A stretch of DNA of 64,000 nt, taken from the NCBI GenBank assembly GCA_030295235.1, contig AP026134.1, forward strand, positions 1,240,001 to 1,304,000. Direction: 5' to 3'. This document shows, one piece after another, positions 1 through 64,000 of this stretch. Source of the stretch: Fistulifera solaris (lineage: Eukaryota; Bacillariophyta; Bacillariophyceae; Naviculales; Stauroneidaceae). Below the pieces are notes generated by a model, which was not told the DNA's origin, did no database searches, and saw only the letters and a program-made list of their open reading frames with translations. Every line of letters starts with the position of its first letter. The first letter of the stretch is position 1. The translations under genes and the position numbers were made by a program.

Positions 1-100
1 AACTTCTAATGGAACGGAATGAAAAGCGGTTTTATTAATACATAGCTGTAGCTAGACTAACAGAATAACATGTCGATATCCATGACGCATCACGCCTTTG

Positions 101-969
101 TCAAATGACGTACGCGCAAGCATAACAGGACACACCTGCGGAACCATCCGCGCTGGTTGGAGTTCCGACACCAGCTTTGGATGATACACCTGGTGATGTA
201 TTGGATGGACAAAGAGGCGCGACTGTAGATTGGGATTGAGTATTATCAAAGTAAACCTCGCAATAACCCCATGTTGTGCTTGCCCAGCCCACCGCTTTGC
301 TTGTTGTGGCAGCTGCTTCACACTCGATTGCCAAAAGATTGCCGAAGCAGTAATCATATTTGGCTCCGTTTGCGCTAAGGCAATATCCAGTTTCCTCGAT
401 TTTGGTATTGCATTTCTTTGGTATCTTCTGACAAGTGTAACAGAAGACACCGACATTTCCATCACCTTCTCTAGGGAATCCAACTCCAGTATTCAGTCCA
501 TCGTTCGGAGCAAGTTTAGAAGGGCATAAGGAAGCTGGTTGGTTTTTAGAATCTTTCTCGTCAAAGTATATTTCACAATATCCCTCCGCATTTCTAGACC
601 AACCGACTGCGGCTTTACTTGCTTCCGCTAGTTCTCGACATAGGCGTTCCGTTGCAGTACCGTAGCAATAATCAAACTCTTTGCCAGCTCCGTCTCGGCA
701 GTATCCTTGCACATTGGACAGCCTTTTACTACAATCTTTCGTTTCAACATCTTTATTATCGGGTGATTCTCCATTGGATCGGGAAGGAACTGAACATGTT
801 ACTTGCAGCTGACGCTCAAACAATCCAGTGGATACTACCGCTGTCGTCCACAAGACTGTCGAATAAAAACAAATTGAGAGACGAGTTTGAGTTAACAGTA
901 CGTCTGCAATTAAATCACAGCGATCAACTCACAGAAGCTTGTCAAGCAGCGAATGCCATTCGTTTTCAT
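101..969 (-). CDS. Secreted protein with two tandem Cys-rich repeats
   Basis: I do not recognise a named family. Two clearly homologous modules of about 100 residues follow each other. Each has a GYC...DYCYG/DYCFG segment, then AVGW, GYCE(I/V)YFD, LCPS and a closing CY(T/A)C. The regular cysteines suggest a disulfide-bonded extracellular protein. The frame is open back to about 928 but has no ATG there. A plausible start is the ATG at 967-969, giving MKTNGIRCLTSFY, joined through a GTGAGT...TTGCAG intron at 904-932; the result is a hydrophobic signal-peptide-like N-terminus. That intron would be only 29 nt, which is unusually short, so the first exon is uncertain. The stop lies at 101-103. 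The two repeats are the firm observation; the secretion is inferred. Confidence 0.6.
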
Positions 970-1852
970 GACACGATATTGTTTACTCGGTATTTTCTGC
1001 AAGTTGCCGCAGCTGGGCGAGAAAATGGATGGTAGTGCCTGTCACTGGTTGACAATATTGCAAGTTGCAAGGCTAAGCCGCAATTCAGACGAATGATTAA
1101 TGATTGTCCGCTTGAAACTTGCAAAGGTGTCACGTGTCACGTGTCAGGTCCTTTCTTGTCCATCTCCTAGAGAGAGCAGAGAGTGAAAGTTGAGACGGTG
1201 AAATGTTGATAGAGTGGAAAAGCCATCGGCGAAGTAATGACATAAGGATCTGTGTTGAATCTTGCAGGTACTGTACCTGGTGTACAGGCCCAATAAAGGT
1301 TTCACGATTAACGATAGGATTGAAGTGGAAGTGTGGAGTGTGGGCTTCGATAATTGTCAGTTGTGACGTTTAACGGTTTCGGTTTATAGGAAATAGGGAG
1401 AGAGCCTCTAGCCTCTAGCCAGAGCCTCTAGAGTCTCTCTATCGCTGGTCGCTGGGGCAGCTAATCTTACCAAGCACGTAGTATTAAGGACTTATACGTC
1501 CTTACGTAGTATGTGACCACAAGCAGGCTGTTTAGACAGAAAAAACGGATGACTTGGGAGGCACCCAAACTAGACTTAAGAGTGAGATTAAAAAGACGAT
1601 ACATCGAATGGATCTGTCTGCTGTCTCGTAAAGCCTTGCGCCTAGTCAAGAACAAGGGGAGTGACGACTGAACTAAAACTCCGTAAAAAACCTTAGATCA
1701 TAGTTAGATACACTGCCCACGATTCGCGATGTTAGCGGTAGCAAACTACCGCGTTGCACATAATTGTTAGCTATTCAAAAGAATATGCCGGCTGTCAAGC
1801 AGAAATTGATTTATTAGCTCGCAAACACACCGAATATTTTCTTTTCTTTCAT
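970..1852. other. Intergenic, no supported gene
   Basis: Promoter side of the Cys-repeat gene and 3' side of the porphyrin gene. It holds the double CACGTG site, a GGTAC-rich stretch at 1265-1288 and an irregular run of GCCTCTAG units at 1403-1441. The short open frames here have no recognisable content. Confidence 0.6.
1131..1143. promoter_or_regulatory. Two CACGTG boxes 7 bp apart
   Basis: CACGTG occurs at 1131-1136 and again at 1138-1143, separated by one base, inside a repeated TGTCACG unit. CACGTG is the core bound by many bHLH and bZIP factors. The pair sits about 160 bp upstream of the proposed start of the Cys-repeat gene on the minus strand. Function is inferred from motif and position only. 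Confidence 0.4.
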
Positions 1853-3006
1853 TTAAACCCAATTGCGGGGGGTCTTGCATGCATCTAGAAAGTCGGCTTC
1901 CCGTGATCCTGGTCGTGGATGATGATCATACTCCCATCGAGCAGTCTCCGGAAGGCTCATTAAAATACTTTCCGTGCGACCACCTGTCTTTAGTCCAAAG
2001 ATAGTGCCACGATCGTAAACGAGATTGAACTCGGCGTATCGTCCTCGACGCAGTAATTGCCATCGTTTCTGTTCATTTGTGAACTTGTCATTTTTGTGCT
2101 TTTCAATAATAGGTCCGTATGCAGCGACAACATTGTTGACAGCGTCCTTGCAGAATTCAAATATTTCTTCTGGGTCACGATCATTCAGATCGTCAAAGAA
2201 GATACCACCAAGGCCGCGGCGTTCCCCTCGATGCGGAATGAGAAAATATTCGTCGGCCCACTTTTTGAATTTAGGATAGTATTCAGGGTCATGTCGATCA
2301 CAGACTTCCTTCAAAGTGCCATGGAAGTGTTTCATGTCATCAACATCAATGTAACTCGGCGTGATATCGGTCCCACCACCAAACCACCAATTATCGCTGG
2401 TTTGAAAAATACGATAATTGAAATGCATCGTCGGGCAATGAGGGTTGCGTGGGTGCATGACGCAGCTCAAGCCGCAGGCCGCAAACGGTACCTTATCATC
2501 TTTACCAGCCAGATTGCCTCGTTCCGTCGCTGCGTGCAGCGCCACCTGTGGCATCGTACCATGCACGACACTGAGATTCACGCCAGCCTTTTCCCAGACC
2601 TTCCCGTCTTTCAGTACCATACTCTTGCCACCGCCCCCTGTTTCTCGTTCCCACGCGTCTTCCTGAAAGGTGGCACCGCCATCAATTTCGGCAATGGCTT
2701 TGGTAATGTCAAGTTGTGCTTGACGCAGCATGACTTCCATCTTTTTAATCATGTCGCGGTTGCCACTTTCAAAGTCTTCAATCAGCCAACGGGGTTGCTG
2801 ATCCTATCGGGGGTTAAAGAAAAGCTGTAAGAAAAAAGGCGGCAAGTAAAAATCGAGTACGAGAATATACGTACCGTCAGAGTATTCGCAACGATTTCTT
2901 CTGATGTGACTCTGACCGCAGAACCGACGTGCCTACTTTGATGCTGTTTGGGAGCAAACGCTTGAACCGTTACTAAGCAAAACGCAAATGCTGTGATCAA
3001 TTTCAT
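1853..3006 (-). CDS. CPOX: Coproporphyrinogen III oxidase, plastid precursor
   Basis: Oxygen-dependent coproporphyrinogen III oxidase (HemF type) decarboxylates coproporphyrinogen III to protoporphyrinogen IX in haem and chlorophyll synthesis. Exon 1 (2875-3006) encodes a signal peptide ending VQA^FAPKQ, the diatom plastid-entry motif, so the enzyme is predicted to act in the plastid. A 71 bp intron (2804-2874, GTACGT...GATAG, phase 0) precedes exon 2 (1853-2803). Family blocks are all present: GGGGKSMVLKDGKVWEKAGV, MHPRNPHCPTMHFNYR, WWFGGGTDITPSY, RGERRGLGGIFFDD, GRYAEFNLVYDRGT and the RTESILMSLP tail. Predicted length is 360 residues, normal for a precursor. No frameshift is seen. A 257-codon open frame on the other strand is a shadow of this gene. 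Confidence 0.96.
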
Positions 3007-3273
3007 AGTAGTAATGGAAGTTTTCGATATTTGCTGGATTGCAATCGTAGAGCTTTATTCAACACTTCCGCTGGACGAAAGCGTGCGAATAGAAAATGAG
3101 ACTCTGGAAAGATTTCATTTGAATGAAAAGAAAATGCCGATGCAAGCTTTTGAATCCGAATTGTTGAAGGGGTATCTTCTTTGAAACAGGGCGGGGGAAG
3201 CAACAGAGCCTCAAATGCGAACTCATTTCATGGTCGCCATTGATCATTGATGAAAGGTCTCGGCTGGAAGGTT

Positions 3274-3346
3274 CGGGAAATTGTGTACTTTCGCGTAGGC
3301 CCCCGTAGAGAAATGTACCAAGCAGAGGTGCGTTCCCGTGTCTCCC
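3274..3346 (+). repeat. 73 bp dispersed repeat, copy 1
   Basis: Every base matches positions 24829-24901, with no similarity beyond either end. The unit begins CGGGAAATTG and ends CGTGTCTCCC; the ends form only a weak inverted repeat (GGGAAA against TCTCCC). No coding capacity and no clear target-site duplication. Confidence 0.9.
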
Positions 3347-3434
3347 TGCCTAAAATGCGAACGCAATACGCAATGCGTTGATGGAGAGAAGTGAGAAGGT
3401 TTCTACTCTTAAGAGGACTGGTACGGTACCGGTA

Positions 3435-3521
3435 CCTGGGAACGGGGTTAAAATTCTGCCTCGTCGTAGACGCTACGTAGAATCTCTTACTGGGAGGCAG
3501 AATTTTAACGTCCTTCCCTGG
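3435..3521 (+). mobile_element. Short inverted-repeat element, copy A (MITE-like)
   Basis: Arms GTTAAAATTCTGCC and GGCAGAATTTTAAC flank a conserved core containing GTAGACGCTACGTAGAATCT. Outer flanks CCTGGGAACGG and CCTTCCCTGG extend the imperfect inverted repeat to roughly 27 bp. A GGTACC-rich head precedes it directly. Four related copies occur in this window. No coding capacity. The transposon interpretation is inferred from terminal inverted repeats and dispersal. Confidence 0.75.
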
Positions 3522-4133
3522 TATTGCGACGAAAACAAGTGCACCGCCCTGCGTGAGAACTCCGGTTGAAAGTCTCTAGATGATTCCGGATTCCGGATGC
3601 TGTTGAACCAACTGTGTTTTCGGTCGTGGTCATTTTACTTTTGTTACGATTTACGATTTACGCTACAAGATAAATGACTCAAACGTACACTCCGAGGAAT
3701 GAGTTTTCGGAAAGATTTCGGTTGGGCGTCAAACTTTGACCCAATCAAATATCACAAGCTGGCAAGACTGTCGAATGGGACTGGGGACTGAAAAAGCAGC
3801 TGTGCTCCGACACGCAACTGTCTATCAAAAAGTAGGCTTGCGTTCTTGGATCGAAATAAGCGGCCTTCTGCGGAACGCCGATGCTGGGCTTGGCCCTCAT
3901 TGGACGAAAAACCGGCACAACGATAAACTTCGGCATATTTCTCTCTTTTTACACGATCTGGAAAGCCAACAAGAAGGCAAATGTCTCTATTTCTTCATTC
4001 CCAAACATCCGACGAGAAGCAAATAGCTGAAACTGAACTGACTTTCCTGACGTTATCGGCTGCTCACAATCTGGAAGACAGATCACACGATACATCCTTA
4101 CCAAGCCAACAAACGGTCACTTTATCTTCCACA

Positions 4134-7100
4134 ATGTCTCCATGGAAAGTCAACAAACGAAATCCTTGTCGGAAGAGGCCAAGAACGTTGCTACTCGTAG
4201 GTGGCGGAGGTCTCTGTTTGTCGATATTGGTTGCTGGCTTACTCGTCTCGACATTGACACGAGCGAGTGACCCGCAAACACAGACATTACCCAGCACGCT
4301 TGATTCTCGAACATACCCTCTCGCATCTTCTTCTTCTTCGTCCGTTTATCACTTCAATCCGACGGATCACATTTCTCCTCTATCACACACCACGAATCGT
4401 CCTCCTAATGTTCTAACATCATCAGGGGACGCGCCCTATCCGACGAGTGCTTGGTATCAAAATTTATTGCTTTTGCCCGACGACGCTGTCGCCCCTACCA
4501 CTTTGGAGCACGCGTATGCTGTTCCCTACGTCGTCGATGCCGCTGGGCCTATTTCCGGAATTCGGCTTCATTCCGTCTCTCTGCAAGGTGATGAAAAGAA
4601 TATTTATGCCAATTATGCGACGGCACATAGTGTCACTTTGGGAAGTGCACCGACGAGTGATATGAATGCACGATACCAGATTCAACAAACTACGTCGCTG
4701 GGCGTGACACTGGAATGGACCGCAAACACAAACCATGATGATAATAGTAGCATGCAGAGTCCGATTGTGCGTGGTATGCCATACGCAACTATGATCTATT
4801 CAGGTACCACGATACCAATGATTGCCACGGAGATTGCCATTACGTCGATTCGAGTTGACCGAAGTGATGCGTCTGTTGCGTTGAAATGTGGCATGACTGC
4901 GCCTTCGTATTCGGTACAAGATGAATTGGAGATTTACCTGGAGGCCAGTGACGCGGCGTGGCTTATTTTTCCTTCCGATGCGGTGACAGTGAAATGCACA
5001 GCCGACATGCGTCTCGAATTCACCACCAATTCACAGTCATCCCCATTCATTCTAAGGTTGGCCTTGTCACAAGAAGATTCATCCTCTTCTTTCAATGATC
5101 ACCTCCGTCGCCATTCGAACTGGTATCCTGGATCACAACCTTCTGTTTCGACACGGCGTTCGTCGGACAGTACCGTGGAAATACAGTTTGACTGGGATGC
5201 GCAAAGTATGCGTTCAACGAATGCTTATGGCGAAACAACAGCCGCGGATGATTTGATTATCATGGCACTTCCCCATCATCAACAATACACTTCCCTGCAG
5301 CAACAAGGTAGTTCTAGCACTCTTTGCTCACCGTCATTGTTAGGTAAAGCGTGTTTTCAATCAGGCTCCAGTTGGACACTGACCGAAACAATACCACATG
5401 TCGGTTGGCGTGCACCACGAAGTCCATCGGCAGACGCACTGGGTGCATTAGGACAGGCACTGCAAACGGATCTGAAATACCAAGTTTTCGAACTGTTCCG
5501 AAAGGGCGGTGGAGATACTTACTTTTCTGGGAAGCAACTGGCCAAACTTGGACGTATTTGCCTAGTCGCGGAAGAATGGTTAGAGTTGTGCGACGACGGT
5601 GCCATTGACTGCGAAAAAGGCCCGACAACTGCGGAGCTCGAAAATGCAGTTCAAGAACTGAAACAATCGGTCGAAATTTGGTTTAATGGGACTGGTCTGA
5701 CACCGTTTGTGTATGATGAAGCATGGGGAGGTGTGGTCAGTTGTGGATGTCTGTTTGATGGAGGAGCTGGTTGTACCAACACATATCCCAATTGCCCCGC
5801 CCTCGCTGATCCTTTATTGAATTTTGGCAACGGAATGTACAACGACCAACACTTTCACTACGGATATTTCATTTATGCAGTTTCGATCGTCGCACATTTC
5901 GATCCGTCATGGGGCAGACAGTACTACGACAAAACACTATTGCTCATCAAATCGATTGCGAATGATGACCCGACGGATCCTTATTTTACCACTTTTCGAC
6001 ACAAGGACTGGTATTTCGGAAGCTCTTGGGCGAGTGGAATGAACCAGCCGCCGTTTCTTCGCGGTCGTAACCAAGAATCATCGAGTGAGGCGATTGCTGC
6101 ATATGAAGCCGTCGCTTTATATGGACGCACTCTTACAGAAGCGTGGCTGGAGGTCAACGATCAAGAAAAAGTGCAATTCGCAGAAAGTATTGAAACAACG
6201 GGATTGTCTATGCTTACGACCGAAATTCGGTCAACCCAACGGTATTGGCACATCCATCCCGGTCAAGACGTTCGAATATATCCAGATTACTACAAGCAAA
6301 ATGTTGCTGGAATTGTATGGCAGCTAATGCTTGTCTTCAGTACGTGGTTTGGATCCAACACGGAGTATATCTATGGTATACAACTCTTGCCATTGACCCC
6401 TATTTCTGGAAACAAGGGACCAAAGGGAATGGCTGGAAACCATTTATCCTATTTATGCCAAAGCCTGCTCAAATGTCGTTTGTTCGACATCAGGTTGGAA
6501 AGTTTTGCAAACAGCGACTCTCGCCTCCGTCGGGTATCAGCAAAAAGCAATTCAAGTAGCTTTAACGCTCCCGCCAACTGCATTCACGGATGCTGCCGGA
6601 GGCGGACATTCTCTTTCGAATACAATCTGGTACATTGCAACGAGGCCAAAAATAGACGACCCAGTTGTCTTTGACGATATTCCCAGCTCCGATGCTACTT
6701 TAAATTACTGCGACGCATCCTCCACCTGTACAGATTCGGTGCTCGATACCCTGGCAGACGGAACTACTTGTCGTTCACGAATCATATGGTTGATAGGTCA
6801 AGGGTCTTCAATTACTCAAGCATGCGCCCAGGTGGCTGGTTCCGAGTTTCCTGACGAGTGCGGCCCGTGCAATCCGTCGACCGCGCCAACTCCAGCGGTT
6901 TCGATTACAAACTCTACGGACTGCCCGCAATGCAACGCCGACATATGTGATGGGGATATGAACTCGTGTCCACTCGACCAGAGTGCACCTTTTCTTTGTA
7001 CAATGGGGCCCAATCTTCGTGGATGCAATGCTAGTCCTTGGCCTATTGACCAGCATTGTCTCGCATGCTGTGACCTCAGTTTCTGCGGAGGCTCGGATTC

Positions 7101-7683
7101 TCAACCAAGCGTTTCCTTACCAGCACCTGTACCAGCACCTGTACCAGCTCCGATACCGGTACTAACGCCTTCTTCACCTGCGGCACCAAGTGCAGCTGCA
7201 TCTTGTCCGCGATGTAGTACTGAGGTATGCAACGGCGAAATGAATATGTGTCCGGCGGACCAAAGTGCACCCTATCTGTGTACACTAGGACCAAATCTTC
7301 GGGGCTGCAACGCCAAACCCTGGCCTATCGACCAGCACTGTCTTCAATGCTGCGACCTTAATCTTTGTGGGGAACCAGCTCCTGCTCAGCAACCAACAGA
7401 CTTCGCTCCGGCACCTTTACCACCGTCTCCGACAAACGCATCCTTCACCCCACCAGACAACCCAATTGTAACAGGATGCTGTTCTCGAGACTTCAAAAGG
7501 TGCACTTCCACATGCGGAGACACGAAGGAGACATGCGAAGCTTGTAATTTGGTTTGGCTCCCCGAAGGTGGCCGCAATGACTGCCAAGGAACCGCTCAAC
7601 GCTGTAACGCTTGGGGCACTCAATGCTGCCCGGGACTACAATGCGTCGGGTATCGTTTGTTTCGACGATGTAGGGCAGTCTAA
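4134..7683 (+). CDS. GH81 endo-beta-1,3-glucanase, membrane-anchored, with C-terminal Cys-rich modules
   Basis: Glycoside hydrolase family 81 cleaves beta-1,3-glucans; in a diatom the likely substrate is chrysolaminarin or wall callose. Starting at ATG 4134, a short basic cytosolic tail precedes one hydrophobic segment (about residues 17-40), a type II anchor. GH81 hallmarks follow: YPTSAWYQNLLL, YNDQHFHYGY (catalytic Asp region), GRNQESSSEAIAAYEAV (catalytic Glu region), NVAGIVWQ and GIQLLPLTPIS. The frame breaks at 6408-6409: reading TCT-GAA with one G fewer continues as ETRDQREWLETIYPIYAKAC, the expected family sequence, giving about 1182 residues. After the catalytic domain come two nearly identical Cys modules (about 6919-7080 and 7204-7370; GPNLRGCNA, PWPIDQHCL, CCDL), joined by a PAPVPAPVPAPIP linker, and a third distinct Cys-rich tail. 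The modules may bind glycan or wall; that is inference. Confidence 0.9.
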
Positions 7684-8464
7684 TGGTTAAAGACGAACTA
7701 GAATACCCATTTTATCTGCAGCGCACAGTCTTAGTAGTTGCACATGAGCGGTTCCGACTTGCGACATTTTTCGTCACGACTCCTATAGTAATAGAAAAAT
7801 CACTTCATCTATAGTGATATGCGGTTTCGCACAACCTACGTATTATCATTTCAATTAAAATTATTTATGGATTTAATCGGCAAAGACAAGCGAAAAAAAG
7901 AAACGAAAGGGACGAGGAGCCGAATAGGACCGCGAAGTGGGCAAATAATTCATGAAACAACAAGACCTGATACTTGTAAAGGCACAAATGGGTAGCATCG
8001 ATATCATCGCAATCGTTTGTCGCTTTGGCAAAACACTCGTGACTCCTCGCGTGATTGGAGACTGCATGTTCGGCGCTGGTACTGGTACCGGTACCAGATA
8101 CCAGGTAGTGATACGTGATACTAAAAAGATTAAAAATGCCTCGGGACGACTTAATAATAAAGTCCTGTAATCAGCAAACAGGATAGGTGCAGACTGTACT
8201 CGAATGGCACACAATGGCTCGTGCAACGTCCATTTGAGCAAGACTTTTCCATAAACTCGTACCGAGGTAAAAACTGTAATTTTACATGACATTGCAACAA
8301 ACCGAGCAAATACAATAGCGACGAAAAGCAATAATAGAGCTCGGCTTTATCGCTCACAGAACGAGAACCACAATCGAAGCTCACTGTCGTCGCAAGGAGA
8401 TCATCGAGCTTTACGAATTGTCGGTTTTTATAGCTTATAGCTTATACCATTGATAAAGAAAGAC
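7684..8464. other. Intergenic, GGTACC-rich
   Basis: No supported gene. A GGTACC palindrome array lies at 8077-8105. A 152-codon frame on the minus strand runs through that array and lacks convincing protein features. Confidence 0.55.
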
Positions 8465-10896
8465 ATGACGCTCGGTTCCTTTTTGTTAGCTATCATATCA
8501 GTGCTTTGCACAAGCAGTGCAAGTGAGCACCTTCGATCAAAGAATGTAGCATCGGAAGAGGCTGCAAGAAGGGAACTCGCATCTCATCCATCGTCGGTTG
8601 AAAAGGCAAATAATGGTTTTATCGATCGAAAAGTCACTTTAATCAAACATTGGATCGCAAATCGTGAACGAGCAGCGGTGAGGTCACAGACTGACAGCTC
8701 AATTCACGATATCAATGCCGGTTTGTTCGTTTTCGCAAATCCGGATCTATTCGACACGAACGATTTTGCTGGCTTGGGGGGACTACCCGAAGAATCTTCC
8801 TTCGATCAACAAAAAGATGCGTACCTCAGAAATGTATCCGAGTTTGTAAGCTCCATTGAAATCTTTGAGACCGTAGGTACAGACTTTGGAAGTTTTGATA
8901 CACCTGGAATAGGAAAGTACAAACCGGATGGCGTAACGAAAACTTTCGGAGGCGACTGGGATTTTGTCCTTACCTTTCTGTCTCCAATACTTTACCAACA
9001 CATCAACAGAACCGACCTACTAACCAACGATATGCGATGGAACTTGCTTCGACAGGGCACTGTCGACGGTGAAATCCCGTATTCAGGAAATACTCTCTCC
9101 TACCTCGAAGCCAACTTGTTCTTTTCCGATTCAAACCTCTCATGAAAGTCCGCGTCAGAATGATAGAAACCGAAAACCACATATTACAAATCTACACTTG
9201 GATGTATTTGATTAACAATTACGTCCGTTACATTGCCCAGCTCGACCCATCGGATGAACGATACGATCCTCGGGTCGCTGAGTTGTATGTCAATAATCCG
9301 GATCATTACAACAACAGTCCCGAGCTGGTGGATTTGATGCTACAGATGACTGGCATCATTTTACACAAAGATTTGTTTGAAACCAATTCGAAGCCGTATG
9401 AAGCTTACTCGGTATTATCTTTGATCTTATTGTACTCGTACTCTGACCGTTTGTTCCCTGACGACGAGGTCAATCAGAAAATAAAAATGGCAGCTCATAA
9501 TGCACTCGACTTCCTCGCAGTAAAATTTACTTTCCAGACGTTTCAAGGAAAGCGCATATCTCCCATGAGACGGAATTGGAGTGATAGGAACATTTTGGGG
9601 TTTTACGAAAATGACCACCTACCCACTATGTACGCGGCACTTTCGGGTGTCAACTTCTTCCCCATACCGACAGAAGGGTTTTACTTCCTTAGAGAAGGAA
9701 TGACCATACTGACAGCTTTGATGGACTATAGAGTGCCCGAGGAGATTCACGACTACATGCTCGACCGCCACGACGGGTTTTGGGCACGGATGCAGTCAAG
9801 CTATTACACGGATCACTTCCATCTTTCGTACAGTGCGAGTTCCCTTACGCGACCCCCTCCAGTACCCGATCCTTGTCCAGCGACCTTTTTCAAAGACGAT
9901 GGCAGTGTTTACAAGTCTGGCATTTTCAGACCCATACCGCAAGTTTACTTCGGAACTAACGACTTTCTCAACTCCGCGGGTGGTTGCGGCCAAGATTTCT
10001 TGAAGATAGAGGCCCCGCTTCGATTTCTTCCGTTTGACATTGACACCCTGGCCGATTTGCGCGCGATTTCCAAGCCCAATGTACTGGTCAGTAAGCCTGA
10101 CTATCGTTACTACGCCGAAAATATTACGTTGCTGGAGGAGGACTACCTTATCATGCGTGGCGAACTGGATCCTTCGATGAGCAAGAACCTGAACACGTAC
10201 AAAAGCTTCACTTTCGGTTATTCAAAAGGGCAACATGGATCCGATAAGTATAAAGAGTGGCCCATGACCGTTCCTCGCGACTGGGACAGTTTCTTGGCCC
10301 TTTCCTTTTCAATTAACCGAGGAAGCTTTCGAATTTACGACTTTTCTAGCTCAGCTGCAACGCATCCCATGAACGGATATTATTTGATTATGGCAAAGGT
10401 CAGCAAACTGCCCGTCGGAAGCGATCTTCGCACCGTAGCACGGGGCTTTTGGGAAATTGTACCTCTCCGCATGTATGAATCAGTGGAAGCACTGGCTTCG
10501 TACATGCGTCAAAAAAATCCAAGCTCCTTTTTCAGCAAGAATATCATTCTTCCATACAAGTACGTCTTGGCGACGACAGGGGAGAAGATCAAAATAGACG
10601 CAAGAGCTGGGGGCATTGGCGACGAAAGATGCAGCGCAATTCGGGCAATCTGGGGCCCTGATGGGCGGAAACGGAACTTGAATGAGTATCATTTTGATAC
10701 TTTGAGCTTACAAAAGATGGAAGGAATCGGGCTTGTCGATGTTTGGGAGATTGATTCCAATTATACGATTGGCAACAAAATAGCTTGCGCAGCAGGTGAC
10801 GGTCGTCTCTTCGTTAAAAACAGACATATAGGGTCAAGTATCGAGATTGATGGGAGCGACTATCGAAATCCAAAGCGGAAAATTGTTCCGTTGTAA
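8465..10896 (+). CDS. Large secreted protein of unknown function
   Basis: I do not recognise a named family. The ATG at 8465 starts a clear signal peptide (MTLGSFLLAIISVLCTSSAS). About 810 residues follow. Distinctive segments include MRWNLLRQGTVDGEIPYSGN, MKVRVRMIETENHILQIYTW, RNWSDRNILGFYENDHLPTM and a C-terminal part rich in beta-strand-like sequence. The Trp/Tyr-rich helical first two thirds and an ETENH segment recall secreted polysaccharide-lyase or toroid-type bacterial proteins, but this is an impression, not an assignment. The frame breaks in a T run at 9122-9125; adding one T joins EANLF to FRFKPLMKVRV and restores one frame. It lies beside the GH81 glucanase, in the same orientation, which would fit a role in extracellular glycan turnover. 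Confidence 0.8.
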
Positions 10897-10969
10897 TATC
10901 ACTGCAGTCGAAGCCGGCCGCCGCACAGCTTTTTTTAAAAACGAAAAGTAGATTGTTTTTACCATCTTC

Positions 10970-12261
10970 TCATTGTCCTAGATAAAGCGTATGATTGTCA
11001 CCTGAGACTATTCGGAAATCACGAAGAACGGCTTTTGTTGAATCAAACTCAGTCCTCTTCGTATGAATGAACCGTCCCCAATTCGAATTCAGCTCCCCGA
11101 CAAACACTTGAGCACGAATCATGACCTCCAAGTCAACCATGGCGTCGATCGTCATGTTGTAACGCACGTGACAGTCGGGTTCGGTGTTCATGTGACCGGA
11201 CTGCAAACGGCGATCTGCCAACAAATGAAACGTCCAGGGGGTTGCCTTCAGTTGTTTTATTTCGTCTCGAATTGTCACTGGATCATCTGTAGCGATGTAC
11301 ACATGAGAGGGATCTTTACCGGGATCGAGTTGAGCGACATACGCTTCCAAGGGAATGTAATTGGAATGATTGCGCGGATCTGATTCTCCCCGTGAGGCCC
11401 AATACTTTCGTACCATAGCTGCCGCTTCGCGTTTCAATTTGTCGCCCCGTCGAATATGTAAAGCAGTGTAGCTCTGCGGCAAGTGAAATGCTTGCAGATG
11501 ATGGGCGATGAGGGGTTGTAAAAAGGGTTGCCACTGGATATGAGGCGCCAACAACGCTGCCACTCCCAACCACGGGTCGTCGTCTTGCTGTTGTTCTTGT
11601 ATCTGCTGAAACCACTGTATTTGTGTCAATGTCACGCCACCAATGGACGATATCCATTGCGTATAATTCTTTGCTGTGATGTTTCATGCAATCGTTGTAA
11701 GTACTGTCGCCGTAACCTTCTACCGCCACTGACCATGACAGAAGCACCATGACACGTCAGATTGAAAAAGTCATTTGTCGAAGAGGACAGTAAGCGTGTC
11801 CATTCAGAATGATTGAAAGGGCAGAGTACACTCGCGCAAGTATGCCGACGAGAAGAAGGAACATCTAAAATCTGTGACAAGCCCGTTGAGTGATGTTCGG
11901 AATCAGGAGAACAACCAAAAACAGGGCGTGCTGTTGGTTCGATTATTGGATCCCATACGATGAGTGTCCGATGAAAGGTCGCCGCAACATGGAAAGCCAA
12001 TATGTAGTTTTGCAATTGAGAGCAAATGCCATTGTTGGAAATATCGCGGGGAAGGTACAAGAATAATTGCGAGCAGTCGAGCGGTATTGCCTTTGCGAGT
12101 GAATGATCGTCGCCTTCTTTGCTCCACTGTGGGCGAATAATCGGAGAAACGTCCGTTTCCGAGAAGAAGAATTGCAGAGATATGACTGAGATTAAGACAA
12201 GTATTGCCATAAGAAAGGAGATCACATGAAGCGACGCCTTTTGGTAGGAAATAATCCTCAT
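10970..12261 (-). CDS. Type II membrane glycosyltransferase, fucosyltransferase-like
   Basis: A predicted Golgi enzyme of about 430 residues. From the ATG at 12261 a short basic tail precedes one transmembrane anchor (SLHVISFLMAILVLISVISL). The N-terminal half has NGICSQLQNYILAFHVAATF then RTLIVWDP, the layout of GDP-fucose-binding O-fucosyltransferase-like folds. The C-terminal half has ALHIRRGDK and DLEVMIRAQVFVGELNSNWG, which resemble fucosyltransferase motifs in the FUT8/POFUT superfamily. Donor and acceptor cannot be told from this. The frame breaks at about 11670-11672 (AAA on the coding strand); one more A yields SQQKNYTQWISSIGG and joins both halves. A second, weaker-related gene lies at 23286-24447. 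Confidence 0.72.
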
Positions 12262-12345
12262 GAGAATGCGAGCTGCTCTCGAGCGAGCTTTGCTTGACCT
12301 ATTGTTTAACAATGCTGATCCTTTCAAAGCATCCTTACAGCAATT

Positions 12346-12380
12346 AACACAACACAACACAACACAACACAACACAACAC
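12346..12380. repeat. (AACAC)7 microsatellite
   Basis: Seven perfect AACAC units in 35 bp, about 85 bp upstream of the proposed start of the minus-strand glycosyltransferase, so in its 5' leader or promoter. Confidence 0.95.
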
Positions 12381-13143
12381 TGTATCAGATCAGAGGCGCT
12401 TCAAATCGTTGCTTTCTCTTCTATAACAGTTTGACGATCTCGATGAAAAGCAGCAATGAGCCTATATAGTTTCATCTTCTTACAGCAATCGACGACAAGT
12501 ACCGGTACCGTACCGGTAGGTAGAAAGAACAAAAGGCACACTATCGTACCGGTACCCTTCGTTTTCTTCTCTTTAATAAAACGAAAATTTACTCTCTAAG
12601 CTTATAGATTATTCCTAATTTCCTAACGTCAGATTGTAATCTTGACATTCGACTGAATTTTCCATTTTTCATCTCATTTTTTCACATACGGAGTATATTT
12701 CAGTCTAACACTTCGCTGAGTAGACTTTGGTTCTAACTCTAGCTCTAGTGCTAGTAGAGGGCCAGTCCCGAGCCCGTTTCCCAATAAGGGGGAGTCCGTC
12801 TTGGCATTCCTTCTCTTGGATTCCGCAGAAGCATACTAACTGACCTGACCAGGGAAAGACTCATGCGCGCTCTGATGAAACCACAGATCTCGGAGTATGG
12901 CTTGTTCCACTTCCGCTGAAGTTTTCTTGCAAGTTGTCTCGATGCTGAAATAGCCTGTTGTCCCATCATTCCGTCAATGGAAAAGACCAAGGGAGTGAAG
13001 TCTCGTCTGCGTTCATGGCAATTCTCTTTAATACTTATTGTACACCTCTAAAGCGAAGGCAGGAGGCAAGCAAGCAGGCGCAGGCAGGCAGGGGAGTGAA
13101 GTACGTCTTGGTACTTTGCACGTTCGCGGAAGCTGCTACGAAA

Positions 13144-13224
13144 TAACGGCGTTAAAATTCTGCATTGTCGTGGACGCTACGTAGAATCTTGTACTGGAGG
13201 CAGAATTTTAACGTCCTATCTTGG
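13144..13224 (+). mobile_element. Short inverted-repeat element, copy B
   Basis: Same arms (GTTAAAATTCTGC and GGCAGAATTTTAAC) and core (GGACGCTACGTAGAATCTTG) as copy A, same orientation. Unlike A, C and D it has no clear GGTACC head; only TTGGTAC lies nearby. It sits about 110 bp past the 3' end of the minus-strand FAD oxidoreductase. Confidence 0.75.
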
Positions 13225-13332
13225 TTTTGTTCATTACGGAGCACTCCGTATTATTATTCGCCGTTGAATCATCGCTGCACAGACGAAATGTCGAAATAAT
13301 ATACTTCTCACTATTCACTATTGTTTCTTTCT

Positions 13333-15146
13333 TTATCTCTTCTCTACTCTTATCTTTTCCTCGTTCACGCTTTCAGTCGCTGAGGTTTCCTGCGGAGTGA
13401 CAGCTGTAGCTACGCTTCTCATGAAGCGTCCGTTTTCGCTACGCTGCTTATCAATGGTGGAAGTCAGCGCCAAGTTGTATTCCATGCAATCATGAACCGA
13501 TTCGAATAAAGTAGATGCCCCAGCAAACCAAGTGCGCAAACCCCCTTGACGCCGCATGAGTTTCACCGGCAGTCCCTTGTTTAATCCTTCCTGAGTCCAA
13601 CGCTGGAAGTATGGCCACACTTTCTGCTCATGGATTTCGATGTCTTGAAAGCCGGCAGCCTTCAAATCGTTCAACAGTGTAGCCTCTAATTCTTGGCGGT
13701 ACTCGGTCGTGTTGGGGCGAGACTCTTCTACGTACTGGTAGGAAATTAAAAAGTCGCGATCGCGAGTTCCGACATCTTCTGGAAAAAATATCTTGGCAGA
13801 ATTTCGAACGGTCATGAGGCGGGCCTGCTTCTGGGGATCTAACGAGGTCGTCCACGAGGAAATGGCAACCGGATCCGTAGAATGCTGGCATGAAAACAAG
13901 GTGGTGATAAGATTGGACCGGTCTTGAAGTCCATCAAAGATTTCCTTTTCTTCAGGTCTAGCATCCAAGAATTGCAAGGCATCTTTCAAGTTGCAGGTGA
14001 TGACACAAAAGTCATAGTCATACTTGTGGCCGTCTTTGGTAGTGATCACAACTCTATCATCGGAACGCTCCATTTTGGATATTTCGAAACCTTCCTTCAC
14101 ATTGATGCGGCCAGAATTGTAGATCCATTCCCAATACTGTACAAACCCGTTGCGTAGAATGCTGGCAGGCTGCTTCACCATGCGCAACTTGGTCGCCAAG
14201 AAGCCTTCAATTTCGGCCGGAGCATTCCACCATAAACCGTACAAGGCAGGGACGTGATCGATGTACCCATAACCTTGAACGGTATTGGCGAGAGAAATGA
14301 CAGGAATCAAGTCATCAAATCCATTCTTGATGAGCCACGCTTTGAGATCCATATTGGTCGCACTGATGATATCATTGATTGGTTTGGCAAAGAGGCTATC
14401 ATGTTTTCGGATAAAGCGAAGCATATCAACTGCCACAGCAATCTCGGAAGCAAAGTCCGGAAGAAGGCGGAAAGGGAATTTCTTCTTCTTGCTCGAGATG
14501 AGCCATTCTGTCTGTGTGATGGGTTCTTTATCCGTGTAATCGGCATAGACGTGACGCTCCGGAACAGGAATCTCCTCAAAGAAAACGTTGCCCGTTGCTG
14601 CCGCAATTCGACGTAGTTCTTGGTACTTGTATGGGATTGTATAACACGTTCCAAACTCTTGGGGTACTTCCTTTTCGTAGATATACTCGGTGAACGATTT
14701 TCCAGCGATACGAACATCTTTTTCCAACACGGTTACATGCTGAAAGCCGAGTTCATTAAGTTTGAAAGCCATATGTAAGCCAGCCGGCCCTGCTCCTACA
14801 ATTGCGATCTTGTCGGTAACCTGAGGAGTGTATTCCGGATCCAACAATTCTTCCCACTTATTGAACCTTTGTGCCTTCGATGGGACATAGCCCTCATTGA
14901 GCTTCTTGAGCACTTCTTGTTTCTTCTTAAGCTCCAAGCCTTTCTCTACTCCCTTTCGAACCATAAAAAGAGAGGTCTTTGAGATTTGAGACGTGGTTGG
15001 AGTCAAGAGAGCCGAATCCTTTTCCCAAGAAAAGAACTTGTTGTCTGGGTCGAAGGCTGCGGTGAGGAAACCACAAAAGCCGCACCTGCATCGCATGTCG
15101 AGGCTAGAAGACAAGCGATGGATAGAGTAATAGAAACGTATTTCAT
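13333..15146 (-). CDS. FAD-dependent amine-oxidase-type oxidoreductase, plastid-type leader
   Basis: A flavoprotein of the NAD(P)-binding Rossmann / flavin amine oxidase superfamily. The FAD-binding motif is KIAIVGAGPAGLHMA, followed by VTVLEKDVRIAGKS. The ATG at 15146 gives a signal peptide, MKYVSITLSIACLLASTCDA, then GAA^FVVSS, an A^F cleavage site typical of diatom plastid import. The leader and the main frame are out of phase: one A more in the AAAA run (plus-strand TTTT, 15020-15023) reads SSFLGKKDSALLTPTTS and gives about 604 residues. Substrate is unknown; the sequence recalls polyenoic-fatty-acid-isomerase-like and phytoene-desaturase-like relatives, with no residue that decides between them. 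It is divergent from a second FAD oxidoreductase at 15807. Confidence 0.85.
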
Positions 15147-15806
15147 GGTTTAACTTTCTGCTTCTTGTCTGTTTGTGTCGTGTCGGAAGAAAACGACAAA
15201 TCTTTGGCTTGTTGGATCGTTCTCGAGCGAAAACAAAACAAAAACAGAAACGGCATGCATTTTTTGAGCCGGCTAAAGCGAGTGGCGACAACCGACAACC
15301 ACAACCTATGCAATTAGTACACAAATAAACATACTATTTTAAAGATATCTTTAGTGACAATAGATGATTCACGGTTCACGGATTCACTTGCTCATCAGTA
15401 CTTCGATATAAGATGAACTTCGATTACCAAAATATGTCAAAGCTACAGAGCACAACCACAGAACAAGGTACAAGGTAGTAGTATCAAAGTATCAGTCGAG
15501 ACAGAAGCGAACGTCAAACGTTGAAGCACATAGATCTGGATTCTGGATCCTACATCCTACATCCTCCAATCCTGCATGCTGCATGAACCCATGCACATCA
15601 TCACCAATGACTTGTTGTTGAACACTGGGTCTCTCTAGACGTAGATAACTTTAGTATTGGTATCTTTTAGACTGCCAAAGGGTTTGACACTGAATCCTGC
15701 ATGGAGCTTTTCGTAGCTTGAAACGACATGGCTGATTATTCGCTCCAGAATAATCATTTTCGGCAGGGTCTCATTGAAAATCTCGTTGGATCGACAAGTA
15801 ATTCAC
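15147..15806. promoter_or_regulatory. Shared upstream region of two divergent flavoproteins
   Basis: 660 bp between two start codons that point away from each other, both for plastid-type FAD oxidoreductases. A bidirectional promoter is inferred from layout. Short direct repeats (GGATCCTACATCCTACATCC, from 15546) occur; no known operator is recognised. Confidence 0.45.
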
Positions 15807-17329
15807 ATGAAGCTCTTAACTCACCAGTATTCTCTATTCGGCCTCTTCTCGGCCTCTTTGCTCTTGACTACAAGAGCCTTCCATCTCGGCCCTCCTCGTC
15901 TTCCTACACGCTCTTCTTTTCCGATCCATAATCATGTTGGGTTGAACACAAGGTGCCTCATGGCCGCGAGTGTTGCCGACTTGAGTCCTCCTTCCAAGGA
16001 CCAAAGTATCGGAATCATCGGCGGAGGCCCGTCGGGCATCGCTGCTGCTTGGTTCCTGATGCAGAAAGGATATTCGGATGTGACCGTTCTCGAAGGAGCA
16101 AGCGAAGTGGGCGGCAAATGTCGGACAGTAAACTACACTGACTCCAAGGGAAACACCAACAACTACGAACTAGGTGCCGAGTACATCACTTATGCCTACG
16201 ACACCTTGTTCGACTTCATGGATGATGTCGGAGAGAAATGGGTCCCTGCAGGAGGAATAGAAGTCATTTTGGGCGGGGGCAAGTTCATCGAAGCATTGAA
16301 ATATAGTCCGATCCACAAGGTTCTTCCGGCAGCAATAAAATATCTCCTTATTCTTATCAAGTATCGCAACATCATTTCCAACCCAAGTAACGCAGGCATT
16401 GCAGCAATTCCATTTCTTTCCCAAAGTTCTGACGACTTCATCGAGAAGGAGGGGCTACAAGCTCTCAAACCGATCTTCCTAGTTCGACAATTTGGATATG
16501 GGCCTTTCCCTCAATTTCCTACCATCAATTTGCTTCGAACTGTACCTTTACCCACTCTGCTGCGTTCGCTTGGTGAACAGATTCCGATTGTCAAGAATTT
16601 CTTCAAGCGTCCGATTGCGGCTTTGGCCGTTGATGGTACACAAGGATTATTCCAGAAGATGGCCGTCTCGCTAAACGAGAAGAAGTCCGCCGCTGGCCAG
16701 TCCGGTGATGCAGTTTTAGTGGGACAAAAGGTCACGGCTATGACGCAAAAGAACGGCAAGATTGTTGTTGACACCGCCTCTGGCCAAAAGCACACGTTCG
16801 ATAAAGTCATTTGTGCTATTCCTCCAGATGTTGTTGAAAAGCTTTTTAAGTTTTCAGAAGAAGAGAGCAATTTGATGAAAATGATTGGCTACGATCCCTA
16901 CTTTGTGGCCTGCATCGATCCGGACTACAACTTGGAGCGTGCCTACTACCAGAATCTTGAAACTCTCGAGGATGATCCAGTACAGTTCAGCAAGCGATGG
17001 ACGGATAGTGCTATCGTAGCTTACGGTTACAACTGGAAGACTGCCGAGAAGGTTTTAAACAAGAAGAATCTCGAAAAGCTTCACTGTGAATTGTCGAATT
17101 ATTGCAAGAACAACATGAATATTAATTCTTTTCATTCATGCCAAATCCGGCTTTGTGGGAAACATACCATCCCAACGTCCCAATCGAAGCGTATCAAGAT
17201 GGATATTACGACAAACTTGAAGCTATTCAGGGAAAGTATGGCTTGTACCTGACGGGGGACGGCATGGCAGCCGAAAGTATGGAATACAGCTGCAAGTACT
17301 CGAAACAACTTATTGATCGTTTCTTTTAA
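15807..17329 (+). CDS. FAD-dependent amine-oxidase-type oxidoreductase, plastid-type leader
   Basis: Second flavoprotein of the pair. ATG 15807 gives a signal peptide ending TTRA^FHLGPP, the A^F plastid-entry site. The dinucleotide fold is IGIIGGGPSGIAAAWFL followed by VTVLEGASEVGGKCRTV. The C-terminal FAD segment is GLYLTGDGMAAESMEYS, matching the usual 'YxxGE/D' closing block of amine oxidases. The frame breaks at the T run 17129-17132: one more T reads NSFSFMPNPALWETYHPNVP and yields about 507 residues. An upstream in-frame ATG at 15774 would lengthen the leader without improving it, so 15807 is preferred. Substrate unknown; a carotenoid or fatty-acid role would be speculation. Confidence 0.85.
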
Positions 17330-17653
17330 GGGTTGCTAACAGGGAGCACAAACAACAGAATTAGCAAAAACATAGGACGTAAGGCTAGCTGTCAATCATT
17401 GATTCTATGGTGGTTTTTGAGAATGAATCAATAAAAAATGAATTATATTATTAAGTCGACAACCAAGCGTGAAAGGCATCGCGGACCAATTTGACTCCTC
17501 TAGGAAATTAATTCATGACTGAAATCCAGTCGGGTTTACAAAATTGAATTAATTCAACGACTCAACATCATTATTGCAATTGATCTTATAATATTGCGCT
17601 TTTTCTTAATTATTTGCTTTTATTGCTTCTAATCGTTGCTATACCTCTACAGA
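17330..17653. other. Intergenic with a CATGACTG hairpin
   Basis: AT-rich spacer between the flavoprotein and the parvulin. The only structure seen is the hairpin at 17513-17534. Confidence 0.55.
17513..17534. repeat. CATGACTG hairpin, copy 1
   Basis: TCATGACTG, five bases (AAATC), then CAGTCGGG. One of four dispersed hairpins with the same arms (others at 28861, 39699, 53820). Confidence 0.6.
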
Positions 17654-18114
17654 ATGAGTGAAGTACGCGCTGGTACGTTCACCGGTTGTCTTTCTATCGA
17701 TTTCTTCGCATCTTACTCTGAAAGATAGTTATCTTCAACAACAACAATGACATTCTTACACATTTACAATGCGCGCTATCTCTCTACAGCACATTTGTTG
17801 ATCAAACACACCAACAGTCGTAATCCTGTATCGAGACGAACGGGTCAGACGGTCACGCTCACTCCAACAGAGGCACAAAAGAATTGGAATCGTATCAACA
17901 AGCGCTACTGCAGAAAGGATTGTCGCAATTCCCCGAGTACGCCAAACAACGTTCCGATTGTAGTTCGTATCAAAATGGCGGTGACTTGGGTTTCTTCGGG
18001 CGTGGAACTATGCAAAAGCCTTTTGAGGAAGCGGCATTTGCTTTGGAGCCCGGACAAATGAGTGGCATTGTGTCGACGGATAGTGGATATCATTTGGTGT
18101 ATCGTATTGAATGA
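17654..18114 (+). CDS. PIN1: Pin1-type parvulin peptidyl-prolyl isomerase
   Basis: A rotamase of the parvulin family that isomerises phospho-Ser/Thr-Pro bonds, here without a WW domain, as in plant Pin1At. Exon 1 (17654-17672) encodes MSEVRA; a 117 bp intron (17673-17789, GTACGT...CTACAG, phase 1) leads to AHLLIKHTNSRNPVSRRTG, whose Lys and Arg residues match the Pin1 phosphate-binding loop. Later blocks are SDCSS, GGDLGFFGRGTMQKPFEEAA, FALEPGQMSG and TDSGYHLVYRIE. The frame breaks in AAAA at 17877-17880: one more A reads TEAQKELESYQQALL and completes a 114-residue protein, the size of a single-domain Pin1. Likely nuclear or cytosolic. Confidence 0.93.
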
Positions 18115-18310
18115 TGGACTTATTAACAATGGATGCTCATGGGTGCGGAAATCAAACGAAATACTCTAGAAAGACCGACTCTGCAAAACTGGTTTTAAGT
18201 TCTAGACTTACATCTCATTTTTTAATATTTGCAATAAATCTGTGTCTAGCCAAACAACTACCTCTTCTTTCGTATTCCCTCATTATTTAGAGAGCCGTGT
18301 ATGTTTGATT

Positions 18311-21128
18311 TCATCTTTCGCCACCACTTCGGTTGCGCTGTGTCCCTCGACCATTCATCATGCTCGCGTGGGTCCATCCTCCTCGACCTCCTCCCCGGCC
18401 GCGCTGCGTCCCTCGACCAGCGGTGCCTCGTTCGCGACTTGTGGAGACAGCACGATAGTTGTTTGTCGAATTATTATTTGTGGTAGGACGAGTTCGTGCC
18501 AGCACTTGATTCGGTTGCGGTAAAGATATTTCCATTTCGCGACGAAACGAGGTATCGCACAGAATGCAGGTTGTGACGAAAGAACCCAGATGCGGTGGTA
18601 CACTCCCACGTTTCCATGTAAACTTCATTTTCAACACCAAATGACCGGGCCTCGAACAGGTCGCACAAAGGCCATCTTCATTCTCATTTGAGGTAACATC
18701 AAGCACAGTCACTTCCTCGCACTCCTTGGGCAGCCAAATGGAATACGGACACCGATTACCGCGCTGAAAGTGAGTGCAGGATACTACGTAACCACGCGAC
18801 GTTTTGCGCAAGGTTACACTTTGGGTCGGATTGCCTTGACTGGCACAAAAGGGACAATGGAACAAGGTCACGTCGGGTGTCCCGAGCGACAATGGACATT
18901 CTATGTTGGTACAATTCAAGCAGCGAAAATCGGGAGCGTGACCTGGTGGTGGATTTGAAAAACAATGCGGACAAACATTGTACCCACTTCCCGTATAACC
19001 ATCCCCAGTAGTAATTTGGACCACCTGATACTGACACAAGGGACAAATGACTGGTTGGTTTTGTGCATCTCGTTTCGGTTGTGGTATTCCGCGCGGCAAT
19101 GCCCAAGTCCGTGAGCAAGATGCACAATGCAGCATCTTTCGTGTCACTCGCCCTTGTATGTTGTGCTTCAATGTCATAGGATGACGGCACGTCCCACATA
19201 ACGTGAACTGCTCTTGCACAACAGTACTTGTATCCCCAAGCGATTGATAGTGCCGCGCCACGGCACGGTCAAGTAAATGAGCTTCTTGGACCGCAGTTCG
19301 ATAGCACTGTTGCATTTTCTCCAACAACCGAAGTACCACTTCTTCTGCAGTCTTTTGACCCGCCGCAATTAGATTGCATTCCGCTTCCGTTTCGCGTCGT
19401 AGATCCGGTTTATTCAATTGATAGCCCATACTGTTGTACCCTTCCACCAAAGCAATGCCCAATTGAGTCGGCGAGAATTTTAAGTTGCCGTCTTTAACTG
19501 CGTATTCTCTATCTTGAATGGTGGCAATGTGTTGTGCAATCGTAGCGTCCGTCCCAATACCGTGTCGATCCATCAAAGAGATCAATTCTACTTCAGATAG
19601 AGGCGAGGGCGGCGTAGTACGGCCCTCTTTCATTGTCAAGGATGTGGGCCGTATCCGACTTCCGACTGGTAACGATGGTAGTTCTCCTTGTCCTGTAGAC
19701 CAGCGTTCCCATGGTCGATAGGCATCAAGCCAGTTACGTTCTAAAACCATAAGACCCGTAGCTTGAAATTCCTCTTCTCCCATGCGAACCACTAATTGCG
19801 TTTCCCGCCCTACTGCATCTCGAGAACAGCAGGCTAAATAATGCTTGACGACCAGTTCATACACACGTCGCTGCTGATGATTGCCAATAGAAGCGGGATC
19901 TACAGCTTTACAGGGTGTAATGGGCGGATGTGCTTGATCGTCGTTCGGACCAGCACGCGGATTTTGGAAATGTCCTGGTAGTAGCAATCGCTGCGCCAAC
20001 TCTCCCATTTCTCCTGGCATGGTTGCCAACTGTTCCAAGAGCGGTCGATGTTGGAATTCGGGACGGAAGCGCTCTGTTTCCGTTCTCGGGTAAGAAATGT
20101 ATCCTTGTTGATACAGTTCTTCCGCCGCCGTCATCAACTGTTCACTGCTAATCTGCAGGAAACGACTCGCCCGTTTTTGCAACTCTACCGTTGCCAGCGG
20201 AACCGGACGCCATTTATGCTTCGGTCGACCGTTTGCAGATATAACAATAGCGTCTTGAGCATCGAGGCAGGCTTCGTATAATATGAGTGTAGTTAGTTGA
20301 TCGTACAATCGAGTGCGCTTCCATTGAAAGATGATAGGCCGAGCGTTCGCCTCGTCTGCCGTCAAGGTCAATTCTAAAAACCAGAAATCTTCCGGTGCAA
20401 AGGTTTGTATTCTAGCCCATCGCTCTACTACAAATCCCAATGTAGGGGAATTGACAGGGCCCGTACGAAACGACCCCTTCTGTCGGCAAGACAAATTGTC
20501 GTTGCAATCGTTTGGTTTGAAAGCGCGTAAAGGCCGCTCCAACTCGTAAATCTAATTCCATTCTCGCCTGTACTGCCTTGACATGATGTTCATTGAGTCT
20601 TCCCAGTGATCGCAATGCGGATTGTATTTCTTGCGGCAGAACTGTACTAAATCGAGCTCGATAAATCGGCATTTGAGGGTGTACTTGTAATAGTACGGTG
20701 CGCACTTCATCCCCAATGGCTTCTCCTTCTCGATCGCAATCGAGCCATAATATACAAGCTTGTACCTCCCGCGCTAGCTGTTGTAAATTGCGGAAGATCG
20801 GTTGCATATCTTCTTTGTATTGTGTTTCTAAAGGAACTTGCGGTGTTAAAAGAACACTCGGATCGCATTTACTCCATCCGTACGCTTCCGGGAAATCGAT
20901 ACTTGCTAAATGCCCGCGTACACTCGTCGTAATCATAGTATGTGATACAATAGGACCGTCTAATCGCACGCCATTGCCTTGTTGGAAAATCTGAGGAAAA
21001 TCGACACGTTCGTGACGAAAGACTTGTATGTTGTGATTCCGTTGCATGTCGCTTTGACGTCCAAAGACTTGCGCCAAAGAACGAGCGACGCTGGGTTTCT
21101 CGGCTACATTTAATACTTTGATAGTCAT
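18311..21128 (-). CDS. TOP3A: DNA topoisomerase III (type IA, TOP3alpha-like)
   Basis: Type IA topoisomerase, which relaxes negative supercoils and dissolves double Holliday junctions with RecQ helicases. The N-terminal Toprim domain begins KVLNVAEKPSVARSLA and carries the acidic WLDCDREGEAIGDEV motif. The active-site tyrosine is in GYISYPRTETERF. MDRHGIGTDATIAQHI is the conserved 'GIGTDAT' block. The C-terminus has several CxxC zinc ribbons (CGTCRHPM...CASC, CPLC...CPHC, CLNC...CPFC, CATC...CILC) and an RG-rich tail. The frame breaks at plus-strand GGGG 20445-20448: one C fewer on the coding strand reads PCQFPTLGFVVERWA, the expected family sequence, for about 938 residues. Zinc ribbons and tail support alpha rather than beta. 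Confidence 0.94.
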
Positions 21129-21537
21129 TCTCGTATATCAAAGAAAAGCTATGAAAGGAATGCAAGAATAAGGAAACTTCCTTGCGTCTTTTCTCTCTTT
21201 TTTTTTTTTTGATCTCGTCGTGCGATTTTGTCAACGCGACGAAAGATGGGAGGAAGGAACAAAAGGAATGAGGCGCACCGAAACAAATGACGGACTGGTA
21301 CCCGATGTAGGTATGATTTTTGAAGGACGTTTTCTAGATAATATATTGATTTTCGTATTTCCGTTGGTGTACGCCGGACACTCCTCAGCTTTTTTGCCGC
21401 CGTCACACCTTTTGTACTCTGTGCGGCGGTTGAGAGAGCAACATTGCAACGCTACTGCTCCTTCATGTATCCTTCCATCATTCATCATTCTATCGGTTAC
21501 AACTGAGTTTTTACAATTGATTACAACAATCAACAGC
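21129..21537. promoter_or_regulatory. Shared upstream region of topoisomerase III and coiled-coil gene
   Basis: About 409 bp between divergent starts. A T-rich tract lies at about 21190-21210. No specific site recognised. The open frame running through it on the plus strand lacks an ATG context better than 21538. Confidence 0.4.
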
Positions 21538-23203
21538 ATGGGAACTCCCTTGACTGGTATACTCACCTATACAGTGAGTCGTGACGAAGACGATGCAGTC
21601 GAAAGGATCGCGAATCATCATCAGCAGCAGCAGGAGCAATTGAATGCGCAAACGCCCGATGATATTACGTCGACACCGCAACACAAGCAACAAACGGCAG
21701 AGGATGATGATGTCAGTATTCCTTCAGTTCCTTCTCTGCCTTCACCATATTCTCCGCCTTCGCATTCATTAATGAGTGCAACAGAAGAATGGATGATGCG
21801 GCGTCGCTCCCGTACGAATGCAACAAATAGTTTGCATTATCACAGAAAGACTCAGACAAGTAACAATGACAACAAACTACCCGATCTCATTCAGACAGCA
21901 TCTTCATCATGGCACGAAGACGACGATGACGACGACGAAGAACATCCGATTCTCATACAACAAAAACAATCACTACAAAAGCAAAAAGCCGAATGTCAAA
22001 AACTTTCCAAAGAAAATCATGAATTAAAACACCAACTGCAGAAGCAGACGCATACTCTGTTACAGCGATCGCGGGATCATGAACAAAGGCAAAAGGCACT
22101 GCAACAAAAATGGCAATCCGCACTCTTGCAACTGGATAAGGCCAAAGCTATGAATCATGAATTGAAAACGAATTTTCAGAAACAACTTCAACAGGTACAA
22201 GTAAAAGCCGACGACTGGCAACAACAGTATCAGCAATTGCAAGAACAGCATCAACAGCAGCAATCGCGAAGAGGAAAACTTGTCAAAGAGTCCGTGAATG
22301 CGGCCTGTCAAACCGATATTATTCCAGCGACCATGCGCCCCCCACAGAACGCGGTGGCGTGTCAAACGGAATCATCGAAATACGCTTGTAGCAGCATTGC
22401 GTGTCAGACAGATGAGATACCTGCAGTACCAACAATCGATGTAGGAACACAAACGGATCCCACACAATTCGTATCGACATTGGAAGAACGATTGGGAAGA
22501 ATCCGAGATGCTGCCGAACGAGCTGCGTTGGTTCAAGAACACCAGATGGCATTGCAGCAGATGCAAACGACTCACGATGAAGAAATGGAACGCCTGGAGA
22601 AACAGCACGAGGCCGCCTTGGCGCAAATGGTACAACAGGCGCGACAGCATGTTCAAGAACAAGTGGCGGAGCATCAACAAAAGATGGAACAACAACACGC
22701 TACGAAGTTGGCAGCTTTGGAAGCCAAGCATCAAGCCGAACTTTTTCGTGTACGTCTTTCTTTTGTCTTTTTTTCAATATGACGTTGGCTGACCTCACAC
22801 TGTGACTTTGCAGATTCGACAGGAATACGAAAAAAGTGCCAACGTGGCAGAGGAAGTCATGCGAGCAGCCGTATCCGAGGCCAATACCACCGCTCAACAA
22901 TTGCAACGCGAAATGGAAGCACGCGCCGCTCTAGAGAAGCAACTAGAACAAATTCAAAGGCAACAACATGATCACTCGCACGAGCGACAATTGCTGCTTT
23001 CCATTCAAGAAGAATGCAATGCCATTTTCAATCGACAGCGTGGTGTTAAGACTTCGGAGCCTGCTGTTGTTTCGCCTCTGAAAAAGTCAGAGTCCACGAC
23101 ATGGGCAGAAACGGATCGTACCTTGGGTGATTTGGAAGCATTGGTGGCGTCTTTGACTAAAAAAATAGACTATAGGCACATCATTTTGTTGAAGCATGGA
23201 TAG
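21538..23203 (+). CDS. Gln-rich coiled-coil protein, function unknown
   Basis: About 533 residues with no domain I recognise. An acidic, Ser/Thr-rich N-terminal third precedes long Gln/Lys/Glu heptad-like coiled coil. Between the two coiled-coil blocks lie four copies of a short (A/V)CQT(D/E) unit: AACQTDIIP, VACQTESSK, IACQTDEIP and VGTQTDPTQ. A 64 bp intron (22750-22813, GTACGT...TTGCAG, phase 0) joins AELFR to IRQEYEKSANVAEE. Such proteins are often cytoskeletal or centrosomal, but that is inference. The final residues (DYRHIILLKHG) look unlike the rest and may follow an unseen indel or intron. Divergent from topoisomerase III. Confidence 0.8.
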
Positions 23204-23285
23204 ACTTAGTCGTGTAATGCTATGGGAGTTTAAAGCGACGTGGAAACTGGACATAAAGTAACTTGTACATCAAGCTTATCCCCGC

Positions 23286-24447
23286 TCAGTTCGGCTCGCT
23301 GGAAATCAAAATATCCAAAACTTTTTCGCGACCATTGTCTTCTTGCCACAAATCGAAGATTCGGATCGAATCAATAATGTCTTTCTGGTCGACCTTGGAA
23401 ACAGTTCCAAAAGTAGCACTGAAGGGCATCGTCATGTAAGGTAAGTACCAGCCGTAAGAACTTGCTGCGCTAGAATGAAGCGTGCGTACTGCAGTGCAAT
23501 GGACTCACTAGGAGGACCGCGTACGTTGACACGAGCTTGTGGGAATCTCTTTTGTAAGTAAAGTTGCAAAGCGTCGACTACAATCGCGCAGCGACTTTTC
23601 TCATCTTGAAAGTCCTGGATGACGATACCGATCGAAGATGCCGCGTCTGAAATCAGGTCGGCCAAGGCAGCGAAGCGAGCATATCCATAGTTGAGATGAG
23701 GAGTCTTTTCCAGAATATCTCCGCAGCGGAAATGAAGAGCGACATCGTCCACTTCTACTTTCGGAACCAGGGGAGACGAAGATACCACACCAGTCTGCAA
23801 CTGGCGATCAACGTTGGTTCCGGACGAACGGGCATGTATTCCTACCAGAGAAATCGCCATGCGCCGAAGATTGTTGCGCAGATCCTCCAGGATAGACCCT
23901 TCCAAAAACCAAACAGGCTTACAGGCGGCCTCACGATTTATATCCCATGCCGTTTGTGCTTCAAACGTCCCCATCGCCCAAGGGAGAATCAAATTGTGCA
24001 TTGTATCCGCAGCATCAATACATTCCATTTGAAGTTCACATATCCGATGAGGCTCGCGGCTCTGCGTAGATTGTACACGAACAGCAGCCATTTGCCTGTA
24101 CTGAAGTTGGAGTGATCGTGTAGATCTTGACAATTGAATGCGTAGCGTACTCGTAGCGGCACTTGGGACACATCATTCCTTTCTCGCAAGTCGCGACAAA
24201 GTATGAGCTGACTGTTGTGAAAGAACTCTTGAATGTGCTCTTCGGCGTGATCTGGGTTATAGCTTAAATGAAAAGTTTCTTCAGGATTCAACGACGCAGA
24301 AGCAGAGGTTTTCATAATCTTGGTAGAAACATTGAAGAAAATATACTTCATTGCAAGTTCACCTTGCGTAGAAACTAACACAATCGCCAGGGGAACTATC
24401 AAGATAACAAAAAGCAACGAGCTTCGTGTGTTGTAAGTTATCATCAT
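23286..24447 (-). CDS. Type II membrane glycosyltransferase-like protein
   Basis: Predicted secretory-pathway protein of about 387 residues with an N-terminal hydrophobic anchor (LLFVILIVPLAIVLVS). The C-terminal half has DDVALHFRCGDIL, SIGIVIQDFQDEKSRCAIVV and ESIALQYARFILAQQVL, resembling the nucleotide-sugar-binding half of fucosyltransferase-like enzymes, as in the gene at 10970-12261. Two breaks need repair: one more A in the coding-strand AAA (plus TTT 24091-24093) reads NFSTGKMAAVRVQ, and one more T at plus 23456-23457 reads QVLYGWYLPYMTMPFSATFG and carries the frame to the stop at 23286-23288. The extension past 23432 is supported by the natural-looking sequence. Exact activity unknown. 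Confidence 0.7.
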
Positions 24448-24828
24448 CCTGCGTTGTTTACGATAGAACTAGAAAACAATATTATTGCTGGTACGGAAGA
24501 AGGCAACGGTAATGATCAATTGGATCAATTGTTTTATTGACGATGGAAGACACATGCATTGACTAATCGCAGTAATCAGCATTCCACGGGCGACAGAAGA
24601 CAGAAGACTGAACAGTGGCAGCGACACTTGTCGGAGTTCGATACAAAGTACAATTCAAAGACGGCGCGAGAGACACGACTATTGACTACTTGGTCACCGG
24701 TCTGGTCATTCCAATAACTAAAAAATTAATTATGGTTGAAGGACAAGAAAAGCCATCGCCATTAGCTGGACTCCTGGATTCCCCTCTAGGCCTCTAGGCC
24801 TCTAGGATCCCCAATCCCCAGGACGGTG

Positions 24829-24901
24829 CGGGAAATTGTGTACTTTCGCGTAGGCCCCCGTAGAGAAATGTACCAAGCAGAGGTGCGTTCCCGTGTCTCC
24901 C
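24829..24901 (+). repeat. 73 bp dispersed repeat, copy 2
   Basis: Identical over 73 bases and in the same orientation as 3274-3346, 21.5 kb away. In both places an inverted-repeat element lies just downstream (about 90 bp and 450 bp). Confidence 0.9.
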
Positions 24902-25308
24902 AGTCCCAAGTAAGTAGTATTTAAGCCTTTGAAGTTTAGACTTTAGACTGACCAGACTATACTAGACTCTCTAGAGAGACAAAGTCCGCACCCTCTGACC
25001 TCTGAAGGACTGAATCTCAAGTATCGGGTACAGTATCTGTGAGCTCATAATTCATAACCTAATTATTGGACACAGTCATAGGGCTGGCTTTTCAGTTCAA
25101 TGAATAATACCCTATACTTTGTATTGTCTTAAGAGTGGTCACTCTAGTCACTACCGCCGGAAATTGTTTTTGCCACATAACCTGTATGTTTACACCCAAT
25201 ACTCTAAAGGGATGAAGAACGTATCTTTGTTTTGAAAATGGGGCAAACATACCAGGTACCGGTCCCCGAAAAATGGAGTGAGAAACAACAAACAACACAC
25301 ACCCAGGC

Positions 25309-25331
25309 CAAGGACCTATTATAGGTCCTTG
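25309..25331. repeat. Perfect 23 bp palindrome
   Basis: Arms CAAGGACCTAT and ATAGGTCCTTG around one central T. It sits 18 bp upstream of inverted-repeat element copy C, between a GGTACC motif and the element. Confidence 0.85.
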
Positions 25332-25349
25332 ACCCAGGTTACCGGTCCG

Positions 25350-25437
25350 GTGGGTAAGGACGTTAAAATTCTGCCTCCCAGTACAAGATTCTACGTTGCG
25401 TCTACGACGAGGCAGAATTTTAAGGCCGTTCCCGACC
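25350..25437 (-). mobile_element. Short inverted-repeat element, copy C
   Basis: Reverse-complement orientation to A, B and D. Arms, core and outer flanks match copy A with few changes. Read on the minus strand it is preceded by GGTACCGATACTGGTCGGG, the same kind of GGTACC head seen before A and D. Confidence 0.75.
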
Positions 25438-25929
25438 AGTATCGGTACCCCCTTAGCCGATAAATAATTATTTTCTCACCAAGCTACCGTAGACTGTAGA
25501 AGTGTTGCATCTTTCATCCTGTTTTGGTTTTTGAGCGGCTTAATGTCGTATTTTAGCTTACGGTAACGACAGACTAATGTTGGAGTGAGAAATGATGCTA
25601 TTTGGGGCAAGCAGACGCGAAAATGGAGAGGTCGAACTAAGACAAAGTACAGTAAGGGTCCCCGTCAGCGTCAGCCCATAATTTTTTCTAAACCATAGCC
25701 CTACCAGAGAACTTCGGCACCACAACGTGCGTAAAAGCGTATCACAGCACGCCTCTTTTTCGTTGTTTTTCCTCGACAAAAGCATAAAAGAAATAGAATT
25801 GATCGACTAGTAATTCTAGTATTTACGTCTTGAAGTTGAACGTTAATTCTTGCTCTGGCTACGTTTCGTCTCAATTGCCGGAGTTGCAATTCGGCGGGTG
25901 TTACTTTCGAGTTCTCTTTGATCAGCAGT

Positions 25930-26424
25930 ATGAATGGGAATTGGATGATCTTAGTGTCTCTCGCCCTACGGGTCTTTTCGTACACGACGCAATTGCAACG
26001 GCGACCCAAATTTGTGTTACGCTCACAAGAATCCTCCGAGGAAGAAGGAACTAGCACGATGACCGATCGATTCAAATTTCAAGTAAATGCTTTATTAGGC
26101 ATGTATGACCCCATCGGAGATCCAGAACAAGACACGGAACATTCAACGGCACACAATTTAGCCGGAGCTCTTTTGCAATTTCCGGCTCCATTTACTTTTA
26201 CAGTCGTGGGTCGGACCGTGGAAGAGAATCGTAACGAATATATCGAACTCGTGCAAAGGATTGTGCGTGCGGAGACGGGCGACGACGCGATGGCGTGCGA
26301 CGTTGTTCCTCGAGGGAGTCAATTCACCAAAGTGACGTGCACGGCGACTGTCGACAGTACGGCGGTGATATCGTCGGTACACGAGGCATTGGAAGTTCTC
26401 GAAGCTACCGTGATGAAATTTTGA
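25930..26424 (+). CDS. DUF493 (YbeD-like) protein, probably organellar
   Basis: 164 residues. The C-terminal ~90 residues match the small ferredoxin-like-fold DUF493/YbeD family: LLQFPAPFTFTVVGR, then an amphipathic helix, VVPRGSQFTKVTCTATVDS and a final helix VHEALEVLEATVMKF. YbeD has been linked to lipoate metabolism in bacteria; plant and algal relatives are usually plastid proteins. The N-terminus (MNGNWMILVSLALRVFSYTT) is hydrophobic with a VF/S step that may be an organelle leader. The ATG at 25930 is the first in frame after a non-ATG stretch. No frameshift seen. Confidence 0.85.
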   Translation: MNGNWMILVSLALRVFSYTTQLQRRPKFVLRSQESSEEEGTSTMTDRFKFQVNALLGMYDPIGDPEQDTEHSTAHNLAGALLQFPAPFTFTVVGRTVEENRNEYIELVQRIVRAETGDDAMACDVVPRGSQFTKVTCTATVDSTAVISSVHEALEVLEATVMKF

Positions 26425-26929
26425 GTGCAATTCGGAGAAGGATGATCGTTTTCGCATTCATCGCAGTAAAAATTCCAGGTAGCTGGTGATTCATTGGGCG
26501 ATCTTGGCTGCAAAGGTTGACTTTAAAGAAGCACGTCGATTCAGCGCTTTTCTCGCCTCTGAACAAATTTTCTTCTGAGAAGTGCAGTGATTTCTAGGTT
26601 ATGACGTTGATGTGAATGCCATGCGCTTGACCACAAGAGCTTGCTCAAACGAGGAACACATTCTGAACAAGGAGGAAAAACATATATTACGCGAGTGACT
26701 TTAGCCTTGGCACTAACTTGTACCTTGTACGGAGTATTCATTAATTCGTCATTAATTCGCTCGTTTCGTCTTACAAGTTGGGATCATGCATCTTGCGGTT
26801 GCAACGCGCATTTTTCGCGCGAATCAAGACATCAAGTGATTCCTTTTAAGGCCCCATAATCCATAATATAATTATACAACGAAAGGACAAGGAAAGCGTT
26901 CTTATTATACTTCTTTTTTGCCTTTTATT
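26425..26929. other. Intergenic, nothing recognised
   Basis: Spacer between the DUF493 and WD40 genes, both on the plus strand. No repeat family member or gene is seen. Confidence 0.5.
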
Positions 26930-28173
26930 ATGAAAGAACCTTGTATAGAAATCACACGACAATTGAAAGGCCATAACGACGCGATCAACTGCTTGGATCT
27001 TCAATCTTCTTCGTCGACTGCTTTATTGTTACTTTCAGGATCGGAGGACGGAACGGCCCGTATTTGGGACATTCGTTCTTCTGAATCATCTACTAGTACC
27101 GGTACATCCCAAGCCTGTTGTACGACACAAGGTCCTGTCACAGCCGTAGCTTGGGATACACACGATGACAAAGCATATTTCATTGCCACTGAAACAGTGC
27201 TTTCTTGGTATGATTTGCGCATGCAACGGTCAATACAAATATTTGAAAGTATGGACGAAATTAATCAAATCATTGTAGCTTCTCTGTCTTGTAATCAACT
27301 TCCGCTTGAACACAAACAGAAGAAACACCACAAGAAGAACAAAAAGCCGGTGCTGTTGACACGAAAATAATACCGACTGTGGCGTGCGCTGATGACACGG
27401 GTCAAGTGAATTTGTGGAGGAGGCATCAGCGCATCGCTGACGGCTCGTGTACGAGTCCTTTATTTCAACCGTGTCAAACCTTACAGCATAATGCCGATAC
27501 TTTGGTCTTGTCGTGTGCGTTGGATGACCATGACAAATATTTCGTCACGGGTACATCGGATTGTTGTGTTCGAATATGGTCTTGGACGACGGGACAACTC
27601 CTGTCCCAATCCAATGTCACAGCGATGCAACAAGAACAATCACAATTGTACAATCCACCCATGATACATTCCTTGACATGGATGCCCTCCTTTCCTTGCT
27701 TTGTTGCCGGTTGTGGGGATGGGAGTTTGGCGATTGGCAATACGCAAGGTGTATGGTTGTCGCGTATCGATCTGGCACACGGAGCCGCCGTAGCTGCGTG
27801 TTGCCCATTTGCAACAAAAGAATGGGGTTGTTTGGCGTCAACGGGGAATGATGGACGCATCGTCTTATGGGATATGCAATCCTTACTTTGGTCTTCCAAG
27901 ACCAATGCTACAAACCATGATCGCAAACAATCGATGTCCTGTCGATCATGGCTGTTTGGACATGATTCAATCAGGTCTATCAATCATGACGAAGAAATCT
28001 TGACATTAAACGATACCATGGAGTCCTGGAGTTTGCAACAAGAACCGCAAACACTCTTGGCGTGGGATCATGGAAAAAAGCCCAATGATATGGTGCATGC
28101 TCCAGAGACCGCACTACTGCTTGCAGATACATCACCCGACATTACTATGTACACCATTCGACCGGGTTCATGA
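26930..28173 (+). CDS. WD40 beta-propeller protein, WDR53-like
   Basis: About 414 residues forming WD repeats: GHNDAINCLDL...SGSEDGTARIWDIR, GPVTAVAWD...TVLSWYDLR, VACADDTGQVNLWRR, VTGTSDCCVRIWSW, CLASTGNDGRIVLWDM and a last ITMY strand. The order, with a 'no full WD' final blade and a loop before the NDGRIVLWD repeat, resembles WDR53, a DDB1-CUL4 associated propeller; the match is by impression. The frame breaks near 27309-27310: one more A turns LPLEHK into LPLETQTEETPQEEQKAG, an acidic linker that runs into the second half. The start is ATG 26930. Likely nuclear or cytosolic scaffold. Confidence 0.82.
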
Positions 28174-28249
28174 ACTATGAATAGACTTATGTGAAGAGAA
28201 ATATGGAGCTGAAGAATGCTTCTAACACTACTATGCTAAAGTATTGTAT

Positions 28250-28684
28250 TTAGATAGTCGTTCGCCCAATTCCGTCACCTCCCGAAACGACTACATCGGC
28301 AGCTTCTTCCTTGACAACCTTCACTTTCTTCTTTTTCAACTTCTCCTGCTTGACAGGAGATGCCGGTAAACCCGCTCGCATCCTTCGTTTTCGTTCTTGT
28401 ACTTGTCGACACAATTCTTCCGCTCGTTCGTACGACAAGACACCGTAATTGACACACCATTCTTGAGCCATAAACGAATCGGGTCGTTGTTGTAAGAGAG
28501 TTTCGTAAAAGACGCGATCGCCGAATCCTATAGAGCAGAAGTAAAGAAACAAGTGTCAGCGATACAACAGTTTAGAGCGCATTGTTGTATTTGTTTCTGT
28601 GTCGCTTTGACTTTTTTTTAACATACCCGGAGTCGGTGTCGGAAATTTCTGTCCCGGTTTCAAATCCGTTCCGTTGTCTGTCAT
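28250..28684 (-). CDS. Small conserved eukaryotic protein, function unknown
   Basis: 111 residues from two exons. Exon 1 (28627-28684) encodes MTDNGTDLKPGQKFPTPTPG; a 99 bp intron (28528-28626, GTATGT...CTATAG, phase 1) leads to FGDRVFYETLLQQRPDSFMA. The central block QEWCVNYGVLSYERAEEL is typical of a small conserved domain found across eukaryotes, but I cannot name it. The C-terminus is Lys-rich (KLKKKKVKVVKEE), suggesting nuclear or nucleolar location. Confidence 0.75.
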
Positions 28685-29086
28685 GTTACGTGAAGGTGAA
28701 TTGAGTAGTAGAAGAAGAATAAATCAATAGTGCAAAACGGACGAAGGTTTGCTTGCATGCGGTTTTTGTCCGCCATGGTCGCTCGCGTGCTCGCGTGTGT
28801 GTTCTTCAAATGGCTCTTGTCTCTTGCGTCTCGTTGTCGGCGGTAGGCCGAAGAATTAAGCCACGACTGACTTTTTAGTCATGAGCCTCGAAGGGATCCT
28901 ATGAAGAGGACGGTCGTACAGACGGGAGAAGGCGTTTTCTTCCATTCGTCTTATTTTTCTCGCACATGGTTGTTGCACAACCAAAAGCAGGATTAGCGAT
29001 CGAACCCTTGTTTTGCTTCATCATCTCTTTCTTTTATTCTCTATTTGTTCGGTCGACAACCGCAAACTTATACTCTCTACACAAGA
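28685..29086. promoter_or_regulatory. Shared upstream region of two divergent small genes
   Basis: About 400 bp between the divergent starts at 28684 and 29087, with the CATGACTG hairpin near its middle. Bidirectional activity is inferred from layout. Confidence 0.4.
28861..28886. repeat. CATGACTG hairpin, copy 2
   Basis: On the minus strand it reads TCATGACT, seven bases, CAGTCGTGG: the same arms as the copies at 17513, 39699 and 53820. It is in the shared upstream region. Confidence 0.6.
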
Positions 29087-29448
29087 ATGGGAGGATTAAC
29101 TGCCAAAAAGAAAGGAATCCGTTCAAAAAAGAAACAATACAAACGCAAAGTATGGTTGTGTCATCGTGATAAAGATGTCGATCAAATTCAAGAAGAAATG
29201 GAAAAGGGAACTCACAATGAAAAGCCCAATTTTGATGATGAATTGCCGGGAGGAGGGCAATTCTATTGTGTCGAGACAGGAAAGCATTTCATCAACAGCG
29301 AAGCCTTGGAGAAACACAAAAGACCAAATTCTTTAAACGAAGACTGAAGCAACTGCAAGAAGAAAAATATACACAACAAACGGCGGAATGGGCCAGTGGT
29401 ATGACTAAAGAGGTATTGCCACCGGCACATTCGGACTTACAAAAATAA
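29087..29448 (+). CDS. C2H2 zinc-finger ribosome-biogenesis factor (Bud20/ZNF593-like)
   Basis: About 120 residues. A basic N-terminus (TAKKKGIRSKKKQYKRKVW) precedes DKDVDQIQEEM, GGGQFYCVETGKHFINSEAL and, after the break, KTKFFKRRLKQLQ. This is the order in Bud20/ZNF593, which accompany pre-60S ribosomal particles out of the nucleus. In the finger itself the second Cys position is GK rather than CxxC (YCVETGKHF), so zinc binding may be altered. The frame breaks in AAAA at 29318-29321; one more A reads EKHKKTKFFKRRLKQL, giving the family's HKKTKxHKRRLK block. Confidence 0.85.
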
Positions 29449-29809
29449 GATATTAGAACAAACGATGTGTGTCTTTTGTCATCGTGGCAGGGTGTGTTTC
29501 CTCTAGGAAAATAGGGTGTTCATGGGCTTTGCTTTCGTAGAGAGTCGTAGTATTTGTAACTTTGCGAAAGAGACAAGTCGATTCACCTTAACAACAACAG
29601 TCATAAGGATCAAGACGACGTTTGATATAGGTCGAGAACCAAAACTCGGGGCAACTTACCAAGTAGCGAAAATCCTTTTATTTTAATAAATTACCATTTC
29701 GTGTCGATCAACCATTAAAATTAATAAAACAATAGTAAAATTTGAAAAACACCACCTCTCTTTCTTTGACCTTGTCAGCTTCGAAAACGTGACGAGGCCA
29801 CTATACATT

Positions 29810-29932
29810 CCCAGAGTTTCTGAGTACGCAAGAAACTATCGCCCAGATTTTCTGGGGTGACGTGAAAATATCAAATTGACCGATTTTCTGGGGATTTCAA
29901 AGCACTACAGTATGTACCCAGATTTTCTGAAG
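29810..29932. repeat. Cluster of CCAGA-TTTCTGG-like motifs
   Basis: Four related 12-15 bp motifs: CCAGAGTTTCTG, CCCAGATTTTCTGGGG, CCGATTTTCTGGGG and CCCAGATTTTCTGA, spaced about 30-40 bp apart. They resemble the CAGAAWTTCTG units clustered at 45282-45394 and 48474-48690. Confidence 0.55.
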
Positions 29933-29984
29933 GTGAAGGCACCGGTTGGATCACAAAGTACTGTATTCAGGTATCGGTACCGTA

Positions 29985-30071
29985 CCTGGGCAACGGCGTT
30001 AAAATTCTGCGTCGTCGTAGACAATACGTAGAATCTTGTACTGGAAGCAGAATTTTACCGTACCGTACAGG
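29985..30071 (+). mobile_element. Short inverted-repeat element, copy D
   Basis: Arms GTTAAAATTCTGC and GCAGAATTTTA around GTAGACAATACGTAGAATCT. The GGTACC head (GGTATCGGTACCGTACCTGG) adjoins on the left, and ACCGTACCGTACAGG closes the right side. The right arm is the most diverged of the five copies. Confidence 0.7.
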
Positions 30072-30269
30072 TGCAGTGTGCAGTGGTGAACGCTCGAAGC
30101 CTCCAAGCCTCAAACTCGTCTTTAATTTAGCTCTTGTAACTCCAATCGCATGCAATAAACTAGTATAGATCGGCCTCTGTGAAACACATTTTTCAGTAGC
30201 TTATTCGAATGCCTAGTCAAAGGAGAGAAGGGAAACAACGCGTCTAAAATGAACACACACTGAGCAAAA

Positions 30270-32456
30270 ATGAAGTCACCGTCAGCAGCAGCATCATCAG
30301 CATTACTCTCGTTGCCAAGTCAAGTTTTGGTGTCCTGTAGTACCTTGAAAGCTGCCTCTTCCTCCACAACAGCAGTACCGCTTCTCGTAAGTGACGTTGG
30401 ATTATCCTTTTGGGGCGGAATTGACCCGGTGACATCGCAAATCGTCGATACACAACATCCTCTGCACGGACAATACGTACACGACAAAATACTGTGCATT
30501 CCGTCGGGACGAGGTTCTTGTACCGCATCACAAGTCTTGTTGCAACTCATTTTGAATCATAAAGCACCCAAAGCTATTGTTCTGCGTCAGAATGATCCTC
30601 TAGTGGCAGTCGGGGCGTTAGTTGCACAACATGTGTTTCAAACGGATGACGATGATTCTTTGACAATTCCAACGATTGTCAACATTGGTGTCGACGGATT
30701 TGCGCAGTTGTTGGAGTGTACAGACAAAACATTTGGACAAATGGATTCGCATGGAGGTACGACAGCGCTGTTGGTGTCATCGGATTCTGATTTGCTTGCG
30801 AGCTACAGTATGAACGATCGCATTGAGATGATACCAGAGCAATCGCTGTCTGAGGAGCAAACCGAATCAAAGTCAAATTACTTCAAACAACACAATGCAT
30901 GGACAGATTACGAACAAGAAAGATGGAATCAAGCCGAAACGGAAGCGGAACGGCTGGCACTGCAAGTCATGTATCACTATGCTCGGATTGCGATAATGGA
31001 CGATTCATCATCCGCATTACATTCGGAGGAACCATCCTATGTGTCTGTATCGCGTGCTCACATTGTACGTAAACGTCATTCTTTTCACTTGTTGCCATGA
31101 GATCGCCTTTTATGGGATACCGACGGCTAATTTACTCTTCTCTGAACATTGGTCTACTTTGCCACCTAGGACGCGTGTACGTACATCGGATCAGGCAGTC
31201 TCGCTTTGGTACAACGATTCGTCGAAAAAGGCGGTCATGTTCGAATACCAACAACGTTGAATGCGGTCTCGACTGATCGAAGACAGTGGCAACAATTGGG
31301 CGTCCCTTCGCAATATGCACAAAATGCCAATGCCTTGGGAGATGCCTATCTGCAATTGGATTGTCAACCAACATTTACGTGTGCACCTTATCTTTTGCTG
31401 TCGCCATCCTCGGAAAATACATCCACGTTTGAAGCGCAAGACTGGATTTGGGGAGAATCCAATGCCGTCGTCTATGCCAACTCGGTTCTTGGGGCGCGTA
31501 CGAACAAGACAGCTGATTATCTCGATATGTGTGGGGCATTGACTGGGATTGTTCCGAGGACTGGAATGCATTGCCCCGAGCAGCGTGTGCCGACAGGGAT
31601 ACTCGATGCCACAGCACTGACCGAGCAATCGTACATCGATCGCTGGGAGTCATCTTTGTTTTTTGCCTTGTTGGGACATGCCTGCGGGACATTGAGCGAT
31701 GGAGCTGTGCCCTTACTGGTAGGCTTGGAGCAAGTAGCTGATCGAATCACACGCGATGATTTGAAAACCTTTTGCGCTGCCTTTGGTACAACCGGCTCAT
31801 CTCCGTTGGTTCATATCGCTGGCGTTACGGCGGAAGCCAAAGATCATGAGCGAGTTGTAGAACCGTGGAAACAGTCAATTGTGGAGAGGGGAGGAAATCC
31901 AATTGTCAAAGTGACTGCTCAGTTTATGGAGAAAACATACATTTCTCTGAATTCTTGTGATACGAGTGAGCAGAAAATCGACCTGATTGCATTGGGGAAC
32001 CCCCATTTGTCGGTATCGGAATGCCAAACTTTAGTTGATTTGATTACAAAGACGGATGAAAATGAAGAAAGAAGCTCTCACGTCCGCATCATGGCATGTA
32101 TCTCACGTTCCGTTCAAGCTCAGGCTGCAGAGCAAGGTTTGATCGAACCCTTGGAGAATTTCGGAATCGAATTCATTAATGATACTTGCTGGTGTATGCT
32201 GTTGGATCCTCCTGTGATACCAGCTGCTCCAGAAGCTACTATCTTGACGAATAGCGGAAAATATGCACATTACGGACCCGGCCTAACGCAGCGCAAGCTC
32301 AAAATTGGAAGTACAGCAGATTGCATTAGCGCGGCAAGGACCGGCGTGTTTCGTCCCTCTCTACGTGCGTTTCATACAAATGCTCAACAGCAATTTCGTC
32401 GACCGCAAAGAGTCCTTTTGCTTGCTTTCCACTTTGTGTCTCGTGCATTGCGTTGA
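30270..32456 (+). CDS. Aconitase-X (AcnX) enzyme, small and large domains fused
   Basis: AcnX dehydratases carry out aconitase-like dehydrations; characterised members are cis-3-hydroxy-L-proline dehydratase and archaeal mevalonate-5-phosphate dehydratase. Exon 1 (30270-31064) holds the small swivelling domain (LSFWGGIDPVTSQIVDTQHP, IPSGRGSCTASQVLLQLI). A 105 bp intron (31065-31169, GTACGT...ACCTAG, phase 0) joins SRAHI to DACTYIGSGSLALVQRFVEK. Exon 2 holds the large domain: HVRIPTTLNAVSTDRRQW, CAPYLLL, WGESNAVVYANSVLGARTNK, GIVPRTGMHCPEQR and ILTNSGKYAHYGPGL. The conserved Cys residues that ligate the Fe-S cluster or active site are plausible here but not individually assigned. About 693 residues; the last ~30 look atypical and the true end may be earlier. 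Confidence 0.88.
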
Positions 32457-33009
32457 TCTCACAAAGCGGATAAAGCACCACCGCAGTTTTTGGGATAATC
32501 AAATTGACATTTATCTTACGCACAATGACACTAATAGTGTTCGTGAAACATCTCCAAAGCAGAAGAAATGCCTCTTGCGTCTGTGTATTAGGACTTGGAT
32601 GATGCGTAGCCACATCTTAGCTACAAACGCATCAATCGTCAACAGTGATTCAGGCAAAGGAGATTATTCAAGCGAGTGGGAGAGAGTACCTCATTTTACG
32701 AACTGGAAATCTCACTGTTGCTTCTCATCGTCCTTTGCAGAATTGCGCAGTATTTAGGACCAGTCCAGCATCGCAGTCTTTTGTTGACACAGCGTTCACC
32801 GGCTGCTGCTTTTCATTTGCTAGTCCGTACTTCCTTTGGTGTAGACGCTGGTCCATCTTGAATCTTGTCGACTGTCGACCAGTCGCACAGAACCCATAAA
32901 GTACAATCAAATCTTGCATGAATTAGAATGCTTTGTTCAATCATTTGTGTCGTACAATCACTTAGCCATGCTTAGTTTCATGATTCTTAATGTGAACTAA
33001 TCCGCACCA
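32457..33009. other. Intergenic between convergent genes, nothing supported
   Basis: The 3' ends of AcnX and the sulfurtransferase face each other here. Short frames have no recognisable protein content. Confidence 0.5.
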
Positions 33010-33963
33010 TTAGCTGTCATTTAGAGACAAAGGCTTTACTTTAGGGAGATCAGGATATGTTTTCCACTCTTGCCAACTGCCATCGTAAACAGACATTGCC
33101 TCACGTCTCCCGCATTCGTACAAAGCGAGATAGATAGTACAGGCTGAAACACCACTGCCACAAGTACAAATGATCTGTTTTGACTCGTCGAGGGGATCCA
33201 CGCCAATCTCATGGAAACTTTTTTCTATGTTTCCCTTTAATTTCACCGTATCACTTATACTACTGTATGGCAAATGCATCGCACCCGGCATATGCCCATC
33301 TTCCGCAAAGCTAGAACCTCGAGCATCCAATATTATTATATCTTGTCGACCGACAACGCGCTCCATCGCATCGAGATCAACTACTTGCTGAGCCCGTTCA
33401 TGTAATAGAGAAGGTTTTTGTTTCAGCTTGAGTTCATCTTGATGGACGGAGATGACGGGGTGCGTTTCTACAGCTCCTCCGCCTTGCATCCACTCGTTTA
33501 AATCAGCCTTGAGAATAGATACTTGCGTATGACCTAATGAGTGAAACGTAAACCAAACGCGCGGCAAAAACCACGAACCGTTCTGTCCGTATAAAATCAC
33601 ATGGTCTATAGTAGGGAGTATCTGGCTGTTTTCCATCCACTCCTCCAGCAGAGCACCGGAGGGTAACATATGCGACAGTGACGTAGAATTGTCGCAAATG
33701 TCGTCGATATCAAAGTATACGCTGCCAGAAATTCGTGGACCTTCCTCAAACAATTTTCGGGGGTCCAGATCTCCTTTATGATACCAAGTTGCATCTACGA
33801 ATCGCGCAGTCCCTCGTTTCTGGATCGCCTCTTGCAAAGATATCAGGGCGGGCGCTTTTAATAGCAATGAATGCATCCGGGTTTGCCTTCTTGAGGGGAT
33901 GAGAAATCCGAACAGTAAGCCGAAAAAGGATTGTAGGGCGAGAAAGAGAATGGCTTTCTTCAT
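33010..33963 (-). CDS. Two-domain rhodanese sulfurtransferase (MST/TST type)
   Basis: Thiosulfate or 3-mercaptopyruvate sulfurtransferase, moving sulfane sulfur to an acceptor. Two rhodanese domains: the first (VDATWYHKGDLDPRKLFEEG, then YGQNGSW in place of a catalytic loop) is inactive, the second carries DARGSSFAEDGHMPGAMHLP and the active loop CGSGVSA. CGSGV(T/S)A is the mercaptopyruvate-type loop, so MST activity is favoured. Start taken at ATG 33963, giving a hydrophobic leader (MKKAILFLALQSFFGLLFGF); an in-frame ATG seven codons upstream is also possible. The leader could be an organelle or secretory signal. No frameshift. About 317 residues. Confidence 0.9.
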   Translation of the reverse strand: MKKAILFLALQSFFGLLFGFLIPSRRQTRMHSLLLKAPALISLQEAIQKRGTARFVDATWYHKGDLDPRKLFEEGPRISGSVYFDIDDICDNSTSLSHMLPSGALLEEWMENSQILPTIDHVILYGQNGSWFLPRVWFTFHSLGHTQVSILKADLNEWMQGGGAVETHPVISVHQDELKLKQKPSLLHERAQQVVDLDAMERVVGRQDIIILDARGSSFAEDGHMPGAMHLPYSSISDTVKLKGNIEKSFHEIGVDPLDESKQIICTCGSGVSACTIYLALYECGRREAMSVYDGSWQEWKTYPDLPKVKPLSLNDS

Positions 33964-34673
33964 TTTAAAGCAATCAAACAACATTTACAACATATTACGG
34001 AAAGAATGATATTGTCGTAGTTGTGGTTTGTGAGATGAATTGCTCCGGGTGCGGTGACCCTTTACCGGCAAATTTCCCTACGAGAGCTACGTGAATTTAC
34101 GTAGACGTTCGAGGCATTCTATATTTCAGGTTTTTGCATACTGATGCCAATATGATAACAACTATAGTTTAATTGCACGAAATATCCATGTTGAAGAAAG
34201 CAGTGATGGCATTGGTGCACCATAGACCTGAAGAAAGACACGATCGCAATTGCGCAATATCGATTAATTTCCCTACCACGGTTACGCGGGGATCACGTAG
34301 ACATGCAAAACGATGCTGGATTTATGTTTTCTACGAATTTAGCTCGATTGATGTCAATTTTTGTCTATTAAAGCGATGCTGCTATTATGAAGGCAGTGAG
34401 GATCGCATCCATAGCAAATGGACTCAAGAATTGATGAGGTCCTCAGTTTGATGCTTGCTGTGATGCAGATTGTAGAATACCGGTACCCGGTACCTTTTGA
34501 TTACGACACTATATACGATTCCAAGGAAAGGAAACTAATTTCAACCCCTCAATGTCCTTGGTTACTTACAAAGTTATGATTGCATTATTGTTGTTTGTCT
34601 CTACGACAAACAGTAAGGCATTCTGTCGATTGCTTTGTACAGAAGCTTCATGAATCTGCAGCATGCCGCATGT
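33964..34673. other. Intergenic, one GGTACC palindrome
   Basis: No supported gene. ACCGGTACCCGGTACC lies at 34479-34494. Confidence 0.55.
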
Positions 34674-35625
34674 CTACGATTCCATCAAGCTGGGACCCTT
34701 TACTCGTTCACTTTTTCGCCGTGACACGCCAGATAGGAGGCTCTGTGATTCAGAGTACTTCATATGATTTCCGGCTGTGCCTCCATACCCCGGTGACGAT
34801 ATCGACTGGTTAATTTGTTCCGCCAGCTCTTCTTCTTCCTCGTCGTCCTCGTCCTCAACTGTAGTCACACGAGGACCGAAACGCAGTAATACCATCAAAA
34901 GCGCTACTGTAAACGAAGCTGCATGATATAGTCCTCCACCGCACGCAATCCCCACGGCTGCACTCATCCAAATCGACGCGGCCGTCGTCAAACCATGCAC
35001 AATCGGCTGTCCTCCACTTCCTTCACGCAGTGGTTCTTTGAAAATCATACCGGCTCCTAAAAACCGACTCCAGAGGGAATAGCAGCACTCACACGACTGG
35101 AATCCCATCCTTGTGGTCCATCGCGAAACGCTAATGTCGAGCCGCATGTGAATAAACAGGACGCGAGCGACACCAAAGCCATGGTCCGGATCCCGGCAGG
35201 ACGATCGGCTTGACGACGTTCCCAGCCAATGGCACCACCGAGTACACAGGACACTAGTAATCGTCGTGCATAGTAGATTTCTTCGCGGGTGAAATACAGT
35301 AATTTGGGACTACGGAAGATACTGACACAAGGATCGTATTGATAATCAGGATTGGGATATTCTTTTGAGTCTCCCTGCCAAACACAATTGATTTGCATGA
35401 ATGGCTCAAAAACAGCCAAAACGAAGACAGTAACACAATAGAAAACCGCGGCTGCGCAAGAAAATGACGCGATGTCATTTGGTTATTGTCGAACGAAAGC
35501 ACACAAAGAAGCTCTTTACCGAACTTACCAGCATAAAACAGCGCTTTGCTGTACGTTAGCTCTGTAAAATATACATGTTGTCGGTTCATATTCCTAGGGC
35601 TACCAGTAATGTCATGAAAATTCAA
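34674..35625 (-). CDS. MgtC/SapB-family membrane protein
   Basis: MgtC/SapB proteins are polytopic membrane proteins; bacterial MgtC acts in magnesium and phosphate stress. The family core is unmistakable: RRLLVSCVLGGAIGWERR, RPAGIRTMALVSLASCLF, GVGFLGAGMIF and VHGLTTAASIWMSAAVGIAC, with the invariant ER and GLTTAA motifs. Exon 1 (35529-35625) is joined by a 77 bp intron (35452-35528, GTAAGT...GCGCAG, phase 1). The frame breaks at plus AAAAA 35059-35063: one more T on the coding strand turns GVGF-stop into GVGFLGAGMIF. About 291 residues. The acidic C-terminal tail (DEDDEEEEELAEQ) is cytosolic-looking. Start at 35625 or 35589; both ATGs are in frame. Family membership is firm, substrate unknown. 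Confidence 0.9.
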
Positions 35626-36397
35626 TTCTAATGGTAATTTTAAAAAGGAAAAATGGTTCTAAAGTTCATTGTATTATTACGAAGTGTTGCTACCTGGTAA
35701 CTGGTATCGTGAGTTTTGTTTATAATAATTGTCGATGCGAGTATGTTCAGTCGTTATTGAGAATTAGTCACGTGCAACGTCGCAAGACGACAAAGAGGAG
35801 GTCGCAACGAGTTTGACGACCTCTAAGTCTAACCTTACAGGACAGCGGAGTATTTTATTTTGACCTTCCCACTACTTTGTATCAAAGAAAAAGCCAACGA
35901 ACTTGTTTTCCGTTGCATTCCTTGAATCATCCGCGTTCTCTTTTCCATTTCGAAAGTACGCAGATTTTGCATTGGGCTTCATTTTTTATGTAGTGAATTT
36001 AATCGTTAAAGTTCGGCGTCCCATTTTTTGTATAGGGTCGTGGAAAGGCGCACATGGTCTTCCGGTCTTTTTCTTCACCAGTCAAGAAAATGTACTCCGG
36101 AGTACCATTTTACATTTTACCAATTGCATCAGGCAGCAGGCTGTTTGCGCTTGAAAAAGGAGCCGTACGGTACCAGGTACCAGTACACCAGTACAAGTAT
36201 ACCTATGTAATAAAGTCAGCAAGCAAACAGCGTCGCTTTATAAGAAGAGAAGCAAATTGAACGGCAGCTTCCGCCTCTCCGCCCTTAATCCGATCAAACG
36301 AAATCCTCTAGAAGCCTTGCTATTCCAACTCAAGCCGCCTCCCTATTCCATTTAAAGCATCTCGTCTCCTCCCCGTTGAGCAACGCCTACAATTTCC
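35626..36397. other. Intergenic, GGTACC-type repeats
   Basis: No supported gene between the divergent MgtC and LRR genes. GGTACCAGGTACC with further GTAC units spans 36164-36200. Confidence 0.5.
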
Positions 36398-36976
36398 ATG
36401 ACTGCAATTGAAATTTCCAACAAAAGAGTTACCTTCTCCAAAGCTCTTTCGGAGCTGGAAGCCGCCGATAATCTTACGTCGCTCAAGTTGGAGCAAGTAA
36501 CCTTCTTTGGTACCGAACAAGACATGCGCCGTTTCAGTAGTTTCCTGCGTGGTCACCCAACGCTTGAAACCATTCACTTTCAGCAAGTCAAGGTCGGAAA
36601 CGCCAGTTTCGATTTGACATTAATTGTGTCGCAAATCTTGATTTCCGTACGATCCTTAAAAGACTTCACGCTCGATGGGTGTGACTTCAAGCCGGCTGCC
36701 CTCATTTGCCTCGCGTACCGACCTTCTCTCGTCAACTTGGCGTTGCGCAATTGCAATCTAAGTGATGCGGATGCCGAAATCTTGGCAAAATCGATTCCCG
36801 CTGGGTCTCTGGAAAGTATCGACTTGAATGGCAACAACATGTCCGATTTGGGACGCCATGCGTTCTCGACCATCATCAAGAACAACAATGTCTTGGTGAA
36901 CTCGATCTCTTTTGGGGCAAGTATCAAGTCGACCGATCGATTGGAAGCCAAGAAGGCTTCGGCCATTGCTGCCTAA
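36398..36976 (+). CDS. Leucine-rich repeat protein, RNase-inhibitor type
   Basis: 192 residues with LRR units of the ribonuclease-inhibitor kind: LTSLKLEQVTF, LETIHFQQVKV, LKDFTLDGCDF, LVNLALRNCNLSDADAEIL and LESIDLNGNNMSDLGRHAF, each followed by a helix. No signal peptide or membrane segment, so cytosolic or nuclear. LRR proteins of this type are numerous in diatoms; partner unknown. No frameshift. Ends TAA at 36974-36976. Confidence 0.85.
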   Translation: MTAIEISNKRVTFSKALSELEAADNLTSLKLEQVTFFGTEQDMRRFSSFLRGHPTLETIHFQQVKVGNASFDLTLIVSQILISVRSLKDFTLDGCDFKPAALICLAYRPSLVNLALRNCNLSDADAEILAKSIPAGSLESIDLNGNNMSDLGRHAFSTIIKNNNVLVNSISFGASIKSTDRLEAKKASAIAA

Positions 36977-37083
36977 AATGCTGAGCCATCATCTTCGAAA
37001 AGAAAGTGTACCGAATGGTCATCGAGTAATTCATTTGCATATTATAAAGTAACTTCATTTAAAACAGCTTAACAAATTAGCCA

Positions 37084-39477
37084 TTACCGAGTTGAGATAT
37101 CTAAACAAGTAGCGGCCAATTCGATACTCCTTGAAATGTGGAGCACGGAATAACGGTTATCCAATCCCAAAACATATTGCAACAATTCTAAACGCAAACA
37201 TGGCGAGTGCATTCGTTGCAGCATACCATGAATGGCGTACAATATGTGCATTCCAGTAAAGTCATTTGCACTGATAGCTTCTCGAAGTTGCGATGCGAAA
37301 GCTTTGCGATTCGCAATGGCCTTATTGCTCACAAACGCCATGAATTTGCTATTCTGAGCGGTCGCTATCTTCAGATCACCTTGTGCAGTTCTCTGATCGT
37401 GCCAAGACGAAATGCGGAACGCCACATTGTGCTCGCCATGATTGATCCATTCTTCAATTGCATCAACTGACTCGTGAATGCGTCGCAAAGCACTTCCATC
37501 TTGAATCACTCGTAGCACTTGTGCTGCACCCAAAACAGCCAGTAACCCGTCTGAATTCGTCGCACTCCGTAAGCGATCTGTGTCAAGTGCGGGAGGAAGA
37601 GATGAACTGATAGTGGATGCATTGAAAGCAAGCACGTCCTTTCCGGTGGCGCGTTTTACGATTTCCATATCTCGTTCCAGCGTTTCTTTTTCTTGGGGTA
37701 CCCTAGTCGAGTCGTTTTCCAACACATGACGATGCATCGGTTCATCTTGTCGTATAAGATGAGGCTTTTGGAATGCTATGGACTTTTCTGCTGTCTTCTG
37801 GTCGGCGTCTAGTTCATTTCTGTGTGAAGACACCAAAGAATACAGGAGCAATAGCTGACGGGACGTATGATAATCTCCGGCTCGAAGTGCCGAAGAAAGA
37901 CCCTCATTGACAAAGTCCTGCAATCGATGGCTTTTCTGTCTCGATTCCTGATCAGATTCTGATTGCTCTTGATCAATTCGGTGATCTGTTTGCATCATCA
38001 TCTGTAGGATATGCGCTAAGGATTTATCGGTAGCACCGAAACCACCGGCGATGTGCGCTAGTTCTTCTGGGGTCAGCAATGATTGTATGTTATCGTCTAA
38101 CTGAAGCAGCTCTTCCACTTTTTGTTGAAATGATTCGGCTTCGGTTAATCGTAATGTCGTGCGGTAAGCAACAGTCTGGTTTTGAAATGGATTGAGCTTA
38201 CTCGATGCATCTTTCCACAACTCGTCTTGCAGTTGATGCGTCAATATTTGTACTCCATGTTCGGGTGTCACGAGTAAAAGTGGAATATCTTTCATCGCAG
38301 GGTTTTCCTGAAACACATGTATAAGTCGCGCTTTTGTTCTCAACATGGTTATCAAATGCCCATAAGTCGCTAGCCGAACAAACAAAGCCACTGGAAGTCC
38401 TATGCCTTGTTCCAACGATTTTTCCTTCGGGTTGTGGGTGCCTCCCACGCGAACGTAAACTTCATTGTAAGGCACAATCTGAATTCCGGTTGCTCGTTTT
38501 GTTCCAATAAAAACTGGGTCGTCGCTCCCGGCCAAACAATATTCTTGGTTGTATTGCCGCAACGTCTGAAACGACACCAACGCTTCTTGACGACCATGGG
38601 TGAGTCGACCATGGGAGTCAATATTGAATTCCGTCTTGGCCGAATATCCTGCCGGCCAGGCCCACGTCTCAGCTGTCGTAATGGATTCGTTTTCTTGCAA
38701 TGTGTCCTGGGATGAGGGAAGTTCAAAAACCACACCGACCGTATATAGTGTCGGTGATCCATAACACCGCATCTTCTTCCCCGAGGGAGGGAGCAACGAA
38801 GTGCTAGTATAAAAGCTGTTGTAGAGATAACTGTCATGCGGTGCCCGATCATCATGTGCGGTGGGAAAGTTATGCTGCAACGATTGTTGTGTTCGAAATC
38901 GCTGTAAAAATTGTGTCCATTCTGTATTTTTAATGGTCTTGACGACACATTGTTGCTGTTCAAATAATTGTAGTACATGTTTTTCTGGTAATGATAACAT
39001 GCCGTAGCGTTGTTGAGCCCCTACCAGTACCAGCGGTGCAAAGACATCATCATAGCCGTATGTTAGAGAAGGCAAGGGAGCAATCGCTGGCGCCAAGATA
39101 TCACCACCAGTAGAAGACATTGTATACCCCGTCTCCGACGAATGCGTGGATTCACTGTTCAATTCGTCAGTGATTGACGTTGTTGTGGTTGTTGCCTTTG
39201 ATTTATTTCCTGTGCTGGTCGGCAAGGGCGCTAGAAAATCGTCTTCTTTGAATTCATTTCCATCACTTGATTCCGCGGATGATTCAGCATGCTGCATTGT
39301 GATATGATTGCGAAAAACAATACTGCGTGCCGATGCATGATATAGTAGAATTGGTGCTTCTAATGCTCTTGAACTACTGCTAACGGAAGAAAGTGAATTA
39401 CTTCGACTGCGATGGTTGTGATGAGATGTCAATGAATTGCTCCGACTGCGGCTAGGGCGATGCGTAGAAAACACCAT
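37084..39477 (-). CDS. Large protein of unknown function (797 residues)
   Basis: One uninterrupted frame of 797 codons, notable among neighbours that are often broken. I recognise no domain. The N-terminus is Ser/Arg-rich with two copies of a SRSRSNSL element, then low-complexity Ser/Thr. The middle is globular-looking, with HVLQLFEQQQCVV, ATGIQIVPYNEVYVRVGGTH and IPLLLVTPEHGVQILTHQL. The C-terminal third is helical. No signal peptide or membrane segment. ATG 39477 is the first in frame. Function unknown. Confidence 0.85.
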   Translation of the reverse strand: MVFSTHRPSRSRSNSLTSHHNHRSRSNSLSSVSSSSRALEAPILLYHASARSIVFRNHITMQHAESSAESSDGNEFKEDDFLAPLPTSTGNKSKATTTTTSITDELNSESTHSSETGYTMSSTGGDILAPAIAPLPSLTYGYDDVFAPLVLVGAQQRYGMLSLPEKHVLQLFEQQQCVVKTIKNTEWTQFLQRFRTQQSLQHNFPTAHDDRAPHDSYLYNSFYTSTSLLPPSGKKMRCYGSPTLYTVGVVFELPSSQDTLQENESITTAETWAWPAGYSAKTEFNIDSHGRLTHGRQEALVSFQTLRQYNQEYCLAGSDDPVFIGTKRATGIQIVPYNEVYVRVGGTHNPKEKSLEQGIGLPVALFVRLATYGHLITMLRTKARLIHVFQENPAMKDIPLLLVTPEHGVQILTHQLQDELWKDASSKLNPFQNQTVAYRTTLRLTEAESFQQKVEELLQLDDNIQSLLTPEELAHIAGGFGATDKSLAHILQMMMQTDHRIDQEQSESDQESRQKSHRLQDFVNEGLSSALRAGDYHTSRQLLLLYSLVSSHRNELDADQKTAEKSIAFQKPHLIRQDEPMHRHVLENDSTRVPQEKETLERDMEIVKRATGKDVLAFNASTISSSLPPALDTDRLRSATNSDGLLAVLGAAQVLRVIQDGSALRRIHESVDAIEEWINHGEHNVAFRISSWHDQRTAQGDLKIATAQNSKFMAFVSNKAIANRKAFASQLREAISANDFTGMHILYAIHGMLQRMHSPCLRLELLQYVLGLDNRYSVLHISRSIELAATCLDISTR

Positions 39478-39992
39478 TGTTTACTCTTTGTTGATGGTGA
39501 CGTTAATGTTGTTAGCAACTCCAATGGATTGCAGGCTGAATTGTATGATTGGATGATGTAACTGGTAACAATGTGAAAAGGTTTACTTTTGATACGAAAA
39601 AAGCGAGAGGTGTCAAATCATCAACAGGAACCCATTTTCTCTGGATCGGTTCTCCCTCTACTGTTCATTGCACACTCAAGTTCCGCAGAATGCAGCGACC
39701 ATGACTGAATTACTGCAGTCGTGGCGAAAAACGACCTACAGTTTGCAGCTATAGTCGACAATAATTTCAACCTTTGCGGAGTATAGATTGATGAAAAAAA
39801 AGATTATGCGGTTAGAGTTAGAGTTAGTTTCGTCGCCGACGACCTCTCCTCATATTATTTTGTTTTATTTTATTGCATCTCATCGCATCGCATCGATGAT
39901 CATTGCGTATTATAACATTTCACATTCGCCATTTACTTGCAAATACTACCGCTTCCTGTTCATCGATTATCAACAATACACGTCTATCAATC
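39478..39992. other. Intergenic with CATGACTG hairpin
   Basis: Divergent promoter region between the 797-residue protein and the SRP54-M-like gene. The hairpin at 39699-39724 is the only structure seen. Confidence 0.5.
39699..39724. repeat. CATGACTG hairpin, copy 3
   Basis: CCATGACTG, eight bases (AATTACTG), CAGTCGTGG. Same arms as the copies at 17513, 28861 and 53820. Confidence 0.6.
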
Positions 39993-40660
39993 ATGCAGTC
40001 AACGCGCGTGTTGCTTCCTACAATACTACGATCGACGACGACGACTCGTTTACAACCTCGTTCGTGGCTAATATTTCCCCACCGTACTACTTCTAATATA
40101 TTTGCGTCGACTTTCGCTCATTCTTTCTCGTCCTTTTCACCACTCGGTTGGTGGCAGAATCGACAAGAAAACAAAGAAGCAGAAAAATACAAGCAACGAG
40201 TATTGCAAATGAGTCAACAAGAGACGTGGACGTTGCAAGATTTGCAGGCCGAATTACAAGAAGCGGCCAATAGTTGGCTTGCGAAAATGTCACAAACGAA
40301 AGAAGCAGAAATGGCACAACAAATGAATCAAACACTCATCGGATTGATGCAAGTTGTAGGAAAGGATGCGGATTTAGAGCGGTTGGAAGGAATTACTCGA
40401 GCGGACAAATTAAAAGCTGCTGTGGCAGCCAAAGTCACCGTTGAAGACATTGCGACGGTCATTGAACAATTCAGTTCCATGACACTTATGCACAAAGTGT
40501 TACGACATCGACATTTGGAAGGAAAACCGATTCCTACTTCGGCAGAAGCGATGCAAACAGTCTTACAGGCCGAAGGACCCAACTTTTTAACCAAGCAGCA
40601 AAGAGTAAATTGCAACGCAAACAAGTGCAGCGTATGAAAAAGGCTATTCGTGGGCGTTAA
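39993..40660 (+). CDS. SRP54 M-domain-like protein, mitochondrial precursor
   Basis: About 222 residues. The ATG at 39993 gives an Arg/Ser/Thr-rich presequence (MQSTRVLLPTILRS), typical of mitochondrial import. The rest resembles the helical M domain of SRP54/Ffh: WTLQDLQAELQEAANSW, LERLEGITRADKLKAAVA, VTVEDIATVIEQFSSMTLMH and a basic tail. The GTPase domain is absent. The frame breaks near 40584-40590 (T5A2): one more base gives NFLNQAAKSKLQRKQVQRM or NFFNQAAK..., ending GR-stop at 40658-40660. A mitochondrial membrane-insertion role would be speculation. Confidence 0.7.
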
Positions 40661-40786
40661 ACGAAAAGCAGCACTTGAAAGACGCTTCAGCTTATACGCA
40701 TACGTATAAAGTCTAATTCATTATTGCAAGATTACCAATGCTACTCCCATAGCCCTACACATACCTTCGCCACTTTCCTTGGTCAC

Positions 40787-41624
40787 CTAGGTTCCCTTGG
40801 TAGGAAGTGTGAAGCGTCCGCCACTCTTCTTCGACTTGAAGTAATAGTAGAAAAAGTCGACGTACAATAAGGTCTGCAATACACCGCAAATGTAGACCAC
40901 CCAGTGATGCTGGTAATGCGCTTCAAAATTGGCTCGATAGATCCAATTGAGAATGTACAAGAATCGGTAAGCACCCATGAAGAAAATGTAATTTCCCGTC
41001 AAGTTTTCTACTTCGCGATAACGCTGCAATACAATCAACTGCGGCAATATGGCAATGCTCTCCAAGTAAATGGAAAATGTCCATAACAGTTCGATGAAGG
41101 AGAATCCGGAGATTCCCGACCCAATCAAATGAGTCACTGACGCCAGGACCGCACACGGAGCGACCGCAAACTGCCAATACAAGAAAGAATCTTGCGATTT
41201 GTCGTACGTCGATTTGATGGGTTCTTGAAATTTGATAGTGTAAATGATGGAAGCTGTACTGACAATGTAAAGGATCTTCATGATCGAATTGTACAAGCTG
41301 TAAAAGGTAGTAAAGAGGTCCAAGTAGCGCGTCAAGAAGACGATCAAGAAGAGTTCGTGCGTGCGAACCGAAATGCCTGAATGAAGTAGCATAAATGACG
41401 TAAAAGGGAAATGTGAGACATGACAGATGTGTTTTGTCATTCACAACACAAAAATATCTTTGATACTCCTGTTGTTGCTGTTTTCTCTCCTTTCCTTTCT
41501 CTTTTATTCCTACAATCACACTTCAATACATACCCTGAGCATTCTTGGCGACACGGAGTCGCAGCAACAAGACCAAAATACTAAAGACATGTGACATGTC
41601 TCCAGCGAGACGAAAAATGTTCAT
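40787..41624 (-). CDS. ERD2: KDEL receptor (ERD2), seven-TM retrieval receptor
   Basis: Returns escaped ER proteins bearing KDEL-type signals from the Golgi. Exon 1 (41534-41624) encodes MNIFRLAGDMSHVFSILVLL; a 157 bp intron (41377-41533, GTATGT...ATTCAG, phase 1) joins KNAQ to GISVRTHELFLIVFLTRYLD. Hallmarks follow: YSLYNSIMK, TLSIYLES-type WTFSIYLESIAILPQL, GNYIFFMGAYRFLYILNWIY and a lysine-rich C-terminus (YFKSKKSGG). 226 residues, seven membrane spans, as expected. No frameshift. Confidence 0.96.
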
Positions 41625-42208
41625 GCTCATTTTGCAAAAAAAAACTTCCTTGTCAAACAAAGCTCTCTGTCTCCCTCTTTTATTCCCCTCAAATAGGAGC
41701 TGTTAATAAGCACGTCCTTTGCTTTTCTTTACTTTCGCGCAACCACAAGCAAACAAGTCTAGAATTGTCGCTCTTTGTGTCAGTCTCCGCAACGCGCGCG
41801 TTCAAATCGCAACGCCGATCCTCTCTATTAGCCTCTAGCGGCTTTTACGAATTACGAATGACCGTTGGCTGCGTATACCATCCTACAGTTATTGTGTCAG
41901 TGGCATCAAGAGACTCCGCGAAAAAGAACTCGCGAGGGTCGCGCAAGGTTGGCAGTACGATGCGATGAACGATGAGATCGTCGTCTGACCGTGCTTCCAT
42001 CACATTCATTGCCGTGAAAATCTACCAGTACAAAGTACAAAGTACTTTGATTGTACCGTTTGTAGTGAACCTCTTCCTTTCCTCGCGAGCATTTACATGT
42101 ATTCCATTTTCTCGCAACAAGCAAACGTCCCTTCCTTTTACCGATACCGGTAGTTTCTATTCAGTACTTGTACTTCGCTGGTATCAATCGACAAATAGAA
42201 ACCTATTG
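41625..42208. other. Shared upstream region with GTACAAAGTAC repeat
   Basis: Lies between the divergent KDEL-receptor and methyltransferase starts. GTACAAAGTACAAAGTACTT occurs at 42028-42047 and ACCGATACCGGTAG at 42140-42153. The methyltransferase frame is open back to 41972, but this stretch is repeat-like. Confidence 0.45.
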
Positions 42209-43112
42209 ATGAATCATTCGAATTCGCGGGAAATGAGCCGCATCGATACAGTAGCAGAAAATAGAATACACAAAGAAGGTGATGGATTTGACAAGGAAGA
42301 AATCATCGACGACTGGCAGTTGGATATGAATTTTCACGTCTTTTCGAAACATACACTACAAACAATTTCGGCACAGGATACTTTGGTACATCTGGAATGT
42401 GTGGAGCAGTTAACTCCCGTGGATATGATGAATTTGGCCAATGGAGAACACGATGCCACCGGTCATTGTGTATGGACGGGGGCCTTCCTTTTACTCGATG
42501 CACTCGGTGTGCTATTAGAAGAGTGTTTTACAGAAAAACGAATATTGGAACTGGGTTGTGGGACTGGGATTGGTGGCATTGGTCTAATGTGTGCGCACGA
42601 CAAAGAACGACGACCAAGCTATGTCTTGTTGACCGACGCAGATCCAGATGCTTTACAAGTATGTCAACGCAACTGTCAGCAACATAACAAGCTTCCAAAA
42701 AACAAGTACGGAATACAAGAGTTAACGTGGGGAGAGCCATTGTCACCCGAAACTCTGAGTGCATCGTTCGATACTACTTTGGCGACGGACGTATTGTACG
42801 ACATTGCGTTGCTACCGCCTCTGTTTCAAACCGCGCATTCGGCCCTGAAAGCAAATGGTCTTTTTGTCTTGTCACATGTACCCAGAGCTTGTTATAGTTC
42901 CCAGCACCCACCAGTCGATGATTTGGATCAGTATATTATCGATCAGGCAACACGAAGTGGCTTTTTTCTTGCATCGGCACATAGTTCCCAACCAACTTCC
43001 GAGAGCGTTCCGTACGGAAGGGTCGTTGAATGAACCGGCTTCTTTAAGTGATATGCAAGAAGTGGGTGCTTCCCTTTTGTGTTTCGTAAAACACCTATTT
43101 TTTAACAATTAA
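42209..43112 (+). CDS. METTL21-type protein lysine methyltransferase
   Basis: Seven-beta-strand SAM-dependent methyltransferase of the lysine-methyltransferase family (METTL18/21-like). The SAM motif is RILELGCGTGIGGIGLMCA, followed by VLLTDADPDALQVCQRNCQQ and DTTLATDVLYDIALLPPLF. The frame breaks in CCC at 42987-42989: dropping one C reads AHSSNQLPRAFRTEGSLNEP and continues to a natural end, VGASLLCFVKHLF, the closing beta-strand block of the fold. About 300 residues from ATG 42209. Starts further upstream would add a stretch with a hydrophobic run and RAF; the GTACAAAGTAC repeat there argues against it. Target protein unknown. Confidence 0.82.
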
Positions 43113-43392
43113 ACGGAGGAATGAATTATGAATTGTGTTTTTTTAGAGGTCAGGTTTACTTTGTATTATTTGGAAACAAACATAACGAGCTAGAAAGTGT
43201 CACAGCGAAATCCCCCCTTTAAGAAAGTTTTCTCCTTTTGTGCGACAGTCCAAGTAAAAGCACAAAGCATCAACCTTTAAAGCGTCGACACCTCTCTGAT
43301 GGTATCATTCATTCATTCAAATGATCATTATTATTTTTCCTACTTTCGTCTGATTTTGTCATTTTAAAACCTCAATACCACGGTTCTACATA

Positions 43393-43785
43393 ATGAAGCG
43401 CTCGAATACGCCCAATTCATCGAATAAAGGCAATAACAATAACAAATCATCGCACTATTCATCGTATCAACAAGGCACCTATTATGCCGCCGAGCAAACA
43501 AAGACACTGGAAGATTCTCACAAAGCATTTTATGAAGCGGATCAAACAGCTGCTGCTGTTTTACAGCAAATGACGAATCAACGAAGTCAACTCAAAGATG
43601 CACACGAGAATGTATGGGATATGCGCATAGCAACGGAACAGGCCAAGCGTGAATTGCAAGAGCTACAAGTCAAATATCGACAAAAGAAACATCGATTGTA
43701 TATGATGATTGGCATTTTGGCGTTTACAGATTTCGTATTGTTTCTACGGCTCGTTCATTGTCACGGGAATTTCTATTGTCTATAA
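43393..43785 (+). CDS. Qb-type SNARE (Vti1/GOSR-like)
   Basis: 130 residues. A disordered Asn/Ser-rich N-terminus precedes one SNARE heptad region (TLEDSHKAFYEADQTAAAVL to AKRELQELQVKYRQKKHR) and a C-terminal tail anchor (LYMMIGILAFTDFVLFLRLV). The arrangement matches the V-SNARE C-terminal domain of Vti1 and Gos1 proteins, which work in Golgi and endosomal fusion. There is no N-terminal three-helix domain, so it is short for the family or the 5' end is missing. Next to the KDEL-receptor region only by chance. Confidence 0.7.
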   Translation: MKRSNTPNSSNKGNNNNKSSHYSSYQQGTYYAAEQTKTLEDSHKAFYEADQTAAAVLQQMTNQRSQLKDAHENVWDMRIATEQAKRELQELQVKYRQKKHRLYMMIGILAFTDFVLFLRLVHCHGNFYCL

Positions 43786-43866
43786 AAAAGAAATGAGTGC
43801 AACGAGCTTTCCATCAATAGGGATAATAACAAAATCATAGTTAGTGCATTTCTCCTGCCATGTTCA

Positions 43867-45101
43867 CTAAAGGAGCCGATGCATGGGCACATAAATCACC
43901 AAACTCCATAGCATCGCTCCTCCTAAACTGATCGCAGCATACAACCAATTCGAGGGCGGATCATGACAGTGAATTTCTTTGATCCACGTTGATACTGTCG
44001 ATAAACTACCGAGAAAACCAGTCGCCCATGGAGACATATCTATACCCTCTATCTCCAGTCCTGTTACTACTGCCAAAAGTATGCATGCTGTCCAGTTGGC
44101 TATCAGTGTGCCACGCATCGGTGTCTCGGCTGTATTGTACTTGATGGACAAAACATATCGTGTCAATGCTCCGGCTGGCGCTGCCCATATCAATGGAGCC
44201 AAAGTAGAAATAAACGTCGAACTATTTGTTGTAGTGAAGGTCAACGAGAACAACAAGAGTCCGCACGCCAATAGAGTAGGCGGAATGAGCCATATTCCAC
44301 GAGGAAACGTGTGTTGCTTCCGACTCGCATTCGTGTCACTGCTGTTGCGATGCGTACTATTGTCGTCGTCGTTTTCATCGTTACTGACATCGCTCACTCT
44401 TACATGGGTCAAAAGAGCTGTCCCCAAGACAAAACTTCCATAAGCTCCAAACGTTCCTAGAATATAACCCACTATTGCCATGGCGATGTCTCCTTGTTCC
44501 AACATTGTCACCATTTGCATGTTCCACGACGAGACTATTGCCAGGGAAATGAATGAATGAGTGGGATACGATTGTTAAAAAGATTCACCCTTGGATACGT
44601 ACAAGTCGTGAGAGAACCACAAAATCCGACTTGCCAGGCTTGGCAATATGGGACAGTATCATGACTCTGATGCAATAAAACACCCATTACAAAGCTTCCC
44701 AATAGATTTGCCGGCAAATCCACAAACAACGCGGACTGCGAAGACGTGACACAAGCAGAAGATTGTCGCTGCGATGCTGAGGGTGAATCACACTGCAGGA
44801 AATAGGCTAAAGAAGCACGAGCGGACGCACCCAAAAAGGCACAAATGGAAATGGAGTACAATAACCAGAAGGTCGTGTAGTAAGACGAAGACGAAGAAGA
44901 AGAAGAAGAAGAAGAAGAAGAAGAAGAAGAAGAAGAGCTTGTTTCTTCAACGATATTTTCAATTGTGTCGTCTTCAGAAACTGACTGCTGTATCATATTC
45001 TCACTAGCATTCTCGTGCAGCTCTTCATCATGATGATACTGATGAGGGTTTGTTTCTTGACGTTCGTGAACGGATGGCGAGGTTTGATGTAAATTCAACA
45101 T
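43867..45101 (-). CDS. FEX: Double CrcB/FEX fluoride exporter
   Basis: Fluoride channel that expels F- from the cell; eukaryotic FEX carries two CrcB repeats in one chain. Exon 1 (44603-45101) ends in GFCGSLTT; a 68 bp intron (44535-44602, GTACGT...CAATAG, phase 1) restores GSLTTFSSWNMQM, the signature pore motif of the first repeat. The second repeat has GALTRYVLS, GTLIANWTACILLAVVTGL and GFLGSLSTVSTWIKE. About 388 residues. The N-terminus has an acidic segment and 19 consecutive serines coded by the TCT run. No frameshift. Confidence 0.95.
44893..44937. repeat. (GAA)15 microsatellite coding polyserine
   Basis: Fifteen perfect GAA units, read as TCT serine codons by the minus-strand FEX gene, so length change would alter the protein's N-terminus. 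Confidence 0.9.
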
Positions 45102-45968
45102 TCAATGCGCATTACCTTCCCAGTAAATCACATTCGCTACATGTAAAGCTACGAGAACAATAGTGTTGGGATCGACGAACCATAAACATGGAAGTAAGGG
45201 CAAAAGGTATTGTTGCAAACTTGTTTCGCCGCATCGTAAAGACTAAAATCAATCAAACACCCAGATTTTTCGGGAAATGCACAGAATTTCTGCAAAGTTT
45301 TTGAATTTACAGAAATTCTGTACTCATATCCAGAAATGCTGGAAAAAGGTAATTTTGATCTAGCAGAAATTCTGTGCTAGTTCCAGAAATTCTGCTCACA
45401 TGGGCGCAGTGAAAATGGTGCTGACAAGCGCAGCGCTTTAACGACTCTAGCATCCTATTCTTAAAGCAGAGATCTACGAGGAAAAGATCAAGTTGGCGGA
45501 AGCTTCTGACCCTGTCGTCAAACCAGCAAACGTTGATTCTATCAAAGAAATGGGAGGAGACGTCTAGCCAATCAACTAAGCAAGAGATAATGAACGGAAG
45601 AACAAAGTCGAAACATTGCGTGAAATGGTGTTACCTAAAGTTATGGTAACTGAAATTAAAGATTATATTTTTGTTTGAAAATTTAGTTTCTATGGCTTTC
45701 AATGTCGACAACAATACCTTACTTGAGAGATCGATACCTTTCTTTTCGGGAAGACGAACATTCAGTCTTCACATCCAATCAATCATTTCATCCATATCCC
45801 ATTGGTTACTACTCGTCCTACTAAAATAGAACAAGGAAGACATCAATCAATCACTACAATATATACTCCGTGTAAACAATTACGAGGAAAATGTTCAACC
45901 GTATACAGTTTTGAACAATATCTAAAAAGCAGTTGGCTTCTTCCCCTTCGTATCACTCTTACTTTCAT
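45102..45968. other. Intergenic with CAGAAWTTCTG cluster
   Basis: No supported gene between FEX and the Na/Pi gene, both on the minus strand. The cluster of 11-mers at 45282-45394 lies here. Confidence 0.55.
45282..45394. repeat. Cluster of CAGAAWTTCTG palindromes
   Basis: Perfect copies at 45282-45292, 45310-45320, 45364-45374 and 45384-45394, plus a near copy CCAGAAATGCTGG at 45330-45342. Spacing 20-33 bp. Each reads almost the same on both strands. Confidence 0.8.
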
Positions 45969-47885
45969 TTAAGCAGCAACTTCGTCCGAATCTTCGTCGT
46001 CGTCTTTCAAAGTCTTTCGGTCGGTCTGCTCTTCTTCATCATCCTCGATAGGAAGACCGGTGTGATCGATCAAAGAACGAAGCGTGGTCTTGACGTAATC
46101 CATATCTTCGGGAAGAGTCTCCATGGTTACACGACGGTGTTCGCGTTTCTTGAACGTGTCCAAAGTCTTTTGCTTGCCGTCTTGGTAATACCACCAAAAA
46201 GCGAAGTAACCACAACCAATCAACAAGCAAATCACCAAGACCCAACCAATCACCTTGAGACCCATTGCTTCAGCCGCAATTAGGTACGAAAGGCCCATCA
46301 ATGTGACGGGGAATAAGAAGAAAGAAATGGCAATGAACAAGACCGGGAATCCACGCCACAATCGGGTCATCTTTCCGAGCTGCTTGGCGGGGTAGATGAC
46401 AGGAACACGCGTGATGGGAATGACGTAGAAGAAGATGATACCCATGACGTTAAAAATCAAGTGGCAGAGAGCAACTTGCAGACCGAGAACGCCTTCCGTG
46501 ACCAAGGAAGCCATGAGCGCCGTGATGCAAGTACCCAAGTTGGCACCCAAGGTCAAAGGATACATTTGTTCGATGGTGATGGCGCCTATTCCCAGATAAA
46601 ACGGACAAGTGAGCGAACGATCATTGACGAAGCGAAAGAAACTCTCGCAACCGCTTACCTATTCCCACGAGTGGAGTTAGAACGGAAGTGACGACGGTAG
46701 AAGACTGAACCAACATCGTAAGACCGGTTCCCATGATGATCGAAAGGTAACCATTGACGTTCGTTGCCTTGTAGATGATGCGAATCGACAATCCCATCAA
46801 CAGACGGTTCAAGACGTAGACAAGAAAGAGCAAGCAGATGAAGAGCATACCAATGGAAAGAACCATGACGACACCTCCCGAGATTTGATCATCCTTGGCG
46901 GTAGCATCGGGCTGGAAAAAGATGGGGCATCTTCCGGTTTCCTTGCGGCAACTAATAAGACCGACTTGCTTGCATTTGGCGACAGTGGGCTCTCCCGGCT
47001 CGCACAAGATAGGGTAGAATCCACCACCTTCACTGCAAGAGCCCGAACCATCTCCTACGGCGATAATCAATTTGGAGTTTGACTTGATGACGCGTTCTCC
47101 AATCGGCGAAACGTACTTTTTGATGGGACCGGCCCAAGTGGTCTGATCACTGCCTTCGTTCGATTTGGCGTTCTTGACCATGGCACCAGACAAATGACGA
47201 AGGAATCCAGTAGCAAGTTCGAGCGGCAACATGATGACGACACTCAAGTAGTTGTAAATATCGTGCACGACGGCACCACCGAACGCGCGCTCCAACTGAT
47301 CGGGGTCTCCCATTTGTCCGATGGCGACCATGGCGTTGGTGATGGTGGTTCCGATGTTGGCTCCCATCATCATGTAGATACCTTGTTCGAGCGTAATACC
47401 GTTACCGACCAACGAAACGATGATCGAAGTGGTGGTAGACGAAGAGTGCAACATGGCCGTCGAAATGAGACCAATCATGAGACCCGTAATCGGATTGGCG
47501 TCGTCTCCGAACATTCCACCGGCACTGCATCCGGTCAAGACTTTCGCGGATGATCCCATCATATCGAGTGAGACCATGAAAAAGTACAAGAGAGTGGCCA
47601 CACAAAGGATTCCGAAGCCAATCCAGGCCCATTCTTCGTGCGTGTGCACACAGCAGGCAACAAAGACGTCGTTCCAAGTGGCGTCCGCCAAAGCTTCAAG
47701 ATCGGGCTCGATATCATCGATCGCGTCACCAAAGTGAACGGGGTTCTTTTTGGGCTTGTTGATGAGATCTTTGTCGGTATCGGACTGCCGTGTCGTAGAG
47801 ACAAGAGAAACAGACAAGAGAAAAAAAGTGAGACATTGAAAAAGTGAGCACAAAAGCAAAGATGGATTCCGACTGAACGTACCAT
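45969..47885 (-). CDS. Na+/phosphate cotransporter (SLC34/NptA type)
   Basis: Sodium-coupled phosphate uptake through two inverted Na_Pi_cotrans repeats. First repeat: LTGCSAGGMFG, HSSSTTTSIIVSLVG and MMMGANIGTTITNAMVA. Second: VQSSTVVTSVLTPLVGIG and TLGANLGTCITALMASLV. A Cys-rich extracellular loop (SCSEGGGFYPILCEPGEP) separates them. Exons are 47883-47885, 46659-47784 and 45969-46585. Intron 2 (46586-46658, GTAAGC...GAATAG, phase 1) rebuilds VGIGAITIEQMYPLTLGAN. Intron 1 (47785-47882, GTACGT...CGGCAG) lies directly after the initiator ATG, so exon 1 codes only Met, followed by SDTDKDLINKPKKN. About 581 residues, with an acidic C-terminus. Probably plasma membrane. Confidence 0.92.
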
Positions 47886-49265
47886 GGTTACAAAGTATGG
47901 CAGTAAAAAGAATCGGCGGAAACGAAATGAATGGACCAGCACAATCGTTCGGGTTTGCCAAATTTATGCCAGCGATCTTTTTTTTTTGTGAATGGACCGA
48001 ATGTGCTGTTTTCTTCGTGCTTGACACTTGACATGCTCAGCTGTCGTCCTTTTTTGCGTACTGATTTGTAACCAAAAGCTTTCTTGGATGAATCCAAGAG
48101 ATTCATAATCACGAGCTCTGAGAGACTTCTCAAACAAAAAGAGTGGAACGAAAATTGAAATGGAGGTGAAACAGTTTTTGTTCTCTCGTGGCGTGTCGTT
48201 CTCTTTTGGATAGGGTTTCTCCATGGTCGGAGAAAAGATGGAAAAATTCAACAACCGCGAAAAAGAGTGTTCGGTTCCGTTTTTCACTTGAGTGCCGAAT
48301 GCCAAGATTCGCTTCTGGCGGAGAAAAGCGGCGACTTTATCCGTCCATCCGATTGGTTGATGATGACGATGATGATGATGATTCAGGAAGATTCATTCAT
48401 AGGTGCAGGGGAAAGGGCCTATCACAAGGGTTTTTCAACGTAACAGTAGTGGTGCTTGCACTATCTGTCTCCACAGAATTTCTGTAAAACTAAAATCACC
48501 GTCCGAAGAATTTCAGAATATCCAGAATTTTTGGGAAAAAAACCTTACGCAGTACCAGTATGCTAATCCACACCGTAGGGAACATTTCTGGAACGGGAAA
48601 GTCCACAGAATTTCTGTATGACCATATACACCTCCGCAATTTCTGCAACGTCCGCAGACTTTTACACCTTCTCCAGCGTTTCTGTAACCTACTCTCAGTT
48701 TTTGTGTGCTTGTCATATCCGTCTCTGATGTTTAGGTCACGGGTCCGTTTGTGGTTTGCGGAAGTCGGAAGTGCGAGTATGAAAAATAATGAAAGGGCTC
48801 CCCGCAAAGGCTAACTATAGACGCCAAAGGCGGCTACCAGTAGTGAATGTGGGCAAAATGTGGGACAAGAAGCCTTGATTACATCATTCCTTTATACTTA
48901 ACCTTACCCTTAATCAGGGTGTCCGCGGGCGGGGTGTTTTATTATTGTGCTCGTGACTCCTAAATTCATGATTGAATTCACGCAGACTGACGCACCGCGC
49001 GATGCCATGGTTCTTTTTTTTGGCGTTGGTGTTGATGGTTTTGGGAGTGTTGGTTACTACTATTGGGAGGAGGAGAATGATTTCATTCGATACGCTGTAC
49101 CTGGTATCATCGCGTCAGATAGACAAATCCAAGTCTACAACATAGACTTCTTTACATACCTTTTAACGAGCTCTTTCGCTGTTCCGAAAATATAATAGCG
49201 AGACAAAAAAAAAAGCGACGAAAGATTTTCATTTTTTTATTACTCAATTCACTCGACGGCCTCTC
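47886..49265. other. Long intergenic region with CAGAAWTTCTG cluster
   Basis: About 1.4 kb between divergent Na/Pi and AsnRS genes, with no supported gene. A GATGAT run lies at about 48358-48382 and the motif cluster at 48474-48690. A (CT/T)-rich tract precedes the Na/Pi start. Confidence 0.55.
48474..48690. repeat. Cluster of CAGAATTTCTG-like motifs
   Basis: Perfect CAGAATTTCTG at 48474-48484 and 48606-48616; near copies include AGAATTTCAGAAT, CCAGAATTTTTGGG, ACATTTCTGGA, GCAATTTCTGCA and CCAGCGTTTCTG, about 20-45 bp apart. Same family as 45282-45394. Confidence 0.7.
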
Positions 49266-50884
49266 ATGCACATGCTGCTGCCATCGCGTGTCGTTTTTCC
49301 AATGGGAATGATCTTTTTGGGGACGATGCATCGCATGCTACGCACCGCTGTCTCTTTTTCGGTCCCTCCTGTTACAAGTACGAATAGTCGAAGACTGGTG
49401 CCTACTGCAACTGCAACGCGCCTCTATTCGACAACTCCGGCTACTTCCACCTCAGCTTCATTTGCGCCCCGTGTCAAAACAGTAGATGCTAAGGAACCCA
49501 CTGATTCGGATATCACCATCAAAGGATGGGTGAGAACTATTCGCAAACAAAAACTCTAGCCTTTGCTCAAGTGAATGATGGAAGTAATTTGGGAGGCATA
49601 CAATGTGTCTTGAATTTCGACCAATTGGATGAAGCCAGTCAAGCTGCGATCGACCAAGTTACGACTGGATGTGCTGTTCAAATTACCGGTCCCCTTGTTC
49701 CGTCGCAGGGTGGTCAGCAAGCTGTCGAAGTTGCCGCAAAAACACTCCGTGTCGTCGGATTGTGCCCCGCCGATACTTATCCACTGGCAAAGAAACGGCA
49801 TTCCCTGGAATACTTGCGCAGTATTGCCCATTTGCGGCCCCGCACCAATACGATTGCGGCGGTCGCCCGTGTTCGTTCGCAACTGGCAGCTGCCATTCAT
49901 TCCTTCTTTCAATCGCAAAACTTTGTGTACGTGCAGACACCCTTGATTACGGCCAGTGATTGTGAAGGAGCCGGGGAACTCTTTCGTGTGACAACCTTGG
50001 ATTTGGAACAAGAATTGCCGCGCTTGAACAATACCGACCGTACCGTAGATTACAGTCAGGATTTTTTCGGCAAACCCGCGTTCTTAACGGTCAGTGGACA
50101 GTTGGGTGGGGAAACTCACGCTTGCGCGTTAGGTGATATTTACACGTTCGGACCGACATTTCGGGCCGAAAACAGTCAAACTACCCGTCATTTGGCAGAA
50201 TTTCACATGGTGGAACCGGAAATGGCCTTTGCGGATTTGCAAACGGCCATGGAGAATGCGGAACAACTGTTGAAATATACAGTGTCGCATGTGTTGAAGA
50301 ATTGCCAGGAAGATTTGACGTTCTTTTCGTCCTTCTATGATAAGGAATTGCTGGATCGATTGCAAAAATTGGTAGATCAACCATTTGCGCGTGTTTCATA
50401 CCGTGAAGCAATAGCATATTTGCAAGAAGAAATTGCCAAGGATCCTTCCAAATGGCAATATCCGCATGTTGAATTCGGTACCGATCTTGCCACCGAACAC
50501 GAACGCTGGTTAGCTGAAACCAAGTTTGAATCTTGCGTTTTTGTGTACAACTATCCCGCCGCCATAAAAGCGTTTTACATGCGCGCCAACGATGAAGACA
50601 ATGGTGAAACAGTAAATGCTATGGACTTGTTGGTCCCCGGTGTCGGCGAGCTGGTGGGTGGTAGTCAACGAGAAGAGCGCTTGGATGTCCTCGAACAAAA
50701 GTTGCGCGACAATAATTTGAACTTGGACGATTATTGGTGGTACTTGGATTTGCGTCGGTATGGAAGTGTTCCTCATGCGGGATACGGCTTGGGATTTGAA
50801 CGACTGGTGCAGTATGTGACGGGAATCGAGAATATTCGCGAAGCCATCGCCTTTCCGCGGTATCCTGGAAATGCGGAGTTTTGA
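49266..50884 (+). CDS. NARS2: Asparaginyl-tRNA synthetase, organellar
   Basis: Class IIb synthetase charging tRNA-Asn. About 539 residues. The N-terminal ~75 residues ([14 protein letters not shown]..., Ser/Thr/Arg-rich) are a probable mitochondrial or dual-organelle leader. The OB-fold anticodon domain starts [15 protein letters not shown]. Catalytic motifs follow: [59 protein letters not shown] (motif 2), [18 protein letters not shown] and [19 protein letters not shown] (motif 3). It is of the bacterial/organellar AsnRS kind. The frame breaks at A5, 49549-49553: one more A reads [18 protein letters not shown], joining the leader to the body. Confidence 0.95.
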
Positions 50885-51304
50885 GAAGAGAACTATGAAT
50901 TGAACAAATCGTCTGTAAGGAGAACTAGTTGGTTTATTTGTTCTGGCTATTTTTATTCTGAATCTTCCAACGAACTACTTTGTTATTGTACCACGTAGCT
51001 TGTTTATCAAAAAGCGTACTCTTATATATTACGATCCGCTTCTTAGCCTTGGTTTGATAGATCATCTCGACTTGATCGTTGGTCTAACGTGGAGTGCCCG
51101 AGCCCGAGGTAAAAAAATCAGATTTTTCCGGGACTAAAGTCGAGTTGAGTCACAGCATGTCAATCCTACACGTGATGGCTATAGTACCACTTTGACCATA
51201 ACCTTACTGCAACAATTAAGCTCGCATCCGCATCAATAATCTGTCAACAAAAAAGGCGCAATGACGATGATGATTCTCATTATTTACAAAATCAAATTAC
51301 AACA
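50885..51304. other. Intergenic, nothing recognised
   Basis: Spacer between AsnRS and the SDR, same orientation. No dispersed family member seen. Confidence 0.5.
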
Positions 51305-52141
51305 ATGACTGAGTCGTCTGTTCTCCCTCAAATAGCACCTCGCCTCTCTCTACTAGAACCTTGGACGTTGCAGGGACGCCATTACGTTGTAACTGGGGGA
51401 GCTGCGGGGATCGGTTGGGCTGTTGTGCAAGCTTTACTAGCGCACGGAGCATCAACTGTCTTATTTTGTTCACGAAGTCCCGTTGAATTATCTGAATTGC
51501 AAAAGACATATCCTGATGCAACAATCTATCATGTAGTTGCTGATGTTTCGACGGAAGAAGGACGATTTTCACTCACAGAAGCGATTACAAATAAGTTGAC
51601 TGTTCTGCATGGTTTAATCTCGAATGTCGGAACCAATGTTCGGAAATCATTTGAACTGCAAACAGCGGAAGAATATCATGCAATCCTTCGTACTAACGTA
51701 GATTCGGCTTATTTTCTTGCAAAATCCTTGTCGTCCTTGTTCATTCAAGGATCGACGATCGTACACGTTTCCTCGGCCGCCGGTGTACAAAGTTCCGGAA
51801 CAGGCATTGCTTACGGACTCAGTAAAGCGGCCTTACACGGATTGTCGCGCGGCTTGGCGTGTGAATGGGCACATCGAGGGATTCGTGTCAACGCGGTCGC
51901 TCCTTGGATGACGATGACACCTCTATTAGAAAAAGCCATTGAAGAGAATCCGAATCAACTTGATAAGGTCAAGGAATGGACCCCCATGCATCGTCTGGCG
52001 GAAGCCAAGGAAGTGGCAGCGCCAGTTGTGTTCTTGTGTTTGCCCGCGAGTTCTTACATTACAGGACAGATTCTGGGAGTTGACGGAGGATTAACGGCGC
52101 AAGGTTTTGCGGGGCCATGTGTTGATAGTACTGGAATCTAA
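51305..52141 (+). CDS. Short-chain dehydrogenase/reductase, tropinone-reductase-like
   Basis: NAD(P)-dependent classical SDR of 278 residues. Cofactor motif [11 protein letters not shown] near the N-terminus, CSRS indicating an NADP-type loop, NVG in place of NNAG (LISNVGTNV), catalytic Ser in [10 protein letters not shown], Tyr and Lys in AYGLSKAAL, and IRVNAVAPW then the C-terminal [11 protein letters not shown]. The overall pattern ([20 protein letters not shown]) is that of tropinone-reductase-like SDRs, which act on varied ketones. Substrate unknown. No frameshift or targeting signal. Confidence 0.92.
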
Positions 52142-52206
52142 AGAGCAAATAATGAGACATTTCGGAATATATGACTATCTGCCTTTTTCAATAGCTTATT
52201 GTGTTG

Positions 52207-53519
52207 TTAATTTGACGGTCTGACGTTAACAAATGAATCCTCTACGGTTGGATCGGGAACGCACAAGTCACCAATTAATTCTGACCCTTCACACCACGAC
52301 TGAGATACAGCTTGGTCCAGCAAACGATGGATAGCCGCATGCAATGCGGTCCGTTTCTTTTCATTCAAAGGCCACAACAAAGCTAAAGCATTCCAAGCCG
52401 GTTGTGCATGTAACAACAGATAGGTGTTTTCGGGGTTTTGTTGATAGGAGTAAAATCCCAATGTCACCGATGTCGCCAAACGACAAGCAATTAATAGAGG
52501 TATAGCTCGTCGTTCAGCTTCTGACAATTCCGTGACGCTATGGTATCCACGCAAGACAGCGGCTGCCGCCGAGATACCGCGTTGCGATTTCCCGTACGAC
52601 GATAACATGGCGTACGCCATGCATACGGCGACATCGGCGACTCGCCAAGTTTCAACGGCATCGCCATAATCAATTACACCCGTGACACGACACTGCTCAT
52701 CACAGAGAACATTCGCATCATTTAAGTCATTGTGACACACGCCGACGGGCAACTTTTGCTGGAAATCCGGCAATTGAGCTGCAAATGCATCCAGAATAGA
52801 CAGGATTCGAGCTTGTTTGTCGTCGACTGTGGGTAAATATTGTATCACAAAGGGACGAATGTCCAAGACATGCCGAAGGTTCCAAATGTGATAGCGTTGT
52901 GCTGCCTTTTTCCATGGTGCATCCTTCTCGGCATGTTGTTGAGGAAACGCGACATCGAAAGCTCGATGCAAATGTCCTAAATAAAGACCCGTGAGAAACA
53001 GGGATTCAACGGGCAAGAAGAGAATCGTCGACATGGGTCGTCCCGGAACCCACGACAATAGACGACAACACAGTGTCTGGGGTGAATGTTGCTCCGAAAC
53101 GACGGACAAGGAAGCGGATAGAACTGTTGGAGCCGTATCGATAGGATTTTCGAAGAGTTTTCGGTCTTTTCGACCGGTAGATTGGAATTTATATGAGGCA
53201 CAGGACGTAAAGCTTCCATAAGAGCATTCTGAAAGGCAATACAGGACGTCTCGGCATCTTGGAGGAACTGTTTCGATTCAACACCATTGTGGATTTTGAA
53301 TAAATAAAACGTATCATCCAGTTGCACTTTATAGTTAGCATCATCGTATGAGTCGAGCTGTTGCAGGACTCGGCATGTTTGGGCCGTGAAGTGTTGTCGA
53401 AGGAGCTGTTCTACTGCTTCAAGAGAAACTGACGGTACAAGAAGCTTTCGCCACTCTTCTTCAGTTCGTTCTGCGTCACTTTTCTTGTTGTTATCACTGG
53501 AATAGGGGGACATTTCCAA
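52207..53519 (-). CDS. APH-fold kinase, hydroxylysine-kinase-like
   Basis: About 437 residues of the aminoglycoside-phosphotransferase/choline-kinase fold, closest in layout to hydroxylysine kinase (AGPHD1). The N-lobe has LLRQHFTAQTCRVLQQLDSY, DDANYKV and a Lys in FYLFKIHNG. The catalytic loop is VGVCHNDLNDANVL and the metal motif is VIDYGDAVETW. The frame breaks at plus TTTT 53167-53170: one more A on the coding strand reads VEKDRKLFENPIDTAPTVL and joins the two lobes. Substrate may be a hydroxylated amino acid, inferred from the family. Convergent with the SDR: their stops lie about 65 bp apart. Confidence 0.83.
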
Positions 53520-54341
53520 TGTAGCTTTAAGTCGTTAGGTGATAAGTAGCAAAAATTAGCAACCTTGAATTCTTTAATCGATCTTTCAAGTTGAATGTGC
53601 TATTCGTAAGCGGATTCAGATAGGAACTTGGCGAAATTTAATGTGCATCGTGACTGAAAACGCTATAGTAATCAAGGAAAATAACGATCCGCAAAAAGTC
53701 ATGGATTTGCGTTAAAATCGAGCTGAAATTGATTTTAAAACGCTGCAGCAGGCAAGGTAACAGATTTAAAGCTATAGGGCGTTTACAGACTGGTAGAACG
53801 AACGGAAAGTAGGATTCATTCATGACTGAGATGCAGTCGTGACAAATGTCGCGGACACTATCCCTTCGCGAATGTTGATGAATTTCACATTTTCTACGCC
53901 TATAATATTAACAAAGGTGGTAGAAGTTCAAATTAAAACAAACACTATTTTTAAACCAATCCATAGTTTATTCTGGAAAGTGGGTCTATCGTACAAGGAA
54001 AACCCAGCGTCGACTAGAACCTCCCTTCAACGTAATTTAAACTAGCGATAGAGAAAAAAGTGAGTGCATTCGATCCCGTAATAAGTGAAATTTGCGATTG
54101 TTTTTTATCATTGTTGTCAATAGAGTTGTTGTTGCTGCTTGACATTTTGCAATCTTTACTTATCAACTAATTAAGCGGAAAAAGAAAGACAAAACCTAAA
54201 CGCAGCAATCCGGTCAGCCCTTTTCGTCCGACCAGCATAGTTGTACTTTTTAATCGAGAGGCTAAAAGCTGTATACAGCAAACTGGGATACTTCTAAGCA
54301 TTCTGACATCTAGAAAATGCAGACAGCCCTTCTCGTGGGCA
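53520..54341. other. Intergenic with CATGACTG hairpin
   Basis: No supported gene. The hairpin at 53820-53842 is the only structure seen. Confidence 0.5.
53820..53842. repeat. CATGACTG hairpin, copy 4
   Basis: TCATGACTG, five bases (AGATG), CAGTCGTGA. The best-paired of the four copies. A lone left arm, ATTCATGACTGCC, occurs at about 54996. Confidence 0.65.
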
Positions 54342-54839
54342 TTATTGCGCCACATGACTCGCTGATTGCAAAAACTCCACCATAGCTTTCAATTGCACCA
54401 ATTCTTCGTCGTCGTCTTCGTGATCCGGATCTTCTAATATTTCTCGCAATTCTGCTTGCTTTGCCTCTAATGCAGTTTGTTGTTCTTGATTGCGCTGATA
54501 AAGAAGTGTTGGTTGTTTTTCTAAGAGTATTTGTGCCGCGGGAACCGTTGTAGCATGATGCAAAGCCGTATCTCCATCATGATCTGTAGCATCGACACGA
54601 ACTTGCGGTTGTTGCAACAGCCATTCCATGACAGATATTTGACCGTAGGATGCAGCTGCTTGTAGCAATGTGTAGCCGTTCTCATCAGCACAATCGGGAG
54701 TTTGTTGCAAAGTACGCAAACAGTCTTTTAGTATGATCAAGTAACCTTCCGATGCAGCACTCCACAAAGTGGAAGGATCGTCTAAGGGCCAATCGTGTGT
54801 GTTGCTGTTTGCACTGGGGCGTCCTAAGCCGAATGACAT
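54342..54839 (-). CDS. Small ankyrin-repeat protein
   Basis: 165 residues. Ankyrin units: DPSTLWSAASEGYLIILKDC, DENGYTLLQAAASYGQISVM and DHDGDTALHHATTVPAAQIL, then an acidic Gln/Glu-rich helical tail. Resembles the yeast YAR1-type small ankyrin proteins in size and layout, though I cannot assign it. No signal peptide; probably cytosolic. No frameshift. Confidence 0.85.
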   Translation of the reverse strand: MSFGLGRPSANSNTHDWPLDDPSTLWSAASEGYLIILKDCLRTLQQTPDCADENGYTLLQAAASYGQISVMEWLLQQPQVRVDATDHDGDTALHHATTVPAAQILLEKQPTLLYQRNQEQQTALEAKQAELREILEDPDHEDDDEELVQLKAMVEFLQSASHVAQ

Positions 54840-55240
54840 TATTTCTTTTGTTTTTCGTTAAGTAGAAGAGGAATTGCTGAACGAAACGAAGAAGAAGAAT
54901 ATATATTGCAACTACTGTTATAGAGATTTGTTGGTTGCTAGTTATAGAAATATTGGATGGAGATTAAGGAGACCGACGACTGACAGACGGAAGTCATTCA
55001 TGACTGCCATAATATAATGAGAACCGTAAACCGTCGTGTGTTGAGACGACGACGACCTCCTCCTCACTCCTTCCACTTCCACGTCAGATCAATCGCGATC
55101 GCCTCACTCTCGTCTTATTGTACTTTTCTTCCTTTTCTCACAATACTTTCTACCGACACAACGGTTCTCTATCTGTTCCATTTCATAATCAATGCTATTT
55201 ACTCTTCTACCTCTTCCACCTTTTTGCCTCTGAAGAAAAC
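54840..55240. other. Shared upstream region of ankyrin and HEAGH genes
   Basis: About 400 bp between divergent starts; pyrimidine-rich on the plus strand from about 55050. Contains the half hairpin near 54996. Confidence 0.45.
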
Positions 55241-56728
55241 ATGCGGGGCGTTGCTGTAATCCGTCTGCTGTTCAGCTACTACCTGGCATCACAGAGTTGT
55301 TCTGCACTGCAAACTACTAAGCCTTCTCTTTCATCGGCATCACTGCAACGACTCAATCAAGTGACTTCTGCTACACATGCACAGCAAATATTACAGCAAG
55401 CAACACAAGACAGTCCAAATCGTCTCTATGCATCGATAAAAATTCCTACGGGTGCGAGTAGCCGAGGAATTTCCGATGGTGATTTGGCCATTCAAACACG
55501 ACTCGTCAACAAACAGTATACGATCGAAGAACTCTGTTTTGATGCAGTAACGGGGCAACGCGATGCGAATCGAGCATCCTGGGCTGTTCTTTGTATCATG
55601 ATTGCTAGTGTTTCATCGACGATATTGGTACAAAGTATCACGCTCGGACCCGAAATACTACGTTTTGTGGTGGCTTGGTGTACTTGTTTTGCGCCTTTGT
55701 TCTTCGCTGGATACGGCATTGCGCGAACGGAACAATTACAAGCTGTCTTGGCCAATGTACAACGACAGCTCTTTCCTTCTTATCGGAAACGGTTACTGCA
55801 GCACGAAGCTGGTCATTTTCTCATGGGGTATTTGTTAGGATGGCCGATACAAAATTATCAATTGGAGGATGGATTGCAACAAGCGGTGCTATTCTATCCG
55901 TTAGCGGATGAGTTTGTCGGAGTTACTCGAGCGCAGCAATTGGGATTTGATAGCAACAGGAAACGAAGAGACGAGACATCACTAGAAGAGCAGAAGGAAG
56001 TGAGTGCTCCGTTTTACAGTTCTCAAGGACGTGGTCAACGAGAGTTGTTAGAACAATCTGTCTTTCGGAAGAACGCCAATTATGACAACAGAGACCAGAA
56101 ACAACAAGATTTTTCACGCTTACCCAAACTTCAAGATCCTACGACTGTATGGCCGTACAAAGGATTCTCCGATGCGGTTTTGGATCAAATCACCGTCGTA
56201 AGTGTAGCGGGTGTTTGTGCCGAACTATTGCTGACGGGCAGTGCGGAAGGAGGTGTTGCCGATCTACAACAGCTAACAGTCATTTTAAAAGAATCTTCGG
56301 CTGAAATTCTCACGGAACGTGATGTGTGTAACAAAATACGGTACGCACTAGGATTTTCAATGAGTCAGCTGCGAAGACATTTGGGGGTTTTGGATGCACT
56401 TGCCGAGGCTATGGATGAAGGCAAGAGTATAGCTGAGTGTGTTTATGTGATGGAGACGTGTTCGAATGTCAGTGGACAAACACTGACTGTTCCAGATTAT
56501 GAGTTGCAGCGACGGCAAGCATATCGAGAGGGTAATTGGTTGGAGCGGGCTCTGTTAGGAGAAACCAAACATTTGGACGCCGACGAGGACCGATTCGTGC
56601 AAGGCAAGGGTGGAGGTTCACGGAAGGAAACTTTTCGACTCACAGGAGATGATCCCCTTTACCTCGCGCTTGCCCTTTCGTTTTGCTTCTTTATTTGGGC
56701 CAGCAATGGTGGACTGTCCTTACATTAA
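55241..56728 (+). CDS. HEAGH-motif membrane metalloprotease-like protein (M41-related)
   Basis: 495 residues from ATG 55241. The leader (MRGVAVIRLLFSYYLASQSC then SALQ) is a signal peptide, so organellar or secretory targeting is likely. Two hydrophobic segments (ASWAVLCIMIASVSSTILV and LRFVVAWCTCFAPLFFAGYG) precede a zinc-binding LLQHEAGHFLMGYLLGWPI. Later VVSVAGVCAELLLTGSAEGG and DLQQL occupy the place of the third-ligand region of FtsH-type M41 peptidases. No AAA ATPase domain is present. Plants have plastid proteins of this HEAGH, AAA-less type. Last hydrophobic segment LALALSFCFFIWASNGG. Proteolytic activity is inferred. No frameshift. Confidence 0.82.
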   Translation: MRGVAVIRLLFSYYLASQSCSALQTTKPSLSSASLQRLNQVTSATHAQQILQQATQDSPNRLYASIKIPTGASSRGISDGDLAIQTRLVNKQYTIEELCFDAVTGQRDANRASWAVLCIMIASVSSTILVQSITLGPEILRFVVAWCTCFAPLFFAGYGIARTEQLQAVLANVQRQLFPSYRKRLLQHEAGHFLMGYLLGWPIQNYQLEDGLQQAVLFYPLADEFVGVTRAQQLGFDSNRKRRDETSLEEQKEVSAPFYSSQGRGQRELLEQSVFRKNANYDNRDQKQQDFSRLPKLQDPTTVWPYKGFSDAVLDQITVVSVAGVCAELLLTGSAEGGVADLQQLTVILKESSAEILTERDVCNKIRYALGFSMSQLRRHLGVLDALAEAMDEGKSIAECVYVMETCSNVSGQTLTVPDYELQRRQAYREGNWLERALLGETKHLDADEDRFVQGKGGGSRKETFRLTGDDPLYLALALSFCFFIWASNGGLSLH

Positions 56729-56810
56729 ACGAAGAAAGAGCTACGCATTCCAGAAGCTTCGACGAAAATACATAGCTACGTTGAATTCATTGTTGATTGA
56801 CGATAAGCAT

Positions 56811-58977
56811 TTACTTTTGGATTATGGTGAGAATCTTGTTGGTGCGAGCCTTGATGAAGTGCTCACGAACGACGTTCCACTCGTTCATTTTGTCTCCCTC
56901 GTCAATTAGAAGAGAGACCCAGCATCGCGCTTGTTGTCGCGGTAGCGGGTCACGATGCGTGGACCCTTTATAGGTCCGATTGATGTGAGGAAGACTACGA
57001 TCTTCGGAGACCTGCAATCCAAGTGACAGTTGCGTAAAGATCGGGAGACGCGACGGTTCACTTTTGGGTTCCGCTGCAGTTTCAACACAATCAAGATTGG
57101 GAATCATTGGAAGACCATGACTTGTCGAACTGTCCGAATCCTGATACTTCATGTCGACGAAGCCTTTCCAGATAGTATTTGTGGGGCCATCGACGTCGTT
57201 CAACTGATACTCACTATCAATACTAGGGACCGGAGTTTTCTTGTCGGTTATTTCTCGGCCTTTGTTCACTGGCCATTCCCATCGCAACCAATGCTGTTTT
57301 TGAAGCTCGAACCGTTCTTTCAGTTGCTCCTTCTTTTCATCCAACAATTTCAAGGACTCGTATCGATCTTTCATGTTGCTCATGAGTTCGGTTTGCAGGA
57401 CGTCGAGACGGTGCTTCAACATATCGGTTCCGAGGTAAAATGCATCCCCGTCATGAGAGCGGATCATGGTGAAGTGATCGATCGAATCGAATGCGGACGG
57501 CTTGACAGGACGGTCGTTATCTTCGCGTTTGAGGGAACGTTTCCAACGAAATCGCTTTGCTTGCTGGGGTGTGCACATTCCGACACTTGCTTCGTCGATG
57601 TTGAACCACAACGCCACTCCCCGCACAGTAGGATCCTCATCGGGACCAAACGCAATCTCTCGCACCAGAATATGTTCATCTTTGTGAGATCGATAGTCCG
57701 AAATCGGAATCTCATTGACAACAAGGTTCTTGACGGAGAAGGCTCGTTTTTGAAGCACCATACAAAGCTCTTCGTAAACGACATGCTGTGGACGGTATTT
57801 GTACTGCCACTCGGGAGAGGAACCGCGCATTTGCAACGCAATTTGTAGCTTGACGATGGGAGGGACCGCTTTCTTTTGACGGCGACCGTCGACCCATCCA
57901 TTCTTGACGTAATTGATGTTGCACACGAGCTTGTAATATTCACTCCAGTTCTCGTTCACCATGCTGAACTGGTGTCCGAACGGATGGCCCATCAAGATGT
58001 GATTCTGGCGCTTTTGATTGAGAGCTTCCACGTTAATATCGGTTGCCATGGTATTCCCTTGTGTCTCCGTCTGTGGCAACCACGAGTGATAGGTTCCTCC
58101 GACACGAGGATCGTGAATACTGGTACAGCGTTTACCGAAAGGACTTCGTCGATAGTCGAGAGTAAGTTGAGGTATAACAATGCTTACAAAACAGCTGACC
58201 TCATGCAAACATAGTTCTTACCATGAACCTGTGGAGATCCAAGTAAAGCACGGCTTGATGCGATACGTTTCCTTATCCACCAACCCGGCTTCATGCAAAT
58301 CCCATAATTTGGTCATTTGCAATTCTTCTTCTCCGTGCGCATAGGTGCATTCTGTTGCAAGTCAAGATAGAGTCAAGTGAGTGCGATGGCGCAGCGATGC
58401 AGTGCAACAATCAAACTAATATGCTCCACTTACCCGAACCAAACGGACACATTTTCCCGTTCATGTAATGTATGCACATTTCTGTTTTAATACGAGTCTT
58501 CCGATTCAATTCATCATCCGTTGATGTAGCGGTTGCGACTTGTTTGAAAGGCGATTTCTTCCCGAGAGGACTTTTAAGTCGCGGCGATGCACGAAACGTG
58601 CTGTTGGCTGGACTGCTGTTCCAACGCATCATTCCGAAGGAATCATCTCCCCATGACTCGGACACTGTATCTTCTGTGACGAGACTTCGCATCGAAGGAG
58701 ACGTTGTTCCGTTCTTTTGATAGACGGGAGGCGTGTAACGACCCGCTGTGTTTCGTTCTTCTTTGATGGGTACAAAATCGTACGGAGAACGCGGCTGCGG
58801 AGTGCTCCAACCTCGCGAAACAACCGTAACAGGACTTGTCATCCCATCGTCTCCGGTATGAGGAATTTCAATGCATTGTATGCTCGGAGATTGTGTGCGG
58901 GAACGCGAAGGGATAGGACGACGAATGTGAAGAGGAGAATGATGCTTAGGTGATTGTTGCGGACGATACGGTAGCAT
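56811..58977 (-). CDS. Tandem CCCH zinc-finger protein with coiled coil
   Basis: About 668 residues from three exons (58434-58977, 58222-58351, 56811-58143). Introns of 82 bp (58352-58433) and 78 bp (58144-58221) both fall inside zinc fingers; splicing rebuilds two fingers of the C-x8-C-x5-C-x3-H type: [20 protein letters not shown] and [20 protein letters not shown]. This is the TTP/ZFP36 RNA-binding spacing, so mRNA binding is likely. The N-terminus is Ser/Pro-rich with possible phosphosites. After the fingers comes a conserved-looking domain ([36 protein letters not shown]) and a coiled coil ([20 protein letters not shown]). No frameshift. A 272-codon antisense open frame is a shadow. Confidence 0.88.
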
Positions 58978-59599
58978 GTTATGGCTCTCTGTGCACAGAA
59001 GGAGGAGTTTCGCTTCGATGTATCGATAAGCGAGTGCAAGAAAGACAAACAGGAGGCACAATACACTTTTAAATGAAGTGATTTGTCTGTCGAGGAAGTG
59101 AGAACCTGTTTGTGATGATGAAAAACGAGAGAGGAAAAGCGAGGTTTGTTGGATGCATCCTCCTTCTTGGGCTTGGGTGGCATAAAGAAAACAAGACGTT
59201 CCCATACGCCAAATTGGCAACTTATCTACTGTGTAAAGTCATTTCACCGTTATACTATAACGCTAAATGTGGCCGGCATGGAGTTTTTTCACAGTTGCAA
59301 ACACGCGAAAAACGTTATACAGACTAAATGTACTAATGTAATACTTGAGGAAACAAAAACTGAAAACCGCTTCAACCTGTTTTCGCAAATGATTATTGAT
59401 TGTCATCATCTGTGATCGGTGCATCCACAATGTATTGATCCTCAACCCTTGTGATGATGAGCTGTGAAAAGAGCTCGTTTGCACCGCCAAAATTGCAGTC
59501 GAGTGTAGCGCACAAATACAAGTAGATACGAAAGTCAAGCTATCTCTTTTACTGATAATATTATTCACTTGTACAAGAACCAACAACAAGAAATAGACC
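58978..59599. other. Shared upstream region, nothing recognised
   Basis: Between divergent CCCH and membrane-protein starts. The CCCH frame is open to 59220 with hydrophobic codons, but ATG 58977 gives the better protein. Confidence 0.45.
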
Positions 59600-61067
59600 A
59601 TGATACAAAATTTGCAGTTACCGTTAAATCACTTGTGGTACAAAGTAATGGGACCTACAACAAAGCACTTTGAATTGGAAGTGTATTTGTGGTTCGCGTC
59701 GCTACTTTTCATCATTTCCAGTTGGCAAGGTCTTTACAAAGAATTTCCTCCTTTGCGTTTGTTACTCATTGTAGGAATTGCATCGTCTCGACCTCTTTTC
59801 GCAAGATGGTTTATATCCCATTACAATCCTCGTTTACTGTCAGCGGGGCATGTCATGGAAGTTACAGAAGTTACTCCGCCGACACTCATCTCAACTTACT
59901 GGACACGTTATTGGCCTCAATGGATGCCGCCATTGCCATCTTTTGCTACTTTGCTTCCCATTTCTGTATTACTACTTTATATCAAAGCTTTCTGGAATTT
60001 GGAAGAGAGAGAGGATACTATTTCATGGAATTTATTAGCCATGGAACATCGACCAGACTTGAATTTGCCTGGACCGGCTGGCTTTTATTCGACCGAACGT
60101 CCTGATTGGAGACATGTGTTCTTCTACTTCACGGTTGGAGGTATTGTGGGCAGTATTTTGGTTTTTGGAAGACTTTTCCCGCCTCTACCGGATTTTGTGG
60201 CCGGCTCCACTGTCTATCAGACGATCAAATCAATTTATCCGAAACAAACATCCTCGCCTTCGACAATTACCGGTCCCGAACGCTTTTTTCCCGTCACCAA
60301 CTGCGACCGACTAAATCTTCATTTGAAGTTGCTCGTACTTCGGCTACTCGAAACCGTTTGCGTGTGTGGGTGGCTTCCTCGATCGGAATGGATGCTGCGA
60401 TTCCTTCGTCAACGAAACACCATGATTGATCTGGAATACTTTTTATTTTTTGCTGGTATCACAGGACCGCGTCGCAAAGATATACCCGAACCACTATCGG
60501 ATTCGTATTCGGCCTCGTGGATTTATGCAAGCCTTGTCTCGTCGACGGTCTTTTTTACTAGTGGCGCAGTCTTTGTTGACCGATCGCTCGTATCTTTCGA
60601 CTCTGGCATTTTGGTCGACCGAATGGAGACTCACAGAACCTCAGCAACAGCCACAGCAAGCCTCTCTTTGGGACGCTCGACACAAATACAAACCGGGTGA
60701 TTTTTGTGTCTACAACAATCTTACGTACCAGGCTGTGTTACACCATCCGCAAGGACCACCTATGCTTCGGTCGACACGGTGGATGAATTGGCTGTATGAG
60801 TGGTTGCAGGCCGAAGTAGGACACGGTGTGATGCATTCCCGAATTTGGTCCGAATTGCTACGCGTTCAATCTGTCTTGGTGATGGTGTTCCTAGTGCTCT
60901 GGTGTTTCGCCTTTTCTTCCTGGAGCAGTGGCTTGGGGACAGCGTTCCTAGCACACTTGGTGGTGTGGTATGGCTTGGTGCAAGTGGGTTCCACCGATTA
61001 CGTTGCGTTACAGAAACTGGCGACTGAAGTTCAAGTGACTTCCGAAATTGCGTTGAAAGTGTTATGA
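59600..61067 (+). CDS. Polytopic membrane protein of unknown function
   Basis: About 488 residues and several membrane spans: LEVYLWFASLLFIISSWQGL, FATLLPISVLLLYIKAFW, VFFYFTVGGIVGSILVFG, VLVMVFLVLWCFAFSSW and TAFLAHLVVWYGLVQVG. A soluble-looking segment reads WRLTEPQQQPQQASLWDARH then KYKPGDFCVYNNLTYQAVLH. I do not recognise the family. The frame changes between about 60470 and 60530: dropping one A of AAA (60476-60478) reads GPRRKIYPNHYRIRIRPRGF and connects both parts. This junction is less certain than the others because the sequence has no known family to compare with. Confidence 0.72.
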
Positions 61068-61248
61068 AACGTGGGTAGGTTAATAAAGGGAACCATAGGT
61101 TACGTTTATTAGGGAGTAAGAGGCTAACCTAGTAATATTGCGCTCTTGATTTATTATACATCGATATGACGAGCCGCTGAAAAGGATAATGTGTTTCGAT
61201 TCGACAGAGGAGAGTAGCAACCTTTTCCTACTCCACCGTTCTTTTGCT

Positions 61249-61663
61249 TTAAATGGACTCACTTTTCTTGGTTTGCTCTAAAGACTTCAATCGTTCCATA
61301 GCCTTTTCGTACTTGTCTTTCCATTCATCCAGTTCGTCTTCTAACTCGTTGATTTTTTGAACGAATACGCTGACGACTAGCTGCAGCACTCTCTCGATTG
61401 CGGACGCGACGAGCTTCCCGTCGCCACGCGGCAAGTTGATCTTTGTTCATCGGTACGGAAGGATCATAACGAACTTGTGTTTTCTTTTTGCCTTTGTTGT
61501 GATGAGGAGGCGCGTCATCGGCTTTGCGCTTCTTGGGTTCACTCGAGTCCGTTTCTGTTTCCATTTCGTTGTCAACCTCGTCACGTTGTGATGTAATAAT
61601 GGCTTTCCGACGTTTGCGAGCTTCCGCTGGGTCTGTCTTTTTTGTATCCGTATCGTCCTTCAT
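61249..61663 (-). CDS. bZIP transcription factor, first of a divergent pair
   Basis: About 137 residues. An acidic-basic N-terminus precedes the DNA-binding region AWRREARRVRNRESAAASRQ and a leucine zipper INELEDELDEWKDKYEKAME then RLKSLE. The frame breaks at plus TTTTTT 61353-61358: one base fewer on the coding strand reads RQRIRSKINELEDELDEW, fusing basic region and zipper in the right register. The basic region NxxSAxxSR is intact. Its divergent neighbour at 62302 has an almost identical basic region, so the pair probably arose by duplication. ATG 61663 is preferred over an upstream in-frame start. Confidence 0.92.
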
Positions 61664-61711
61664 TTTCGTTTGTATAGGAAATGCGTGGGTTGAAAATGTG
61701 AAGCAAGACAC

Positions 61712-62301
61712 AAAGAATGCGCCGTCTGTAACTACCTTCTCGCGTCGAAGAAAGTACTTTGTAGTTCAACAATTCAATCCGTGCAACACGCGGAAGTCCT
61801 CTTGGTCTTACACGTTGAATGAAATCGTTTCAAGACGCGAAAGCGTGTCGCTGCTGTGTCAGGGAAGGACGTTAAAATTCTGCCTCCCAGTACAAGATTC
61901 TACGTAGCGTCTACGACAAGGCAGAATTTAAACGCCATTACCAGAAATTTGGATGGCGTTTCGGCGAAGCAATACTGACGCAGCGGTACTAAAAACGTCG
62001 AACTGACGTTCATGCCCCTCGCGCGCGCTGCGCGAAGACAATTGCCGCGTGGCATTTTTGGAAGTACTTTGTATTCTTGACGACTTCCTCTTGACATCTC
62101 TTTTCGCCAGTTTGCTACGTCACCCATGACTATCCATAATAATGTAGGCGACGAAGGAATCGTGTTGCAGACCCGCACCTCGTTTTCTCTCACTCCAGCG
62201 TTATTTTTTGCATTCACTACCTTTGTCAGTTTCCTTGAAATTCATTGAAAGAACCATTGAATAAACAATCATCTTTTTCATTGCAATCACAAGTCATCGT
62301 C
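61712..62301. promoter_or_regulatory. Shared upstream region of two bZIP genes with element copy E
   Basis: Lies between the divergent bZIP starts. It holds inverted-repeat element copy E and two GTACTTTGTA motifs (about 61754-61763 and 62063-62072). Any control by these is inferred. Confidence 0.45.
61860..61944 (-). mobile_element. Short inverted-repeat element, copy E
   Basis: Reverse orientation. Left side CAGGGAAGGACGTTAAAATT, core inverted GATTCTACGTAGCGTCTACG, right arm GGCAGAATTTAAACGCC. No GGTACC head. It lies in the shared upstream region of the two bZIP genes. Confidence 0.75.
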
Positions 62302-63232
62302 ATGCGATTATCGACTCCTCTTGACACTGACACACTAGCTCCTACCGCTGTTCGTAAACGGCGTATCGAAATGCGCCAGCTGCAGCGGTTTGAAAGTGAG
62401 GACGACTTGAAGGCCTCCAACAGCAAGCGCGTCCGTTACGATGACTCGCTCTCCAGCTCAAGTAGTACTAGCGGTGACGAGGAATCTTCTTCTTCTGCGG
62501 GAAATGTTTCGATTCGAGGATACAAGAAGCATGCCCGGTACGTTCCGGAAGTCCCAATGACCAAGGCAGAGCTTTCGGCTTGGCGGAAAGAGGCACGTCG
62601 GGTTCGCAATCGTGAAAGTGCAGCGGCGTCTCGACAAAAGACGCGTTCGCGCATTGAAGAGCTAGAAGGTCAAGTCGACAAACTTCAGGAAAAGTATTTG
62701 CAAGCGTTACAGCGAATCGCGGATCTAGAAAATGGTGTCCGTGGTAGGTCCACCCCGGCGACACTTTATCAAGACATGATGCTGCATATGGGTCATACTA
62801 GTTCTTGTACTCCAGCAGCCGATGTGTTCGTTCAACCGGAACTTTCTGTCACCGTTTCTCCGCCACAGTCACCGCGCTCGGAGCCACTTTTTCATTTCGG
62901 AGGATCTCAATCAGTCGCAGCACATGGATATGTTCTCACGATCAACTGACGTTTGATTCGTGGACTCTTAATGGTTGTTTACAACCAACATTAAACATTT
63001 CCTTCCAGCAGTGAAGACCTGCCATGATGTTGCACCTTCTGATGTGAGCCCTCTTGATTTGATTGGTTCTTCCGATGTTGCATCGACTGTCGACGAGGCA
63101 CGAGTTTCGGAACCTTCTTCCTTGGATGCCACGCACATCGCATTAAGTGATATGCACGATTATGAGCTTGGGGAGTTTCTATGTGAAGCTTTTGCTGAAC
63201 ATGATGCGGAAGATACTTTGACGATTCTTTGA
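62302..63232 (+). CDS. bZIP transcription factor, second of a divergent pair
   Basis: ATG 62302. The N-terminal segment is acidic and Ser-rich, then the basic region AWRKEARRVRNRESAAASRQ and zipper IEELEGQVDKLQEKYLQALQ then RIADLENG. The frame runs cleanly to 62949. Beyond it, 62999-63232 in another frame reads like an acidic activation tail (SDVSPLDLIGSSDVASTVDE and ELGEFLCEAFAEHDAEDTL), so the gene probably extends to 63232. Between 62900 and 63000 all three frames have coding-like pieces (HDQLTFDSWTLNG in a third), so one or more indels or an intron (possible acceptor CCTTCCAG near 63009) are present; I could not resolve the junction. The bZIP part is secure; the tail is inferred. Confidence 0.82.
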
Positions 63233-63468
63233 AGTTCAGTCTTGCCACTTTTCTCATATAGATGTACCCGACGACTTTCATCCACTTTTCATCATCCAAT
63301 AAAATAACTCCGAAGAACGCCTGGATAATAATCAATTTAGTTAATTGTAAGAAGTATTAATCTATAAATTTCATCAATACATGCATTGTACAAGTTACAA
63401 CCGGTTGGAGCTACTCTGCGATATTGTTATTGTCAATTGAACCTACAAGAAAATTCAGGTCTCCGAGC

Positions 63469-64000
63469 CTAGATTGTCGACCAGTCATTGTTTGCTTTTC
63501 CCCAGGTTTCGAAAAACCTTCTCGACCTTGGTGTCATCTTGTTCGCCACGGCCGCAGGAAATTCAAATAGCTTCGGAGTCTTCAATTCGCTCTTGATCGC
63601 GGCTTGAATTTCAATTTCAATTTCTTCCACCGGATGTGGTGTGGCACGTTTAAGGATCGATCCACGTTTCACACATTGTCGGAGATTTGAAACGTACGAC
63701 TCAGCGACAGATCTCATTGTACTTGTATCTATTACCGTTGCCGTTTGAACCGGTTCCCCACTAGTTGCTTGTGTTTGAGCGTTTCTAGCCGCAATCAAGT
63801 GTTGAACGAAACTAGCCCGTGCATCTTGTGGGCCATGAATCTTTTCCGGGTCTAGCGCCTCGTGCTTTTCCTGGCTTTGAGTTGGCGCTAGGGCCGTTAA
63901 ACTCTCGGCTAAGCATTCGATTTGCGCTTTTACTTCCTGTAGTCCTTGCATTGTCTTAGTCTCTGCCGTTCGAATTTCGTGTACAAACTCCTCTTTACTC
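63469..64000 (-). CDS. Truncated gene at window edge, function unknown
   Basis: The frame is open from the stop at 63469-63471 to the window end, so the 5' part lies outside. The visible ~176 residues are helical and charged: ECLAESLTALAPTQSQEKHE, DARASFVQHLIAARNAQTQA, SVAESYVSNLRQCVKRGSIL and a C-terminal FFETWGKANNDWSTI. I recognise no domain. An internal ATG at 63951 exists, but the open frame before it (KEEFVHEIRTAETKT) suggests it is not the start. Confidence 0.6.
   Translation of the reverse strand, partial: SKEEFVHEIRTAETKTMQGLQEVKAQIECLAESLTALAPTQSQEKHEALDPEKIHGPQDARASFVQHLIAARNAQTQATSGEPVQTATVIDTSTMRSVAESYVSNLRQCVKRGSILKRATPHPVEEIEIEIQAAIKSELKTPKLFEFPAAVANKMTPRSRRFFETWGKANNDWSTI

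Follow-up and report, generated by a model that had tools for sequence, protein, structure and literature searches.

What does it mean when a stretch of chromosome is interrupted by many one-base breaks of reading frame: are its genes decaying, are they recoded, or have they been misread? The question is posed by a window of 64,000 nucleotides (C14:1240001-1304000) that forms part of contig C14 of the allodiploid diatom Fistulifera solaris. An earlier note had listed 18 such breaks here. We compared the window with C13:1290001-1370000 on C13, the homoeologous chromosome. All 18 breaks are present in the window sequence, as judged from the alignment to C13, a frame HMM and three-frame translations of both copies. 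Fourteen of them are private to the window, the C13 copy staying in a single frame there, and four (17129, 17877, 29318 and 40584) lie at the matching place in both homoeologues; C13 was the sole relative compared. The breaks are as follows, with the evidence for each.

6407-6435, plus strand: GH81 endo-1,3-beta-glucanase-like gene; private; HMM change at 6435, one-base difference from C13
9122-9131, plus strand: gene without a Pfam match on either piece; private; C13 alignment and HMM
11644-11670, minus strand: O-FucT-like gene, PF10250 on one piece; private; C13 alignment and HMM
15015-15022, minus strand: near the start of a flavin oxidoreductase-like gene (Pfam); private; C13 copy in frame throughout
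17129-17136, plus strand: amine oxidase-like gene; common to the C13 copy; HMM changes in both
17877-17881, plus strand: PIN1-type parvulin; common to the C13 copy
20441-20446, minus strand: type IA topoisomerase, Toprim and Topoisom_bac split over two frames; private; HMM
23440-23456, minus strand: near the 3′ end of a gene of unassigned family; private; C13 alignment
24028-24091, minus strand: second break in the same gene, at about 24037; private; C13 alignment
27309-27342, plus strand: WD40 protein, WD40 matches on both pieces; private; C13 alignment
29309-29318, plus strand: ZNF593/Bud20-type zinc-finger protein; common to the C13 copy
35059-35066, minus strand: MgtC-family gene, the two pieces covering MgtC profile positions 1-59 and 56-119; private; HMM
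40583-40600, plus strand: near the 3′ end of a gene of unassigned family; both copies broken, with different net shifts
42950-42987, plus strand: lysine-methyltransferase-like gene, Methyltransf_16 upstream, break at about 42962; private
49549-49553, plus strand: near the start of a class II (D/K/N) aminoacyl-tRNA synthetase; private; C13 alignment and HMM
53152-53167, minus strand: APH-type kinase-like gene, PF01636; private; HMM
60532-60556, plus strand: break first listed at 60476, at about 60550; private; HMM and C13 alignment
61348-61358, minus strand: bZIP-like gene (bZIP by eye from the translation); private; C13 alignment and HMM

The positions first given were accurate to within 6 nt for eight of the private sites and were off by 13-74 nt for six. 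From the alignment gap or the HMM switch point, these six move from 23456 to about 23440, 24091 to about 24037, 27309 to about 27340, 42987 to about 42962, 53167 to about 53154 and 60476 to about 60550. The sites at 23456 and 24091 fall within one gene, so the 18 breaks affect 17 genes by our recount, rather than the 16 counted originally. In the GH81-like gene, Pfam Glyco_hydro_81 and 81C match the upstream piece and the downstream piece has no family; in the aminoacyl-tRNA synthetase, PF00152 and an OB fold are on the downstream piece and the upstream piece has none. The bZIP-like gene has no Pfam match (a single piece was tried).

The window holds three more apparent breaks, absent from the list, that read as introns.

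near 22.75-22.81 kb: GT-AG intron, in both copies
near 44.5 kb: intron-like segment of a CrcB gene, read as an intron
near 46.65 kb: intron-like segment of a Na/Pi transporter gene; GT donor seen, acceptor inferred from the translation only

The second and third were considered as further missed breaks and rejected, since they look like introns. That three apparent breaks (about 22.8, 44.5 and 46.65 kb) resemble ordinary introns lends some colour to the idea that the listed frameshifts are likewise mistaken short introns, but we regard this as extremely improbable. Introns are no explanation for the 14 private sites, where the C13 copy keeps to one frame and has no insertion, and at the common sites conserved coding sequence reaches the site from both sides.

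In the window the frame HMM passes directly from one frame to another ten times, each time at a listed site (0-56 nt away). The coding-frame signal persists downstream of these ten, as it would also in very young pseudogenes. The remaining eight sites are close to the end of a gene or the edge of an exon, where the HMM falls back to its non-coding state; these we assessed by eye, using the alignments and the three-frame translations of each copy. The model was trained on nine long open stretches taken from the window. Its stop penalty (-7) is smaller than what it costs to exit a coding stretch and enter it again, and lone stops should therefore remain visible. The C13 region also gave ten changes, including one out-and-back pair (8462, 8813), and the two sets have one place in common. 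The HMM coding sequence that aligns to C13 amounts to 36.7 kb, which puts the rate in the window at about one break per 2-2.6 kb (18 sites, or the 14 private ones).

Gene loss is expected after allopolyploidy, with one copy broken and its partner in frame. Most of the breaks are private and have an in-frame partner (14/18), as would be seen if one homoeologue of each pair were decaying through real mutations masked by the intact copy. This explanation is nonetheless very improbable, and three observations led us to reject private copy loss: (i) the spectrum, in which 30 of the 33 coding gaps of length not divisible by three between window and C13 are of one base, as against 131 of 316 non-coding gaps (P=3e-8); (ii) the nonsense count, with no internal nonsense mutation within genes among 12,188 compared window codons where about 12 would be expected for 30 neutral frameshifts and (iii) symmetry, the frame changes being equal in number on both chromosomes. 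Four stop-containing codon pairs were found, two in each direction, and none is internal to a gene: the pair at window 22790 lies inside the intron of both copies, and those at 58209, 58218 and about 2745 lie, by coordinates, at the 5′ edge of open frames. The neutral spectrum of nonsense mutations and longer indels expected of pseudogenes was thus not found in the comparison with C13. Also counted against decay are the coding signal retained on either side of the ten HMM breaks and the breakage of both copies in four window genes and two chaperonin pairs. In short, the window resembles homoeologue loss in having a broken copy beside an in-frame partner, but differs in lacking internal nonsense and almost all longer frame-breaking indels, in its symmetric subgenomes and in conserved pairs that are doubly broken.

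The homopolymer context emphasized by the earlier note holds as an enrichment but was overstated. Among coding one-base gaps, 11 of 23 lie in or beside runs of at least 4, compared with 7.4% of coding positions (P=2e-7); the other 12 are neither in nor beside such runs, which we count against sequence error. This test pools window and C13 and covers 23 of the 30 coding one-base gaps, seven (window 22768, 23159, 39005, 39026, 40583, 53152 and 58179) having been dropped as gene ends, an intron, or divergent or composite spots.

Similar breaks occur elsewhere in the assembly. Of the 18 chaperonin gene copies compared, nine are broken, and in two of nine pairs both copies are. The nine pairs come from 46 matches, of which 30 were cut as loci, and comprise four plus-strand pairs from one comparison and five from another; matches on C46, C60 and C61 and partial matches at C3:927 kb and C4:862 kb were excluded. 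Frame changes over match gaps of 68-105 nt in both copies were counted here as putative introns. Proteasome genes were judged by the match table only. Duplicate plastid-like DNA in the assembly provides a further control: one pair of stretches differs by nine one-base indels and no substitutions over 3,414 columns, and a second by 29 gaps, every one of which shortens the same copy and 28 of which fall in runs of at least 4, with three substitutions. With 0-3 substitutions per 3.3-3.4 kb, such stretches are probably copies of one molecule.

The breaks resemble single-letter nanopore mistakes, which argues for an assembly artefact. We consider that, with a probability of about 95%, they are residual Oxford Nanopore consensus errors and the genes are intact in F. 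solaris. The F. solaris data reference is Fsolaris_ONT_v03reference, GCA_030295235.1 (PMC12159174), and it is from this name that the technology is read. A 25-nt F. solaris primer (PMC13276009) finds an exact match on C39. An assembly named for nanopore sequencing, private breaks opposite in-frame partners, the one-base spectrum, the lack of internal nonsense and the plastid-like duplicates all favour error. The original preference for sequence error over mass pseudogenisation is thus supported, with similar breaks on C13 and in the chaperonins adding to the case. The basecaller and consensus step may miscount or drop single bases, with a preference for A/T runs of 4-6, and effective short-read polishing was probably absent from the assembly. 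We count against this explanation a mismatch in contig number, 61 in the genome analysed and 62 given for the F. solaris assembly (PMC12159174).

The common breaks are another point counted against error: four were observed where 0.16 would be expected if errors were independent and uniform. The estimate takes 18 events in the window and 16 on C13 (12 C13-only and 4 common); nine of the C13-only sites rest on HMM frame changes and three on a gap alone, one of these (window 29125) being doubtful because of a 2-base gap 50 nt away. At the common sites the frame changes in both copies, so the single-base nature of those breaks is inferred. If local sequence is prone to miscalling, the same error could arise in both homoeologues, and the four common breaks are probably context-driven systematic error of this kind. 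One short context that always collapses (A5 to A4 before GA) was rejected as a sufficient cause because neither relevant motif is depleted: CACAAAAAGA occurs 371 times genome-wide, versus 248 for the reversed control, and A5 before G shows no depletion in the approximately 289 kb examined. Several errors affect one copy in contexts identical between the two, so context alone is not decisive. Another proposal was that errors escaped short-read polishing wherever the homoeologues are identical. Local identity does not support it, being 0.918 around private window sites, 0.932 around C13-only sites and 0.911 in the background.

Could 17129, 17877, 29318 and 40584 instead be conserved programmed frameshifts or some other recoding, with errors confined to the remaining sites? 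Breaks at the same place in both homoeologues, above chance, are what this would give, and at two of them the two pieces correspond to adjoining parts of a single protein. The N piece of the parvulin (without a Pfam match) matches 2lj4 residues 7-48 and the C piece (Pfam Rotamase) residues 38-113, and the pieces at 29318 match consecutive parts of ZNF593 chains (6lss residues 17-82 and 1zr9 residues 71-104). Around 29318 the two copies show no difference over 90 aligned columns. The HMM changes frame there in the window only; at the amine oxidase-like gene it does so in both (window 17135, C13-region position 23935). At window 40584 the upstream frame reads C UUU UUA, by eye one base off the classical -1 heptamer. 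However, again by eye, a full X XXY YYZ heptamer stands in the upstream frame at none of the four sites, the A run is in differing codon phases at 17877 and 29318, the runs are of A at two sites and T at two, and the copies require different net shifts at 40584. Similar one-base run losses also separate the plastid-like duplicates. We therefore give recoding a slim chance. There is a slight chance that the four breaks, that in the ZNF593/Bud20-type ribosome-biogenesis factor among them, are real in the DNA and would be older than the divergence of the parental genomes, in which case the whole proteins would be made through a one-base recoding, so far undescribed, at short runs of A or T.

Programmed -1 ribosomal frameshifting makes one protein from two overlapping frames, and the window is similar in that one protein extends over two overlapping frames. 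It differs in having no common slippery heptamer, mixed signs, variable codon phase and a homoeologue in frame at 14/18 sites. Consensus error has closer parallels. Two reports describe indels in long-read assemblies as small, loss-biased, homopolymer-enriched and gene-splitting (PMC12007338, PMC8812927), and one ranks errors of homopolymer length first among the residual errors in long-read-only bacterial assemblies (PMC8812927). The breaks share with those cases small size, a bias towards loss, homopolymer enrichment and the splitting of genes; here, unlike there, the genome is that of an allodiploid diatom, with a second subgenome to act as internal control, four sites are common to both subgenomes and half of the examined gaps lie outside runs of at least 4.

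The words 'frameshift', 'sequencing error' and 'nanopore' do not occur in the main text of the F. solaris annotation paper (PMC12159174). Its Table 2 gives, among the raw BRAKER results, a ratio of single-exon to multi-exon genes of 0.8 for F. solaris and 0.32 for F. pelliculosa, whose reference is Fpelliculosa_ONT_v02; the only other species in the table below 1 are Cyclostephanos tholiformis (0.8) and Discostella pseudostelligera (0.93). Low single-exon ratios are what false introns would give. The sequence itself is ordinary, and the practical value of the breaks is as a warning on gene models from this assembly: given 18 breaks against 36.7 kb that is coding here, and the splitting of 9 of 18 chaperonin copies elsewhere, those models should hold many split genes or false introns.

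Fistulifera solaris is described as allodiploid (PMC13276009), and the window, C14:1240001–1304000, has a collinear homoeologous region on contig C13, which holds the second copy of most window genes; the larger aligned blocks are 79–90% identical in DNA. At 14 of the 18 one-base frame breaks listed in the earlier note, the C13 copy is in a single frame where the window copy changes frame. At the other four sites the frame changes of the window copy and the C13 copy coincide:

17129, amine oxidase-like gene
17877, PIN1-type parvulin gene
29318, ZNF593/Bud20-type gene
40584, gene of no assigned family

A hidden Markov model of reading frame, trained on the long open stretches of the window, detects direct frame changes 10 times in each of the two regions, once at a common place; the two chromosomes are hit to an equal degree. 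All 10 window changes are listed sites. The positions assigned to six of the 18 sites are off by 13–74 nt, and the count of 16 affected genes becomes 17 because the breaks at 23456 and 24091 lie within one gene.

Other features of the window, viewed alongside the fetched C13 region (1290001–1370000), are as follows:

8511–10900, matched by two adjacent C13 copies, 79% and 84% identical (the latter inside a longer block), reflecting either tandem duplication in one subgenome or loss in the other
12593–13021, dispersed repeat of ~410 bp with more than 30 further genome copies (a lower bound), mostly 86–92% identical, one on contig C29 at 97%
31170–32453, Aconitase X gene (AcnX, PF04412, E = 1.9e-103), whose C13 copy has its own frame change at position 39124 of the fetched region
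43870–45101, CrcB-type (fluoride exporter-like) two-domain gene, apparently interrupted by an intron near 44.55 kb
45400–48900, segment without a collinear counterpart in the fetched region, containing a gene for an SLC34-like Na/Pi cotransporter that apparently has an intron near 46.65 kb

The coding gaps are unlike mutations. In the aligned window and C13 sequences, one-base gaps make up 30 of the 33 frame-breaking gaps in coding sequence, as against 131 of 316 in non-coding sequence (Fisher P = 3e-8). For every frame-breaking gap in non-coding sequence there are 7.9 substitutions, and the nonsense fraction of neutral substitutions in the compared codons is 5%, so that ~12 nonsense mutations would be expected alongside 30 real frameshifts; no in-gene nonsense mutation was found among 12,188 window codons (3,152 differences from C13). 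The stop-containing codon pairs, two in each direction, either fall within an intron or sit at the 5′ margin of an open frame.

Conserved genes are broken elsewhere in the genome (61 contigs searched, 51.7 Mb in total). Among nine homoeologous pairs of the TCP1/Cpn60 family, 9 of the 18 copies carry frame breaks, and two of the pairs have both copies broken, one on C25/C26 and the other near 12 kb on C3/C4. True loss of both copies in these pairs is implausible, since those eukaryotes in which the cytosolic chaperonin has been studied cannot do without its subunits. For proteasome genes, the match table, read without alignment, places several split copies opposite an unsplit partner.

Duplicated plastid-like sequence shows the error process at work inside this one assembly, in organelle AT-rich runs that exceed most nuclear ones in length. 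Sequence of this kind (rps9, groEL) is present in more than one copy, on contigs C60 (232,645 bp) and C61 (116,223 bp). The groEL region, taken to be plastid DNA from its gene content, occurs twice on C60, and over 3,414 columns the copies differ by no substitutions and nine one-base indels, all within A/T runs of 5–6. A second duplicate, around rps9, has three substitutions and 29 gaps, of which 19 are single bases and 10 are longer, for a total of 42 bases; all 29 shorten the same copy and 28 lie in runs of 4 or more. The rps9-region copy near the start of C60 is of lower quality. A third comparison, C60 with C61, gives one indel over 3,366 columns.

The assembly is cited as Fsolaris_ONT_v03reference, GCA_030295235.1, with 52 Mb in 62 sequences (PMC12159174), and from this name we take the technology to be nanopore. 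A 25-nt primer published for the F. solaris gene g510 (PMC13276009) has an exact match on contig C39. Short reads were needed for indel correction in diatom nanopore assemblies (PMC8147415), and a broad literature treats nanopore indels and the fragmentation of genes. Sequence error had been favoured over mass pseudogenisation, and the one-base spectrum, the lack of in-gene nonsense mutations, the involvement of both chromosomes, the broken chaperonins and the indels between plastid-like duplicates bear this out. We put the probability that the frame breaks are an assembly artefact at about 95%.

The four shared breaks exceed the 0.16 coincidences expected from uniform, independent errors. The two pieces of the PIN1-type gene match residues 7–48 and 38–113 of one solved parvulin (2lj4), and those of the ZNF593-type gene match ZNF593 residues 17–82 (6lss) and 71–104 (1zr9); in each case, then, a conserved protein is really interrupted in both homoeologues. 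Run length is 4 at three of the four sites, one of which has 5 in its C13 counterpart; the remaining site lies at T5. Homoeologue identity is ordinary near the sites broken in the window alone (0.918, background 0.911) and somewhat higher near the shared four (0.952). Ribosomal slippage at these sites is unlikely: although window 40584 misses a slippery heptamer by a single base, inspection of the upstream frames by eye found no full heptamer at any of the four, the codon phase of the run varies among them, and the two copies at 40584 need different shifts. A genome-wide context count excludes universal collapse of a single short context. The shared four are probably artefacts as well, at sequence contexts with a high error rate.

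The single-exon ratios tabulated for two Fistulifera assemblies are low, 0.8 and 0.32 raw (PMC12159174, Table 2). False introns placed across indel errors would yield low ratios like these.
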